Shown here: positions 1 through 64,000 of the stretch, in pieces | Position numbering within the stretch: the first letter of the stretch is position 1 | Layout: each line of letters begins with the position of its first letter | Assembly: GCA_028753945.1 (NCBI GenBank) | Contig: JAPNXP010000010.1 | Location: forward strand, 4,467,042-4,531,041 | From: Hexactinellida sp. DTS-2022 | Taxonomy: Eukaryota; Porifera; Hexactinellida | Reading direction: 5' to 3' | Length of the DNA: 64,000 nucleotides | The notes under the pieces: generated by a model | Databases searched by the model: none | What the model saw: only the letters and a program-made list of their open reading frames with translations | What the model was told of the DNA's origin: nothing | Made by a program: the position numbers and the translations under genes

Positions 1-344
1 AACGGACTGAATAAACCCAATTCAGTTCATCTCAAATTGACGCACGTTCAGTTCGTTCACGTTCACCTCCTAACTTCAACACAACCAGCGTTCGTTCAGT
101 TCAACGAGCTGATCCGCGTTCGTTCAATTCTTTTAATTCGATCAGTTCGTTCAGATCAGATGATAGGGTTGTGGTGGTTATTAGCTATGACATGCATAAA
201 AGAGTAGTGATCTATGATAATTACTCTTGTAGTCAGTGGTGTATTCCTATTTTGAATAGCGGGGGAATTGTGTTTAACATAACTCATTTTTATCATAAAA
301 TTTTAAAACTCATTGAAAACGATTGAGAATGAAAAACCTTATCT
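1..344. repeat. Irregular GTTCGTTCA-rich repeat and plain A+T-rich DNA
   Basis: The first 160 bases repeat the motif GTTCGTTCA or CAGTTCGTTC several times in imperfect form. Related copies occur at about 975-1040. No coding potential or clear terminal repeats are visible, and the unit may continue beyond the window's left edge. Confidence 0.4.
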
Positions 345-697
345 CATACCTGCCAACCTATTTGAGACATATCCCTGCACGTACTCCTATTTCCACCTGT
401 ACATTGAACAAAACCCCTGTACACCCCAAAAAAAAATCATTTTTGTAAAGGTGAAACATTAGTTTATATAGACTGTATAGGGAATCCCTGTATCCTCGCA
501 TAGGAATAGATTATTTACACAAAACAAAATGCTATATTTAGATAGTGTAGACATGTTTAGGTATTAATAGACTCACAATCAATAATTTTTTCCTAGCTAA
601 AAATCCCTGTACAAATGTATAAATCCCTGTACGGTCCAGGTAAAATGGTCAAAATCCCTGTACTGTACAGGGAATCCCTGTACGGTTGGCAGGTATG
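345..697. mobile_element. MITE with CATACCTGCCAACC ends and internal ATCCCTGTAC repeats
   Basis: The terminal inverted repeat CATACCTGCCAACC opens at 345 and its complement closes at 697. Direct repeats TTATCT flank it at 339-344 and 698-703. Inside, the decamer ATCCCTGTAC and close variants recur about seven times, one pair forming a CTGTACAG palindrome. It has no coding capacity. The 6-bp duplication does not settle the superfamily; hAT-like is possible if two flanking bases have mutated. Confidence 0.7.
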
Positions 698-2075
698 TTA
701 TCTAAATCTGAAATTTTTCGAAATTTATCTAACATTTTGATACGGCCACACTGTGGCGTTTGGGCAGCATACGGTTAACAATTGAACTTTATAAAATTGA
801 AAAATTTGAATACCGGACAGAAAGTTCTTTTAAATACTTCATATTAATTAGGTAGCGTGGGTTCTCCGAAATGAAAAAGTGGGGGAACAGCGTCCCCCCC
901 CCCCCAATATACCACAGCTTGAGTGATGTATTATGTTTACCTAGGGATTAATGATTCAGTATTTCTAATCTTTCAATATTCAGTTTTTTTCGTTTAGTTC
1001 GTTCAGCGTGTTCCCTTAAAAATCCTGCGTTCAGTTCGTAGACCTTTCATTCCCTGATCTGCGCCTATTTTTTCAGTACCATGAGATTTTCAAGCTGGCG
1101 TAAAATAAAGTGGAGTCGTAGGAGTTGAGCGAATATGCTTACATTTTCTTCAGTTAATTAACTATAACTAAATGTAAATTATCCCCCCCCCCCCCCCCCC
1201 CCTCCCCTTCCACCTGACTTCAATTGGACTTCGTTAATTAACCCCCCCTGACTTCAATTGGACTTCGTTTACCCCCTCCTGAGGAGGTAAACGGAGAGAT
1301 CCATGACTGCCTGAGTCACTCTGGTTATAAATTGTAAATATAAATAGTGTCGATAACCTTGATTATATGTGGTTGGGCTGATTGAATGTGGTATTGTGTT
1401 GAATCAGTCGGAGTATTAGTATTTAGGGGCGAATTGATTTGAATTTCATCCAGGAGTGTTTCAATTTGACGAGTATCTATAAGAAATTCGAGTTATTAAG
1501 AAGTTCGTTCGTTTATGGAGAAAATCTTTTGTACTTAAATGAGAATTAATTGTTAGTGTTGTTATGTTTGTAATGGCGGAATTTTCCAATTGTGGAAATA
1601 TAAATGGACTGAATTCAATGAATCATCATCACTATACCAGAATAACCAGTTGTTAAGAGTAATGAAATTCAGCTTTTGTTTCAATTCTTCTAGATCAGGG
1701 GTCGCTACCTACGGCCCGCTGGCCAGATTTGGCCCGCACGCGAATTTAACCGTCCCACTGCTCTATATACACTTCCCGGACAAAAATCTTTGATTTTAAT
1801 GAGCTAATTAAATATTTACTTTTGGATCTAATGAGGCAATTAGAATGTAGACAATTATAATTTCGATTATTTTCTACTGAAATACAGATACATACCCATT
1901 TGTGCCAGGGACATGAATGACTTAAAATCATATGTTTTAAAATTCATAATTATAGCAATATATTTAAAGTCACTTTAGGGTAGTAAAAATGACATTTAAT
2001 ACGCTGTTAGAAGATTATTGTGCTGCATTACAATTCCTATTGTTCAAATACTTTTGGCCAGGGAGTAGATAACTT
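698..2075. other. No gene seen; poly-C tracts and repeat scraps
   Basis: Long C runs lie near 893-904 and 1183-1202. After the second, a block resembling CTTCAATTGGACTTCG is repeated twice, and a related poly-C block lies at 61628-61680. Position 1694 starts CAGGGGTCGCTACC, a hAT-style left end, but no matching right end was found. Reading frames here are short and unlike known proteins. Confidence 0.5.
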
Positions 2076-2170
2076 ATGACATAGATGCCCTTGGGGTACA
2101 AGGTATAAATAGAAAACCCCACTTTCAATTGAAATTAAATTAAATTTCACTTTCACTTTCAATTGGCAAC
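2076..2170 (+). promoter_or_regulatory. Repeat-borne TATA-box promoter-like segment, copy 1
   Basis: TATAAATAG at 2104-2112 is a good animal TATA box, in a segment that recurs at 31005-31100 (TATA at 31029-31037) and more weakly at 59636-59700 (TATA at 59651-59659). Shared context includes ACATAGATGCCC upstream and CTTTCAATTGGCAAC downstream in the first two. This suggests the promoter region of a transposable element rather than a host gene. No downstream ORF was identified. Confidence 0.4.
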
Positions 2171-2814
2171 AAAGAGATAACTTGTCATAACTTATTAATA
2201 ACATGCTCATCATGACCTCAGATTTGGCCATTGGCCGTCATTCAATTGAAATCCAGAATATTTAAATTATTATTTTTCGAAAGTATTCCTTGATGGTGAA
2301 TGTAATCTCCCAATACATTGTTAAATAAATAGTGCTGATTGTGCATGCGCATTGTGTTTCTTAAACACCTTACAATCTGCTAATAAAATAATAAAATAAT
2401 ATTTCGTCCTTTTAAGTGCTCTTTGTCTCGCAGAATTGTTTAACATTTAATCCATATTTGAAAAGTCTTTAATTAATAAGTATTTCATTATTCTTTACGT
2501 TTAACATATTTGAATTTATTTTCTTTCTGGATTTGATTAATGGCATCAAATAAGAGAAGAAAAGTAATCACGAAATCGTGCATTCTGGGAAAGTTGGATC
2601 GAACAATACCTTTTATTATGTGTCGAGATAAACCTTTATGTTTAATGTAAATACATCTGTTTCTGTAGTAAAGAGTGCAATTTTTTGCGGCATTACATAA
2701 CAAAGCTCCGGAGAAATTTAATACAATTATTGGAGTAGAGGGAAAAGATATGTTATAACTCTGCAAGTATCCTTGGGTAAACAGCAAGGTTTTTCACAAA
2801 GCACTATAACTGAA
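2171..2814. other. No supported gene
   Basis: A 99-codon frame on the minus strand (2787-2488) is the longest. Its predicted protein is basic and unlike any family I know, and no splice or promoter context was seen. I treat the stretch as unassigned A+T-rich DNA. Confidence 0.4.
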
Positions 2815-3440
2815 TCAGATAAAAAATCAAAAATTGCAGCTGTGCCGACGCATTTCCCTTTGATGACACTATCTTTTGGTGCCTACAGGTTGGGTAATTG
2901 ATAGTGCCTCCAAGGAAAATGCTGTCAGCACAGCTGCAATTTTGGATTTTTTTCGCCATGTCATGATTACTATGAAGGTGTTAAATTATTTTAGAAAGGT
3001 GTTTCAGAAGGCAACGACCCTTAGAGTGGTGGAAGTTTCCATTTAGATCACTTCATTTTAGAGATATTCGAGTTTAAGTATAATATAATAGGTAAAGACT
3101 AAGCATTTTTCATGTGCGTGTTGGGTGATCACCCAACACCAACCAACCCATTCGAATTATATAATTCACAAAATTGTAAAAACACATTTTTTAACGATGT
3201 CATCATCACCTCAAGGTGTCAACACCCATTTGTAGATGTGTTACGTGGCACAAGGATCAATTGATAAACTGGAAGTTTGTTTCTATCTTGTTTCATCTCT
3301 GAGATTAATGCTATTTATCAAATTCGTATAAATATTTATTAATATTATTAATAATTTAACACCAATTTCAATGTCGACTTGAATTTATTAAGTTTAATTA
3401 TTTGTCATATATAGTAATTTAAATTAATTTGGAACCAAAT
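2815..3440 (+). repeat. Hairpin-headed dispersed repeat family, copy 1
   Basis: About 600 bp shared with 30176-30700, 51838-52060 and 62614-63140. It opens with a long imperfect hairpin whose arms read GCAGCTGTGCCGAC and GTCAGCACAGCTGC. Unique-looking sequence follows, with AGGTGTTAAATTATTT, CAACGACCCTTAGAGTGGTG and a smaller stem GTTGGGTGATCACCCAAC. No ORF is conserved, so it is a non-autonomous element or a SINE-like or structured transcript. Ends are approximate. Confidence 0.7.
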
Positions 3441-3499
3441 TCAATTCCGCACACTCGATGATACCTAATATACAAATTGGAATCGTCTACTATATAATA

Positions 3500-3915
3500 C
3501 AGTCAACTCCCGTTATAACGAAGTGCTCAGGATCGTAGTTTCATTTCGTTATAAGCGGAGTTTGTTATAACCGGAGTTCGTTAAAAGCGGAGTTCGATCT
3601 AAATAGAGTTCATTACAAATATAATTTCGTTGTAACCGGAGTTTATTATAAACGGATTTCGTTATAACCGGAGTTCGTTATAAGCAGAATTCGTTATAAC
3701 CTGAGTTCGTTATAACTGGAGTAAAATCAATAGCTTCTAGGCTATATGGGATTTAAATCACTTCGTTATAAGCGGAGTTTCGTTATATCCATTTCGTTGT
3801 AACCGAAGTTTTAATAATGTACATAATAAGATAGAAAGATTTCCGGACCATTGAATGACTTCGTTATAAGCAGGTACTTCGTTCTATCCGACTTGGTTAT
3901 AATGGGAGTTGACTG
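3500..3915. mobile_element. pogo/Tigger-like MITE with tandem GTTATAAC units
   Basis: The ends CAGTCAACTCCCGTTATAAC and its complement are flanked by TA on each side (3498-3499 and 3916-3917), as for Tc1/mariner/pogo insertions. The interior holds many tandem imperfect units of the form CGTTATAACCGGAGTT. It has no transposase and must have been moved in trans. Confidence 0.85.
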
Positions 3916-3934
3916 TATGTCAAATATAGACGGA

Positions 3935-4420
3935 GCGTGACCTTCGTTATACAGGCCTTACTACTACTCCGAACCGTGGATTACTTAAGGCCATTGATTA
4001 TTAGCTGACATATCTTTATCCCAATAGCTAGTAATGACAAACCTGAGAAATGCATTATAATTATATAGGAAGTTAAGAACATGATATCAAGGCATACATA
4101 ACACCCTTTAGCATTGTGATATATCACCATTTGATTACGTAATCGATATTTTTCGTGGGATTTATCGTTTTTTATAGCCTGCTTTTAACATAGTTAAATG
4201 CGTTATAAATGTTCAAAATTGGAAAATCTAACTCTGGCCTGTAGAGCGGATACGGACTTGGTTATTTATCTCTAACTATAACATTTATTGTAAAAGAATC
4301 AATGGACTTAAACGATATCCATGGTCCAAAATTTAACACTAATGAACAGGCCTTATTATAACGTAGGTCACGGTACTACTTAGTGGTACTCTGTCACAAG
4401 CATACTGGTTGATCTTGCTT
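3935..4420 (+). repeat. Dispersed non-coding repeat family R3, copy 1
   Basis: The segment is shared with 44490-45010 and 49262-49620. Diagnostic strings include TTTTAACATAGTTAAA, CGTTATAAATGTTCAAAATT and GATATATCACCATTTG. No ORF or terminal repeat was resolved, so it is an unclassified interspersed repeat. Confidence 0.65.
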
Positions 4421-4804
4421 TAGTAAGTATCGAAAGTGAGTTAGCAAAAAAATTGATGTCAACTCAATTATCGATATCTTTAGTCGATAAAGGTTCGAAG
4501 AGGTCGCTTTTAGAGAGAGATATTACATATCATAGATGACGTATTATAAATAATTATTTATAGGATCATTAAATAGTAGATAAAAACACATAATTTCAAT
4601 GCATAAAGTACAGATAAAACATTTTTGAGAAAATATTGCTGTCCCGTGTTCTACTTAGCCAGGGGTCGCTCCCAACTCGCTCCCAAATACTCTCCACTGC
4701 CTTGCAGAGGACGGTCGCTAGTTTAGCCCGGAAATAAAAAGAAATAATGTTAGAAACGCGAATGGCGCATATAAACACGCCAAACGCACTTAGACTGCAA
4801 CATG

Positions 4805-5785
4805 TTTCGAGTTGATTGAAGAAAGTGGACGGTTTCCAAATATGATTTTTGGCATATAGGGGTAATAGGGGGATACCCGCCAACAAGTTGAGGTTTCCAC
4901 TCAAATTTCTCACACCTCGACAAGTTATGACGTTGTTTTGACAAAAATTGTCCGGCTACAAAAACTGTCCGGCCGGACAGTTTTTGTCAAATTTAGCAAA
5001 AAATGTTGTTTTGACAAAAAGTGTCCGGCTACAAAAACTGTCCGGCCGGACAGTTTTTGTCAAATTTAGCAAAAAATGTTGTTTTGACAAAAGTGTCCGG
5101 CTACAAAAAATGTGCCCCGGATAGTTTTTGTCACATTTAGCAAAAAAATTTGGCTACAAAAACTTAATATTTTTCTTATATTTTTAAGCATATTACGCAA
5201 GAAAGAGAATCTGTGATAAAACAGTGAATACGTATACTACAAGTGAGAATGTAACTTTGTTTTAACTCATCTAATAATCTGATACAGTATAACCTTGATC
5301 ATCCGAACTCTTTGGGATTACTCAAAACAAGTTGGGATAATTAGGATAAACACATTGTATTAAATTAGCCAAGGGTTCCCGGATAATCGAAAAATCCGGA
5401 TATTCAGGATTGTATTTAGTGTTTGACAAAAACTGTCCGACCGGACAGTTTTTGTCAAAACAACATCATTGTTACATTTCGAGAACCCTGAAAATTCACT
5501 TAATCTCACACAATTCGCGCCCTTTAAGAGAGAAAAATCTGAAAATTTAATAGAACATGTACATTAATGATGCGGACACGTTGGTCACACCAGATTGCCA
5601 CTATGCTTACTCATTATCGCATGATGACGAAATCACTAAATTTCACATTGTTAAATTTCACTCTTTTCGGCCTATTTACGCTCTATAATCAATATTAGGA
5701 GTATATAAACCACACACCAACCGCGAAGCGGTTGGTGTGTGGTTGTGTTTTGTCGCGAAGCGACCTAGCAAGGGAAGCGCGCTAG
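4805..5785 (+). mobile_element. Helitron family 1, copy A, 5'-truncated and interrupted
   Basis: It matches the intact family-1 copies at 20846-21344 and 33673-34354 but lacks the 5' TC end. The 3' end reads GCGCGCTAG followed by T, with a stem around CCAACCGCGAAGCGGTTGG upstream, as canonical Helitrons end in CTAG/T after a hairpin. A palindromic element (4934-5462) is inserted at an ACGT site. It is non-autonomous. Confidence 0.85.
4934..5462. mobile_element. ACGT-targeting palindromic GTCCGG element, copy 1
   Basis: It starts TGTTTTGACAAAAA and ends with the complement. It is flanked by ACGT (4930-4933) and ACAT (5463-5466), the second explained by CpG decay. The terminal zone repeats the palindrome CTGTCCGGCCGGACAG with TTTTTGTC arms three times. 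The interior matches the copy at 16543-16926, including AATCCGGATATTCAGGA. It is non-coding; the family is not recognised. Confidence 0.75.
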
Positions 5786-5799
5786 TTTTACGAACTTAC

Positions 5800-6250
5800 A
5801 TATCAAAAGTTATTAGTTTATAATGTGTTCTATTATTTTAGCACTATATGGGTGATCTGATTTGTTTGCTTAACAAGAATGCACTTATAATAGTTAGCTA
5901 CTCTGATGCATTGTTTATTTGTTACACCTATATTGGCTTCATATGATAATACTATTAATTAAATTAGGTAATTTCTAACCTAGGATTTCTACTAGAAATG
6001 AAATTAAGTTAATTAATCCAGGATTTTGGTTCTGCCTTACGATGAGACGTGGAGTACTCCAGCTCCACGATCCACGGATGAGATTTATTTTGTTAATTAT
6101 TGCTATCAATTAAACTAAATAAATCACTAACCCATCCTGCAAATGAATGGTTTATGGTTAAATGTATTATGTTTATTATTATAGTCCAGCTGCTTACAAC
6201 AATAATCATACACTTTTATATATAATTTTCATTCTTTGTAGCTTTGTTCT
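5800..6250 (+). repeat. Dispersed repeat family R5, copy 1
   Basis: It matches 59485-59640 plus 60165-60300, where a LINE fragment splits the second copy. Shared strings include GGGTGATCTGATTTGTTT and TTATTGCTATCAATTAAA. Nothing in it is coding. Confidence 0.6.
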
Positions 6251-6899
6251 TTAATGCAAATCATGTATTTTTGGATATAGTGCCAACTCCAAATTCCAAT
6301 GTGTCGGCCCAAATTGACCACTTAAGGGACACATTTTGAAGGTGTTATAACTCATCTAACTTCCTCAAATCAAGTCCAATCCAATTTTTATGCCGATATT
6401 CGTAATCAACACTAAATTTGGTTTAACAACATTCCTTTCTCAAATTATTCTAACCCTATCGAGTGACCCCTTGTTCGACTCCACTCAGCTTCCTGAAGCT
6501 AGTTAGACACATGCGGACCCTCTTTAAGTCATTTGGTACAATTGTACGAGATAATCATGTTTTCATGTTTACTATACTGTTTTATGTTGGAGTTGTACGA
6601 ACTCATTCTGCACTTTATGATACTGCCAATCTGTTTCTCCACTTAATCAGATTAAATAATGCACTTTATACATTTTTAATTGCCGTACTTATCAATCAGA
6701 TTTGTAAATTTAAATGCATCCTGCTTTGATTTTTCCTATTTTGCATTAAATTAGAAGTTAGTCTAGACTCAAATGGATAAAGATTCGATTTTCAACATTG
6801 AACTACCTACTTTAGATTGGTTAATGTGTATTATTTGACAGAGTGGTTCGAAAGAAAAGTTGGTGTTCCTTTTAGAGCCTAGAAGAAAGGATCCAGGCA
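6251..6899. other. No supported gene
   Basis: An 88-codon frame (6463-6729, +) is hydrophobic but unlike known families and has no supporting signals. The stretch is otherwise A+T-rich and unassigned. Confidence 0.4.
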
Positions 6900-7418
6900 T
6901 CTATATATGTAAAGTAGTAGGTTTGTCTGTCTGTGTGTGTGTCTGTCCTCACATCTCCTCCGAGAGTTCACAACAGATCTGAACAAAGATTTTCATGCCA
7001 TCTAGGAGTTACCCCACCACCCTGAATAAGGAGTTTTTAAGAGATATTTACATTCCTCGCGAAGTTAACTCAAAATATGTGATTTTTTGGCACCTTCCCA
7101 TACATTTCAATGGGAATTATCAAAAGTTCACAGTGCTGCTAGAAAAACATTTCAAACGTGCAATCTAGGTTTTAGTGTATGAGAAATCCAAATATTATTT
7201 TAAAGTCACTAGAATGCATAATTTGCAATTTACCATATGCATATTTTTCATACTTTGCGAGGGTACCGACCTTGACTTATCAGATTGCAGAGTTTTCACA
7301 ATATTCTATTGGTCTATAATTCAATGGGTCAATTGTGTATGAAAGAAAACAACAATTGAATGTCCTGGAGAGGAAAACTGAAATTGAATACCGCGGCGAA
7401 GCGTGGGAACCCGCCTAG
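6900..7418 (+). mobile_element. Canonical non-autonomous Helitron, 519 bp
   Basis: It opens with TCTATATATGTAAAG at 6900 and closes with CTAG at 7415-7418, between A (6899) and T (7419), the Helitron insertion rule. About 18 bp before the end, CCGCG and CGTGG form a small stem around GCGAAG. The TC end is followed by a GT-rich stretch (6930-6955), as in the other Helitrons here. No coding sequence. Confidence 0.88.
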
Positions 7419-7589
7419 TATAATATAAAACAATTCTTGGAGACATGTGGAATTTCATGAGAATTGGAGAACTTCCTGTCTCATTCAAGCAGCTTGATTT
7501 TCAGAATGAAGACGGCTTGTGTATTTTTCTAGAGAAACACAAAACAAAATGCACTAATTCTGTTGAGACAGTATAATAACACCAAGTAT

Positions 7590-8030
7590 GATCGTATTCT
7601 TCGCTTGCTAGTTCGCTTCGAAGCAGAACCCAACCACACACCAACCGATCGCGATTGGTGTTTGGTTTATATACTTCTAACATTGGTTATAAAGCGTAAT
7701 AGGCCTAAATGTCAAATTTACAATGTGAAATTTAGTGATTACGTCATCATGCGATAATGATTAAGCACATTGGAAATCTGGTGTGACCAACGTGTGCGAA
7801 TCATTAATGTGCATGTTTTATTAAATTTTGAGATTTTTATCTCTTAGAGGACGGGAGTTATGTGCAATTAAGTGAATTTTCACAGTTTTCGAAATGTGAC
7901 TATGACGTCATAACTTGTCGAGGTGTGTGAAATTTTGAGTGGAAACCTCAACTTGTTGTCGGGTGCCCAAAGTTACCCCTATATGCACATTTGGAAACCG
8001 GAAACCTAATGCTTTTTCAATTTAAAAATT
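7590..8030 (-). mobile_element. Helitron family 1, copy B, degraded
   Basis: The minus-strand copy has the 3' hairpin zone at 7600-7660 (TTCGCTTGCTAG, ACACACCAACCG) and the diverged body to about 8010. It retains TGACGTCATAACTTGTCGAG. The 5' TC end is missing, so the copy is truncated near 8030. Confidence 0.75.
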
Positions 8031-8089
8031 GGAGCCTCTCAGACTCAAGTTAAAACCCCAAAGATCGCGACGTTCCAGTCCTTATCTAA

Positions 8090-10090
8090 AGGAGTCTATG
8101 ACTAGAACTAAAAAATTAGGTCATCAGCTAAAAAACTAGATGATATCCGTATGTCAGCAGCAAAGTTAAGCGAAGGTGATGTAATGGCTCTTGAAATATA
8201 ATACCATTTTAGCTGTTTGGTAGCATTATACAACCGCGCAAATACAGCTACCAAAAATTTTCATCAGGAATAAATGAGAATGTTGTTAAAAAAGCATAAC
8301 CTTTGCAGAACCTGTAATTTATGTCGAAGAGGAACTAGCAGTAATCAAAGTATTAAAGTTGTGTGATGTTTCAAAAATATATTATAGCAAGCTAAAACAG
8401 TTAGAAATTAATGAAGTGGCTCAATCTACGAGGTTAAAAGACAGGTTGCACATATCCAGGGCTTAGAAGCTCACTCTAAGGGAAGAGAAATATTATTAAT
8501 AAGAGATGTAGATGTTGGAAATCTCCTGGCCGATTGATTTGGGGAAACTAAAGAAAACGACGCAGTTAGCTTAGCTAGAGCAGCTAACATAGTGAGACGA
8601 GATTTATCTGAATGTTCATTTACATTTGAAGGATCATTTGAACCACACTGTCAACAAATTCTGTTGATTAGTATGATTCTGGCAGGTCCAAATATATCAG
8701 AGAAGATTCCAGCTATCTCTCAGAGACGTGACTAACCTATTGCACAATTATTAAATTCATTAGCACCAAAGTCTATCGGGACCAATCTAAAACGGGTGCA
8801 AAACGACATAAAAGAAATAAAGAAACTCCACTACCATTATACATAGGCATGATGTTGCATGCACAAACAAGAAAGCGTGGATTGGTCAATGGGTATGACA
8901 AGTACATTATACACAAGGTTTTCTGATTAAAGTAAATGGCTAGATGTTGTAGAGATTCTCTACATGGTATTGATACGACAAACCTTTCATGGTCAGCATA
9001 TTATGCAAGTCGGACTATACGAATTCCTACAAAATGTGCTTGTGCTGTGTTGCCACTTTTTGAAGACTCTGCCCATATTGTTGCAATGATAAGGCATTCA
9101 ATGAGTATTATTCAAAGTGCAGTGCAGTATTTAAATCCTTGGTCAAATTCCTGTGTTAGTTTGTGACCAACCTCTATTTGCTATTGCTAAGCAAATTCAA
9201 TGGACATGGAAGGAAATTTATGGTGAAAATAAGTTGGTAGTGATGTTTGGCGGGCTTTATATCGAGATGGCAGCTTGGAAAAAAGTTGGCACATTGCTTG
9301 ATTGTAGTAGTTGGTCAGATATACTTGCTGAATATAATATTTCCACATCTGGTAAAGCAGAGTTATATTTACGAGCATCACATTTGAAAATAACGAGATA
9401 TGCCCATGAAGTGACAGCATCATCCTCCCATATTTTGTGTCTCCAAGCATATGAATACCTTTTTGAATAATCAAGAAATAGCAAATTATCAGTCGTTTGA
9501 AGCATGCTGTGAAGAAGGGCTTATAAATACCCCATGTTCAAAGATTGGTATTTAGTTCTGGAACAGGAAATTACTGTCCTTAGATTTGTCAAGTCTCTCA
9601 GATCTTGTGACTTTTCTATGCATATTGAAGCACTCAAGTTACTCATGCCATGGTTCTTTGCGTTAAATAGAACAAATTATTCACGTTGGTTATCTGTGCA
9701 TGTGCAGCTGTTGAATGCAAATCATCCTGAACTGCTTGTGGACTTTAATCAGGTAAGTTCACATTTCAAAAAACCAATCGTGCTTTCTCAGCAATGCCTC
9801 TTGACCAAATACACGAGATGAATAACAAACAAGTTAGAGGAGATGGTGGTGCTATTGGCTTAACAGAGGACACCCATGCTCTTCTTCGATGGATGATAGG
9901 TGATCCAGAAATTTCTAGACTTTAGTGCATTTGAAGAACCAATTATTGAAGATACTAGCTTGCACCATGAGCAAGTACATTATTTTCAGTCTCATGTACA
10001 AGCCATGGTAACCACTTTATATAATCTGGTAAACCCACAGGCAAGAGTAGGTGATGTTGATTTTACAATCGCGCACCCAAATTTATAAAA
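8090..10090 (+). pseudogene. Decayed transposon-type gene of an unrecognised aquatic-invertebrate family
   Basis: Reading the plus strand across frameshifts and stops gives one long protein trace. Segments include CDQPLFAIAKQIQW (about 9165-9205), MFGGLYIEMAAWKK (9243-9284), LRASHLKITRYAHEVTA (9370-9420), EALKLLMPWFFALNRTNYSRWL (about 9630-9690) and NNKQVRGDGGAIGLT (about 9825-9865). From memory, proteins with MFGGLHIEMAA followed by PWFFALDHTNYARWL occur in multiple copies in cnidarian, mollusc and fish genomes. I cannot name their enzymatic class. At least six frame breaks make this copy dead. It ends just before P element 1. It could be a transposase or an accessory protein; no nuclease motif was assigned. 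Confidence 0.6.
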
Positions 10091-10503
10091 TATAGTACAT
10101 CATAGCCTACTCTACATAAGGCCTGTTGCATGATATTTTGAGACGCGTGAGATTTTGAGACGCCTATGTCATACACTCTATACGCCATGGATGTGCTATT
10201 ACAATTTATACAGTGATATTTTGAGACGCTATAAAAGGAAATTTTGGCTTATTTTACTTTTTATTAGGAATTTAAGAAAAATATAATTTTGAGACGCGTG
10301 AGATTTTGAGACACTACTATAAAAGTAATTTTCTACTTAATATCACTTTTTCATTATGAATTAAAGATTCTAACAAATTTGAGACGATAGAAAAGATAAA
10401 CCAGAGACATAGATGTGCTATTATATATCGTTTTGAGACGCTGGTATAAAACAATTTCTGAGTGATTACCTGTTTTGAACGTCTCAATATATTTCATATT
10501 CTA

Positions 10504-11005
10504 TCTGCAATATGTATCCATTTTAAATTATCTTAAATTACTGATAATTATAGCAAGTTATACCAGTAGCCCAATTTCCAATGTATATCTGATTCCACTA
10601 GTTTTCTAAATCTAATAATTTCCCAATTCAGCATGTGGTTATAATACTAACAATTGCAAAGACACAACTTTAATTAATTAAAAATAAAAACAACTATTAC
10701 AAACTAACAGAATAAATATACTAAATTAATTCAAATGAAACATAATAATAAATAAAAAACTCAACATATATAAAAATAATATAAAAACCCCAAAAGTACC
10801 CCCCTCCTGTACAAAAAAAGAGTCAAAGGAAACTACATTAAGTTACACTAAATTACACATACTATAAAATTAAACAGTATTACAGTGAACTCCAGTCGGC
10901 TATAAATCGGCTTATAACGAAGTTTAATGGTCTGGACGTCCTTATATTCGACTATACTATAGTCAAAGAAATCGCTAAAATGAAATTCTCTTCAGGCGAA
11001 GATAT
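10504..11005. other. Non-coding interior of the Ginger-like element
   Basis: A+T-rich filler with no frames of note. Near 10884-10970 a partial pogo-like MITE end appears (ACAGTGAACTCCAGTCGGCT), without a matching second end. Confidence 0.4.
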
Positions 11006-11308
11006 TTATCTTGGATATAATCTGAAGTTGTTCCATAAGTCTTGTAATTCGTGTTCAGTATTGATACGACAGGTAGATAGTGATCGAAGTAGTTTTGGAT
11101 GTAAAGGAAAGGCTGTAGGATTATCTGTGGGTATGTGGAAACTCCAACGCACCTCGAGAATCATTGACTCTTTCGTTCTGTAGACGTTATTGGCAACGTA
11201 GACATCGGCATCAAGAATAGCAGAATCAGCATAAATTTCCACATCTGTTGCCCAAATGGATTCACGATTCATAAGTTTTTTTGTGGTATGGTTTTTACAA
11301 GGTGTCAT
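11006..11308 (-). pseudogene. OTU-like cysteine protease remnant in the Ginger-like element
   Basis: A 100-codon frame reads WATDVEIYADSAILDADVYV followed by RWSFHIPT. This resembles the WGTDIEI..AASLL...IYV stretch of OTU deubiquitinase-like domains, which some integrase transposons carry. The catalytic Cys and His regions are not visible, so only part of the domain survives. The assignment rests on one motif and is tentative. An unrelated transposon protein is the alternative. Confidence 0.45.
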
Positions 11309-12119
11309 TCGTTTGGTTTTAAAATACCATCCTAGTTTCCTTGTTCCTTCACTGGCGATAAAGCGAGAGATGATGGAGCGAAGATGTAGTTGGCTGTTTT
11401 CACTCCCACTAATTAATTTAGATTTGCATCGAAATAGACAATGACCATCTCCTTCGATATGTTCCGCTTCCCAAGGTTCAAAACGCTAAGTAACTTTCCA
11501 ACGCTATTAAATGGTTGTCTACAAACTGATTCAAATGTACCACGAAATACAGTACTTTGTGTGTGTATCTAGCATGTTGGGTATCTGTATAGCTGGGGTA
11601 GAGATCTGTTGTCCGTCCGAGTATAATCTCCATAATATCTATCTTCTACAATAAATGGGTAAAATGATAATTTGTAGTTATCGTATGAGTCATTGTTAAC
11701 TTACAACTTCCTCTTCTTTTCCACCATCCAAATACTCGAATAACATCGTGTTGGGAGTGTAATGTGCGCTTTGTATAACAAGTAGTGCAGATCTTCATGT
11801 AGAGGAGTCATGAAGGTCTGCCCACGTATATTCTGCATTAGGATTTCCTTGACAACATTGTAAGAATATTATTACTGGATGTTACAATTATTCGGATTGA
11901 CGTCAAATGAATTGAAGGTGTAAAGCTAAATAACAATGAGTGTCAATAAAGATTCCACTCAATGAATTAGATTGTAGATGTGAGAACGGAACCTTACTTT
12001 TAAGTTATTAAGGTGTTGAAATATAGATTCCGTAGAAATCCAAAAAGATTCTGGTCATCTAAAAATGGAATATTTACTATTAACACTATTTTATCTTTTA
12101 AATACCAACTCAATCGCAA
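11309..12119. other. No supported gene
   Basis: Interior of the Ginger-like element between the OTU-like and integrase remnants. Frames are short and broken on both strands, and I could not extend either remnant through here. Confidence 0.35.
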
Positions 12120-13343
12120 TTAATTTACCTGTGAGGTGTTGATTCCTGTATAGAGGCTTACTTTCTTCTTAGTATTCTTGGTACTAGAGGATCTTTCGAA
12201 GTAGGGTCTTGTGATATGGATTGGAATGTTTTTGTCCTTCTTCGATCCTAAGTCTGTTTGAGAAATTGTAACATGGCTTCCTGTTACTTTCGACACCGTG
12301 TAAAGCCCGAAATGTTTCGTTTGCTTCTTTGTTTTGGGCATGTGTTTTAGTTTGGGCATGTTGGTATAGATGATTTTATCATCCTTCTTTAGAGGTGCAC
12401 TAATTAGTAATTACAGAGAGAATAATTATGAAAATAATTATAATCGAAAGAATTAATCGAACATTAGTAACAAGATAGACTGTGTGTTATGTATGAATTA
12501 AATACCGTCATCAGTTCAACTAACCGACTAGTGTTAACTTTCTTATCATATTGTATCTTCTGCTTGAGTTGTTCAAAATTGATGCAGTCCATAGCTGATT
12601 GCTGTGTAGAAGTTCGAGATTCATCGATGTTGCTAACTGCTTCGAGGGGATTATCAGGAGGTGGAAAAATATGTCGTTTATACCTTCGATATCATCTAGT
12701 GGACCTGTGACTTCAGATAAAATCGATTCTTCCAAATCAAAAATAGCCCATTGAATAATAAAAATAATAATGTTCAAATGAAACTAGATAGGTAGGAAAT
12801 TTTTATAAAGTATGAACAAAATACAGAAGTGGTCCGGCCAAAGATTGACTATCCTTTATAATTTTGTCACTGTAAATGGCAAGTGGTCCAGCCATGACCG
12901 AACCACGTGCTACCTAGGAAAGTACACCGAATAATTAAACTGACATATTCTTTAACGTCTTGGGAAACGCCTGCCCATGTGTATCTTTGCTGAACTGAAT
13001 TTAGGGTCGTATTTATTCCGGGATGACCGACTTCGTCATGGAACTTCTCATAGATGCTGTCCAACTCAGACTGCAATGGAACTTCTAAATCTGTCTCTGT
13101 CCTTCCACTTTTACTCTCTAAAGGGAGAATTCAATTAAACCATGGGATATTTAAAAATGGTCTAGGGGACTAGGGGAATAAGGAAGTCAATATTACCTTG
13201 AAAAGTCTGTTGGTATCTCCAATAAAATAGGAGGGCAATCTTCTTTTGTAGTTCCATTTTGTCTGACGTGAAGCTTGAGATGCCTCAGGATATTTTTCTT
13301 CGCGAATAAAGTGAATGATTTCGTCATATTCATTTGGATTCAT
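12120..13343 (-). pseudogene. Integrase-type transposase of the Ginger-like element, core deleted
   Basis: The start MNPNEYDEIIHFIREEKYPE (13343 downward) resembles the N-terminus of gypsy/Ginger-like integrases. NRLFK ends at a donor (GT at 13196-13195) and resumes near 13117 after an acceptor CCCTTTAG, a 79-bp intron. The zinc-binding segment KFHDEVGHPGINTTL..RYTWAG..QDVKEYV follows, then the frame breaks near 12900. The DDE core is not detectable. C-terminal pieces survive: NNSSRRYNMIRK (12520-12600) and HFGLYTVSKVTGSHVTI with IPIHITRPYFER (12120-12359). It normally cuts and joins transposon ends in the nucleus; this copy cannot. Confidence 0.7.
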
Positions 13344-13996
13344 TTCAAAATAAGAAAGGATTTGATTGTTTGTTTGTTGTAAATGAAGTTTCTTATATAG
13401 TTAATTAATTTGATAATAGTATAAGGTTTATCTATATTATGATCTCAAAATCATAGTATATTCTTAAATTCATAATAAAAAGTAAAAATAAGCCAAAAAT
13501 TCCTTTATAGCGTCTCAAAATATCACTGTAATTTCTATTAGCACATCCATGGTTTGCTAATAGAATGTCTCAAAATATCACTGTATAATTTCTAATAGCA
13601 CATCCATGGTTGCTAATAGAATGTCTCAAAATCTCACGCGTCTCATTCTTGAATTAAATTCATAATAAAAAGTAAAAATAAGCTAAAAATTCCTTTTATA
13701 GCGTCTCAAAATATCACTGTGTAATTTCTATTAGCACATCCATAGTTTGCTAATAGAATGTCTCAGAATCTCACGCGTCTCAAAATATCATGCAACAGGC
13801 CTAACAGTTAACTACGAGTTTGGTACCATGGATGCGGTCGAAGATGGGGAATTTAGGTAACCACAATATTCAGTCATGATTTAATTATTTACAATAAACC
13901 ATAATATTTGAATATGAGTTGCATTATATGATACCCAACATGAAATTTTCTTTATTTGTTTCTTATACTAATTTTCTAATCACTTTTCAACATACC

Positions 13997-14174
13997 CAGG
14001 CTTTCATCCAGGCAAAATTTCTGCGCGCCAAGATTTAGTTCGAGCTCGCTCTCACGCGCCTAAAATACTCAATTTGCATTACATCTATGGGAGCATCTCT
14101 CGATTTTCCCGCGCCGCTTTCCTTTCAAAATCACGCGCCTAGTGGCGCGTTGCGCACGCCTGAATGAAGCCCTG
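13997..14174. mobile_element. Possible MITE with imperfect CAGG ends and GCGCG repeats
   Basis: The left end CAGGCTTTCATCCAGGC and right complement GCCTGAATGAAGCCCTG pair imperfectly around a GC-rich, GCGCGCC-containing interior in an A+T-rich setting. No convincing duplication flanks it. It lies in the 5' leader of the P element 1 gene. Confidence 0.45.
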
Positions 14175-14240
14175 CCCACTCCCATACTAATTATTTAATA
14201 TTCCTTTTGTTATAGTATATTAGCTACTACATCAATCAGA

Positions 14241-15905
14241 ATGCTAAATACATGCTCTGCTCCCGGTTGTAAGAGTAACTATAATCCAGAAGATCGTATT
14301 CCTGTATTCAGAATGCCTCAACAGCAGGATGAACTAGAGAGTCTTGGATTCGTGCTCTGCATAGGGAAGATGTAGATAATCTGAAAACTGTTTTTATGCG
14401 TGAAACATTTTAGAGAAGAGTATATTGAGTACTCCCACAAAGTTCCTAACGGAGATGGGACTTACCACGAGCTTCCGCACAAAAATCCCAAGTTAAAAGA
14501 TTGGACAGTACCAGTTGTATTTGATACACGGTTTTCAGGATTTGAAAGTGAAGTTAACTTTTATTTCTTTACCTAATTGGTCATTATGGTTTCCGAATGA
14601 ACAGAGTCTAATTTCTATGCGTCCTCACTTGCTGAATTCAAATATTTTGGTCGATGTTTACTTTATAGTTGAATCCGATTTGTCTATAAAAGCATTTTAT
14701 AACGGTGATGTTATCCCTCTCTCTACATGCTCTATAAGTGATACTCGACTGCTTGAGTCAATTTTAAGTGAAAATTAGGAATTTTCTCACCAGGCTAGCT
14801 CCTCTAATACCGAATGTACATACGCTACCCTTATTTCTATGGAAATGGAACATATACAACAAGCAATTGAAAAAGTTCCTACTTCTGCTGAATTTTTCGA
14901 TTGTTCAGAGCTTTCTGGACTTCAATTCATCTTTGCCAGCTAGAAAATAGCCTCATTCCAAAAACAGGCGCAGATAGAATTTGACCACTCAAATTTTGGC
15001 ACTCAAAACACATCTGAATTCGCCAGCTTGCTACAAGTATCTCCAGAGTTTACCTTGTTTATCTCTTCCACACTTCCATACCTTAGAAAAGCTATATCAC
15101 TCTTTTGGACTTGAAAATGAATTCTTCTCTTTTCTTAAACAAGCGACTAAATATATTTCTACAAAAGCCTGTCATTATCCAAATGGATGAAATACACATC
15201 AAATCGGACATATCTTACAAAGTAGGAAAACTATTTGGTTATAATCTAAATCTTGATGATCCAACCAAAACTGTATTTGCTATAATGGTATCGTCTTCAT
15301 AAAAATGGTCCTATATTGTCCGTTTATTGCCATGCGCATCTATTTCTGCTGAAAAGATATCTTCTGTTATACAATCTTGTATTGAAGATATTGAACTTTG
15401 TGGATTACTGGTTCAGGTAATTCCAACTGATAACTATCCTCCAAATGTGAACTCTTCAAATTGTTTTCCCCTGTTGGTAAGCTAGAGACTCGAGTACCTC
15501 ATCCTTATGATATCAACAGGCCACTTTTTCTTACGTTTTATTTTGTCCACATTCTAAAACGATTCGAAATAATTGGCTCAATCAAATATCACAGCAAAAC
15601 TTTCGCTTATTCTGATTTAGACAATTTTCACACAGATTACTGTTCCTTTCCTTTGAGATTATGTTCAGCTTCTTTTCGGGATGTCAGAGTCCTTTACAAT
15701 TCAGGGAAACCAAACTTGCCCAACGCATAACTTTGAAATCTTGTTACCCTTCTATTCTAGAGCGCCAAAATGTCAAACTTGTCTTAAAAGTTATTCATGA
15801 ATCAACAGTAGCTGCTTTAGCTGTTCAAAATGACCTACGTTGTCTAGAATTACAAACTGATACGTCGGATATACAATGCAAATTTTGCAAATACGAAGCA
15901 TATGT
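14241..15905 (+). pseudogene. P element 1 THAP-transposase gene, frameshifted and truncated
   Basis: It starts MLNTCSAPGCKSNYNPEDRI, the N-terminal C-x4-C half of a THAP zinc finger, with VKHF for the C-x2-H half (the cysteine appears replaced by Val or lost at a frameshift). PNGDGTYHELP follows, as in P element 2. Downstream come LWFPNEQSLISMRPH, the helical region LYHSFGLENEFF, and catalytic-domain motifs QMDEIHIKSDISYK and PTDNYPPN carrying two of the RNase H-fold aspartates. It ends in LERQNVKLVLKVIHES..AALA. Many frameshifts and stops are present. The C-terminal third, including EHHFGLYR, is missing. Confidence 0.85.
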
Positions 15906-16119
15906 AGTTTATTTAAAAATAAAATTACAAAACTTGACTCTTATGATTCGGTAGCATGTGTAGCCGTATATATATATAGTAGACCATGGCGCGCGTTATT
16001 AAGTAACTAGCGCGCTTCGCTTGCCAGGTCGCTTCGCGACAAAACACAACCACACGCCAACCGCTTCGCTAATGGTGTGGGTTTGCATACTTCTAATATT
16101 GTTTATAAAGCGTAAATAG

Positions 16120-16491
16120 TAGGGCTGAAACGAATATTCGAAATGTAACGAACGAACCTTTTTCTAAACGAACGAATATTCGAATATTCGTTCGTTTGGA
16201 TGACTAAGCATTAAATCAATTTCTAGAGACAAAATACATTGGAATAAGGTATTTGATAATGTTAGAATGGTATAATAATAGTTACAAAGTGTATTATACA
16301 CAAGATAACTTATAATCAGCTAGTTTAAGTGGGAATTTATATTTACGATATCTCTAAGCTATACAAAAGTCTTGTTGTTGTCCAAAATTAGTCAACGAAT
16401 ATCCATTTCAATCTAATATTCATCCAAACGAATATTCGTTCAATCAATTCGAACGAATATTCGAATATTCGGTATATTCGTTTAAGCCCTA
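16120..16491. mobile_element. hAT MITE, 372 bp, AATATTCG-rich
   Basis: An exact 8-bp duplication GTAAATAG flanks it (16112-16119 and 16492-16499). Ends are TAGGGCTGAAACGAATATTCG-like and complementary. The interior repeats CGAATATTCG. A degraded second copy in the opposite direction lies at 41835-42163. It is non-coding. Confidence 0.92.
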
Positions 16492-16542
16492 GTAAATAGG
16501 CATAAATAGTCATGTTTGACAATGTGAAATTTTTGATTACGT

Positions 16543-16926
16543 TGTTTTGACAAAAACTGTCCGGTCGGACAGTTTTTGTCAAACACTAAATACAATCCTA
16601 ATTCCTGAATATCCGGATTTTTCGATTATCCGGGAACCCTTGGTTGATATAATACAATGTGTTTATCCTAATTATCCCAACTTGTTTTGAGTGATCCCAA
16701 AGAGTTCGGATGATCAAGGTTATACTGTATTAGATTATTAGATGAGTTAAAACAAAGTTACATTCTCACTTGGCATTTTATAGTATGCGTATTTACTGTA
16801 TTATCACAGATTCTCTTTCTTACGTAATATGCTGAAAAAAAATGAGTTTTTGTAGCCAAACTTTTTTCTAAATGTGACAAAAACTGTCCGGGCGGACAGT
16901 TTTGTAGCCGGACAGTTTTTGTCAAA
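16543..16926. mobile_element. ACGT-targeting palindromic GTCCGG element, copy 2
   Basis: It is flanked by ACGT on both sides (16539-16542 and 16927-16930). It begins TGTTTTGACAAAAACTGTCC, and the right end has lost its last three bases. The interior matches copy 1 in inverted order. It interrupts Helitron copy C at a different ACGT from the one used in copy A. Confidence 0.8.
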
Positions 16927-17585
16927 ACGTCATAATGCCATAATGAGTAAGCATATGGACAATCTGGTGAGACCAACGTGTCCGCATCATTAATGTGCAT
17001 ACACTTTTTAAGTTTTCAGATTTGTATCTCATAGAGGGCGGGAATATGTGCGATTAATGAATTTTCTGGGTTCTCAAAATGTGACAATGACGTCATAACT
17101 TGGCTAGGTATGAGAAATTTCGGTTGGAAACCTCAACTTGTTGTCGGTGCCAAAAGTTACCCCTATATGCCAAAAATCATGTTTGGAAACCTTCCAGTTT
17201 CTTCAATCAACTCTGAATATGCAAACAAATATATACATTTATATTATACACATTTACGGTCGACTTCGCTTAATAGAGCCACCTCGGGACCAGTGGCCTC
17301 ATTCACTGTCATTTCTTAAGCTTAATTTAAACTTCGTCCAAACTTCGTTCAAACTTAGTTTTTTTTATCTAAGTTTTCTAAAATTCCCTAAACTTAGCCC
17401 AAACTTAGTTTCTACTTAGCTTAAACTTAAACTAAGCAAAACTAATTCTGTGCCTAAACTTAACACAAGCCCACTTTTTGCTAAACTTAACTCAATCTTG
17501 TGTGGTGTACATCCACAAACTATATAAATATATTTCCTTGCGATCTACAAGCAAATTTACTTGACCTACATATATATTACCATAA

Positions 17586-18050
17586 ATGGCAGTTATTCTA
17601 TTTCTACTTGATTTCGATTCTTCTCGGAGTTTATCACGGCAGAGAGTATTTCGAGATAAGTTAAATCCTTTAGATATGTATAATGAAATCGACTTTATTT
17701 CACGATACAGAGTTACAAGGGATATTTTCATTCAACTCGAAGAGAAAGTTTGCGTTCCTGCATCGGTCAACAGTTCGATCCCATGCTATTCCTACTGCCA
17801 CTCAATTAGCTGTCTCGTTATAGTTATTAGCTACTGGTTCTTTCCAATTTCTGGTTGCTTTATCACATGGAAAATCTCAACCGTCAGTTTTCATATGTAT
17901 TCGCACAGTTTCGGATGCATTATGCTCCTATGCAAATAATTCATAGTCTTCCAAACGAATCTGAGCAATTGATTAATTTCTGAAAGATACTGCTTCCCCA
18001 AAGTTGTAGGTTGTATCGATGGTACATATGTCGATTCCTCCTGGAACTCC
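17586..18050 (+). pseudogene. Harbinger transposase, N-terminal part, frameshifted
   Basis: The opening frame contains VFRDKLNPLDMYNEIDFISR and YRVTRDIFIQLEEKV, the conserved N-terminal region of PIF/Harbinger nucleases. After a frameshift near 17765 the protein continues as RSHAIPTATQLAVSL, ATGSFQFLVALSHGKSQPSV, IRTVSDALCSYANN and, after another break, KVVGCIDGTYVD. The aspartate of CIDGTYV is the first acidic residue of the DDE triad. The remainder of the catalytic domain is absent, so the enzyme is inactive. Its family excises and reinserts DNA together with a Myb-like partner. Confidence 0.85.
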
Positions 18051-18094
18051 AACAAATAGTTCCTTTACTTTAATACTCTTCTGGTTGGCTTCGA

Positions 18095-18320
18095 GTTCTG
18101 TAAGTTCGGCTCGGGAGAGTTCCCAACAGTTTGCGAGCTGAAGCAATATTGTCACTTATAACTGGCTTAAGCTTTGCCAAAACAATTGACCACTTCTTGG
18201 TGACATCTTCTTTACTCCTCAAACTTCCATGCGCATGTGATAGAGCTTCTGCTATTCTTTCCCAACATTATTTTTCTCTCCATAGGTCAAAGATGAACTT
18301 AATGAACCAAAGAGTTTGGA
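18095..18320 (-). pseudogene. Harbinger Myb/SANT-like DNA-binding protein remnant
   Basis: Minus-strand translation across one frameshift gives CWERIAEALSHAHGSLRSKE followed by DVTKKWSIVLAKLKPVISDN. This matches the W-x-x-I spacing and KKW-x-x-L helix of the Myb/SANT-like proteins encoded by Harbinger elements for nuclear import and end recognition. It converges on the transposase remnant, as in intact elements. Only the DNA-binding half is recognisable. Confidence 0.6.
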
Positions 18321-18904
18321 CTTGTTATTATTAACTAAGTTTACTACATTGAAATCTCATCAGATGAAAAGTTCTTTGAACGAGTTTTAATCGATATTGA
18401 TTTTCATAGAATTAATGATTGATGAAGTTGTAATGGAATGGAATTTTCCAGCAAAGATACCGAGATTTTATATCTTTAAAAATATATGACTTGTTCAGGG
18501 CGGTGGTGACATTTATTTGCTTACATTTAATGCCATTTTGTCAATTATTAGACAATGATTTCCCTCTTGACATTGTTTATCAAAAACTTGCAGAACAGTG
18601 AACAAAGAATTGTTTGAGCATTTTGAGTTAAGTGTACTAGCAACTAGAGTTAACTTTTGCTAAGTTTTCAAAGGAAAACTAAGCAAAAACTTATTTGATC
18701 TCAAAACTAAGCAAAAGTCCAAACTTGGTTTTACTTTGTGATACCGACTTAGTTTAGGCTTAGTTTAAGAAGTTTATTGAATAAGGCCGCAGGTTACTTT
18801 GACCCGATTAACCGAAGAAATCAATTTATCGGTGGCTCTATTAAGCGGAGTCGACTATATATAGAGGTTTGTTTTTTAATAGTATAAGTACTATTAAGTA
18901 GTGT

Positions 18905-19073
18905 GTAATTCACTAGCCACAGGTGAACTCATTATTAATATTATTGCTTTTTCGGAGAGGGAAAGGCTACGAAGCGGCCGTATCGCGTAGTGCTTAACAC
19001 GAACGAACAACAGTCGCTTCGCGACTTTTGTGAGAGTGTGATCCGTAGCGACGCACCGAGACCGAAGGGCTCG
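18905..19073 (+). mobile_element. Helitron family 2, 3' end fragment
   Basis: It contains the family-2 tail: a GCGGCCG stem, AACACGAACGAACAA, a diverged GTCGCTTCGCGAC stem and the terminal GACCGAAGGGCTCG at 19060-19073, followed by T. It lies 17 bp beyond the end of Helitron copy C. It has no 5' end. Confidence 0.7.
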
Positions 19074-19183
19074 TCATACTAATATTTTAAGGAACTTGTT
19101 TAGTTAAATTTCTTTAGTTAATGTAGTTAATGCGTTATATTTTTCCGACGAGGAGTTGAATTTTCTAGGTGTCATTGGTTATA

Positions 19184-19502
19184 CACTCAAACCTCCGTCA
19201 TCCGGACCTCCGATTCCGGGCACCTCCCTCAACCGGGAACCCTTTTGGGATAAAAAGACAAACTAAATATGTATACCTTTAATCAATAATGGACTTTAAT
19301 GACAAAATTATATACCAGATACATCTATTAAATGATCCACAACCCGTTAATAACGTCAATTTTATATTTTGAAAGAATTTAGGAAATAAGTATTGGACAC
19401 TTTGGGATTCCATGTGTACCAGCCATTGTATACATCCGGGTGAATTTCGAGTTACGAGAACCCTCCGAACCACACTGCCCTGATAAGGGAGGTTGGACTA
19501 TG
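19184..19502. mobile_element. pogo-like MITE, diverged ends
   Basis: Left end CACTCAAACCTCCGTCATCC and right end GGGAGGTTGGACTATG are imperfect complements. TA sits at 19182-19183 and 19503-19504. There is no coding sequence. The CCTCCG..CCGG style matches other pogo-type MITEs in the window. Confidence 0.65.
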
Positions 19503-19685
19503 TATTTAACCGCAAAGGTATCAATTGCTTGTTGACTTATGTTGGTTTAAGAAAATGTCCATTATTAGAGTTAGAGTTCCACAGTAACCAATCATAGGGA
19601 TTAATTCAACCTCCTCATCACGAGAGAAACGAAGATACTTTGTCTGGGTTCACGTTCGGTATGATGTAAAAGGACAGGTACCGAA

Positions 19686-19944
19686 TTATCTGTATTTGTT
19701 TCGCGGAATACTGCTATAGTAGGTACCGCCTGTTTGCAAGATTTGAAAATTCCTATTTAGGTCTGCTCCTCGAAAATGTTTCACATAAAAGAAACCATTC
19801 TTTTCATCAGAAATATTATCTCTCTGATTCGCTCGTATCCATATATGCATATGCTTTGAAGGGCTAGTAGGCTGCTTAAATACAGTGAAACAGAACCCCT
19901 GTAAATCTGTAATTGCTTGTACATCATGGCACATAACATTTATC
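19686..19944 (-). CDS. Unrecognised exon-like ORF
   Basis: The minus-strand frame is open from just after a plausible acceptor (ATTATTCCAG) to a stop at 19686. It encodes about 85 residues, including CHDVQAITDLQGFCFTVFKQ, HMHIWIRANQRDN and GFFYVKHFRGADL. Composition is balanced rather than low-complexity, and it does not overlap a mapped repeat. I know no family with this pattern. It might be a terminal exon of a host gene, a retrogene piece, or a transposon exon. Confidence 0.35.
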
Positions 19945-20170
19945 TGGAATAATGAGTTTGCTAAATGCTAATATGCTATATGGAATATGATAGTCAGCTA
20001 CAATAGTTCAGGAAGAATGAAATATATTATCTACATGACAAATTAAGAATAAAAAAACAACACAGAAACTCTATAGAAGTAGAATGGCTTAGTTGCATTC
20101 TTAAGGACTGTATTGAGTATTTCTCATAGCGCTTCGAACTGGAATTGAATTTGATGGAATTCAGTTTCAG

Positions 20171-20616
20171 CAGTGTTTCTCAAAGTGTGCCTTAGATCCC
20201 CCGGGGGGCGCTGTTAGCTTGTTGGGGGAAGTCATGCAACAAGGGGGCGCTGGAGGGAGCTGCGGGGTTTTAGATATTTAAACAAAGATACAACCTCACG
20301 TCACAACAACGATACCATATTCCTAGATATTAATTAACAATACCTAGGTACTAACAAATACTTCAAGGATCAAAGCCATTAACAGGGTAACTACAATTGT
20401 ATTAGTGATTATAACGATTGCCAATTCTTAAAAATGAATGACCATACAAAAAATAAATCACTATCTTGTTCTTTCAAATAAATGTTAACTTTGCAATAGT
20501 CATGATCTCTTTAATTTCAATATAAATGCATACAATTCTAAACTGAATATAATTGATAAACTCGATCGAAAATATGATTAGTAAAAGATGCGTAGATAAT
20601 ATAGGTAGTGCTGATT
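20171..20616 (+). mobile_element. Probable left end of Buster-type hAT 1
   Basis: CAGTGTTTCTCAAAGTGTGCC-type sequence at 20171 is the classic left end of hAT elements of the Charlie/Buster kind. A broken hAT transposase in the same direction resumes after P element 2 (25464 on). The simplest reading is one hAT split by the P element. No right end was found, so this is inferred. Confidence 0.5.
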
Positions 20617-20845
20617 CATAGCCTTCTATACATAAGGCCTAACATCAAAATGTGGATTTTGGACCAGGGATGTGTTAGCCGATATAAACGATAAAATACA
20701 GGCAATAGCAAATTTAGAGAAGATGTATATTTTTAGTCAGTTAAACCTTTCTAAAAGCTTTAGCACCATCATATCACTGATAATATGGTTTCCACCCAAT
20801 AAGCATACTAAAATTGAATACAGCTGATTTAATATTAATATATAA

Positions 20846-21344
20846 CTAGCGCGCTTCGCTTGCTAGGTCGCTTCGCGGCAGAACACAACCACACACCAAC
20901 TGCTTCGCGGTTGGTGTGTGGTTTTATATACTCCTAATATTGATCATAAAGCGTAAATAGGCCTAAATAATCAAATTTAACAATATGAAATTTTAGTGAT
21001 TACGTCATCATGCGATAATGAGTAAGCATATTGGCAATCTGGTGTGACCAACGTGTCCGCATCATTAATGTACATGTTCTATTAAATTTTTAGATTTTTA
21101 TCTCTTAAAGGGCGCGAATTATGTGCGATTAAGTGACTTTCCAGGGTTCTCGAAATGTGACAATGACGTCATAACTTGTCGAGGTGTGAGAAATTTTGAG
21201 TGGAAACCTCAACTTGTTGGCGGGTGCCAAAAGTTACCCCTATATGCCAAAAATCACATTTGGAAACCGTCCACTTTCTTCAATCAACTCGTAACATGCA
21301 AACAAATATAGCACACACCCAGGCTTGTATTTTAATAGTATAGA
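20846..21344 (-). mobile_element. Helitron family 1, copy D, intact 499 bp
   Basis: Minus-strand TCTATACTATTAAAATAC begins at 21344 and CTAG ends at 20846, with A and T flanks in the correct order. It contains the GGTTGGTGTGTGG hairpin zone and CTTCGCTTGCTAGG tail. It is the cleanest reference copy of the family and non-coding. Confidence 0.92.
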
Positions 21345-21355
21345 TTCAACATATA

Positions 21356-21514
21356 CAGTGGAAGCCGCTTAATCGGGAAATTCGGTTATTACGGACGAGG
21401 CTTTGGAAACCAATTCGTATCAAATAGTATAAAGTATATCGGTTAATCGGGAGAACCGGATAAACGGGACTAAATTCCTACTCCCGAGGCGTCCCGATTA
21501 AGCGGCTTCCACTG
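21356..21514. mobile_element. pogo/Tigger-like MITE, 159 bp
   Basis: The ends CAGTGGAAGCCGCTTAATCG and its complement are near-perfect and flanked by TA at 21354-21355 and 21515-21516. It sits 11 bp from Helitron copy D inside P element 2. Confidence 0.92.
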
Positions 21515-22046
21515 TATTTAATAGTTATAGACATAATTTTACAATTACAGGTCACGAATACATTATAAGAGGCAATATGGTACATTCATCACTCATTAGT
21601 TTCATCAAACATTTCGCAACAGCATCGAACTTCTCATTACTATTTATTATTCTGACGGGAACATCACTAAATCTTTCTGTTACCTAGTGTAAAATGATAA
21701 AATATATTTGTGGTTCCAATTAACAATACACAAAATCAAATCAACTAAGAATACACAAATGAATACGTTTGCTTTAATGGAATTTTTTAAACTTTCGCTT
21801 CTCAGTATTCTTGAAAATCACCATAGAATTGTAATTTTTAACCTTATTCGCTAAGAATCAATTCTCAGCTACGAATACAAGCTTCTGAAGGACATGGGAA
21901 CCATTCACACTACAAGATGAACACTTCTCCCTTATAATTTACAACCATCAACATCTAATAAATTAATAATACATTCATAGATAAGTCAGCAAGAATTTTT
22001 CTGCAATGACCTTTCACAAATATCTCCATTAGATCGCTATCATTTT

Positions 22047-25000
22047 CTATGCATTAAAGATCTTCCAAACAGTGACAATAGATTCTAGGACTACCTCCGA
22101 TGGATATTTCAAACCTCCTCGATCAGACAGTTCTAATAGTTTTAACTTAGATATAGTATCAGATTCATCGACGAGTAAATCTCTTTCAATAGTCAAAGAA
22201 TCCCGGCATATACGACATGGTTGACTACGTTTCAAGTATTGATGTACTGAATAGCCAGCAATAAAGGCTAATGACTGAAGTACCTGAAATTTACAGTCAA
22301 TGGCTGAGAGGTCTGATATAGCGCTCAAGAAAGGATCAAAGTCAACTTCACTGGTAGAATCTGCCTATCCGATGGTGAAAATGATTGAATGAACTCTTGC
22401 AAAGAAGTACTAGAATCATTCTGATTGGAAAATAGACGTAGTATATTGGATACTTTAAGACGACGTTCTGATTCTAAGATCTGAAGATAGGAAACATGAT
22501 AATTAGCTCCTGACATCATACGATATAGTCCAAAATGATGTTCCAATGGATCAGTCGCAAGAAAGATGTCAAGAGGTATGAAAACCAGGGTTGCCAATCC
22601 AATCCAATCCAATCGAGCCAAATTTGGACAATCGGCAATCCAAATTTGGAAAATCGATTATTCGGATGACAATCCAATCGCAATCAACAATCCAAAATAT
22701 CATCGATTCTTTTGGATTGTTTCTGCGATTTTTTTCAATCGTTTACTTCTCAGTATTATATCAAAAAGAGTTATGTTTCATCATATGTTCAAACTTAAAA
22801 CATATATTATTGGGTTTAATTGACGAGCAATTGAGCATTTTAAATTTTGGCATTATTTATATATTGAAAAAACAAACAATCGGAAAAAATCGATGAAATT
22901 CATCGATTGCAATCCAATCGATAATCCAATCGACAATCCAATCGATGAAAAATGAAGCAATCCAATCGACAATCCAATCGATGAAAAATGCGGCAATCGG
23001 CAATCGAAAATATTCTCGATTGGATTGGATTGGCAACCCTGATGAAAACCCACAGTCCTGAGTTAGAAAATTTGCTATCTGTGGCAACACGAGGCATGAT
23101 TGCTGGTAAACGTCTGCTTGCTTAATTTGCCACCTTTGCCAGACAGTGACTCCCAAGCTTCTAGCCAATAGACAATCCTAGTCAGTAAGAGAAAACGCTC
23201 ATCGTTAAATCTTATTGGATTAGACAATGGGTCGTTCAACCTGATATGTTTATATGGCATATTGATATTGAAAATTTTCCAGAGAGATAGGAGAATCTCA
23301 ACGAAATCATTTGAATGCAGGAGAACGCTGCTCATCCTGGATAGCTAGAGCAGCAATTGTAGATTCGTGTACTACTTTTAGGACCAACTTAACATTTTGA
23401 CGTTCTAAATTGGATGGATAACAAGCCTTAGAAGTCAAACGAGGGGCAAGTTTAGCATGGCTATCTCTCTCAGAATTGTATAGTATACGGATATCACGGA
23501 AAGAAGCATGACAGATTTTCAATGGATAAGCGCATCGGTCAATAGAAAAACAGTTCAAATCTGGATAAGAAAAGAACTTATTATCAGTTTGTTGATTCAA
23601 CCAATTATTGCGAATAGTTTTCAGAATATGTACGAAGTCAAATGTAAGGAAAATACCTCTGCGTATATCACAAGGGTGTGTTACTCGAGTCTCCAGCTTT
23701 CTATTAGGGGAAAACAATTTGAAAAGTTTCACATTATGGGGATAGTTGTCAGTGGAGATGATTTCAACGAACAAGCCACAATCTTCAACATCATGAATAC
23801 AAGATTTGATAGTGTCGAATAACTTTTCAGCTGTTACAGAAGCACATGGGAGTAGACGAACAATACAAGACCGTTTCTTATACAGACTCGACACCATGAT
23901 AGCGAAAACTGTCTTGGTAGGATTATCTGGATCGAGGTTTGAAGCAAACAATCTCCCTCCTTTATAAGAAATATCAGATTTCACGTGAATTTCATCCATT
24001 TGAATAATGACATGCCTCTGTTCCTGAGAAAAGGAATGTGTGGATTCCTTAAGAAACATAAAGAATTCATTTTCAAGTCCAAAGGAGGAATACAATTTTT
24101 GTAAGGTATTGGAATGAGGGAGAGAAATGCATACATGCTCTGTAGATAGTGATAAGAAGCAGGAGAAATGAGATGTATTTTAAGAGCTAAGATCTACGTC
24201 AATACGTTATACCTCCGCCTCTTTTTTGGAACAAGACTATTTCGAAGCTGACAAAGAACAAACTGGAGCCTTGAAACTTCAGGACAAGGAACCAAGTCAT
24301 CATCAGATTTACCGTCGTACATGTCAATAACTTGTTGGATATGACTTTCCGCAGATGCGATATGAGATGTGTTATCAAAATTAGTGGAAATATTCTCAGA
24401 GATTTTGGGTGCAGATGGCGGAATAGAAATTTGAATTAGAAGCGAATCAATTTGTCGAACATCACATAGCGTTACGATAGAAATTGGAAGATTTACACCA
24501 TTATGAAAAACTTTGACGGACAAGTCAAAATTTACCGATAAGTACGTATTAACTTCAATCTTACAACTATCTATATGAGGACGCATAAAAATTAATGTAT
24601 ATTCGTCGGGATATCACGTAGACCATATACTAGCAATTGAGAGTAAGGGTAACTTAGCTTGTAAATCATGGAAACTGTGGATCTTGAACTTTTCATTCTC
24701 TTCGACATCTGACTCGAGACTTAGTTTGACTGCTTGATAGAGAAGTTCGTCATCCTTGTCCTCTAGAGATAGACGTGTGCGTTTGGTGGCAGTATGAGAT
24801 GAATAGTACCGTTGACATCCTGGTAAAATAGTTGGCAAAGCTCCATCTTTCAGCTTAGGACGGTTTCTTGGTATTTCTCGATAACTTCCGTCTCCATTGG
24901 GAACTTTGTGTGTTGTTTCGACTTCTTCTTCTCTAAAATGTTTTGAGCACACGTACACGACTTTCAGTTCATCTATATCATCTCTGTGTAGCGCTCGTAA

Positions 25001-25108
25001 CCAAGCGTGTCTCAGTTCATCCGGCGTCTGTGGCATCTTGAACACAGGTATTCTGTCGGTTGGGTCATAATTGCTTTTACAACCTGGTGCAGAACAGTTG
25101 TTGGGCAT
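22047..25108 (-). pseudogene. P element 2 THAP-transposase gene, nearly complete but broken
   Basis: It starts MPNNCSAPGCKSNYDP: THAP finger C5-x4-C10, with C54-x2-H57 in VCSKHF and the ALPTIL box near residue 88. The frame continues past a single TGA at 24614-24616 and a TAG after RRRYNVLT, then a frameshift near 24140. The catalytic region (24095-23307) holds QMDEIHVKSDISYKGG, STDNYPHNVKLF and DFVHILKTIRNNW. Breaks follow near 23320 and 23110, then the hAT MITE, then EHHFGLYRMMSGANYHVSY and a C-terminal tail with GYSVHQYLKRSQPCRIC. The family binds ends through THAP and cuts with an RNase H-like domain. Few lesions suggest recent death. Confidence 0.9.
22586..23041. mobile_element. hAT MITE, 456 bp, in the P element 2 gene
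   Basis: An exact 8-bp duplication ATGAAAAC flanks it (22578-22585 and 23042-23049). Ends are CAGGGTTGCCAATCCAATCC and its complement. The interior repeats AATCCAATCGA in both directions. It splits the C-terminal coding part of the transposase. Confidence 0.95.
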
Positions 25109-25463
25109 GATAATAGCTAGGTAAACGGAAACAGATTGGAAAGTATCAGAAAGGTGGATTAATAAAGAGAAATAGTGTGAAATTACGAGATATTAGTGGA
25201 AATACAAATTTTTAGATAAATGCTTATATATGTACATTAGTGAATATATACTATGGCTTATTAATAATTTCATCTTCAAAACCAACCCTGGTTGCAAATT
25301 GACCAATTTTATGGTTGGTTTGGCATCTTATAGTCTATTTATTATCAGAAATAGCCAATAAATGATATTCCCTTCGAAATCAATTCATATCGGCTAACCC
25401 ATCCCTGGTCCGAAATCCACATTTTGATGTTAGGCCTTATGTATAGTAGGCTATGGCTGATTA

Positions 25464-27090
25464 TATTAAATACGGATTTGGTAAAATCTCCGTCCAATAA
25501 TGTGCTTGATGTGCGAACAAGTTACCTAAAGAGGGAATGAAGCCATCAATAATTATTGATCATCTGAAATTGCTGTACAGTGACAAGGTAGATAAAGATG
25601 TGCAATTCTTCATTAATTTGAGAGACAGTCGCAAAACGATGTGGGGGTCTTTTGGAAAATATATAGACAAAATGGTTTGGTTGTCTCCTATAATATTTCG
25701 CTACTAATTGCAAAATCTGCTAAGCCATCCATATATAATTGATGAAAAACTCACTTTACCCGAAATCCAGGAAGCAGTTATAACGGTTATGCATTCAGAT
25801 GGGCTTAGTGTAATTCAATTCATTTCGTTGAGAAATGATACTGTTGCTAGGAGAATAAATTTGATGGCTAGTGATGTTGAGACACCCTATGCAGTATACT
25901 AACAACACCGAATTTTCTCTTCAAATTGACGAATCCACATGGCCACTCTGCTCTTTGCACATATCCGCTTTTTTCACGAAGAAAGATGATTGAAGAAATG
26001 TTGTTTGCGAGTCCGTTTGTAATTGATACTAAAGGTGAATCTATCTACAAAGTCGTGGAAAATCTTTCAAGAAAAGAAAATTCCCTCGTATATTATCATT
26101 GATTGTGCCACAGATGGGCGCTTGCTATGGTTGGTAGACATCGTGGTTTCATTTCGTACTTGAAAAACATTTTGCATGAAGTTTTCGCTATTCACTGCCT
26201 CGTTTATCGAGAACATTTGGTCGCAGAACATCTAAGTGGTCGCTTGCACAGCTCATTGCATATCGTCATTACTGTCATCAATAAAATTAAAGCTTCCCTA
26301 CTTAAAGAAAGAATATTTCGCCAATTATGCACAAAAACGAATCAGAATTCTTCTTTTGCATACCGAATTTAGTTGGCTCTCAAAGGAAAGTGTCTCAGTC
26401 GGTTTTACAGTCCTTTGTACACCATTTTGAAACTTTTGGAGGAAGAGAACCCCGAAGTTAATACAGCTTGTCCATGCAGCAAAATCTGATGTAGCTTACT
26501 TTACTGACATTTATAAGAAATTCAACGCAATGCACTTGCAACTACAAGCAATATAGTCACTCTAGTCAAGTGCAAAACTGTTGCCAGCTCCTTCATAGGG
26601 AAACTAACGTTGTTTAAACAAAATATCAGCGGACGGAAATTTACCAGTTTCCTCACTTAGCAGGACTCAAAATTTCATATGACGATTTGCTAGCATATCG
26701 TGAAGATCTTGATGTACTGAAAGCGGATATGATCAAGCAATTGACTGATTTGTTGGAACTTGAACCGCTACATTGGCTAATTTACCAATACAACGGTTTA
26801 CTCTAGTCTAGAATTTGCAAGAAGAGCTGATGGACATACAAAGTGATTGTGAGGAAAAAGCTCATTTACAATGATTGCATATAAACGATTTGGATGCAAT
26901 CTCAGGACGAAATAAATTTCCAAATTTGTGGAAAGTAGCAAAGCTGCTAGTTCTAGCTTATCTCTTAGAACAGCTTAGAAAGGTTTTAGCGCATTTGTTC
27001 AATTGGTAACGGAGCAAAGAAACAGGCTCATATTTCTAAATTTGGAGATTTGAAATTGCTGCTCGTGATATGAAACCAATTTTATAAAGT
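25464..27090 (+). pseudogene. Buster-type hAT transposase 1 (ZBED5/FAM200-like), heavily broken
   Basis: Fragments in shifting frames follow the known order of Buster hAT transposases: FISLRNDTVARRINLMASDV (25830-25880), FSLQIDESTWPLCSLHISAF (25915-25975), HCLVYREHLVAEHL (26192-26233) and LLLHTEFSWLSKESV (about 26350-26395). The first catalytic aspartate is in QIDEST. There are many stops. The N-terminal BED finger is not visible. Helitron 27092-28939 interrupts the extreme 3' coding end, and a few codons may resume after 28940. Domesticated relatives in vertebrates are ZBED5 and FAM200. Confidence 0.75.
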
Positions 27091-27197
27091 ACTAGCCCTT
27101 CGTTCTCGGTCGCTTTACGACATATCGGTGCTACACACCTCAAATTAACGGCCGCTACGCGGCCTTACTCCTCACTAAACAATTTGATTACATAGTA

Positions 27198-28351
27198 CAG
27201 TGGAGCCTCCCATAACGGACACTCCAAATAGCGGACAACCTCTAAATAACGGACAACCCTCGTGGCACGGATTTATTTATTTAGCATATGTCTAATCAGT
27301 GGTGGTTTAAGGGAGGGCTGATGGGGCGGTCGCCCGGAGCCCGAGCCTAAAGGGGGCCCAATACAAAGCTGTAATATTTGTATTGAGAAATGTGTTGCAT
27401 TATAATGTTTGAGTAGTGAAGCAATAACATGATAATGATAGTTTAATTGAGTTTGAACAGTGAAGCAATAACAATGATACAATCAATAGACAGCACACCT
27501 TAAGTAACAAGCCTAGTCCTGATCTACTTTACATTGAATTTTTCGAGTCTAAATACCTTTTTATAGGATTAACGCGAATTTCTCCAAATCGCGTTAATTT
27601 CCTCCACGATAATTTCATGGAGCGTTAATTTCCATGACCTTAATTTCCTGCTATTTCGCGTTAATTTCATGGAGCGTTAATTTCCTTCTCGTTAATTTCA
27701 TGGCGCGTTAGTTTCCTATAATAAGATATATTCTCCACTTCACAGTAATGCATCCTATTCACAAGTCGGGGGCAACTAAAAGAAAAGAATGTCACCTTCG
27801 CGAAGAGCAACTAAACAAGAAACGTCTAAACTTCCTAAACTAGACACATTCTCTAACCTACAATCACAATCCCAAGAATTTACAGCCGAAGACTATGAGC
27901 TTTCTACTTCAACATCTTCTTTTGTACCTCTTGGCGATTCATTTGTATCAAATTAATACGAATTACTTGCAGTATGGGACTCTAGTTTTATCGAGTCCGA
28001 GTATCAAGTTCCAGAGGTTGTAGAAGAGCAACACGCTTTTAACTCAGAAAGAAAACCAAACTTGTGAATACCATTGGGTTGTGGGACGATATATCAGAAG
28101 ACTTAGGAAATCGTTGGAATGCAAAAGGTAGTGAAGATTGTACAAACATTTGTAAGGACCCTGTAGGATTATATTCAGGGATGTCCTCAAAGAAACTCTT
28201 AAAGGCCCGTGGTTGATGTCCGCCCGGGGCCCAATATACCCTTAATCCGTCTCTGTGTCTAATAGAAAAGCAACCTCTAAATAGTGGACAACCTCTAAAT
28301 AACGGACAACGGTTCCGGTCCCAAGGTGTCCGTTGTTCAGAGGCTCTACTG
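27198..28351. mobile_element. pogo-like MITE interrupted by a hAT
   Basis: The ends CAGTGGAGCCTCCCATAACG and the imperfect complement CGTTGTTCAGAGGCTCTACTG-type sequence are flanked by TA (27196-27197 and 28352-28353). Units AACCTCTAAATAACGGACA recur. Removing the hAT at 27297-28255 leaves about 187 bp. Confidence 0.85.
27297..28255 (+). mobile_element. Non-autonomous hAT carrying a TTF-type transposase start
   Basis: An exact 8-bp duplication TGTCTAAT flanks it (27289-27296 and 28256-28263). Ends are CAGTGGTGGTTTAAGGG and CCCTTAATCCGTCTCTG. From 27790 a broken frame reads RATKQETSKLPKLDTFSN, STSTSSFVPLGDSF and LWDDISEDLGN. This resembles the N-terminus of TTF-type zinc-finger hAT transposases, so it is an internal deletion of an autonomous hAT. 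A TTAATTTCCTCC/GCGTTAATTTC motif repeats at 27590-27710. Confidence 0.88.
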
Positions 28352-28708
28352 TAGTTATATACTTATAATACCAGTTGAAAGCTAACTTCTGGGTTGATTT
28401 TGAATTTTCATTAATTTGTTTACTTATTTGTGTCAACAACTACAAATATTCATATTAGAAATTGAAAAATTCGAAATTCGAAATCAGCTAATTGCTACCT
28501 ATAATACCCATTGAAAGAAAACTTCTAGGTTCATTTTGAATTTTCATTAATTTGTTTACCTATTTGTGTAAACAACTACAAATATTCATATTGGAAATTG
28601 AAAAAGCGAAATTAGAAATCAGCTGATTGTTTACCTATTATATCATGCGTTTACCTATTATAACATTTGGAACTTAGTCTCTATCTCAATTATAAATGCG
28701 GTTTCTAT

Positions 28709-28867
28709 CAGTGGCGTAACTAGGATTTTGAACTCGGATGGAGTAGTAAAATTAGCTAAGTATATATCCTAAAAAAAGTGGGGGGGGGGGCAAATGGGGG
28801 GCAATCTAAAAAACAGGGGGGGCGGTCGCCCCCCCTTGCCCCCCCCCCCCCCCTGGATACGCCACTG
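28709..28867. mobile_element. hAT MITE, 159 bp, G-rich interior
   Basis: An exact 8-bp duplication GTTTCTAT (28701-28708 and 28868-28875) flanks ends CAGTGGCGTAACTAGG and CCTGGATACGCCACTG. The interior has runs of nine G and fifteen C that can pair with each other. Confidence 0.94.
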
Positions 28868-28939
28868 GTTTCTATTCCCCCATCACTTTATTACAATTCG
28901 GACAAACACACACACAACAATCGAGTTTGATAATATAGA

Positions 28940-29314
28940 TTATCGACGAACATCAAACTCAAGCACGCCCTTCTCATTAATTATGACTACCTGAAATGAA
29001 AGCTTTAACTATAACTGTAACTGTAACTCAGTGTTTCTCTAACCTTTACGACCTGCGCCTCTTGTCAACAATTTATCCTCGATAACGCCCCTCCAGAAAG
29101 TCCCAATATTTTGCTACATTTGTATTTGATTAAATATAATAAGGATTATTTATTAGTTTAATTCAGTTATAGTTTAAAGTTTTCATTACGGTTACAGTTG
29201 TTATCTACACGGTTCCCCCATGTTCTAATATAGGATTGATTATGGGTTGAACTATTCAGTGTCCAATACATTCCTGTCATGTTGAAATTCAGTGGGAATT
29301 TCAAGTAATACGTA
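28940..29314. other. Possible hAT 1 tail and a second hAT-type left end
   Basis: After the Helitron, codons RRTSNSSTPFSLIMTT end at a stop, possibly the last residues of Buster hAT 1. At 29032 CAGTGTTTCTCTAACC, a hAT left end in plus orientation, begins. No right end was found before 31000. Confidence 0.4.
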
Positions 29315-29798
29315 CAGTACCCGGACAAAAGTATTCGACCACCCATCATTTTCCAATTGAAAATAGTACTATAGTAGGCCTAACAATATTGTCCAATGTA
29401 TTAAAACTTTATGACATATTGTTATTTTGAATTCCGATTCGAATTCTACGCAATTGAATTAACCATTGTAGATGCTTTCAACTGATTACATAATAATTCG
29501 GTTGAAAATCAAATGTCATCAAATGGCAACATGTGCCACCAGTTCCCATCTCTCCAATTGTGGCAATTTTGGAAAAGTGGTGCATTGTGGCATAGGAAGG
29601 TAACTTTTAACCAAATCAAAAAGGGATTGAATTGAAAGCTCCAACAATTGTTAATTCGAATGTGCAGAATACGAATATGTAATCGAAGTAGCAATATCTC
29701 ATGTAATTTTAAAACACCATCTTCCATTGTTAACCCCACTATTGTACTATTTTCAATGGGAAAATGTTGGGTGGTCGAATACTTTTGTCCGGGTAGTG
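29315..29798. mobile_element. Tc1/mariner-like MITE, 484 bp
   Basis: The ends CAGTACCCGGACAAAAGTAT and its complement are flanked by TA (29313-29314 and 29799-29800). Arms continue as TTCGACCACCC for over 50 bp with few mismatches. The interior is non-coding. The CAGT..GGACAAAAGTATT style is typical of Tc1 families. Confidence 0.93.
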
Positions 29799-30175
29799 TA
29801 TATGTATGTAAATTGACAAATTCTAATGTTTCAGAGCAAATATGTATTTCAACCATCCATAAATTTAAGGAAAAATGTTTCTCTTTGAAATTATTCAGAG
29901 ATCGAATCTGCAATCAGGTGATTATGCTGGCCAGCTTGTTACGAAGTTCTTTTGTAAAAGGCATTATTGAAAAAACGAAAATTACAGGATGTCATCTACC
30001 ACTAAATTCTGTTCATTCCTAGTACTATCCTTTATAACTATCTTTGTTCAATGCATTTAGAGGAGGGCAGCACTGTGGATAAATATCACTGCGTTCTGAG
30101 ATTGAATTTAATAGATTCAAATTCAGTTTTAATTTCAGTTGGAGAAGAATACATTTCAGTTACAATTACAGTTGC
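29799..30175. other. No supported gene
   Basis: Flanking DNA between the Tc1-like MITE and the hairpin repeat. A frame running through from the MITE to 30022 shows no family resemblance. Confidence 0.4.
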
Positions 30176-30700
30176 AGTCATAAAAATCTAAAATTACACC
30201 TGTGCCGACAGCATGTTCCTTGGAGGAACTATCTTTTGGTGGTTGGTAGATTGATAATGCCTCCAAAAGAACATGTTGTCGGCACTGGTGTAATTTTAGA
30301 TCTTTTCGTCACGTCATCATCACTATCAATGTGTTAAGCAATTTCAGAAAGGTGTTTCGAAGGCATCGACCCTTAGAGTGGTGAAAGTTTCCATTTAGAT
30401 CACTTCATTTCAGAGATGTAAAAAAAAACATTTTTTGACGATGCCATCATCACCTCAAGGTGTCAAGACCCATTTGTAGAGGTGTTACGTGGCATAAGGA
30501 TCAATTGATATATTGGAAGTTTGTTTCTACCTTGTATTATGATATTTAGCTAATTAGTATAAATATCTTATTAATAATTTAACACCAATTTCAAGGTCAA
30601 CTTACATTTATTTAGTTTAATTATTTGTTATAAATAGTAATTTTAAATGAATTTGGCTACAAAATTTGATGTCAGCACATTCGACAATCTCTATAAACAA
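30176..30700 (+). repeat. Hairpin-headed dispersed repeat family, copy 2
   Basis: The head hairpin reads ATTACACCTGTGCCGACA and TGTCGGCACTGGTGTAAT. Both arms differ from copy 1 in matching ways, so the stem is preserved. The body shares CGACCCTTAGAGTGGTGAAA and CATCATCACCTCAAGGTGTC. No ORF. Confidence 0.75.
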
Positions 30701-31328
30701 ACTGGATGCTTCTCTATATGTTAAATACTGACTAAGTTAATTTTAATTAATACGTCAGTATATTAATAGTAGAAGTGTATTCTTGCAGAATGAAATATAT
30801 TATTTTTCCTTATGGTGGATTGGAAACCAACCGAAATCTCCAAAAAGGATAGGGGTAGGGACCGTATTTACTGAGATTACTTAGTACTTATGTACTAAGT
30901 ATATACTTAACTTAACTTAACTTAACTTAATTAATTTAACTTAACTTAATTAACTTAATACTTAGAACTTATATAACTTATCATAATATCATAATATCAT
31001 ATATACATAGATGCCCTGGGGTCCAAGGTATAAATAGAAAAACCCCTCTTTCATTTTGACTTTCAATTAAATTTCACTTTCAATTGGCAACTAAATAACT
31101 TATATGTACTAAGTTCGTACTTAGTTAAGAGAGTACCAATGTCCACGCAATTTTCTCTTATAAATCCGCGTATACCTTTCTGTCCGAAATGATGTTGAAC
31201 GTGTACGATCTCTACGGCACCAGACGGAGGGACTATTATTAAAATACTGAAATACAAATGGTGACTCGAACTCTTAAACTTATTCGCCACATACTTTAGC
31301 TGTTAAAGTATGTTGCGAACAAGGTTAG
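30701..31328. other. Unassigned, with TTAACTTAACT tandem and promoter-like copy 2
   Basis: The pentamer CTTAA is tandemly repeated at 30906-30965. The TATA segment at 31029-31037 matches that at 2104-2112. No gene was found. Confidence 0.4.
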
Positions 31329-31368
31329 GAGGCCGAGTACCATTCAGTCCTCAAGCTCTATTTGTCAG
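31329..31368 (+). CDS. Possible 40-nt exon preceding the CEP290-like exon
   Basis: Between TTAG (31325-31328) and CAG/GTAATT (31368-31369) lies an open frame encoding EAEYHSVLKLYLS plus one base. Its phase fits the two leading bases of the exon at 31621, giving LKLYLSG-KSWKIRD, loosely like the LKDTKG..W..KI stretch of CEP290. The acceptor lacks a good pyrimidine tract, so this is a weak candidate. Confidence 0.25.
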
Positions 31369-31620
31369 GTAATTCTCAAATTACCTCTTCCTTCTTAGTA
31401 TCCATTAGGTAGGTAACTCGGTTTTGAGTTATTGTTTAATTTAGGAATAACATATACATCGGGAGAACCATTTCTTAATGTGATATCATCGATGATATCC
31501 AGGTCTACAAAGGTCTTTTACATCAAAATTTCACCTTGTGTAGCCGGATTGTTGTATTAGAAATATTAAGGCCGATGAATATAATTCATTTATTTAATAC
31601 TTTCTAATTAATTATTTTAG

Positions 31621-32256
31621 GCAAATCTTGGAAAATTCGAGACATACACAACAAACTTGGAGATTGTCAACTAAATGAACTTCGTATAAATAGAAAACTT
31701 GCTAGAATTGAATTTCAGCTATGTGAAGAGAAGCGTTTATCCCAAATGAATGAACAGTCGCTAATTATTTTGGAAGAGGAGTTGACGTTAGTGGTAAAAG
31801 AAAAGGAAACAATCCAAATAGAATGGGAGCAGCGGGAAAGTGAACTCGAAAATATTATAGAAGACTTTGAAAAATCTAAAGAGATACCTTTTTTGCCAGA
31901 ATTACAACTTTTATATGATGCACTACCGGACCCTACTGCTCCTCTTAACGAGCAACTCGATCACTCAGTTCATTCCTTGAAAAAATTTGGTTCTTTACTT
32001 GTCAACATGAAAGACGAAAAAGAAAGGGTTGAAAAAGAATTACATGAATCATTATCACACTCTCATAAGATTGAAGATGACTTATTAATCAAAGAGCGTG
32101 AGGTTACTGAACTTAAACTTCGGATACCAGAATATTATCTTGGAGGTACACAAGTTGAACCAGAGAGGCTTTTTGAGTATGATAATCAGTTGAAACTTGC
32201 ACAAAACACAATCCAATCTATGCAAATTCACCTAACACAGAGAGAATCAACAATTG
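31621..32256 (+). CDS. CEP290: CEP290-like exon (ciliary transition-zone coiled-coil protein)
   Basis: The exon is open for its full 636 bp, from acceptor TTATTTTAG to donor GTAAGT (32257), entering with two bases and leaving with one. It encodes heptad-rich coiled coil. Compared with human CEP290 from memory: W..KI then ELRINRKL (human ELKLNREL), SLIILEEEL, IEWEQRESELE (human MAWDQREVDLE), ALPDPTAPLNEQL (human SIPDPSLPLPNQL), VTELKLRIP (human INELRLRLP) and LKLAQNTIQSMQIHLTQRE (human LKIAHQTIANMQARLNQKE). CEP290 bridges membrane and microtubules at the cilium base. This is an internal exon from the C-terminal half. Confidence 0.88.
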
Positions 32257-32384
32257 GTAAGTTTCTTAAGATGTTTCTTAGTTAATAATACATAAACTAG
32301 TTTAATGAATGATATAAAATTATAAAATAAAATAATTATTTGGAAACTATACATATGTGCCCCGTATTTTAGGCAGATATTTAT
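32257..32384 (+). other. 5' end of the 31.65-kb CEP290-like intron (splice donor)
   Basis: The donor is GTAAGT at 32257-32262, a consensus match, after ...ATTG. The intron is phase 1: the leading G joins AA at 63907-63908 to make a glutamate codon. A hAT begins only 129 bp inside. Confidence 0.88.
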
Positions 32385-33358
32385 TAGGGCTGTACCGGAT
32401 TTCCGATTCTAATCCGGTATCCGGCCAGTTACCGGATATCCGGCCAGAACCGGATATGAAAAACTATCCGGCCGGATAACGGTCCCAATTGTATTTGTGC
32501 ATTAATTAAAGAATAACTATCTCTTCGAATACAAAGTGAATTTCCATAGCTCTAGGGTCATTAACTGTCCATTTCTTCTGTCGTTCTAATGTCTGGTACA
32601 GGTTTTCTTGAATAGATATTCTTGGAGTAGAATTTAGATAATGTGTAATAGCAGAACTAGTTGATTGAAAAATACTATGGTCACTTTGTTGTGAATTTCT
32701 ACAAGAGGATTTTCATTTATTATTATTTTTTTGTAAATTTCTGGATGTAAATGTCTTATGTGGTTCCACAGTGGTGACGTGCTATATATTTTAGGATTTT
32801 TACCACGTGATATATGTATTGGCATCACATTCATTACAGAGTGCTCTGAAAGAATCGTTCTTAGATAGTGAGAAAAATGCCAAATTTCACTCATGCTGGG
32901 ATTGATAAAAAATGCAACCTTTCAAGCTAATAGGAAAAAGCGATCACAAAAAATATATAGGAATCGAATATGTTATTGAAAAGATCTTATTTACCAAAGG
33001 TGAATGCGATTGAATGTATGCAGGTAAACCTCCCAAAGCGGCACCTCCGAGTAGCGGCAACCTCCGAGAAGGGGCACAAAATCATTCTGTCTATGGGTGC
33101 CGCTTTGGGAGGTTTACCTGTATTCATATGTACTGTATCAATTGTAGAATCACATAAATTATTTTAGAAGCCTCAAAAAACAAGCTTAGTATATGTACAA
33201 ATTAATCAAGAATAAGCAGAACTTGTTCTTGATGTGATACTATGGTATCATTTGTCAAATACATATTTAGCCGGATATCCGCCTGGATAACCGGATAATT
33301 GAGCACCGGATATCTGGATCCGGCCGGAGTAGAGAATCTCTAATCCGGTACATCTCTA
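32385..33358 (-). mobile_element. Non-autonomous hAT with BED-finger remnant, 974 bp
   Basis: An exact 8-bp duplication ATATTTAT (32377-32384 and 33359-33366) flanks ends TAGGGCTGTACCGGAT and its near complement. Subterminal zones repeat CCGGATATCCGG-type palindromes. A minus-strand frame (32894-32634) contains SPLWNHIRHLHPEI, the second half of a BED zinc finger, and GKNPKIYSTS upstream. It is an internal deletion of an autonomous hAT. A pogo-like MITE is inserted at 33021. Confidence 0.92.
33021..33120. mobile_element. pogo-like MITE, 100 bp, copy 1
   Basis: The arms CAGGTAAACCTCCCAAAGCG and complement pair over about 27 bp. TA follows at 33121-33122; the left flank is TG. It is nearly identical to the copy at 57354-57453. 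Confidence 0.9.
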
Positions 33359-33672
33359 ATATTTATGCCATTAGAATAGTTTTAATCCAATAAAGGAGGT
33401 TTTATCCATATCATAAGTTACTATGCCGTTATGGTTAGTATATCCGAGATTTCGCCACGAAAAATTCGAATCTTTGATATATTGACATTTTTGTAATTCG
33501 CTCGTGTTCTAACTTTGTTCAAATCACAAATGTATTTCATGTATATCTTTATCTTAACAACGCTAATGATTTATCGCTTTATAATATGCATTGATACTAT
33601 AAATAGTATTGTGATAAATTAGTATCAGTTTCCTTCGTTTTAGTATTGAAGGCCGCATAATTTATTAATACA
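33359..33672. other. Unassigned intronic DNA
   Basis: A+T-rich spacer between the hAT and Helitron copy E, with no frames or repeats that I could assign. Confidence 0.4.
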
Positions 33673-34354
33673 CTAGCGCGCTTCGCTGGCTAGGTCTCTT
33701 CGCGGCAGAACTCAACCACATACGCCAACCACTCCGCGGTTAGTATGTGGTTTATATACTTCTAAGTTCTAACATTGATTATAAAGCGTAAATAGTCAAA
33801 TTTAACAATGTGAAATTTTAGTGATTACGTCATCCAGAGGCGTGTTGGGTCCAAGGGGCCCAGGCGGGATTAAGGCCTTACTACTACTCCGAATTTTTTC
33901 GGGGGCCCTACGGGCCCACGGTAAGCAACTTTCCGTGTGGTCCGGGCGAGGGGCCCGGGCGGGATTCCCGCCTGCCATGTATGGCCAGCACGCCCCTGAC
34001 GTCATCATTCGATAATTAGTAAGTATATTGACAATCTGGTGTGACCAACGTGTCCGCATCATTAATGTACACGTTCTATTAAATTTTTAGATTTTTATCT
34101 CTTAGAGGGCGCGAATTATGTGCTATTAAATAAATTTTCAGGATTCTCGAAATGTGACAATGACGTCATTACTTGTCGTGGTGTGAGAAATTTTGAGTGG
34201 AAACCTCAACTTGCTAGCGGGTGCTAAAAGTTACTCCTATAGCCCAAAAATCACATTTGGAAACCGTCCAGTTTCTTCAATCAACTCGGAACATACAAAC
34301 AAATATACACATATACAGTATACATATATACAGGTTTGTGTTTACTAGTATAGA
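33673..34354 (-). mobile_element. Helitron family 1, copy E, with a hAT MITE inside
   Basis: Minus-strand TCTATACTAGTAAACAC starts at 34354 and CTAG ends at 33673, with A before and T after on the plus strand. Without the 164-bp MITE and one duplication it is 510 bp. Confidence 0.92.
33835..33998. mobile_element. hAT MITE, 164 bp, GC-rich
   Basis: An exact 8-bp duplication ACGTCATC (33827-33834 and 33999-34006) flanks ends CAGAGGCGTGTTGG and CCAGCACGCCCCTG. The interior is rich in GGGCCC and GGGATT/AATCCC-type inverted pieces. Confidence 0.94.
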
Positions 34355-34390
34355 TATGTGACATGTAAAAATACAAAAATTGCACAGATT

Positions 34391-34470
34391 TTATGGCGCT
34401 AGGTGGGTCTCGTTTAGATACCAAATATAATCAAGTATAACAGAGCCCACATCAGCTGAGCCATAAAATA
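34391..34470. repeat. Small inverted repeat
   Basis: TTTATGGCGCTAGGTGGGTC and the imperfect complement GAGCCCACATCAGCTGAGCC pair around a short loop. No duplication was seen. Confidence 0.45.
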
Positions 34471-34528
34471 ATCAGATTAGTGATTATAAAGAGTAATTAA
34501 ATTACTGGCCAATAAAAAATGATTAGTA

Positions 34529-35573
34529 TCAAAAACTTAGATTGAAAGAAGTTATAAACTCATTTAGAAGGGCGCTAGTTCTGATGATCAGCCTGATGTC
34601 CACTCCTCCTTGTGCTCGCATTTGATCAACTGCGTGTTTAAAGTGTGAGACATAGGTGTTAACCTCATGTAGCATTTGCTGCAAGACATTTAACTCGGGA
34701 AGTTTGGCCTCGCCTAGATGTCTCTGACGGTTTTCCACTTCAGCATCTGCAGTATCGTCGTGGATGTAAATCTGGGAAAAACTGGTGCTTCATCACTATT
34801 TGGAACAAAAATTCCAATCTAATGGTGCACAATGCCCTGAACACGGAAGGTATATACACCACGTCTAGCATAGCAAGTTCTTTGTTGATATTTGCTCCGA
34901 GGGAACAAAACGCAAGACTTGAGTTATATGTTAGTATGTGGTTCCTGAAGTACTTGCCTCTGCTATGAGCAGCTGTGAGCAGATGGCCTAACCACTCAGG
35001 AAGTTTATCTAAAGAGGGAAGAACAACCTTGCCCTCTCCGAAACAGAGGGAAAAAATGCACATGCTTTCTTAATTGTGGAAAGCTTTTCACTCTCCCAAA
35101 ACTTAGCATCACAAATTGAACAGCTATATGACATACTACCTATTGAATGTTCATCAACCAAACCATCACTAACCTCAGAAGAGATTTGTGATTTAGCAAA
35201 ATTCAGGACCCCTAGATTGCAGAGTCGTAATTACTTGTCTTTTACAACAGAGTCCGGGACTTCAAATGATCCATTCGTTCTTATTCAGACTCACTTTGTC
35301 TGAGCACCTCCTGGTGTTTTCGCTTGTACTCGAAGCGATCAGCTGATTGAGCCTCAGTCTCACTTTTTCTGAGGGCCTCCTGGTGTTTTCGCTTGTACTC
35401 CATGCGATCAGCTGATTGAGCCTCAGTCTCACTTTTTCTGAGGGCCTCCTGGCGTTTGCGCTGGCACTACAAGCGCATAGCAGTCTCTGTGTCAGACTGC
35501 GCCAGTCTCCGAGAGCTTTGCGCTCTCGTTGTTTCTCAAGACGAAGAGCTCTTTGCAGGAGTCTCATTCTCAC
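34529..35573 (-). pseudogene. Helitron Rep/helicase protein, N-terminal part
   Basis: The start MRMRLLQRALRLEKQRERKA leads to two repeated SEKVRLRLNQLIA segments, the charged repeat N-terminus common in Helitron proteins. Later frames give LLTAAHSRGKYFRNHILTYN, SSLAFCSLGANINKE and, after frameshifts, IQGIVHHRIGILVPN, FPRFTSTTI, ENRQRHLGEAKLPELNVLQQ and MLHEVNTYVSHFKHAVDQM. These match the order of the Helitron helicase-like N-terminal domain. The HUH nuclease and helicase domains are missing. The intact protein nicks and replicates Helitron DNA by rolling circle. Confidence 0.82.
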
Positions 35574-35778
35574 GCAATGAGCCTTTCACTCAGCTTCCAT
35601 CATGAAGAGTTTACTATTTATAAAATTATTTTCCGACATTCTTGAACAAAAATTAGTTTGAGCTCTATACAGCTATTTATATAAAGCTCTCTGCATACTT
35701 AATTAGTTAATTCTCATTGGTTAATAATATCTCCTACATGTGTAAAGCTGTTATATAATTAACTAATTAAATTAGAGA

Positions 35779-35937
35779 ATACTTATCCACCGATCATCGG
35801 CGTTTGTATTAAAAAACCTCGCTACTTTCTACCGATGATGTTTTTTACAAACATAAAAAAACAATCGGTAGAAAGTTGCGAGGTTTTTTAATACAAACGC
35901 CGATGATCGGTGCTACCGATGATCGGTGGATAAGTAT
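35779..35937. repeat. Near-perfect hairpin/MITE with CCGATCATCGG motifs
   Basis: Arms of about 65 bp (ACTTATCCACCGATCATCGG onward) are almost perfectly complementary around a short loop. The right arm carries one extra CTACCGATGAT unit. No flanking duplication was found. Confidence 0.8.
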
Positions 35938-36296
35938 CCCATTAAATTAATAGTTTAAGTAGAAAATTCTCATTAGTTAACTACACTATTATTACATACT
36001 AATTTATCGAATTATCTATAATATCATATGTTTAGAAATTTAGAAATTCGAAATTCGTGTTCAGCATACGTGTTTACCTATAATACCCATTGAAAGCTAA
36101 CTTCTAGGTTGATTTTGAATCTTCATTAATTTGTTTACTTATTTTTGTAAACAACAACAACAAATATTCAAATTCTAAATTTATAAATGCGAAATTCGAA
36201 ATCAGCATACTTGTTCACCTAAATATCCGTTGAAAGCTAACTTCTAGGTTGATTTTAAAACAAACACACACACACAACAATCGTGTTTTAATAATA

Positions 36297-36690
36297 CGAG
36301 CCCTTCGGTCTCGGTCGCTTTGCAACGGTTCGGCGCTTCACGCCTCAAATTGACTGCCGCTGCGCGGCCTTACTACGCCTTGAAACTAATCATTTAGAAT
36401 TATACATCTCTGCGGTGTATTAAGTATATTCCTCATAAAGTCCCCTTAATAAGAATGCTATACAATTTAATTTGTCTGGGAAATTCAAATACTCCCAATA
36501 GTAGCTCAATAATTTCAGTTGCACGATAAGGAAGCTCGAATCCAAATAATACTGAAAGAAAAACATGCAATAGAATAGACAAATGATTGATTGGTTAAAT
36601 GAATTTATTTTCAATCAATCAAATTGCAGACTCAATCTTTCTATTATGCACAGGCTATTTATACTAATTGAATAAGTTAACTAATCTATC
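36297..36690 (-). mobile_element. Helitron family 2 fragments, minus strand
   Basis: The 3' end CGAGCCCTTCGGTCTCGGTC (minus CTCG end) at 36297 directly abuts the 5' end of the neighbouring Helitron. The body to 36690 is the reverse complement of unit interior 36950-37130 (TTCAGTTGCACGATAAG, AATCAATCAAATTG). Confidence 0.7.
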
Positions 36691-36708
36691 TATCTATCTA
36701 TCTATCTA

Positions 36709-38399
36709 TCTATATATAAAAAGAGGAATTGTTGTGTGTTTGTTTGTTTGTTTGTTTGTGTGTTTGTCCAGAATTGATTGGAAAGACTACGAGTCCCAGA
36801 AAGCTGAAAATTAGTATACAGGGGTAATTTTGTACTGCGACAACGATCTATTGGTTTTTGAAGAGAAATATTCACATTTGAAGTTGTCAAAATTTGTTAG
36901 CCAATTAAATTCGAGGGTTTGTTAGTATGGATTATCAGATTTAATCAATCAGTATAAATAGATTGTGCATAATAGAAATATTTCTGAGCCTCCAATTTGA
37001 TTGATTGAAAATAAATTCATTTAACCAATCAATCATTTGTCTATTCCATTGCCTGTTTTTCTTTTAGTATTATTTTGATTCTAGCTTTCGTATCGTGCAA
37101 CTGAAATTTATTGAGCTATTAAAACTCATTATTAATGTGATTGCTTTTGGGGAGGGAAAGGCCGCGAAGCGGCCGTTAATTGTATTGCGTAGTGCCTAAC
37201 ACGAACGAACAAAAGTCGCAAAGCGACTTTTGTGAGAGAGTGATCCGTCGCGAAGCGACCGAGACCGAAGGGCTCGTGTATAAAAAGAGGAATTGTTGTT
37301 TGTTTGTTTGTGTGGGTGTTTGTCCAGAATTAATTGGAAAGACTACCAGTCCCAGAAAGCTGAAAATTTGTATATAGGGGTAATTTTGTACTGCGACAAC
37401 GATCTATTGGTTTTTGAAGAGAAATATTCACATTTTAAGGTGACAAAATTTGTTAGCCAATTAAATTCGAGGCTTTATTAGTATGGATTAGCAGATTTCT
37501 TCAATTAGTATAAATAGATTGTGCATAATAGAAATATTTTCTGAGGCTCCAATTTGATTGATTGAAAATTAATTCATTTAACCAATCAATAAATTGTCTA
37601 TTCTATTGCCTGTTTTTCTTTTAGTAATATTTTGATTCGAGCTTTCTTATCGTGCAACTGAAATTTATTGAGCTATTTACCTCATATTAATGTGATTGCT
37701 TTTGGGGAGGGAAACGCCGCGAAGCGGCCGATAATTGTATCGCGTAGTGCCTAACACGAACGAACAAAAGTCGCGAAGCGACTTTTGTGAGAGAGTGATC
37801 CGTCGCGAAGCGACCGAGACCGAAGGGCTCGTAAATAAAAAGAGGAATTGTTGTGTGTTTGTGTGTTTGTGTGTTTGTTTGTTTGTTTGTCCAGAATTAA
37901 TTGGAAAGATTAAGAGTCCCAGAAAGCTGAAAATTTGTATACAGGGGTAATTTTGTATTGCGACAACGATCTATTGGTTTTTGAAGAGAAATATTCACAT
38001 TTGAAGGTGACAAAATATGTCAGCCAATTAAATTCGAGGGTTTGTTAGTATGGATTAGCAGATTTCATCAATTAGTATAAATAGATTGTGCATAATAGAA
38101 ATATTTTCTGAGGCTGCAATTTGATTGATTGAAAATAAATTCATTTAACCAATCAATCATTAGTCTATTCTATTGCCTGTTTTTCTTTTAGTATTATTTT
38201 GATTCGAGCTTTCTTATCGTGCAACTGAAATTTATTGAGCTATTAAAGCTCATTATTAATGTGATTGCTTTGGGGAGGGAAAGGCCGCGAAGCGGCCGTT
38301 AATTGTATCGCGTAGTGCCTAACACAAACGAACAAAAGTCGCGAAGCGACTTTTGTGAGAGAGTGATCCGTCGCGAAGCGACCGAGACCGAAGGGCTCG
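36709..38399 (+). mobile_element. Three head-to-tail Helitron family 2 units
   Basis: Units are 36709-37276, 37277-37831 and 37832-38399 (568, 555 and 568 bp). Each begins (TC/T)..ATAAAAAGAGGAATTGTTG, has a TTTG-rich stretch, TTTGTCCAGAATTRATTGG, and ends in stems GGCCGCGAAGCGGCC and GTCGCGAAGCGAC and then CCGAAGGGCTCG. Only the first starts with the full TC after an ATCT microsatellite. Later ones start immediately after the preceding CTCG. No coding sequence. Confidence 0.9.
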
Positions 38400-38754
38400 T
38401 ACTATCAAACCCTCGAATTTTTAATTGACTAACATATTTTGTCACCTTTAAATGTGAATATTTCTCTTCAAAAACCAATAGATCGTTGTCTCAGTACAAA
38501 ATTACCCCTGTATACAAATTTTCAGCTTTCTGAGACTCGTATTCTTTCCAATTAATTCTGGACAAACAAACAAACAAACAAACAAACAAACAAACAAACA
38601 AACAAACAAACAAACAAACAAACAAACAAACAAACAAACAAACAAACAAACAAACAAACAAGCAAGCAAACAAATAAACAAACAAACAAACATACAAACA
38701 AACAAACAAACAAACAAACAAACAAACACACAACAATTGCCTTTTTAATATATA
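38400..38754 (-). mobile_element. Helitron family 2 5' part with long CAAA microsatellite
   Basis: The minus-strand 5' half-unit has its TTTG stretch expanded to about 40 CAAA repeats (38564-38727). It ends where CGAGGGTTTG meets the inverted array. The long Val-Cys-Leu-Phe frames here are microsatellite translation, not a gene. Confidence 0.85.
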
Positions 38755-39030
38755 CGAACCCTTCGTTCTCGGTAGCTTCGCGACGGATCACTCTCTCACA
38801 AAAGTTGCTTCGCGACTTTTGTTCGTTCGTGTTAGACACTACGCAACACAATTAATTAACGGCCGCTTCGCAGCCTTACTCTCCTCAAATATCACTCATA
38901 TTAAATAAATTAAACCTGTGACTTGTAAATTACACGTACTCAATTCAGTATGCTGCTATTTGGGACCCAATTATATCAACTAATTAATTAATTAATTAAT
39001 GTTATTTACTACCCCAGGATTTACTGCATA

Positions 39031-39214
39031 CAGTTTAAATCGGGTTTTTTGCTACGGGTTTTTTTGCCTCTCCGGGTTATTTTGCCTCCTTGCTTCTCCT
39101 TGTTTCTTCATAACTTCATAGCACTGTATAATGTTAAATACGGGTTTTTTTGCATATCGGTTTTTTTTGCCTCTTTTCCATGCATTAGGGGGGCAAAAAA
39201 CCCGATTTCGACTG
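39031..39214. mobile_element. pogo-like MITE, 184 bp, with CGGGTTTTTTGC units
   Basis: The ends CAGTTTAAATCGGGTTTTTT and complement are flanked by TA (39029-39030 and 39215-39216). Unit CGGGTTTTTTTGC recurs four times. Uninterrupted Helitron copies confirm the empty site. Confidence 0.88.
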
Positions 39215-39864
39215 TAGTGAATTGTTTGATTCTTATTAATTCGCTGCATCATCATTATGTCATTAATTATGCAGAAGATATAGGTATTGTAAATAGTTGA
39301 ATTACTTTGATAGTAATATTATGCATACTTATGTGATTGACGTAGCTAAATACATCACGAATAGAAATAAACTTGATAGAAGCCAAACTGGATTATTCAA
39401 ATGTGAAATTTCGGAATTAATGTAGGTGAAGACTAAATCATCAAACCTCAATATGTGCAATGACGCAGCAATTGCAACTTACATTTTGTTATTGCCTGGC
39501 TCAGATAAAATGAGAAAATTATAAAAATTTCTAGAGACATGCAATACATTCTGTTTTATAATGTCACAAAATTGTTTGACGATCGAATCAAAATTGTAAG
39601 AGCTGAATCCAAATTAGTTCCTACGTGACTTCACATTCCTATAAATCGGTATACGTGTTTCTCATTTCATGTTGTCTTGCCATCTATAATTGTGGGCGAA
39701 TCGGATAAGAACTGAAAGAGTTATTCCAAAATGTGTGCGTTTATGACGTAATAATCCCGTTATCTCGCTTATAAAACCAATATATCGTTGTCATCGTGTA
39801 AAATTTCCCCTGCATGCCAATTTTCAGCTTTCTAAGACTCGTAGTCTTTCCTATTAATTCTGAC

Positions 39865-41466
39865 CAGAGCCGGATTAACCACTAAGCCAAATAAGCCATG
39901 GCTTAGGGCCCCACAGTTCTGGGGGGCCCACCCAGGGCCTGATTACCGCATATGCCAAGTAGGCCATGGCCTAGGGCCCCGCGGATTTGGGGGCCCAGCG
40001 CTTTTAGCGGCTCCGGGGCGTTTAGGTGAATTTTTAGAGAAATTATTAAAAATGAGGCTTCATGTATTGGGCAGATGGACTCATCGTGTCAAGCAAGTAT
40101 GCCAATATTTATTTTGTGTCCGTTATCATCGGATATAGTGTTACTAATTTTAAATTATAAATTGATATTGATGCATGGAATTTTCTATTATTTATAAGGC
40201 AACCAAATTCAATATAGGTACGTTTTTATAACATTGATATGATTGTACTTCATACATCCTTTATTTATTCATCGTTCACTCCCGCTAAGTTGTTTAAAAC
40301 ACTCTTTTTCAATGAACATATATTTGTAATAAGTATTTTACCTTTTAAAATATCTGTTGTGTTCTTTGAAGTTCTACACTGTCGGACTGTCACGAAAAAA
40401 TTGGTCCGGGCCAAAACTGGTCCGGGACCAATTTTGGCCTGCTATAAATGGTCCTAGCTTGCTAAAATAGGTCCGGCCTAAACTTTTTGTTAGATCGCAT
40501 TGTTAGATCGCACTATAGTTGCTATAACAGACTGCCTACTAGTGCGAAATTGTATAGGACAATCAATTATTAAATTGAAAATGTATCTTTTTCTAATTGT
40601 CTACTATGGTTCAGGGGAAAAAGGAGTCCCTTGTAGGTATTAAGGCATGAATAATAGTGAAAAGAATTGGTTTTGTAATTGTGATATATGGAGTTACGGT
40701 GTAAGAATCAACTTAGTAATTGTGTATTATTGACTATTGTGAAAACATTTGCATCTTCTATCTATTCTTGTGTTGATGAATGATAAAAAGCTCTTTAATT
40801 ATTGTCTTGGAATGGCTGTCCGGCGGGGACCACCTTTGGCCAATGGGGACCGCCTTTGGCGACCAAAACCGGTCCGGCCGGACCATTTTTGGCGACCAAA
40901 ACTAGTCCGACCGGACCATTTATCTCCAGCCAAAATTGGTCCCGGACCATTTTTGGCAGTCAAAATTGGTCCGGCCGGACCATTTTTGGCAGTCAAAATT
41001 GGTCCGGCCGGACCACTTTTGACCCTGAACAATTTTGGCGTGACAGGGACTACTAATGTTGAGAACCTATTTCTAAACAAAATATTACCTTGTAATTGAA
41101 GTTAGATTGATTTTAATACATCTAAATTATTTAATGATACTTTTAGTTTAGAAACTTTGACTGGTTTGACATTTCGTCAATTAATAATGTGACCTGAATG
41201 TTTAATAATTATGTCTCGAAGTGGCAACTTATTATGTATAGTACGTAATTTAAGTTTAACTAGTTAGACATGCAGTCTTCGCACGGATATCATTGACGAC
41301 TTAGCAAGAATAAAGCTTGAAAAAAGTTGTTTGATGGATATGTAATGATTCATGTATCTAAGAAAATAATACTTAATAAATTTATTTTCATTAATATGTA
41401 TTTAGTCTTAGGGGGCCCCCAAAAAACTTTTGGCCTAGGGCCCCGCACAGTCTTAATCCGGCCCTG
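39865..41466. mobile_element. hAT element, 1602 bp, non-coding
   Basis: An exact 8-bp duplication ATTCTGAC (39857-39864 and 41467-41474) flanks ends CAGAGCCGGATTAACC and complement TTAATCCGGCCCTG. At 39936 a second left end (CAGGGCCTGATTACC) follows, suggesting a terminal duplication or nested relative. GGCCTAGGGCCCC motifs lie near both ends. No transposase remains. Confidence 0.9.
40387..41046. mobile_element. Palindrome-array element with GGTCCGGCCGGACC units
   Basis: The ends CTGTCACG and CGTGACAG enclose clusters of AAAATTGGTCCGGCCGGACC-type units (40405-40475 and 40815-41030) around an A+T-rich core. GGA flanks each side, a possible 3-bp duplication. It is nested in the hAT. Family unknown; the palindromic units resemble those of the ACGT-targeting element. 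Confidence 0.65.
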
Positions 41467-41504
41467 ATTCTGACAAACACATACACACACACATGTACAC
41501 ACAC

Positions 41505-41660
41505 ACTTGCACTTTGCTATACCTGTGTTGGTACGATACAATATTTATGGTTGATTAGTGTAGGGACTAATTAATTAACTGTGTCACAATCAGAAGAAAA
41601 ATGGGAATTCGTGAACTGCAATCAGATGTAGAAATTTAGTGTACGTCTAATGCTTTGAAT
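41505..41660 (-). repeat. Segment shared inversely with 49620-49770
   Basis: TTGCACTTTGCTATACCTGT through TTAGTGTACGTCTAATGC is the reverse complement of 49620-49770, with small differences. It flanks Helitron family 2 DNA in both places. Confidence 0.75.
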
Positions 41661-41834
41661 TTTCTACAGGTAGGAGCAAAATTGGGAAGTTAGTACAAAA
41701 TATCTGTTTTTCGCAACTGTGGCGAATATACTAGAGCTTGAATTTATGTTGGTAGGCAACTATGAAGCGTTTATACTATTTGATATGTGAAGTTTATATA
41801 ATGAAGAGATATTTGAGATATTCGTAAAAATGAA

Positions 41835-42163
41835 ACACTACTGGATTCGTTTCGAAACGAATATTCGTTTGAACGAATTATTAGATTGAAAGAATATTCG
41901 TTGACTAATTTTCGACAACAACATGACTTTTGTTTAGATTGGAGAGATCGTAAATATACATTCCTACCTAAACTAGTAGAGTAATAACTAACTTGTGTCT
42001 AATACACTTTGTAGCTATGATTAAACCATATTGTAACATTAACAAAAAACTATTCTTGAAATGAATTTATTGCTAAGTCATAAAACGAAAGTACATTCGA
42101 ATATTCATTCATTTAGAAAAAAGTTAGTTCGTTACATTTTGGATATTCTTTTCAGCCCTGTCA
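41835..42163. mobile_element. Degraded second copy of the AATATTCG hAT MITE
   Basis: It matches 16120-16491 in inverted orientation: CGAACGAATTATTAGATTGA-type left part and AGTTCGTTACATTTTGGATA-type right part, ending CAGCCCTG. Ends are worn and no duplication is readable. Confidence 0.75.
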
Positions 42164-43020
42164 AAATATTTAGTCAAAAACAATAATTATAATAAGACGG
42201 TTGTTGTCTGGTTTAATAAATTAAATAATAAAAAAATTATGTGAGTAAGCTTAAGTAGTCAAATTTACATTATGAAGTATTAATTAACTATTACTATATC
42301 ATTCGATAATGATTAAGTATAGTGGTAATCAGGGGCGTTCCGTGCGGGGGGTATGGGGGGTGCTGTATTATTCAAGATGCCAAATAATCCATTCTTGGGG
42401 GATCCTTAGATTTGTCGATTATTTCATCAAATGTAGAGATTCTAGATTTCGCTGTTTATCTTCGAGGGTTCAACACTTTGGTTTATTCCGCCGCTGATGA
42501 TTAATGATGAGGTCATCAATATTACTGTAAATATCTATGCAGAAACCGGTTGCATTTCTGAACTATGACTTGTGGTCGTGAAGGAATGTGAAATATAGAA
42601 GTACCACTATGAACATTGTAATATCCACTAGCGTAACAAGAAGCAGAACAAGGCTAGTTATCCAAGAAAAAATGTGAATAAGAAGCTAACGTTAAAAAGA
42701 AAAGAAAAGTATGAAATAATGAATAATATGTAATTTGTAAATGAATTGCACTGTTTTTCCAAAAACTGTCCACCCTACAAAACTTGTCCGGGGTGGACAG
42801 TTTTTGACAAATATCTATGGTGCATGTCAAAAATTGTCCCCCCTACAAAATCTGTCCTCCCCCCCTTATTTTTAATTATTAGTCATATCATGATTCATGA
42901 ATTTTAAGGTTTCTATTTGCGATCGAAATGTTTGGTGAAATGTAATACGTAATCACAATAATGATAATGAAGAGTGGTATGAAACAGCTCATCTTAAATC
43001 AAATCATTTCTGAGATGTCA
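42164..43020. other. Unassigned; contains a GTCC palindrome scrap
   Basis: At 42331 CAGGGGCGTTCCGTGCGGGG is a hAT-style left end with no right partner. At 42747-42870 CAAAAACTGTCCACC and GGTGGACAGTTTTTG pair, a relative of the ACGT-targeting element. No genes. Confidence 0.45.
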
Positions 43021-43205
43021 ATCAGGTATTCACTAAACATCTTGAACTTAAACTCATAAAAATTTGTTAAGTTTAAGTGCGAGTTTTTCCAAAACTTATT
43101 TTTGCTCGAAGTTATTCTTAAACTTAGTTTAAACAAATTTTTGTCTTAGTTTAAGATTAGGTTTAAATTTAAGAAGTTTAATAAAAACTTATGCTCAATC
43201 TTGTT
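43020..43205. mobile_element. Possible Harbinger-derived MITE
   Basis: Sequence rich in TTAAGTTTAAG and AAACTTAGTTTAAAC, ending TTAAGAAGTTTAATAAAAAC, resembles the subterminal zones of the Harbinger at 17294-18789. Ends and duplication are not resolved. Confidence 0.4.
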
Positions 43206-43559
43206 AATTATTTGAAATTGATAATTCTGAACTAATTACGGAAGCTTTTGCGCGAGTTCTGGTTTACTTGACTTATTGCGCAAGTTTTACGCATAACACT
43301 TAAGTTGACTTAACCAATACGTTATGGTATTGTAGTGTGTCTGGTAGGAGTACTATTTAATGTTGGAAGCTGCAAAATTAATCTAATTAAACATTAATTC
43401 GAACTACTTCTAAGTTCTAACGCTACAAATTCAGCATATCTCACATCTGACAGATATCCACCAAATTTCGCCTAAGATCAAAAGAGAAATTTTCCCAGAA
43501 AAGCTTCAAAATACCGCATCTTTGGGGAGAAACTAATTAAGCCCTTCGACATTTGATCG

Positions 43560-44130
43560 TAATAATGAGAACTGAGGTGAGCACCATTCTTAGAAGAAAT
43601 TCATGACAACTCAGGTCATCAATGCATTCAATACACTTATAACATTGCAAAAGATTGGACTACTATTGATCCAGTATGCCCAAGGATTTCGAGCTCTATG
43701 TACAAGCCTGTGTCCGTTGCAGTGTTTTTTTTTAGGATTTGCTTAGAGGGCTCAGCCAACAATAACAGGCCCTCACCCCCAACAATTAGAGGCCCTCACT
43801 CTACATTTCATGATATTCAGCACTTAGCACGTTAAAAATTAGAGGCCCATTGAGAAAAATTAGAAGCCCATTTTGGGCCTCTAATTTTCCTTAAAAAAAC
43901 ACTGGTCCGTTGTATCATAAATCAACTCAGTATGCAAAGTCTTACGTTTCCTCAATAACTTCTTCCAGTCATCACCAAAGTTTGAACCGCGTTGGTATGG
44001 ATCTGACTGGGCCTCTGATAGAATCGATTCGCTACAAGTAGATATTAACCGTTATCGATCATTTACAAGATGGATTGAGACCCGCCCTCTTCGTACGAAA
44101 AAAGCAATAGAAATACCCTGAGGTTTATTT
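43560..44130 (+). pseudogene. Integrase remnant (gypsy/Ginger type) split by a hAT MITE
   Basis: Before the MITE, frames give EEIHDNSGHQCIQYTYNIAK and PKDFELYVQACVRC, the zinc-binding H-x-H/C-x2-C region. After it comes the RNase H-like core start: NRVGMDLTGPLIESIRYK, then ILTVIDHFTRWIETRPLRTK. The first catalytic aspartate is in GMDLTGPL. Removing the MITE and one duplication restores the reading CVRCIINQ across the junction. The rest of the core and C-terminus are missing. No LTRs were seen, so retrotransposon and Ginger-type DNA transposon origins remain open. Confidence 0.75.
43720..43904. mobile_element. hAT MITE, 185 bp
   Basis: An exact 8-bp duplication GTCCGTTG (43712-43719 and 43905-43912) flanks ends CAGTGTTTTTTTTTAGGA and TCCTTAAAAAAACACTG. 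GGGCCTCTAATTTT motifs are inside. It splits the zinc-binding cysteine codons of the integrase remnant. Confidence 0.95.
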
Positions 44131-44489
44131 TATATCTACTGCAGCACGGACTACTATATTACCGAACGCGACAAAGCCAAACCACAGTCAAAAATGCATA
44201 GGCTGAACATTGTATGACTGAAAATATGGTCAATTCTGTATTTTTAGTCACTAAATTTGGTATCTAACACAATCTTTTGGCGCTGAATTCAAAAATGACA
44301 ATTTCAAGGTTCAAAAACTCACTCCCCGCCCTAATTTTGGCAAAAAGGCGTGGTCACACCCAAATATGGTCAATTCCATATTTTTGTTCTATTACTTCAT
44401 CATAACACTAAATTCGCAATTCCTCTTAACTAGGAACGATATTGATGAACATATGATTAATAAATTGTTCAGCTAAATAATAAATATAT
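44131..44489. other. Unassigned
   Basis: ATATGGTCAATTC and TATTTTTGT blocks are repeated at about 44220-44250 and 44365-44390. No coding sequence was recognised. Confidence 0.4.
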
Positions 44490-45010
44490 ATTACTACGTG
44501 ACCTTCGATATACAAGGCCTGACTTGCTAAGCGAAAATTTGTTTACCATGGATTACTTAAAGTGCATTGAAAATAGAGAATTGATCTTTATTCCAATAAT
44601 TAGCAATGATAGAGCTGAAAAGTGTATAATAACTATATAGAAATATGGTATCCAGGTATACATAGCACCCTCCAGAATTGTGATATGTCATCATCTGATG
44701 ACGTTACGGTAATTTTGGTTGCGAATTATCTTGTTTTTCTTTCATACTTTTAACATAGTTAAACGCGTTATAAATGTTCAAAATTGGAACATGATTATAC
44801 CCAGAAGTAGTTGAATAAAATATATCGAAATTATAAATGGAATGTTGACACATTCCTCGGTTGCCATGGAAATGTATATTTCCTAAAATGTGCCATAACT
44901 CAAAAACTATGAATGTTATGTAAACTATGTTGGTACTGATCTATCCGGAATTGGTAACTTCCTATTCATCGATAATACAATTTCTATGCCTAACTTCAAT
45001 AACCTTTGAG
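44490..45010 (+). repeat. Dispersed repeat family R3, copy 2
   Basis: It shares AATGGAATGTTGACACATTC and TCGGTTGCCATGGAAATG with 49262-49620, and its left half (GACCTTCGATATACAAGGCC) with 3935-4420. Non-coding. Confidence 0.7.
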
Positions 45011-45309
45011 ATAGTGAGTCATTACCTAATAATGAATTAAGTGTTAATTAACTCATCTTTAAACGAAACCTTTAATTGCAAACTAATATTATCAAACGCC
45101 ATATCACCCTCAGATCGAATGGTTCTCGATACCACGCAAGAAATAACTGTAGTCCTAGTACAGTTTTATTTGGAGAGCTATAAGGTAAAATTCCAGAATA
45201 CCAGTACACCTGTCAAGATTTGAATTCTCCTCTAAATGGGCCACGTATTACGTATAGTATGAATTATGCAACAAAAGTTTCACTACCTGTGGTCACGGAA
45301 CTTCTGGCA
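45011..45309. other. No recognisable gene
   Basis: Frames 45041-45223 and 45220 onward lack family resemblance. The second reads through the hAT end below and is not a real gene. Confidence 0.35.
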
Positions 45310-45798
45310 CAGAATTGCACGCGTGTCGGCCCGTTTCGGCCCGCAAGCCTGCGCCTAGCCCGCGGGCCGTGCGGGCTGCGAGGGCTGGTCGGGAACTACT
45401 CCCATTATGATCCGCATTACTGTTTGAATTCCACGAGTTACCAATTGGGAATACATAAAAGTAAGAAGACTAATTTTCCCTTATTCATCAGTTTTCACAA
45501 ACTCGGTTTCACACACGGATTCCCTAATTATCCTCTTGACCTGAAATTAATGACAAACATATTGGAATGTATATACAAGCTGCAAGCTACAACAAACAAG
45601 CTGCAGACCCTTTCGGAACAAAAATGTCCATGCGGGCTTTCGGCGGGACGAATAATTCAGTCGCGGGTCGCCGGCCGAATAATTCAGTCGCGGGTCGCGG
45701 GCCGAATAATTCAGTCGCGGGCCGCGGGCCGGGTTTACTTAATATTGCGGGTCGAGGCCCGGTCCGCGTTTAGAAATTTCGGTCCGCGTGCAACTCTG
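45310..45798. mobile_element. hAT MITE, 489 bp, with 27-bp minisatellite
   Basis: An exact 8-bp duplication TTCTGGCA (45302-45309 and 45799-45806) flanks ends CAGAATTGCACGCG and CGCGTGCAACTCTG. Near the right end the unit GGCCGAATAATTCAGTCGCG repeats three times at 45645-45735. GGCCCG-rich arms lie inside each end. Confidence 0.94.
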
Positions 45799-45883
45799 TT
45801 CTGGCAGCATACTGAACCTTCGGTAGCTTCAGATTTATAATTCTGGAGAAATGTTCAGGAGAAAAGAAATGTGCGCCACTTGG

Positions 45884-46234
45884 CAGGGTTGTTTGATTTA
45901 AATCAATGATTTTTATTAATAAAAATCATGATTTAAATCAAAATCTGATTTAAATCAAAAAGTTCTGATTTAAATCAAAAAAATCGGATAATTTTGATTT
46001 AAATCAGATTTTTTATGTCTATTGTTTATTGCGAAAAGAAAAGAAATACATTGATAATGAGTCAAATTACAATTATAATGAGTCATTATCAATGTAATTA
46101 ATCTATTAGCCAAATAATATACGCCAGTGTGATATATATTGCAAAAAAACAATTAAAATCCAAACTCTGATTTAAATCAAAAAAATCGGATTTTTTTGAT
46201 TTTTTAAAAAAAATCATGATTTTTATCTACCCTG
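45884..46234. mobile_element. hAT MITE, 351 bp, GATTTAAATCA type
   Basis: An exact 8-bp duplication CCACTTGG (45876-45883 and 46235-46242) flanks ends CAGGGTTG and CTACCCTG. TGATTTAAATCAAAA repeats throughout both halves. Confidence 0.93.
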
Positions 46235-46242
46235 CCACTTGG

Positions 46243-46829
46243 GGAGGTCAATGTGATGGAGTAAAATTAATTATCACATATTCGATCCATAATTTTATCA
46301 CATTATTAAGTCTACACAAAGAGGCATTACTAACAGCATTCGATCTAACGGGAGAATCGTCAAATCCTACACTTCGATCTATCTTCACATTGGTAGATGA
46401 ACACAATTTTCACAAACTTAGACTGGGCAGCTCCTAAGTTAGGAATGTCAATTACCAACTCTGAAAGCAACATGTTAGGATATGAGGAATAATGCTCAAA
46501 TTCTTGCACGAAAACTATTTTTGTCAAGACATTTATAGAATTGTATTTCAATGCTGGAGGAGTTGTTGCTGTGAGTCCGAGAAAAGACTCAATATAACTT
46601 CAGTCTTGGAATTTAAAACCAATTGTCAATTTTCAATCGACCACCAAATCAATTCAGCTTATACTTGTTTGATGTGTCGATAGCCTAATGCCAACATAGA
46701 GAGCTTGTCAAAAGAATTTGCATGCTTTTCATGCTTTGGTTGTTAATCGAGGAGCATCTTTGAGCTATTATTCTGTTCGAACTTGTAAATTAGAGAATAA
46801 TATTGAAAGTGTCTTTTGTGTATTGTAAC
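46243..46829. other. Unassigned, weak coding-like fragments
   Basis: Frames at 46257-46437 and 46492-46683 encode non-repetitive residues (for example SLHKEALLTAFDLTGESSN) but match nothing I know and are broken. They may be old transposon coding DNA. Confidence 0.3.
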
Positions 46830-47231
46830 CAGAGGCTCCAGATGGATTACGATTTACGAAATTTACGGGTTCCAAATCCATCAAATCCGTAATTTGTGGT
46901 TTTGGAATGGATTAAGAAAATTCTCGAATCTATTCCAAAATCCAGAAATTACTTTTAATGGGTTTGGAATTATTCACAAATCTATCCAAAATTAATAACA
47001 GTAATATGGTATTAAGTATTTTAGGATTTAGATTGTTCTTGTACCATCTAATTTTATATTTAAATATAATACTTACTACAAAGCTTTCTAAACCAACCAT
47101 TTGGATCCATAAATTTATATGTACCAGTATATCCAAATCCATATGGAGTTGGTAATTTGGAAATCCGTATGGATTCTATATGGATTATGGACTGGATATG
47201 GATGAGGATTCCGATCCATTCGAATCCTCTG
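46830..47231. mobile_element. hAT MITE, 402 bp, TGGATT-rich
   Basis: The flanks ATTGTAAC (46822-46829) and AATGTAAC (47232-47239) match at 7 of 8 bases. Ends are CAGAGGCTCCAGATGGATT and AATCCTCTG. The interior repeats AATCCATATGGATT-type palindromes. Confidence 0.75.
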
Positions 47232-47255
47232 AATGTAACTGGTAAGAATAAGATA

Positions 47256-47357
47256 CAGTCAACTCCGCTTAATAGAGCCACCGGTTAATCGGTTTCTCCG
47301 CTTAATTGGGTCAAAACAACCTGGTCCCAAGGTGGCTCTATTAAGCGGAGTCGACTG
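47256..47357. mobile_element. pogo-like MITE, 102 bp
   Basis: The ends CAGTCAACTCCGCTTAATAG and complement are flanked by TA (47254-47255 and 47358-47359). It is the intact relative of 17257-18857. Confidence 0.93.
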
Positions 47358-47552
47358 TATGTGTAATTAGGACACACATTGTTCGTCATATACACGTCAA
47401 ATATACATTGTTCGTCATCTAGTTTTTTTTTACAGTGCTTCTCAACCGGGGTTCCACGGAACCCTGGGGTTCTGCAAAAGTGATTTCAGGGTTCCCTGAA
47501 ACTTGGGGGTTCCACAGGGGTTCCTTGACTCAGAAATATTTACATACTATGT

Positions 47553-47750
47553 CAGGGTTTTTTTTTTAAGTTGAGACCTTGATGTAACTCAGCGCGGCCT
47601 TGGTGTAACTCACCTCTGCAGCGGCCGCGCCGAACCATAATCGTGGTGTAACTCAACACTGCACAGGCCCAGGCCAACCCGAAACGTGGTTTAACTCCAA
47701 AGAATCTTGGTGCAAAATTTACACCAAGATCGGCCTTAAAAAAAACCCTG
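47553..47750. mobile_element. hAT MITE, 198 bp
   Basis: An exact 8-bp duplication TACTATGT (47545-47552 and 47751-47758) flanks ends CAGGGTTTTTTTTTTAAG and CTTAAAAAAAACCCTG. TTGGTGTAACTCA recurs inside. Confidence 0.95.
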
Positions 47751-48114
47751 TACTATGTATATTACATTGTTAAAAATATTCTGTATTGAAAATTATTAGC
47801 CACATAACAACCAGAACATCACTTGGTGATTCAATGTATTGATTGTTATCTGATATTATTTTGTTACAGTAAAGCCATAATTTATAATAATGACTCATAT
47901 GAACTGACTAGAGGGATTACATCAGTTGTGATTCTTAGATATTTGTTACCAGTTTGACACGATATTAATGCGAAACATAATTGTAATCAGCTACAAACAC
48001 GCATACTATACTTGCCATAGCCTTTTAATATTACGAAGAGCCCTTCTGTAAAATGAAGCAGTATAATTTGTCCAATTTTACCTTACAAAAATTCCAAATA
48101 ATTCTATTGATATT

Positions 48115-49255
48115 TTGGAGAGAGATGCCCAGATCACGGAAGCGGATTTCGTTGTGGAAGAAAAGCCTAAGAAAATACGAAGAGTTCATCATCCGAATAG
48201 CCTTAGCAAAGTACTTAAGTCTAGAAAACGGAATGATGATTATTTAGCTTTTGGATTTTACCTTCCATATGATCAGATGAAATGCTCTGAACCAGAAGCA
48301 GAATGCCTCATTTGTGGTGAACGGTTGTGCAACTCCTCTCTTGCACCGGCGAAACTAAAACGGCATCTGGAAAACCACAAATAATATCAAACTAAAACAA
48401 AAGGATATTTGAAAGGATGCGTGAACTCACCTGTAAACAGAAATCCTCCTTTAATCAAACAATGAAAGGTATTGGTGGAGAGACTGTCCTATTGCGAGCA
48501 TCATATCGAATCGCTGAAGTCTTGTGTAAACAAAGGTGACCATTTACTGAAGGAGAAGATGTCATCAAACCAAGTCATATTATTCCTGCTGAAGAACTCC
48601 ACAATGAGAAAGCTGTTAAAAGAATGAAGGAACTCCCTTTGTCCAATGACACGATGTTACGGCGAGCGATAGATATAAATTTCGACCTACAAGATCAACT
48701 TTCCAAAAACTGCGAGATACGTGCTGGTTTGGGTTACAGCTTGATAAATCAACTGACGTCAGTAGTCGAGCACAGCTTTTAGCTTACGTTCGTTACCCTT
48801 ATCTGGAGGCAGAAAATATCAGGGAGGAATATCTTTGCTGTTTGGATGTTGGAGTGACCACTACAGGCGAATCAATCTTCATGAAGTTTGATGAATTTAT
48901 TAAACAAAACCGAATTCCATGGGAAAAATGTTCCGGGATTACTACAGATGGTGCGGCAGCAATGGCGGGAAAAATATCTGGTGTAATTACAAGAATACGA
49001 GCGATTGCTCCTCACTGTGTATCTAAGCACTGTATAATCCATCGTGAGGCACTTGCAGTGAAGCGGTTTAAAACCGGATCTGTTACAAAAGGAGAACTTG
49101 AGATTGTACTGGAAGATGTGATACACACGGTCAATTATATCAGAGCTGGTGGAAAAGGGAAAAAAATTCGGATGTTCCAGAAATTGTGTGAAGAAATGGG
49201 AGCGAGTACGAATCACTCTTACTTCATTCTGAGGTACGATGGCTCTCAAGAGGAA
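48115..49255 (+). pseudogene. Buster hAT transposase 2 with BED finger (ZBED5-like)
   Basis: A BED zinc finger, CLICGERLCNSSLAPAKLKR followed by HLENH, lies at about 48307-48381. Then across a frameshift come LLRASYRIAEVLCKQ, IIPAEELHNEKAVKRMKELP, LSNDTMLRRAIDINFDLQDQ, and from 48842 LDVGVTTTGESIFMKFDEFI, EKCSGITTDGAAAMAGK and HCIIHREALAVKRF. The order and motifs are those of Buster hAT transposases. The aspartate in TTDGAAAM is the second acidic catalytic residue. The region between DQL and LDVG, holding the first, is frame-broken. The C-terminal dimerisation domain is lost. Confidence 0.88.
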
Positions 49256-49261
49256 AAGCTT

Positions 49262-49620
49262 TATAATTATATAGGAAGTTAGGAACATGATATCAAGGCA
49301 TACATAACACCCTTTAGAATTGTGATATATCACCATTTGTTCACGTAATCGCTATTTTTCGTGGGAAATATCGTGTTTTTATAGCCTGCTTTTAACATAG
49401 TTAAACGCGTTATAAATATTCAAAATTGGAACATCAGGATGTCCATAACTAGTTGAATGAAATATATCGAAATTATAAATGGAATGTTGACACATTCCTC
49501 GGTTGCCATGGAAATGCATATTTCTTAAAATGAGCCATAACTCAAAAACTTTCTATTTTATGTAAACTATGCTAGTACTGATCTATCCGCAATTGGTAAC
49601 TTCCTATCATCCTATTCAAA
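49262..49620 (+). repeat. Dispersed repeat family R3, copy 3
   Basis: It starts ATTATATAGGAAGTTAGGAA and runs to GGTAACTTCCTA. It is nearly identical to parts of 3935-4420 and 44490-45010. Its insertion or recombination removed the end of hAT 2. Confidence 0.75.
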
Positions 49621-50254
49621 GCATTAGACGTACACTAAATTTCTACACCTGATAGCAGTTCACGAATTCCCATTTTTATTCTGATTGTGACACATTAATT
49701 AGTCCCTACACTAATCAACCATAAATAGTGTATCCTACCAATACAGGTATAGCAAAGTGCAAGTGTTAATTCTGAAATTGCAGATTTGAATAGTCCAGTT
49801 TGGCTTCTATCAGTTTATTGGTGATTGATGTATTATTTGCTCACGTCAATCACATAAGTATGCATAATATTACTACCAAAGTAATTCAACTATTTACTAT
49901 ACCTATATCTTCTGCAAGTTCTGCATAATAAATTACATAATGATGATGCAGCGAATTCAATAATAATCAAACAATTTACTATGCAGTAAATCCTGGGTTA
50001 GTTATTATAACATTAATTAATTAATTAATTTGTTGACATACTTGGCTCCCATATAGCAGCATACTGAATTGAGTACGTGTAATTTACAAGTCACAGGTTT
50101 AACTTATTTAAGAGTGATATTTGAGGAGAGTAAGGCCGCGAAGCGGCCGTTAATTAATTGCGTTGTGTAGTATCTAATACGAACGAACAAATGTTGCGAA
50201 GCGACTTTTGTGAGAGAGTGATCCGTCGCGAAGCGACCGAGACCGAAGGGCTCG
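49620..50254 (+). mobile_element. Helitron family 2, long form, 5'-truncated
   Basis: The plus-strand copy's body matches the reverse complement of 38880-39440 and 57060-57500. Its 3' end carries GGCCGCGAAGCGGCC, GTCGCGAAGCGAC and CTCG at 50251-50254. Helitron family 1 starts on the next base. Confidence 0.82.
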
Positions 50255-50712
50255 TACTATTAAAACACAAACCTGGGTGTATATATGTATGTGTATATAT
50301 TTGTTTGTATGTTACGAGTTGATTGAAGAAAGTGGACGGTTTCCAAGTGGGATCTTTGGCATATAGGGGTAACTTTTGGCACCCGCCAACAAGTTGAGGT
50401 TTCCACTCAAAGTTTCTCACACCTCGACAAGTTATGACGTCATTGTCACATTTCGAGAAGCATAAAAATTCATTTAATCGCATATAATTCGCGCCCTTTA
50501 AGAGATAAAAATCTGAAAATTTAATAGAACATGTTCATTAATGATGCGGACACGTTGGTCTCACCAGATCACCACTATGCTAACTCATTATCGCATGATG
50601 ACGTAATCATTAGAATTTCACAATTGTTAAATTTACTATTTCGGCCTTATTAGGAGTATATATGTGTGGTTGTGTTCTGCCGCGAAGCAACCTAGCAAGC
50701 GAAGCGCGCTAG
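50255..50712 (+). mobile_element. Helitron family 1, copy F, joined to family 2
   Basis: The 5' TACTATTAAAACACAAACC starts immediately after the family-2 CTCG, without its own TC. The 3' end is GCGCGCTAG at 50712, then T. The body is intact, about 458 bp. Confidence 0.88.
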
Positions 50713-51175
50713 TATTAATTAACCTAGTGAATAATGAATACGGGGAAGGCGGATGTGGAAATGTCAATTATATAGAATTATAGATAATTGAGCAAATCAA
50801 ATTCTATAATTTTTTCAAAGTAAATATTTCCTATATTTTGAATACGCTGTTTGTATTTAGGCGAGTAGAAGAAAGAAAGAAACCATTAAAAGTGCATAGT
50901 AATAGTGAAAGTAGAACTAAGAGTTGCGGAATGAGAACTCAAGTCATGATCAAAGGGTAGTAATTCTGTCATGTAAGGTAGTAAATCTGTCATGGATAGA
51001 GAACATCCATGGTACTAGTAATAGAGGTTTTAAATCTGTCATGGTAGTAGAACTGTCATACAACAGGACTAATATATTTTGCACAACAATAAAAGGATTA
51101 ATATCTTTTGTAAACAAGAAACCATTATGGCAAACACCAACTTGATAGGATCGTCATGGTTGAGACAAGAACCAA
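50713..51175. other. Unassigned
   Basis: TCTGTCATG is repeated several times (50965-51058). No gene or mapped element. Confidence 0.4.
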
Positions 51176-51480
51176 TTATTCCCCGCCCTGATAGGAAACA
51201 TCAGAAGTTATTGATCCAAATGGAGGATAACATTTTCCTAGAGGAGAAAAGTTAACTGCTTCTTGATTTAGACAAGTGATGTATTCGTTATCTAATTCAA
51301 ACGATGAATAATACTTTTCATGCGCTAGGCATATGATAATGAGGAAGAGCAAGACAGAATGATAAATGCGCTTTATTAGGCATTTCATTCCTTCAACAGA
51401 TTGAACAGCATCCAAATCGTTTAGGACAAAAGTCGCATAAATACGAGCATGGGATCTGTGTAGTCATCGGTGCAGACGAA
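51176..51480 (-). pseudogene. P-element transposase fragment (fourth locus)
   Basis: The minus frame reads LAHEKYYSSFELDNEYITCL then ITSDVSYQGG, aligning with YSSFGLENEFF and IHVKSDISYKGG of P element 2. It covers only the segment before and at the first catalytic aspartate, whose position reads ITSD rather than MDEIHVKSD. No P-element ends were found nearby. Confidence 0.65.
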
Positions 51481-51797
51481 AACCTGTCTCTTCAGGTATC
51501 TGCCAAACTTATATCCGAATACTAAGCTATGGGGTGAGATATGTCGGTACATAGTTTATAATAGGAAGGATACCATTTTGGTGTACTTAAAGGCAAGTAC
51601 TATCAACTACTCAATCTTATTACAAAAGTAACAGTTTCATGTACCAATGTGGGTTTGGGTTACTGATGCTGAATAGATGGCGGGATTAGCTCTACTCAAG
51701 ACAGACATCTATGCTGCGAATGTTTTAAACAAACCCATTGCATTATATTACTAGGCAATGGCAGTCACTATATTTTAGGACCAGGGGTTGGTTAGTA
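51481..51797. other. Unassigned
   Basis: Possible extension of the P fragment on the minus strand, but frames are too broken to follow. Confidence 0.35.
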
Positions 51798-51837
51798 CAG
51801 TAGAACCTCGTTAGTACGAACACCACGGACGGTTAAT

Positions 51838-52060
51838 ATATCCAAAATTGCAGCCTGTGCTGACCCATTTCCATTTGGAGGCACTACATTTGGTGATTGG
51901 GTATCTAGTATTGCCTCCAAAGGGAAATACTTTCGGCACAGGCTGCAATTTTGAATTTTTTCGCCATGTCATGAACGCCTCAAGGTGTTTACACCCATGA
52001 CCCATTTATCAGGTTGTTACTGTACAAGGAACGTTTGATAATTTCATGCTTCTTTCTATC
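51838..52060 (+). repeat. Hairpin-headed dispersed repeat family, copy 3
   Basis: Arms AATTGCAGCCTGTGCTGAC and GGCACAGGCTGCAATT flank a short body with CACCCATGACCC. The middle of the element is deleted relative to copies 1 and 2. Confidence 0.7.
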
Positions 52061-52069
52061 TTAAACCAT

Positions 52070-52689
52070 CTTGAGTTTAAGTTTATATTTCCATTATAAA
52101 TGCGTTTAGACCCCCCCTATCACTCTAATACAATTCGGGCACCAAACAAACACACAAACGAATAGTCATAAACTAGAAATTCCATCTCAATAATCCATTG
52201 TTTATATATCAGTTATCGTTTTGAAATTGAAATCAGCATACTTGTTTACTTAGAATGAAATATGGGATTAAGTTTAGATTATACATGCGTTATAAACCCC
52301 CTTATCACTCTAATACATTTCGGGCACCATACAAACCAACAGACGAATATTCACACATTAGATATTCCACTTCATTAATCCATTAATTGGATATCAGAAA
52401 TCGATTTGAAATTCGAAAGTGTTGAGTGAAATTGAATTTGAATATACTAGAAAACTTATATGTAACTAAGTAATAGATATCGATTTATATAGTAGCAGCT
52501 ATTAATTCAAATTGAATTATTCATATACAATAGAATACTTGATTGTAACTATGATATCAGAAATAGATTTATACAGTAATATATATTGATAATTGAATTA
52601 TTCATATAAAGTAGAATTATTTATTGTAACTATGATATCAGCAATAAACTTGAAGAGTAATAACAATGAATCTAATTGAATTATTCATA
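52070..52689. other. Unassigned tandem-like A+T-rich DNA
   Basis: Two diverged copies of a block with TATCACTCTAATACA and GGGCACCA (52108-52150 and 52300-52335) suggest Helitron 2b leader remnants. TTGAATTATTCATAT is repeated at 52510-52690. Confidence 0.4.
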
Positions 52690-52757
52690 TGTTTGTCCGG
52701 CTTGTATTAATGTGATATGAGAATAGAAACCGCACTTATAAATGAGATAGAGCATGA

Positions 52758-53672
52758 CCTACTTAATACACGGCCGTGTATGTCACCGAGAAGGCCAAAA
52801 AAATAGAAGGCCAGTTTATAAATTTCATTCTAGGATAAATTATGCCTCTTATTGTTATTATTTGGGTTGTATATGGGGTAATCAACCATTGCGAGTCAAA
52901 TGGAACCACTTTTGAGAATCTCAGATTTGTGGTTAAGCTGTTTAGGCGCCATTTAATGATGATACAACAAATATACAAATATACAATTCGGGTCTAAAGA
53001 ACTACGAGAAAATGAAGATAATTTGCTAATATTCTTAGTATACATTTTCAGAATATATAATGTGTATGAATATATATAAACCAGCAATTATATACGTTTT
53101 ATGGACGAAAATAGTAATTTGTAACTCGGATCTACTTGTATTTTAGCATGTGGTTGCTTTATAATTTTTTAAAATTTTAGAATGTCGCCATTTTGTGACT
53201 TAGTAGCCTTTGGGGTATGAAATATATTCCTTTTTAGTATTCCTGTTATAATATTATTAGAAAGTAGGAAGAAAATGATATTTGAATTTTTTTCATTTTA
53301 CCATAGATTGTTACCGTCACCAGGAAATGGCGCCTAAACAGCTTAACCACAAATCTGAGATTCTCAAAAGTGGTTCCTTTGGACTCGCAATGGTTGATTA
53401 CCCCATATACATAGGCGTCGTAAATGCAAAGGTCAATCCTTCGGGCCGCCCAGAAATTCCGGGTAAACTCCGGGTAAACTTCGGGTATAGTATTAGTAGC
53501 ATAAGGGCAACCCTTACGGGCCGCCCAGACTTTTCCGGGAACAAGGCCTATGCCCATATACAAACCAAATAATAACAATAAGAGGCATAATTTATCCTAG
53601 AATAAATTTATAAACTGGCCTTCTATTTTTTTTGGCCTTCTCGGTGACATACACGGCCGTATATTAAGTAGG
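52758..53672. mobile_element. Foldback element with ~215-bp inverted arms
   Basis: The left arm (CCTACTTAATACACGGCCGT to GGCGCCATTTAATG, 52758-52962) and right arm (53323-53672) are nearly identical inverted copies, with an A+T-rich centre. The right arm is split by an insertion at 53411-53553. No clear flanking duplication. Type unknown; the long arms suggest a MULE-like or foldback element. Confidence 0.8.
53411..53553. mobile_element. hAT-like insertion, 143 bp
   Basis: An exact 8-bp duplication CCATATAC (53403-53410 and 53554-53561) brackets it, confirmed by the uninterrupted left arm of the foldback. The ends share only ATAGGC/GCCTAT. GGGCCGCCCAGA appears twice. Confidence 0.85.
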
Positions 53673-54118
53673 CCAACGTTAGAGGCTAGCTTCCAAATCG
53701 TCATATAGGTAAACAAGTATGCTGATTCCGAATTTCGCATTAAGAAATTCTAATATCAATAATTATTGTTGTTGTTTTTAATATAGTAACAAATTACTGA
53801 AAATTCAAAATGAACCCAGAGACTGGCTTCCAGTTGGTGTAATTGGTGAACGAGTGAGTGTGCTGATTCCGATTCTCGCATTAAAAAAATCAACATGTAT
53901 AATTTATTGTTGTTGTTGACAAAATATGTAAACAAATCGGTGAAATTCAAAATTATGGAGTCATATAATGATTGGTTTAGGGAGGGGTAAGGCCGCGTAA
54001 CGACCGTTAAATTGATGTGTGTAGCACCGATCCGTCGCAAAGCTAGCGAGACCGAAGGGCTCGTGTTTACGAATAAGGAAATATGCATCTTTATTTAGTC
54101 TGAAATTCAATACGCTTG

Positions 54119-54534
54119 CAGAGCCGAGGCACGGGATTAGAATCTGTCTGGCAAGGGAGTTTCAGAGCGAGCGTAGCGAGTGATTAATTTGGTGATCTGG
54201 GGGCTTCTCCCCTGAATTCTTTTTAACTTAATACTTCTTAAATTCTCAGGACAATTTTTAGAATTTGGATTAATTATTAATATTAGTAAATAAGACCCTA
54301 GTTCATTTAGTCGAAAATTCAAAGAATTAGGTCACGTTGGTATGGTAATTGCTTCATTGCGCGGGACAAAGAAACTATATAGTAATACTCAAACTATGGC
54401 ACATAAAGTAGGTACATCGAGTTTGAACATTTTTTATCAAAAAAGAAATCTACACACCGGAGGGTCCCAAGCGCGGGCCCCAAAGCGTGGGGCCCCCGGC
54501 ATATGCCGCATCTACCGTTGGTAAATCCGGGCCT
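54119..54534. mobile_element. Possible hAT with CAGAGCCGAGG and CCGGGCCTG ends
   Basis: The left CAGAGCCGAGGCACGGG and right AAATCCGGGCCTG resemble the ends of the hAT at 39865-41466, with GGGGCCCCC near the right end. No matching 8-bp flank was seen. Confidence 0.4.
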
Positions 54535-54914
54535 GCTGGGGAGGCGATACGGAGAAACATCCAAGGCAGTCATTTCAATACTGGGCCACTATACTATACT
54601 ATAGTCTCCTCAGTAAAAATTTCGCTTTTTCCGGAGTTTGTATTAACCGGAGTAATTCCCATTTAATAGCCATTGTAGAGACCTAATTTTGTGGAACTGT
54701 TTGTTTGTCGTTTCCGGAATTTCGTATTAACCGTGTTCGTACTAACTAGGTTCTACTGTATATTCAAATTTACATTCCTTTATTACTTTATATATAATTA
54801 ATTAAGCATTTTAGGTGACTTCCACTCACAAATATGGCACCCTCTATATATTACATTACTTTGTTTCTGTCTTTATACAAGTCTTACCCGAGACGAAACA
54901 GTATAAAAATTATC

Positions 54915-56750
54915 ATTCAGCCGTGGACTACGAAATAATAAGGGCGGAGTATTGAAATGAAAAAACGGACCATGGATATGTTAGAAGTGCAATATTAAAA
55001 TGGATGATTTCCTCAATGAATCAATTATCTTGTTATATAAAAAATTGTATTTAAGTTCTATCATAATTACAGTCCTAATTGGAATTTATTATCAACAATA
55101 TCAATCAAAAGCTTTGATGATTGCAATTGTAGACACAATACATAATAAGGTAATAAAACTGAGGAGAAGTACATAATGTTTGTAAAAATTGAGTTATTAA
55201 TTCATTAATCTTTAAACTTTTTGAGTTTGCGAGAGTGGATATTTTTTTGTTCTCGTAGAGCGGAATTGACATTGCGTACTTTATTGGCCAAAATAACGTT
55301 CGCTGTGATTGTAGTTATCTTTCGGAGGATAGTCCACCCTTGCACATTGCAAAAACTACATGTATTTCTCCAGTTTATGCTCTGGCTTTCTTCGATTAAA
55401 ATATTGTCAGCTGAATTAGGATTTGTCTAGAGGGCCCTGTTAAAAATCGTCGCATTAAGGTTTCGTCATTTTCGATTGTAATATAGATCTTTAACACAAT
55501 AATAATGGCATCTATAACAATATGAGATGGCCATTTGAGAGCACCTCGGTCAATAAGTTGAATTAGTTTATAAGTATCTTCCGTACCAACGATTTCGAGT
55601 TCTTTATCCTGTGTAATCAATGACATACAAGTATCACACTTGACAGATTGCTTCAAATATGAGTGTACAGCATATCCACCGACAAAGGCAACTGATTGAA
55701 GAAGTGAACTATCAAAAGTAATGGTCGAAAAGGATTGCAATGCTATGAGGTATGTATCTAGGTTTAAAGCATAATTGGAAGGTTCGTTAGATGAGGAGGA
55801 ACAGGAATCGATCATATCCTTTAAACTGACGTAATCTGATTGTTCCTTTTTCGAGAATATTTTGAGGATGCTTGATAGCTTGATCCGTCGTTCACTTTCA
55901 ATTATTTGAGAATAACTAACATGATAATGTGCACCAGACATCATACGATACAAACCAAAATGATGTTCGATTGGGTCATTTTGTAATCGTGATGTGAGCA
56001 CGTAATCAAATCCACAATTTGAGTGAGATGTTTTACTATTTCAATCAGGGCAAGGCACGAGTGAGACAAGCTTATGAAGGTTTGGGGACTCAATTTACCG
56101 TGTTTATTTTCACGAGATCGCCATCGTGCAAGCCAATTAACAATGAGCCGTAGAAAAATAAAACGATAATCATCATACGTAAGAGGTTTGGAAAATTCAT
56201 CATTAAGTCTGATATGCTTATGTGTTGTATTGACATTGAAGATTTTCCAAACTTTTATAATACTGTCAAGAAACTCGATTGTTTGGGTTTCGGAATTTGT
56301 TCGTGCGGAGTTGTAAATAGATAATGCATCGAGTGTTGATGTGTCGAAGATCTTTAAAGCTAGGCTGACATTTTGCCGCTCTAAACTTGTGGGCCAGCAA
56401 GCTTTAGCTGTTAAACGATGACCCTGTTTGATGATTAAACTCTGCTCGTTTTTGTAAAGCATTCGAATATCTTGAAATTTCGCAATACGTTTATGTTGGC
56501 TATTTTCATAGTTCGGAAAAATAAGTGTGTTTGGATAAGAAAATGTATGATCATAATCTTTCAAATTGATCCAGTTGTTTCGTATTGATTTTACAATCTG
56601 AAGGAAATCGAAATAAGAAGATTTTTCTTTCTGGATCAATGGGATGAATAGCAGTAGGCTCCTCACCATTTCTGCCATGGAAAATGGTAGAAAGGGACGA
56701 TATATACATTCCTTTATAGGATTTCCATAGTTTTAACTTGTTTCTCATAT
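54915..56750 (-). mobile_element. P element 3, 5'-truncated
   Basis: GGACCATGGATATGTTAG at 54985-55002 corresponds to GGACCAGGGATGTGTTAG inside the end of P element 2, placing this 3' end near 54915. The minus-strand transposase runs from 56748 to 55396. There is no THAP part. The protein sequence is clearly diverged from P elements 1 and 2. Confidence 0.7.
55396..56748 (-). pseudogene. P element 3 transposase, C-terminal two-thirds
   Basis: It begins within the catalytic domain (SYKGMYISSLSTIFHG), continues FDFLQIVKSIRNNWINLKDY, CWPTSLERQNVSLALKIFD, EFLDSIIKVWKIFNVNT and, after a frameshift near 55970, NDPIEHHFGLYRMMSGAHYH and GGYAVHSYLKQSVKCDTC. Two frame changes are visible (near 56600 and 55970). 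The C-terminal region from EHHFGLYR onward is the longest uninterrupted one in the window (201 codons). Cys-x2-Cys and the YLK motif are shared with P element 2, supporting a conserved C-terminal domain. Confidence 0.88.
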
Positions 56751-56987
56751 TATAAATTTATAAATTCGAAATTCGTGTTCAGCATACTTGTTTACCAATA
56801 ATACCCTTTGAAAGCTAGCTTCAATGTTGATTTTAAATTTTCATCATCATACTTGTTTACCCTATTATAACATTTGGAAGTTAGTTTATATCTCATATAT
56901 AAATGCGGTATCTATTCCCCCATCATTAAATACAATCTGGACAAACAGACACACAAACAAACAACCAACAATCGAGTTTTAACAATA
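56751..56987 (-). mobile_element. Helitron 2b 5' fragment, head-to-tail with the next copy
   Basis: The minus 5' end ATTGTTAAAACTCGATTG at 56987 abuts the CTCG end of 56988-57755. The leader contains ATAGATACCGCATTTATA. It replaces the 5' part of P element 3. Confidence 0.75.
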
Positions 56988-57755
56988 CGAGCCCTTCGGT
57001 CTCGGTCGCTTCGCGACGGATCAATCCCTTACAAAGCTCGCTTCCCGACCTTTGTTTGTTCGTGTTAGACACTACGAAACACAATTAATTAACGGCCGCT
57101 TAGCGGTCTTACTCTCCTAAAATATCACTCATATTAAATATGTTAAACCTGTGACATGTAAATTTAACGTACTCAATTCAGTATGCTGCTATTTGGGACC
57201 AAAGTATGTAAACTAATTAATTGATTAATGCTATTTACTCAGCCAGGTTTTAAGCTCCTGCATAGTAATTCGTTTGATTATTATTAATTCGCTGCATCAT
57301 CAATATGTCATTTATTATGCAGAAGATATAGTTGAATTACTTTGATAGTAATACAGGTAAACCTCCCAAAGCGGCACCTCCGAGTAGCGGCAACCTCCGA
57401 GAAGCGGCACAAAATAATTCTCCCGATGGGTGCCGCTTTGGGAGGTTTACCTGTATTATGCATACTTATGTGATTGGCGTAAGCTAAAAACATCACGAAT
57501 ATAAATAAACTGATGGAAGCCTAACTGAATTCATCAAGTATGCAATTTCGGAATTAATGTAGGTGAAGATTAAATGATCAAACCTTAATATGTGCAATGA
57601 CGCAGCAATTGGAGGTCACATTTTTGTTATTGCCTGGCTCAGATTAAGTGCGAAAATTATAAAAATTTTTAGATATCTAGAGCTTATGGTCTTCCCTATT
57701 AATTCTGAACAAACACACACATCCACAACAATTCCGCTTTTAATATATACGTAGA
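56988..57755 (-). mobile_element. Helitron family 2, long form, complete 768 bp
   Basis: Minus TCTACGTATATATTAAAAGC starts at 57755 and CTCG ends at 56988, with A and T flanks. A 100-bp pogo-like MITE is inserted at 57354. It is the best full-length reference for the long form. Confidence 0.85.
57354..57453. mobile_element. pogo-like MITE, 100 bp, copy 2
   Basis: The ends CAGGTAAACCTCCCAAAGCG and complement are flanked by TA (57352-57353 and 57454-57455). Almost identical to 33021-33120, so both moved recently. Confidence 0.94.
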
Positions 57756-58076
57756 TAAATGTTTTATTGTTCAAATAGGTGGATAATTCTAATTAACAAA
57801 TTACGTATAATATAATGATAATTTTCAAATAAAATGTATATTTATAACAGAGATTACCATTACCCGCCCAAGTTGATAGACTAAGCTCTAAATAGCGACG
57901 AAAATATTCCATATAAATTCAAATGCCTACATGGAACTTCAAATCGAAAACAGATTCTATAAAAAAATTATTGTCTCCGAAAAAATTATGCCGGCCGCAA
58001 AAAGTAATTTACCGACGCATGCTACCGGCAAATCAGGGGTTTCGGAACACTGACTTAGAAGATGACTAGTAACTCA
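57756..58076. other. Unassigned
   Basis: A+T-rich spacer with no ORF or recognised repeat. Confidence 0.4.
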
Positions 58077-58408
58077 TTTGTAATTAAAAGCGGAATTGTG
58101 GTCTGTGTGTGTGTCCCCCCCATGTCGATGTCACTAGATCGTAAAATACTGTCCCTATATCATATGATACGAGGACAAAACTTTAGCATATAAGGACACT
58201 TATTTGGATATAAGGACAATCATTGGGTGTGTGTGTGTGTGTGTGTGTGTGTTCATGTCGATGTCGATATAAAGACAAAACTGTCCCTATATCTCCCCAT
58301 TTAGGGACAAAAACCTTTGGATATAAGGACACTTTTAGGATATAGGGACACTTTTTGGATATAAGGACAAAAACGTCCCTGTATCACTGATATAAGGACA
58401 TAATCTGG

Positions 58409-58472
<64 letters not shown>

Positions 58473-59206
58473 GAGGATGTCCTCATATCGCAAAAACTTG
58501 TCCTCGTATCTATAGATGTGAGGACAAAAACTTGGATATGAGGACAAAAATTTGGATATGAGGACAAAAACCGGATATGAGGACATTTACCTGCGTGTGT
58601 GTGTGTGTGTGTGTGTGTGTTTGTCCAGAATTGATTGGAAAGACTACGAGTCCCAGAAAGCTGAAAATTTGTATCTTAGGGTAATTTTGTACTGCGAAAC
58701 GATCTATTGGTTTTTTAAACAAAATAACGGGGTTATGACGTCATAGAGGCACTTATTTGGGAATAACTCTTTCAGTTCTTATCCGATTCACCCACAATTT
58801 TAGACCGATTTATGGGTTTATGACGTCACGTGGGAATTACTTATTATTATTATTGCTTTAAATCCACTGTACATATTCACATATTAAATTCACTGCACAT
58901 ATTGGTTTGGTGATTACCTGCTGACTCCACCTGCATGATTTCAGTTTAGTTAGTTCTATTAATGATTTAATAATAGCATACATTAATGCATAAGTTTAGA
59001 TATTTAGATATGCATAAGTGTTCATATAAATTCCTATTTGAACTAGATAAATCTTTTCTCTATTCTGTTTTCTACCTCACGGTGGGTAAGGCCGCGAAGC
59101 TGCCGTTATTTGTATTACGTAGAGTCTACCACGAACGAACAAAGGTCGCGAAGCGGCCTTTGTCAGAGAGTGAGCCGTCGCGAAGCGACCGAAACCGAAG
59201 GGCTCG
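58077..59206 (+). mobile_element. Helitron family 2, plus strand, GT- and GGACA-expanded leader
   Basis: The 5' TTAAAAGCGGAATTGTGG is followed by alternating GT microsatellites (58228-58252, 58409-58468, 58594-58620) and irregular GGATATAAGGACA repeats. TTTGTCCAGAATTGATTGG then starts the usual body, and the 3' stems with CTCG close at 59206. Confidence 0.8.
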
Positions 59207-59480
59207 TATATTAAAAGCGGAATTGTTGTTTGGATGTTTGTCCGTAATTAATTGAAAAACCATACTATCCAGAGAGCTGAAATTTGGTATATAGGTGTGA
59301 TTTGTCATAGCAACATGGATCTATTGGTTTTCTAATCGAAATATTGTGAATATGACATCACACGGTAACCTTTTCCTTAATAACTTTTGCAAATTTGACT
59401 CGATTAGTATAAAATTTATATATAAATATACAACGCATAATGGTGCACGTTTGAGAAAATTATCACTTATTGAACATATA
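59207..59480 (+). mobile_element. Helitron family 2, second head-to-tail 5' part
   Basis: TATATTAAAAGCGGAATTG follows directly on the previous CTCG, then TTTGTCCGTAATTAATTG and a diverged body. No 3' end. Confidence 0.7.
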
Positions 59481-59484
59481 TTTT

Positions 59485-60300
59485 CAGAAAGTTATTAGTT
59501 AAAACGTGTCCTATTATTTTTAACACTATGTGGGTGATCTGATTTGTTTTGTTAACAAGAATGCACTAGAGTAGTTGCTTCTCTTATGCATTGCTTATTT
59601 ATTACACTTATATTGGCTCCTATTAAATTCGGATTACTTGGGGTCAAAGGTATAAATAGAAAAAAACCATTTTCATTTTCATTTTCAGTCGAAATTCAAT
59701 TAACTTTCAGTTTAATTTCACATTAAATGAATGAAAGACTTTATTTTGAGGGGAAAGCCTAATCACATGAAGTGATCTTCCTTAGGGTCCTCTTTTCTAC
59801 AGCAAATTCAATATACATAACTAAGACAAAAACATACATAAAATACATTTAAACAAGATCTAATTAATATCTAACAGAGAAAAGTGTTTAATGTTTTGTA
59901 GAGCGTTGAGTTCCAATTTGGTAGTACAAGAAATGTTCAGAAATATAGAAAGAGTAGAGGAAGTAAAATGACAAAATAAGATAAAATAAAATAATAATAG
60001 CTCAAAAATACGGAAGGTTCTAAGACTCAAGAAATCTAATTGGATAGAAAATACTGGAATAAGAGCTTTTTAAAGGTTGCGACTGAGTTAACTTGTTTAA
60101 TAGAAGTAGGTAGGGAATTAAAATGCTCTGCAGCATCATAGGCAAAAGACCTTTTGAATTCTGTCTAATGATGAGTTTTATTTTGTTCATTATTGCTATC
60201 AATTAAATTAATTAATTCACTAACCCAAGATTCAGCTCCTGCAAAATTTATGGTTTATAGTGAGATGTATAATGTTTGTTCTACGTACTATCAATTAAAT
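59485..60300 (+). repeat. Dispersed repeat family R5, copy 2, split by a LINE
   Basis: It matches 5800-6250 on both sides of 59640-60165. The interior also has promoter-like copy 3 (TATAAATAG at 59651). Confidence 0.6.
59725..60175 (-). pseudogene. LINE (non-LTR retrotransposon) 3' end
   Basis: Minus-strand translation gives EFKRSFAYDAAEHFNSLPTS then IKQVNSVATFKKLLFQYFLS and a stop. This is the standard C-terminus of L2/CR1-type reverse transcriptase proteins (R.FAY.A..WN.LP..I.....FK..L). A 3' UTR follows, with AGGAAGATCACTTCATGTGA and the tail AATAAAGTCTTTCATTCATT near 59725. Only the last 45 codons or so survive, as usual for 5'-truncated LINE copies. Confidence 0.85.
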
Positions 60301-60311
60301 CAAATATTCTG

Positions 60312-60420
60312 CAACCCTGGATTTACCTCTGCATAATAATGGTTTAATGTTGAGAATAAGACTGAGAAGCGGTTTTATTCTCACCTTTAAACTATTATTA
60401 TGCAGAGATTAAATCCAGAA
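60312..60420. repeat. Hairpin, CTGGATTTA..CTCTGCATAATAAT arms
   Basis: CTGGATTTACCTCTGCATAA and its complement pair over about 45 bp around AAGCGG. The arms also resemble Helitron 2 long-form sequence (TGCAGTAAATCCTGG), suggesting an inverted duplication of it. Confidence 0.6.
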
Positions 60421-60689
60421 TTAATAATTTACTTTGCAATACAATTTACTGAAATAATTAATTGCGTATAATTTACCAAACACATGTTTCAATTTATTTG
60501 AGCTAACAAGCTAACCTTTAATATAGCTGACGAGCTATCCTTATGAATTATTAATAATTATTAAGCTATTAATTAACTAATAATTAATAGGTATTGAGTA
60601 ATGAGAATAACTTACATAACATAATTTCCCAAACAATTACAGTAACTAATCTCAACCCAAAAAGAATTTAGGCGCGTTATTAGGTAATA
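60421..60689. other. Unassigned
   Basis: TTAATTATTAAT-rich DNA without features. Confidence 0.4.
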
Positions 60690-60835
60690 GTGATAATTCA
60701 CTAGCCACAGGTGAACTCATTATTAATGTTATTGCTTTTTGGCAGGGTAAGGCCGCGAAGCGGCCGTTTATTGTATCGCGTACTACCTAACAAGAACGAA
60801 CAAAAGTCGCGAAGCGACCGAGACCGAACGGCTCG
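60690..60835 (+). mobile_element. Helitron family 2, 3' fragment
   Basis: It shares CACTAGCCACAGGTGAACTC with 18905-19073. GGCCGCGAAGCGGCC and GTCGCGAAGCGAC stems and a CTCG end at 60835 are present. Confidence 0.75.
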
Positions 60836-60926
60836 TATAGTATAAATGCAGTTACTATTCCCCATCATTTTAATACAATCCGGACAGACACACAAACAAA
60901 CAACAATCGAGATTTAATAATACAGA
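60836..60926 (-). mobile_element. Helitron 2b 5' end fragment, inverted
   Basis: Minus TCTGTATTATTAAATCTCG starts at 60926 and the GT-rich and leader sequence runs to 60840, meeting the previous 3' end tail-first. Confidence 0.7.
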
Positions 60927-61774
60927 TGTTGTTGTGAAGAAACTTGAGAGATTTAGTGATAACACAAACGCAGTTATTTTCTCGCAGTAATGTTTTATTG
61001 AGAATGAATACTGGGGAAAGGAGAATATACGTCTCTTGCAGGTGGCTATGCCAAGAGGTACAAATGAGAGGAATCTCCATTCATGATCCGCCTAGACAAG
61101 CGGTGTCCCAAGGAAAAGAGACGATAAATGATTTCCAAGCTGTGATTTCGGAACTCCCTCTGCAAATCTGGCATCTTGCACGTTAAGGATTATGATCCCA
61201 GAGCATGCGAAGCTTGCAGCTCTACTGCGCGTAATTCCAATGGGACATTTTCAGTCCCCCATTCGGAACCGTCTTAATTAATTATTAATCATTATAATAT
61301 CGATGCGTAGATCCGCATTAGTATAGGAAATGGAAACATGTTCAGAAGGTATTGGAAAATTGGTTAGGTAATAAACCCATAAAGATCTAATTGACGCGGA
61401 TCAGTAGATACTACTGTATTATGATTTATGACATTATTTTTGTATCACTTATTCAACACAAGAATTTTCTTACTAATTTTCTAAATTATTTGCACTATAA
61501 TGATAATATGATTCAATAAACATTTGTAGCATATCATACATTCGCTGCTAAGTAGCAGGAATATATGTGAGTATATAGTTGGATAACTTTCACAATTATT
61601 GTATAGTGGTATAGCGAGATTTGAATTACCCCCCTTGAATTGGATTTCGGTAACCCCCCCCCCCCCCCCCCCCCCTCAAGTCAAAGTCTAGATCAATAAG
61701 ATCATAGGTAGCCTTTTCCGAGTAATCCCTTTCTTCACACCGCACATTCATCTAATAACAAATATTTCTATACA
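60927..61774. other. Unassigned; one unknown 80-codon frame and a poly-C block
   Basis: A frame at 60944-61186 (with IHDPPRQAVSQGKETINDFQ) has non-repetitive composition but no family I recognise. At 61628-61680, CCCCCTTGAATTGGATTTCGG leads into a run of about 22 C, like 1183-1260. Confidence 0.4.
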
Positions 61775-62310
61775 TCTATACTATTAAAACACAAACCTCT
61801 ATGTATGTGTACGGTATATATATACTAGCGCGCGTCGATTGCTAGGTCGCTTCGCGGCAGAGCACAACCACATAGTGGCACAAACCAACCGCTTCGCGGT
61901 TATTGTGTGGTTTATATACTGTGGTTTATATACTTCTAACGTTGATTATAAAGAGTAAATAGGCCTAAAATAGTCAAATTTAACCATGTGAAATTTAATT
62001 ATTACGTCATGTGATATTGAGTAAGCATATATACACACATACACATAGGTTTGTGTTTTAATAGTATAGATATAAAGATATTTGTTTGTATGTTCCGAGT
62101 TGATTGAAGAAACTGAACGGTTTTCAAATATGATTTAAGGCATATAGGGGTAACTTTTGGCCCCCGCCAACAAGGTGAGGTTTCCACTCAAAATGTATCA
62201 CACCTCATCGAGTTATGACGTCATTGTCACATTTAGAGAAGCATGAAAATTCACTTAATCGCACATAATTCCTGTCCTCTAAGTCTAAGACATAAAATCT
62301 GAAATTTAGC
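61775..62310 (+). mobile_element. Helitron family 1, copy G, invaded by its own family
   Basis: TCTATACTATTAAAACAC starts at 61775 after A. The body resumes at 62071 and is truncated near 62310 without a CTAG end. The interruption is an opposite-strand copy of the same family. Confidence 0.85.
61825..62070 (-). mobile_element. Helitron family 1, copy H, internally deleted, nested
   Basis: Minus TCTATACTATTAAAACAC starts at 62070 and CTAG ends at 61825, inserted between A and T in a TATATATA stretch of copy G. At 246 bp it has lost half the body but kept both ends. Confidence 0.9.
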
Positions 62311-62439
62311 AATTGGCCTTTTGTGACCACCTAAATATTTGAGGAAACCAATGTGGCCCGAAATTAAAATCGATTTGGGTACGTCAGATGTTGGTCAACT
62401 ACATATAGCTATCCTTATTAAAAATTTTTACTGCATTTA
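62311..62439. other. Unassigned
   Basis: Short spacer with no features. Confidence 0.4.
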
Positions 62440-62613
62440 GAACTTGATTGTTTGTAGTAGTATTTGTAAAGTATTTAAATACTTTCGGAAAGTATTTGGA
62501 AGTATTTAAATACTTTGTAATTATTTCCAAAGTAATTGTATTGTATTTAAATACATTTTGAAAAGTATTTGTATTGTATTTAAATACATTTGAATTTATT
62601 TGACCCCAAGCCT
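62440..62613. repeat. GTATTTAAATAC-repeat, probable hAT MITE right half
   Basis: The palindrome GTATTTAAATAC or a variant recurs about four times, ending GACCCCAAGCCTG. The C..AAGCCTG end is hAT-like. No left end was found, and it abuts the hairpin repeat. Confidence 0.55.
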
Positions 62614-63140
62614 GGCTTTCGGCACAGCTGCAATTTTGGATTATTTTTTTCCGCCATCTCATCATCACTATGAAGGTGTTAAATTATTTCAGAAAGGTGT
62701 TTCAAAAGGCAACGACCCTTAGAGTGGTGGAAGTTTCCATTTAGCTCACTTCATTTGAGAGATATTCAAGTTTCAGTAGAATATAATCTGTGATGACTCT
62801 GCATTTTTTAAGTGCGTGTTGGGTATTCACCCAACTCCAACCAACCCATGCGAATTATGTAATTCAAAAAATTGTAGAAACACATTTTTTTGACCATGTC
62901 ATCATCACCCACCCACTTGAAGGACCAATTAATAAATTGAAATTTGTTTCTGGCTTATATCATCCCTGAGATTAATAAAATTTAGCTAATTAGTATAAAT
63001 ATTTAATTAATTTATTAATTATTTAACACCATTATTATGTACAGCAAAATAAATTAAGTTCAATTATTTGCAATAATTATTAATCTATATTGAATTTCAT
63101 TATAATATTTGAATTCAGCGCACTCGATAACCCCAATAAT
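62614..63140 (+). repeat. Hairpin-headed dispersed repeat family, copy 4, 5'-truncated
   Basis: It begins within the right arm of the head hairpin (TCGGCACAGCTGCAATTTTG), so the first 100 bases are missing. The rest follows copy 1, including AACGACCCTTAGAGTGGTGG. Confidence 0.75.
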
Positions 63141-63906
63141 CTAATTGGAACCGTCTCTATAAGTTAAACACAGAGCGAATTAATTTGAATTTATACGTAT
63201 GTCATGTCACTCATGTGTCCATTGTGCAAGCATATTCCCGTTGAAGTAAATTTAATCACATAATCTGTCGTTGTTATGAAATGTAAAATGTTAGTTTTCA
63301 AATAGAAAATAGAAGCCTACTCGATCTCACAAGTTGAATCAATATAATAATCACAAGTTGAAACAATAGAATTAGATTTAACATTTTCAATTGAACTGAA
63401 ATGTTAGTAAACAATGGAAATTTGCAACTCAATTGTGGCACAAATGAAGCGGAATTTTAAAATTCATGCACTGTGACAAGGTGTGGAAATAAATTATCTA
63501 TCGAATGCATATAAATTGAATAATTGCGCACTATTTATTGTTCCTTTTCTAACATTAAACAGGTGTAAAATGTGTCCAAAAAAATGTGATAAAAAATCGT
63601 GACCCCAGGTGCACATCTGTAACCCTGTCCTGAAAATTTGGGTTCTTAGTTAATAGAACTCTATTCTGTGGATGAGCTACGAATAACTAACTAACCAAAG
63701 CACTAAGACTGGGCCACTATACTATACTATAGTGGCACAGTAATTATTATAATGATACAATTATGTATATATTTACCTATCACGTCAACCGTAAGTAGTT
63801 AACTCTATTTTTACCGATATTGTATGAATTTGTATCTGTATAGTTTACTGGCCTGTTTTACAAAACCTAATCCATCTAATTTGATACATTATGTCACGTT
63901 CCCTAG
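63141..63906 (+). other. 3' end of the giant intron, with splice acceptor
   Basis: No mapped element. CTGGGCCACTATACTATACT (63709-63728) also occurs at 54580-54599. The intron ends GTCACGTTCCCTAG at 63906, with a short pyrimidine tract. Confidence 0.75.
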
Positions 63907-64000
63907 AAAAATATCAAGGAAAACTTCAAGATGCGCGATCTGAATCCGATAAACTGATTGAGTCATATAGACAAGAAGTAGAATATTTGTCTTCCAAGCT
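63907..64000 (+). CDS. CEP290: CEP290-like next exon, continues beyond the window
   Basis: With the G from 32256 the first codon is Glu. The reading is EKYQGKLQDARSESDKLIES then YRQEVEYLSSKL, open to the edge. This continues the previous exon exactly as human CEP290 continues from NQKEEVLKKYQRLLEKAREE through DLHILHHRL. Phase, order and register all agree, which identifies the donor-acceptor pair. Confidence 0.88.

Follow-up and report, generated by a model that had tools for sequence, protein, structure and literature searches.

A predicted CEP290 gene of a glass sponge with a transposon-filled intron of 31,650 bases

How two coding segments that adjoin in a CEP290-like protein come to lie 31,650 bases apart is the question raised by this locus. 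The window, that is, the whole stretch of DNA that was analysed, comprises 64,000 bases and holds the first segment, here called exon A, the start of the second, exon B, and the intron between them.

31621..32256, + strand: predicted exon A of CEP290, length 636 bases, both ends in phase 1, AG at 31619-31620
32257..63906, + strand: predicted phase-1 GT-AG intron, 31,650 bases, transposon-filled
32257..32262, + strand: donor GTAAGT; exon A frames of relatives show matching read-through
63901..63906, + strand: acceptor CCCTAG; read through at the corresponding place in the relative P0171 (MSRSLEKYQ)
63907..64000, continuing beyond the window to 64226, + strand: predicted CEP290 exon B, 320 bases, donor GTATCA, HMM E 9.5e-12

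Results

The 1,504 joined residues matched 47 proteins in a protein search (best E 1.8e-113; length window of the homologue search about 830-2,630 aa), and 41 of them were named CEP290. Exon A carries the Pfam family PF16574 (CEP209_CC5; E 4.4e-6, 27.3 bits, cut-off 25), which was the sole match for that family in a genome search, and its locus was matched by 46 of 46 CEP290-type queries in tblastn. A profile HMM placed twelve exon pieces on the + strand, with the order of the CEP290 model kept throughout from position 448 to 2452. Model positions 1-447, 554-638 and 942-1048 were not found in the HMM search of the locus, where further matches were at chance level (E 11 and weaker, both strands); nor were N-terminal exons found in whole-genome searches with two orthologues. 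On the minus strand tblastn gave no CEP290 match at E up to 1, and a search of exon A against PDB gave nothing at E 0.1. The protein is colinear with vertebrate CEP290 and divergent from it in sequence, with about 26-28% identity and at least 90% query coverage in many matches. The family match, the homologues and the colinear exons bear out the preliminary description, which had called the gene CEP290-like, and the best matches of the peptides remained CEP290 rather than another coiled-coil family. Judged by its sequence, the gene is thus CEP290, colinear for the part found. CEP290 has an established role at the ciliary transition zone, and the sponge protein would presumably serve there as well.

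A kinesin of the host was 71% identical to that of Oopsacas minuta over its full length, while the next named match reached 45% over 53%; as a single protein, it points at class level to glass sponges (Hexactinellida) as the probable closest protein relatives of the host. COX1 had no match in the assembly.

The splice join reads G/GTAAGT...CCCTAG/A in phase 1, with exon A ending one base into a codon. Reading across it is open (EKYQGKLQDAR...), the remaining two frames of the exon at 63907 contain stops, and the joined product aligned without a gap to 8 of 8 CEP290-type proteins. The open frame and these alignments confirm the intron, splice sites and phase first proposed for this DNA, and the ends, phase and frame mark it as a predicted ordinary spliceosomal GT-AG intron. 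In the relatives, exon A frames ended in a common donor read-through (TIG K/R ...) in three of three cases. Exon A was 88% identical in protein to an exon of a relative that is open too, and one relative has the exon A and exon B proteins as separate frames, on contigs of equal size (519,220). The close relatives found were single-exon pieces, and the 47 matched proteins included no full-length close relative.

The gene extends far past both ends of the window. Its twelve colinear exons cover 285 kb, N-terminus not included, so that the gene spans at least 285 kb, and nine frame-consistent GT-AG introns measured 3.8-49.5 kb. The 31.65-kb intron is not the longest. The exon preceding exon A was located at -18068..-17849, and the intron between them, the largest that is fully bounded, has 49,469 bases; a huge upstream intron, previously only guessed at, is therefore present. 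A 40-nt candidate exon suggested earlier is not needed, as the join falls 1 residue short against seven of eight proteins and 3 against the eighth, not thirteen.

Transposons were found in both introns, as follows.

1..31620, + strand: 3' part of the preceding intron (which starts at -17848), holding transposons with THAP and TNP-like domains
23307..25192, - strand: P-element-like transposon pieces in the preceding intron (THAP E 2.9e-15, TNP-like_RNaseH_N E 2e-13, both over cut-off)
36713..38401, no strand: repeat in tandem copies, about 93-95% alike
43720..43904, no strand: MITE with CAGTG ends and the 8-base duplication GTCCGTTG
47553..47750, no strand: MITE nested in another repeat, with the 8-base duplication TACTATGT
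48650..49282, + strand: possible transposase remnant, weak (DUF4371 E 0.008, 16.5 bits, below the cut-off of 32.1)
51796..54760, no strand: DNA transposon, inverted ends of 28 bases (96%), TA at either edge
52755-53675: second inverted-repeat element inside the preceding one, no clear duplication seen
55941..56732, - strand: P-element-like transposase remnant (TNP-like_GBD E 1.4e-4, 22.7 bits, just under the cut-off of 24.8)

Both MITEs are taken by us to be hAT-like, the one at 43720..43904 from its end sequence and duplication length. The DUF4371 remnant is presumably hAT-like too, and we assume a pogo/Tc1-like origin for the element at 51796..54760 from its ends. For the MITE at 47553-47750 an empty site was found on contig C2 (2993182-2993509, overlap 8 bases). 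Copies elsewhere within 284 kb accounted for 15,501 of the 31,650 intron bases (49%), and tandem arrays for about 2.3 of the 31.65 kb (summed rows); GC was 35% over the 284 kb around the locus. Inverted-repeat pairs with flanking duplications of at least 8 bases were observed in 4 rows, against none in any of 20 sequences randomised at first order, although two of the four (37944 and 52778) are palindrome-like and not convincing; with duplications of at least 6 bases the count was 7, against 1 in one of 20 randomised sequences. Among 29 open frames searched with Pfam (E limits 1, 0.01 and 0.05), 18 had no family and several others matched only below cut-off. Neither Rfam at its gathering threshold nor a tRNA scan gave a match in the window. 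The claim of layered transposons with readable duplications accordingly holds, given the 8-base duplications, the nesting and the share of copied sequence.

Since the introns are filled with repeats, many of them 80-95% identical, the assembly might have misplaced transposon sequence between exons that really lie closer together. However, N is absent from the window and from the 344 kb pieced together around it, the exon chain keeps correct order and phase, and the insertions have clean duplications. The relative with separate exon A and exon B frames also argues against such an artefact, and the error would need repeating in many introns. We regard it as very unlikely.

In order to place these introns in context, control introns of the same 112-Mb genome were compiled by hand from 67 neighbouring pairs of matches, omitting single-frame whole matches, lone matches and overlapping or stop-ridden duplicates; 5 pairs less than 30 bases apart were not counted as introns. 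The remaining 62 had a median of 298 bases, with 4 of 62 reaching 10 kb and none reaching 17 kb, compared to 5 of the 7 CEP290 introns in the comparison that were at least 17 kb. Most genes sampled were intronless or short-introned. Six dynein heavy chains were single open frames of 3,993-5,038 aa, whereas another, weakly matched dynein in a transposon block showed apparent introns some 12 and 13 kb long, two of the matches underlying these gaps being below cut-off (E 1.3e-4 and 0.0017). On account of this difference among dyneins, we favour chromosomal place rather than gene function as what sets intron size.

P-element-like transposons abound in the block around CEP290, and none of the marker genes used lies there. 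Positions, compiled by hand, included 150 P-element-like matches (150 of 928 candidates scored); 171 marker positions lay apart from these, and 0 of 500 random placements was as extreme, a test that overstates the strength because the marker positions are partly clustered. P-like density at CEP290 was 4 per Mb, one match being inside the gene itself, compared to a genome mean of 1.33. Three other genes with introns of at least 10 kb (two kinesins and the weakly matched dynein) had 2, 1 and 3 matches per Mb, the lowest value, under the genome mean, belonging to a kinesin on C17 with a 10-kb intron; genes with shorter introns averaged 0.37 over 27 positions. Gypsy integrase (150 of 885 candidates scored) showed no concentration in the block, as 5 of the 8 matches on contig C2 fell within 2.65-6.07 Mb, which is 54% of that contig. 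This distribution weakens a simple reading in which the block is enriched for every kind of transposon.

The very large introns, the dense P-like transposons around the gene and the missing stretches of the model (the N-terminal 447 positions and two internal ones) would also fit a pseudogene breaking up in the transposon block. Yet the CEP290 exons found have no stop or frameshift between splice sites, the nine introns keep frame and GT-AG ends, and exon A is conserved in an open exon of a relative. Furthermore, whole-genome searches showed no second CEP290 copy able to take over among the candidates scored (19 of 50 and 19 of 33). A dead gene is thus even less probable than an assembly artefact, and the best reading is that CEP290 here is probably a working gene.

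Discussion

We conclude, with a probability of about 0.86, that this is the CEP290 gene of a glass sponge, present in a single copy, and that transposons inserting repeatedly and into one another enlarged its intron inside a transposon-rich block. Insertions would have landed in pre-existing introns, which appear older than the insertions because the exon A donor is common to the relatives; not being removed, they may then have become targets of later insertions. The whole gene seems affected, and we attribute its span of at least 285 kb to its location in a transposon-rich block poor in conserved genes, the block itself probably driving intron growth, while most sampled genes would lie in compact chromosome parts, intronless or with short introns. 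RNA polymerase II presumably transcribes the locus over its full length, the introns being removed normally.

Spliced-leader trans-splicing, described for the glass sponge Aphrocallistes vastus (PMC10282587), and the extreme locus might suggest separate transcripts joined by trans-splicing, sparing transcription of 285 kb in one go, but leader addition differs from exon-to-exon trans-splicing and the junctions have ordinary GT-AG sites with matching phases, which makes this the least probable explanation.

A wider proposal is that the genomes of glass sponges fall into compact single-exon blocks and transposon blocks holding a few giant-intron genes, several of them for cilium or motor proteins, which would need special expression (slow whole-locus transcription or transcript joining) as a counterpart of the fly Y-loop genes. 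We consider this unlikely, although less so than the explanations rejected above.

Giant transposon-filled introns are a known phenomenon; the sponge CEP290 case is new, and a limited literature search found no giant introns of glass sponge CEP290 in print. The contrast of 4-50-kb introns with a median of about 0.3 kb offers a test of gene function versus chromosomal place in intron growth, and the gene offers a natural test case for the reading and splicing of enormous genes by cells. Annotation can miss genes of such shape, as suggested by the lack of a full-length close relative among the 47 proteins and by the single-exon pieces that were the close relatives found; claims of gene loss in glass sponges therefore call for a six-frame search check. 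Such a check for Wnt found nothing, and the control genomes of that search were likewise blank, so that the Wnt absence is only weakly in line with real loss.

Compared to other glass sponges, these introns (3.8-49.5 kb) far exceed the averages stated, which are 341 bp in Oopsacas minuta (PMC10280926) and, for a single scaffold of Aphrocallistes vastus, 516 bp (PMC10282587). Both genomes have many single-exon genes, as here, and the class agrees by the kinesin match. The Drosophila Y genes kl-3 and kl-5, motility genes with a tiny coding share and repeat introns ("intron gigantism"; PMC6508621), offer a parallel, as the CEP290 coding sequence is likewise a tiny share of its locus, with introns of repeats. 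The introns of kl-3 reach megabases of satellite DNA and take up over 99% of the locus. In contrast, the sponge introns are 4-50 kb and mainly interspersed repeats, none being megabase-sized (largest 49,469 bases), and the intron studied is not mainly satellite, with tandem repeats in about 2.3 of 31.65 kb and interspersed repeats in at least 49%. The closest match in kind, judged by sequence, appears to be the heterochromatic genes of Drosophila, whose described hallmark is large introns full of degenerate transposons (PMC8909793); sponge CEP290 has large introns of this sort in a transposon-rich, gene-poor block in which gypsy is not enriched.

Identity and exon chain of the CEP290 gene

In the assembly of this glass sponge (112,398,167 bases in 18 contigs), the two CEP290 exons on either side of the 31,650-base intron at 32257-63906, exon A and exon B, gave a reading frame without a stop when joined, and stops were present in the other two frames of exon B. 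The Pfam model CEP209_CC5 matched exon A above the family cut-off, and the place of exon A was its sole match in a genome search. More coiled-coil exons were found in the flanking DNA on the same strand as exon A. The main features are listed below in window coordinates (negative, upstream of base 1 with 0 counted; above 64000, downstream); in the assembly, the window corresponds to C2:4467042-4531041.

-180988 to -170959, + strand: CEP290 intron of 10,030 bases, with 27 model positions between the flanking matches unaccounted for
-170718 to -147725, + strand: CEP290 intron of 22,994 bases
31621-32256, + strand: exon A, with AG directly before it and GTAAGT from 32257 after it; phase 1 at start and end
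63907, + strand: start of exon B, with CCCTAG directly before it

Between -94534 and the stop codon at 77517, eight exons were joined in frame to 1,372 residues. A query of 1,504 residues, comprising these exons and one more, matched 47 proteins with a best E value of 1.8e-113; 41 were named CEP290, four were nameless and two, from a frog and a fluke, were hypothetical or unnamed proteins. When eight of the 47 proteins were aligned, the join was gapless at six of seven junctions, including 32256/63907, and the junction 5' of 31621 was one residue short compared with seven proteins and three short compared with the eighth.

A profile built on 13 CEP290-type proteins was run on 344 kb of sequence, represented by 12,356 open frames. 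Its 13 top matches fell into 12 frames, every one of them on the + strand, and were fully colinear with the model from position 448 to 2452. The two weakest (E 0.024 and 2.6) were accepted because their position, splice sites and phase fitted. No match to model positions 1-447, 554-638 and 942-1048 turned up in the open frames of the 344 kb. Searching the whole genome with two CEP290 proteins found this locus only (19 of 50 and 19 of 33 candidates scored). The locus as found extended from -207493 to 77517; of these 285 kb, about 5.4 kb are coding.

Intron lengths in CEP290 and in control genes

Introns were counted when they were frame-consistent and lay between exons adjoining in the protein. 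Further CEP290 introns of this kind measured 36,371, 22,225, 17,202, 49,469 (the intron preceding exon A), 31,650, 7,207 and 3,807 bases. The stretches -207117 to -181299 (25.8 kb) and -147331 to -94535 (52.8 kb) each probably contain a CEP290 exon that was not found.

The controls were 62 introns in genes for kinesin motors, protein kinases and dynein heavy chains of the same genome. Their median was 298 bases; four of the 62 were at least 10 kb, the maximum was 13.4 kb and none reached 17 kb, whereas five of the seven CEP290 introns included in the comparison did (one-sided rank test, p 1.9e-5, introns within one gene not being independent). Six dynein heavy chains had their domains in single open frames of 3,993-5,038 aa, on contigs C1, C2, C4 (two), C8 and C11, indicating that large size and a role in cilia or motors are not enough to bring giant introns. 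Extreme intron loss, in these six genes, stands beside extreme intron growth in one genome. At C10:2307727-2333598, weak dynein heavy chain matches followed one another as in the profile, separated by about 12 and 13 kb; this is perhaps a second giant-intron gene. For Oopsacas minuta, introns are given as 341 bp on average, at 1.59 to a gene (PMC10280926), and for Aphrocallistes vastus as 516 bp on average on one compared scaffold (PMC10282587).

Kinship of the host and age of the intron

A one-frame kinesin of the genome showed 71% identity with O. minuta over its full length and matched six contig-derived proteins at 60-88%, the next named animal reaching 45% over half the length. This pattern indicates that the host is a hexactinellid sponge. 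A six-frame search of the genome found no Wnt domain, and the control genomes of that search also gave none; Wnt loss is reportedly a feature of O. minuta, and the null result is in line with it.

Four contig-derived proteins were found with exons A and B, three being exon A frames (identical at 88, 73 and 64%) and one an exon B frame (85%). The source contigs of the 88% exon A frame and the exon B frame both measured 519,220 and were taken as one contig. All three exon A frames read through the same donor, giving TIGK or TIGR with diverging residues after it, and the exon B frame opens with MSRSLEKYQ, the window's own read-through of its acceptor. These readings show that the intron, compared by position and not by length, is older than the split from these relatives.

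Transposons inside the CEP290 introns

As a lower bound, 15,501 bases of the 31,650-base intron (half) had copies elsewhere within 284 kb. Two elements resembling MITEs (short inverted-repeat transposons) with 8-base duplications were present. For pairs of this class the intron gave four rows, of which two are doubtful, versus none in 20 randomised sequences. For the MITE at 47553-47750, an empty site was found at C2:2993182-2993509, where the flanking repeat occurs without the MITE and the two halves of the match share exactly 8 bases; the MITE therefore jumped into another repeat. Transposase remnants in this intron, P-element-like and perhaps also hAT-like, matched below cut-offs, and a P-element-like transposase in the preceding intron matched above them. 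Other elements were as follows.

51796-54760: longer element edged by TA, its inverted ends 28 bases long, another inverted-repeat element inside
11006-11485, - strand: OTU-like cysteine protease domain in the preceding intron (E 2.8e-5, just above cut-off), which may be either a nested gene or transposon cargo
66392-69994: gypsy-type element in the 7.2-kb intron next after exon B, whose single 1,201-aa open frame carries protease, reverse transcriptase, RNase H and integrase domains
-181350 to -181299: inverted end that, together with its TA, resembles an end of the 51796-54760 element

The last of these stops 21 bases short of a CEP290 exon start, so that a transposon extends into the expected place of the branch point and pyrimidine tract.

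Chromosomal setting

Positions of the three control gene families (171 markers) and P-element-like hits (best 150 of 928) kept apart along the chromosomes. From a marker, the nearest hit was a median of 794 kb away (333 kb expected), and none of 500 random placements reached this distance, although clustering of the markers inflates the apparent strength of the test. The nine hits scored on C2 all fell between 2.51 and 5.15 Mb, and the markers of that contig fell in 0.16-2.65 and 5.81-6.31 Mb. CEP290, at about 4.26-4.54 Mb of C2, has four hits in its surroundings, one of them within the gene itself. The three other genes with introns of at least 10 kb had 2, 1 and 3 hits per Mb (genome mean 1.33), and 27 positions of genes with shorter introns averaged 0.37; all transposon tallies cover best-scoring candidates only. 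Like this restriction and the position of one hit inside CEP290, the gypsy integrases speak against a role of the block: on C2 they did not track it, five of eight lying in it (best 150 of 885 genome candidates scored). A block of about 12 Mb on C11 (0.8-12.97 Mb, about four fifths of the contig) held 19 P-element-like hits and none of the scored kinase, kinesin or dynein markers. We infer that the transposon-rich block causes the intron growth of CEP290.

Proposed mechanism and comparison with known systems

Transposons would build up where their removal is inefficient or their harm small. A gene trapped in such a block would then see its introns grow, its exons being kept by selection, and CEP290, judged from its sequence, is presumably transcribed in full length and spliced normally. 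Among the known systems compared, the closest in kind are the heterochromatic genes of flies, with large introns full of degenerate transposons (PMC8909793), whereas fly Y-loop genes differ in being larger and satellite-based (PMC6508621). The present case comes from a group of animals known for compact genes.
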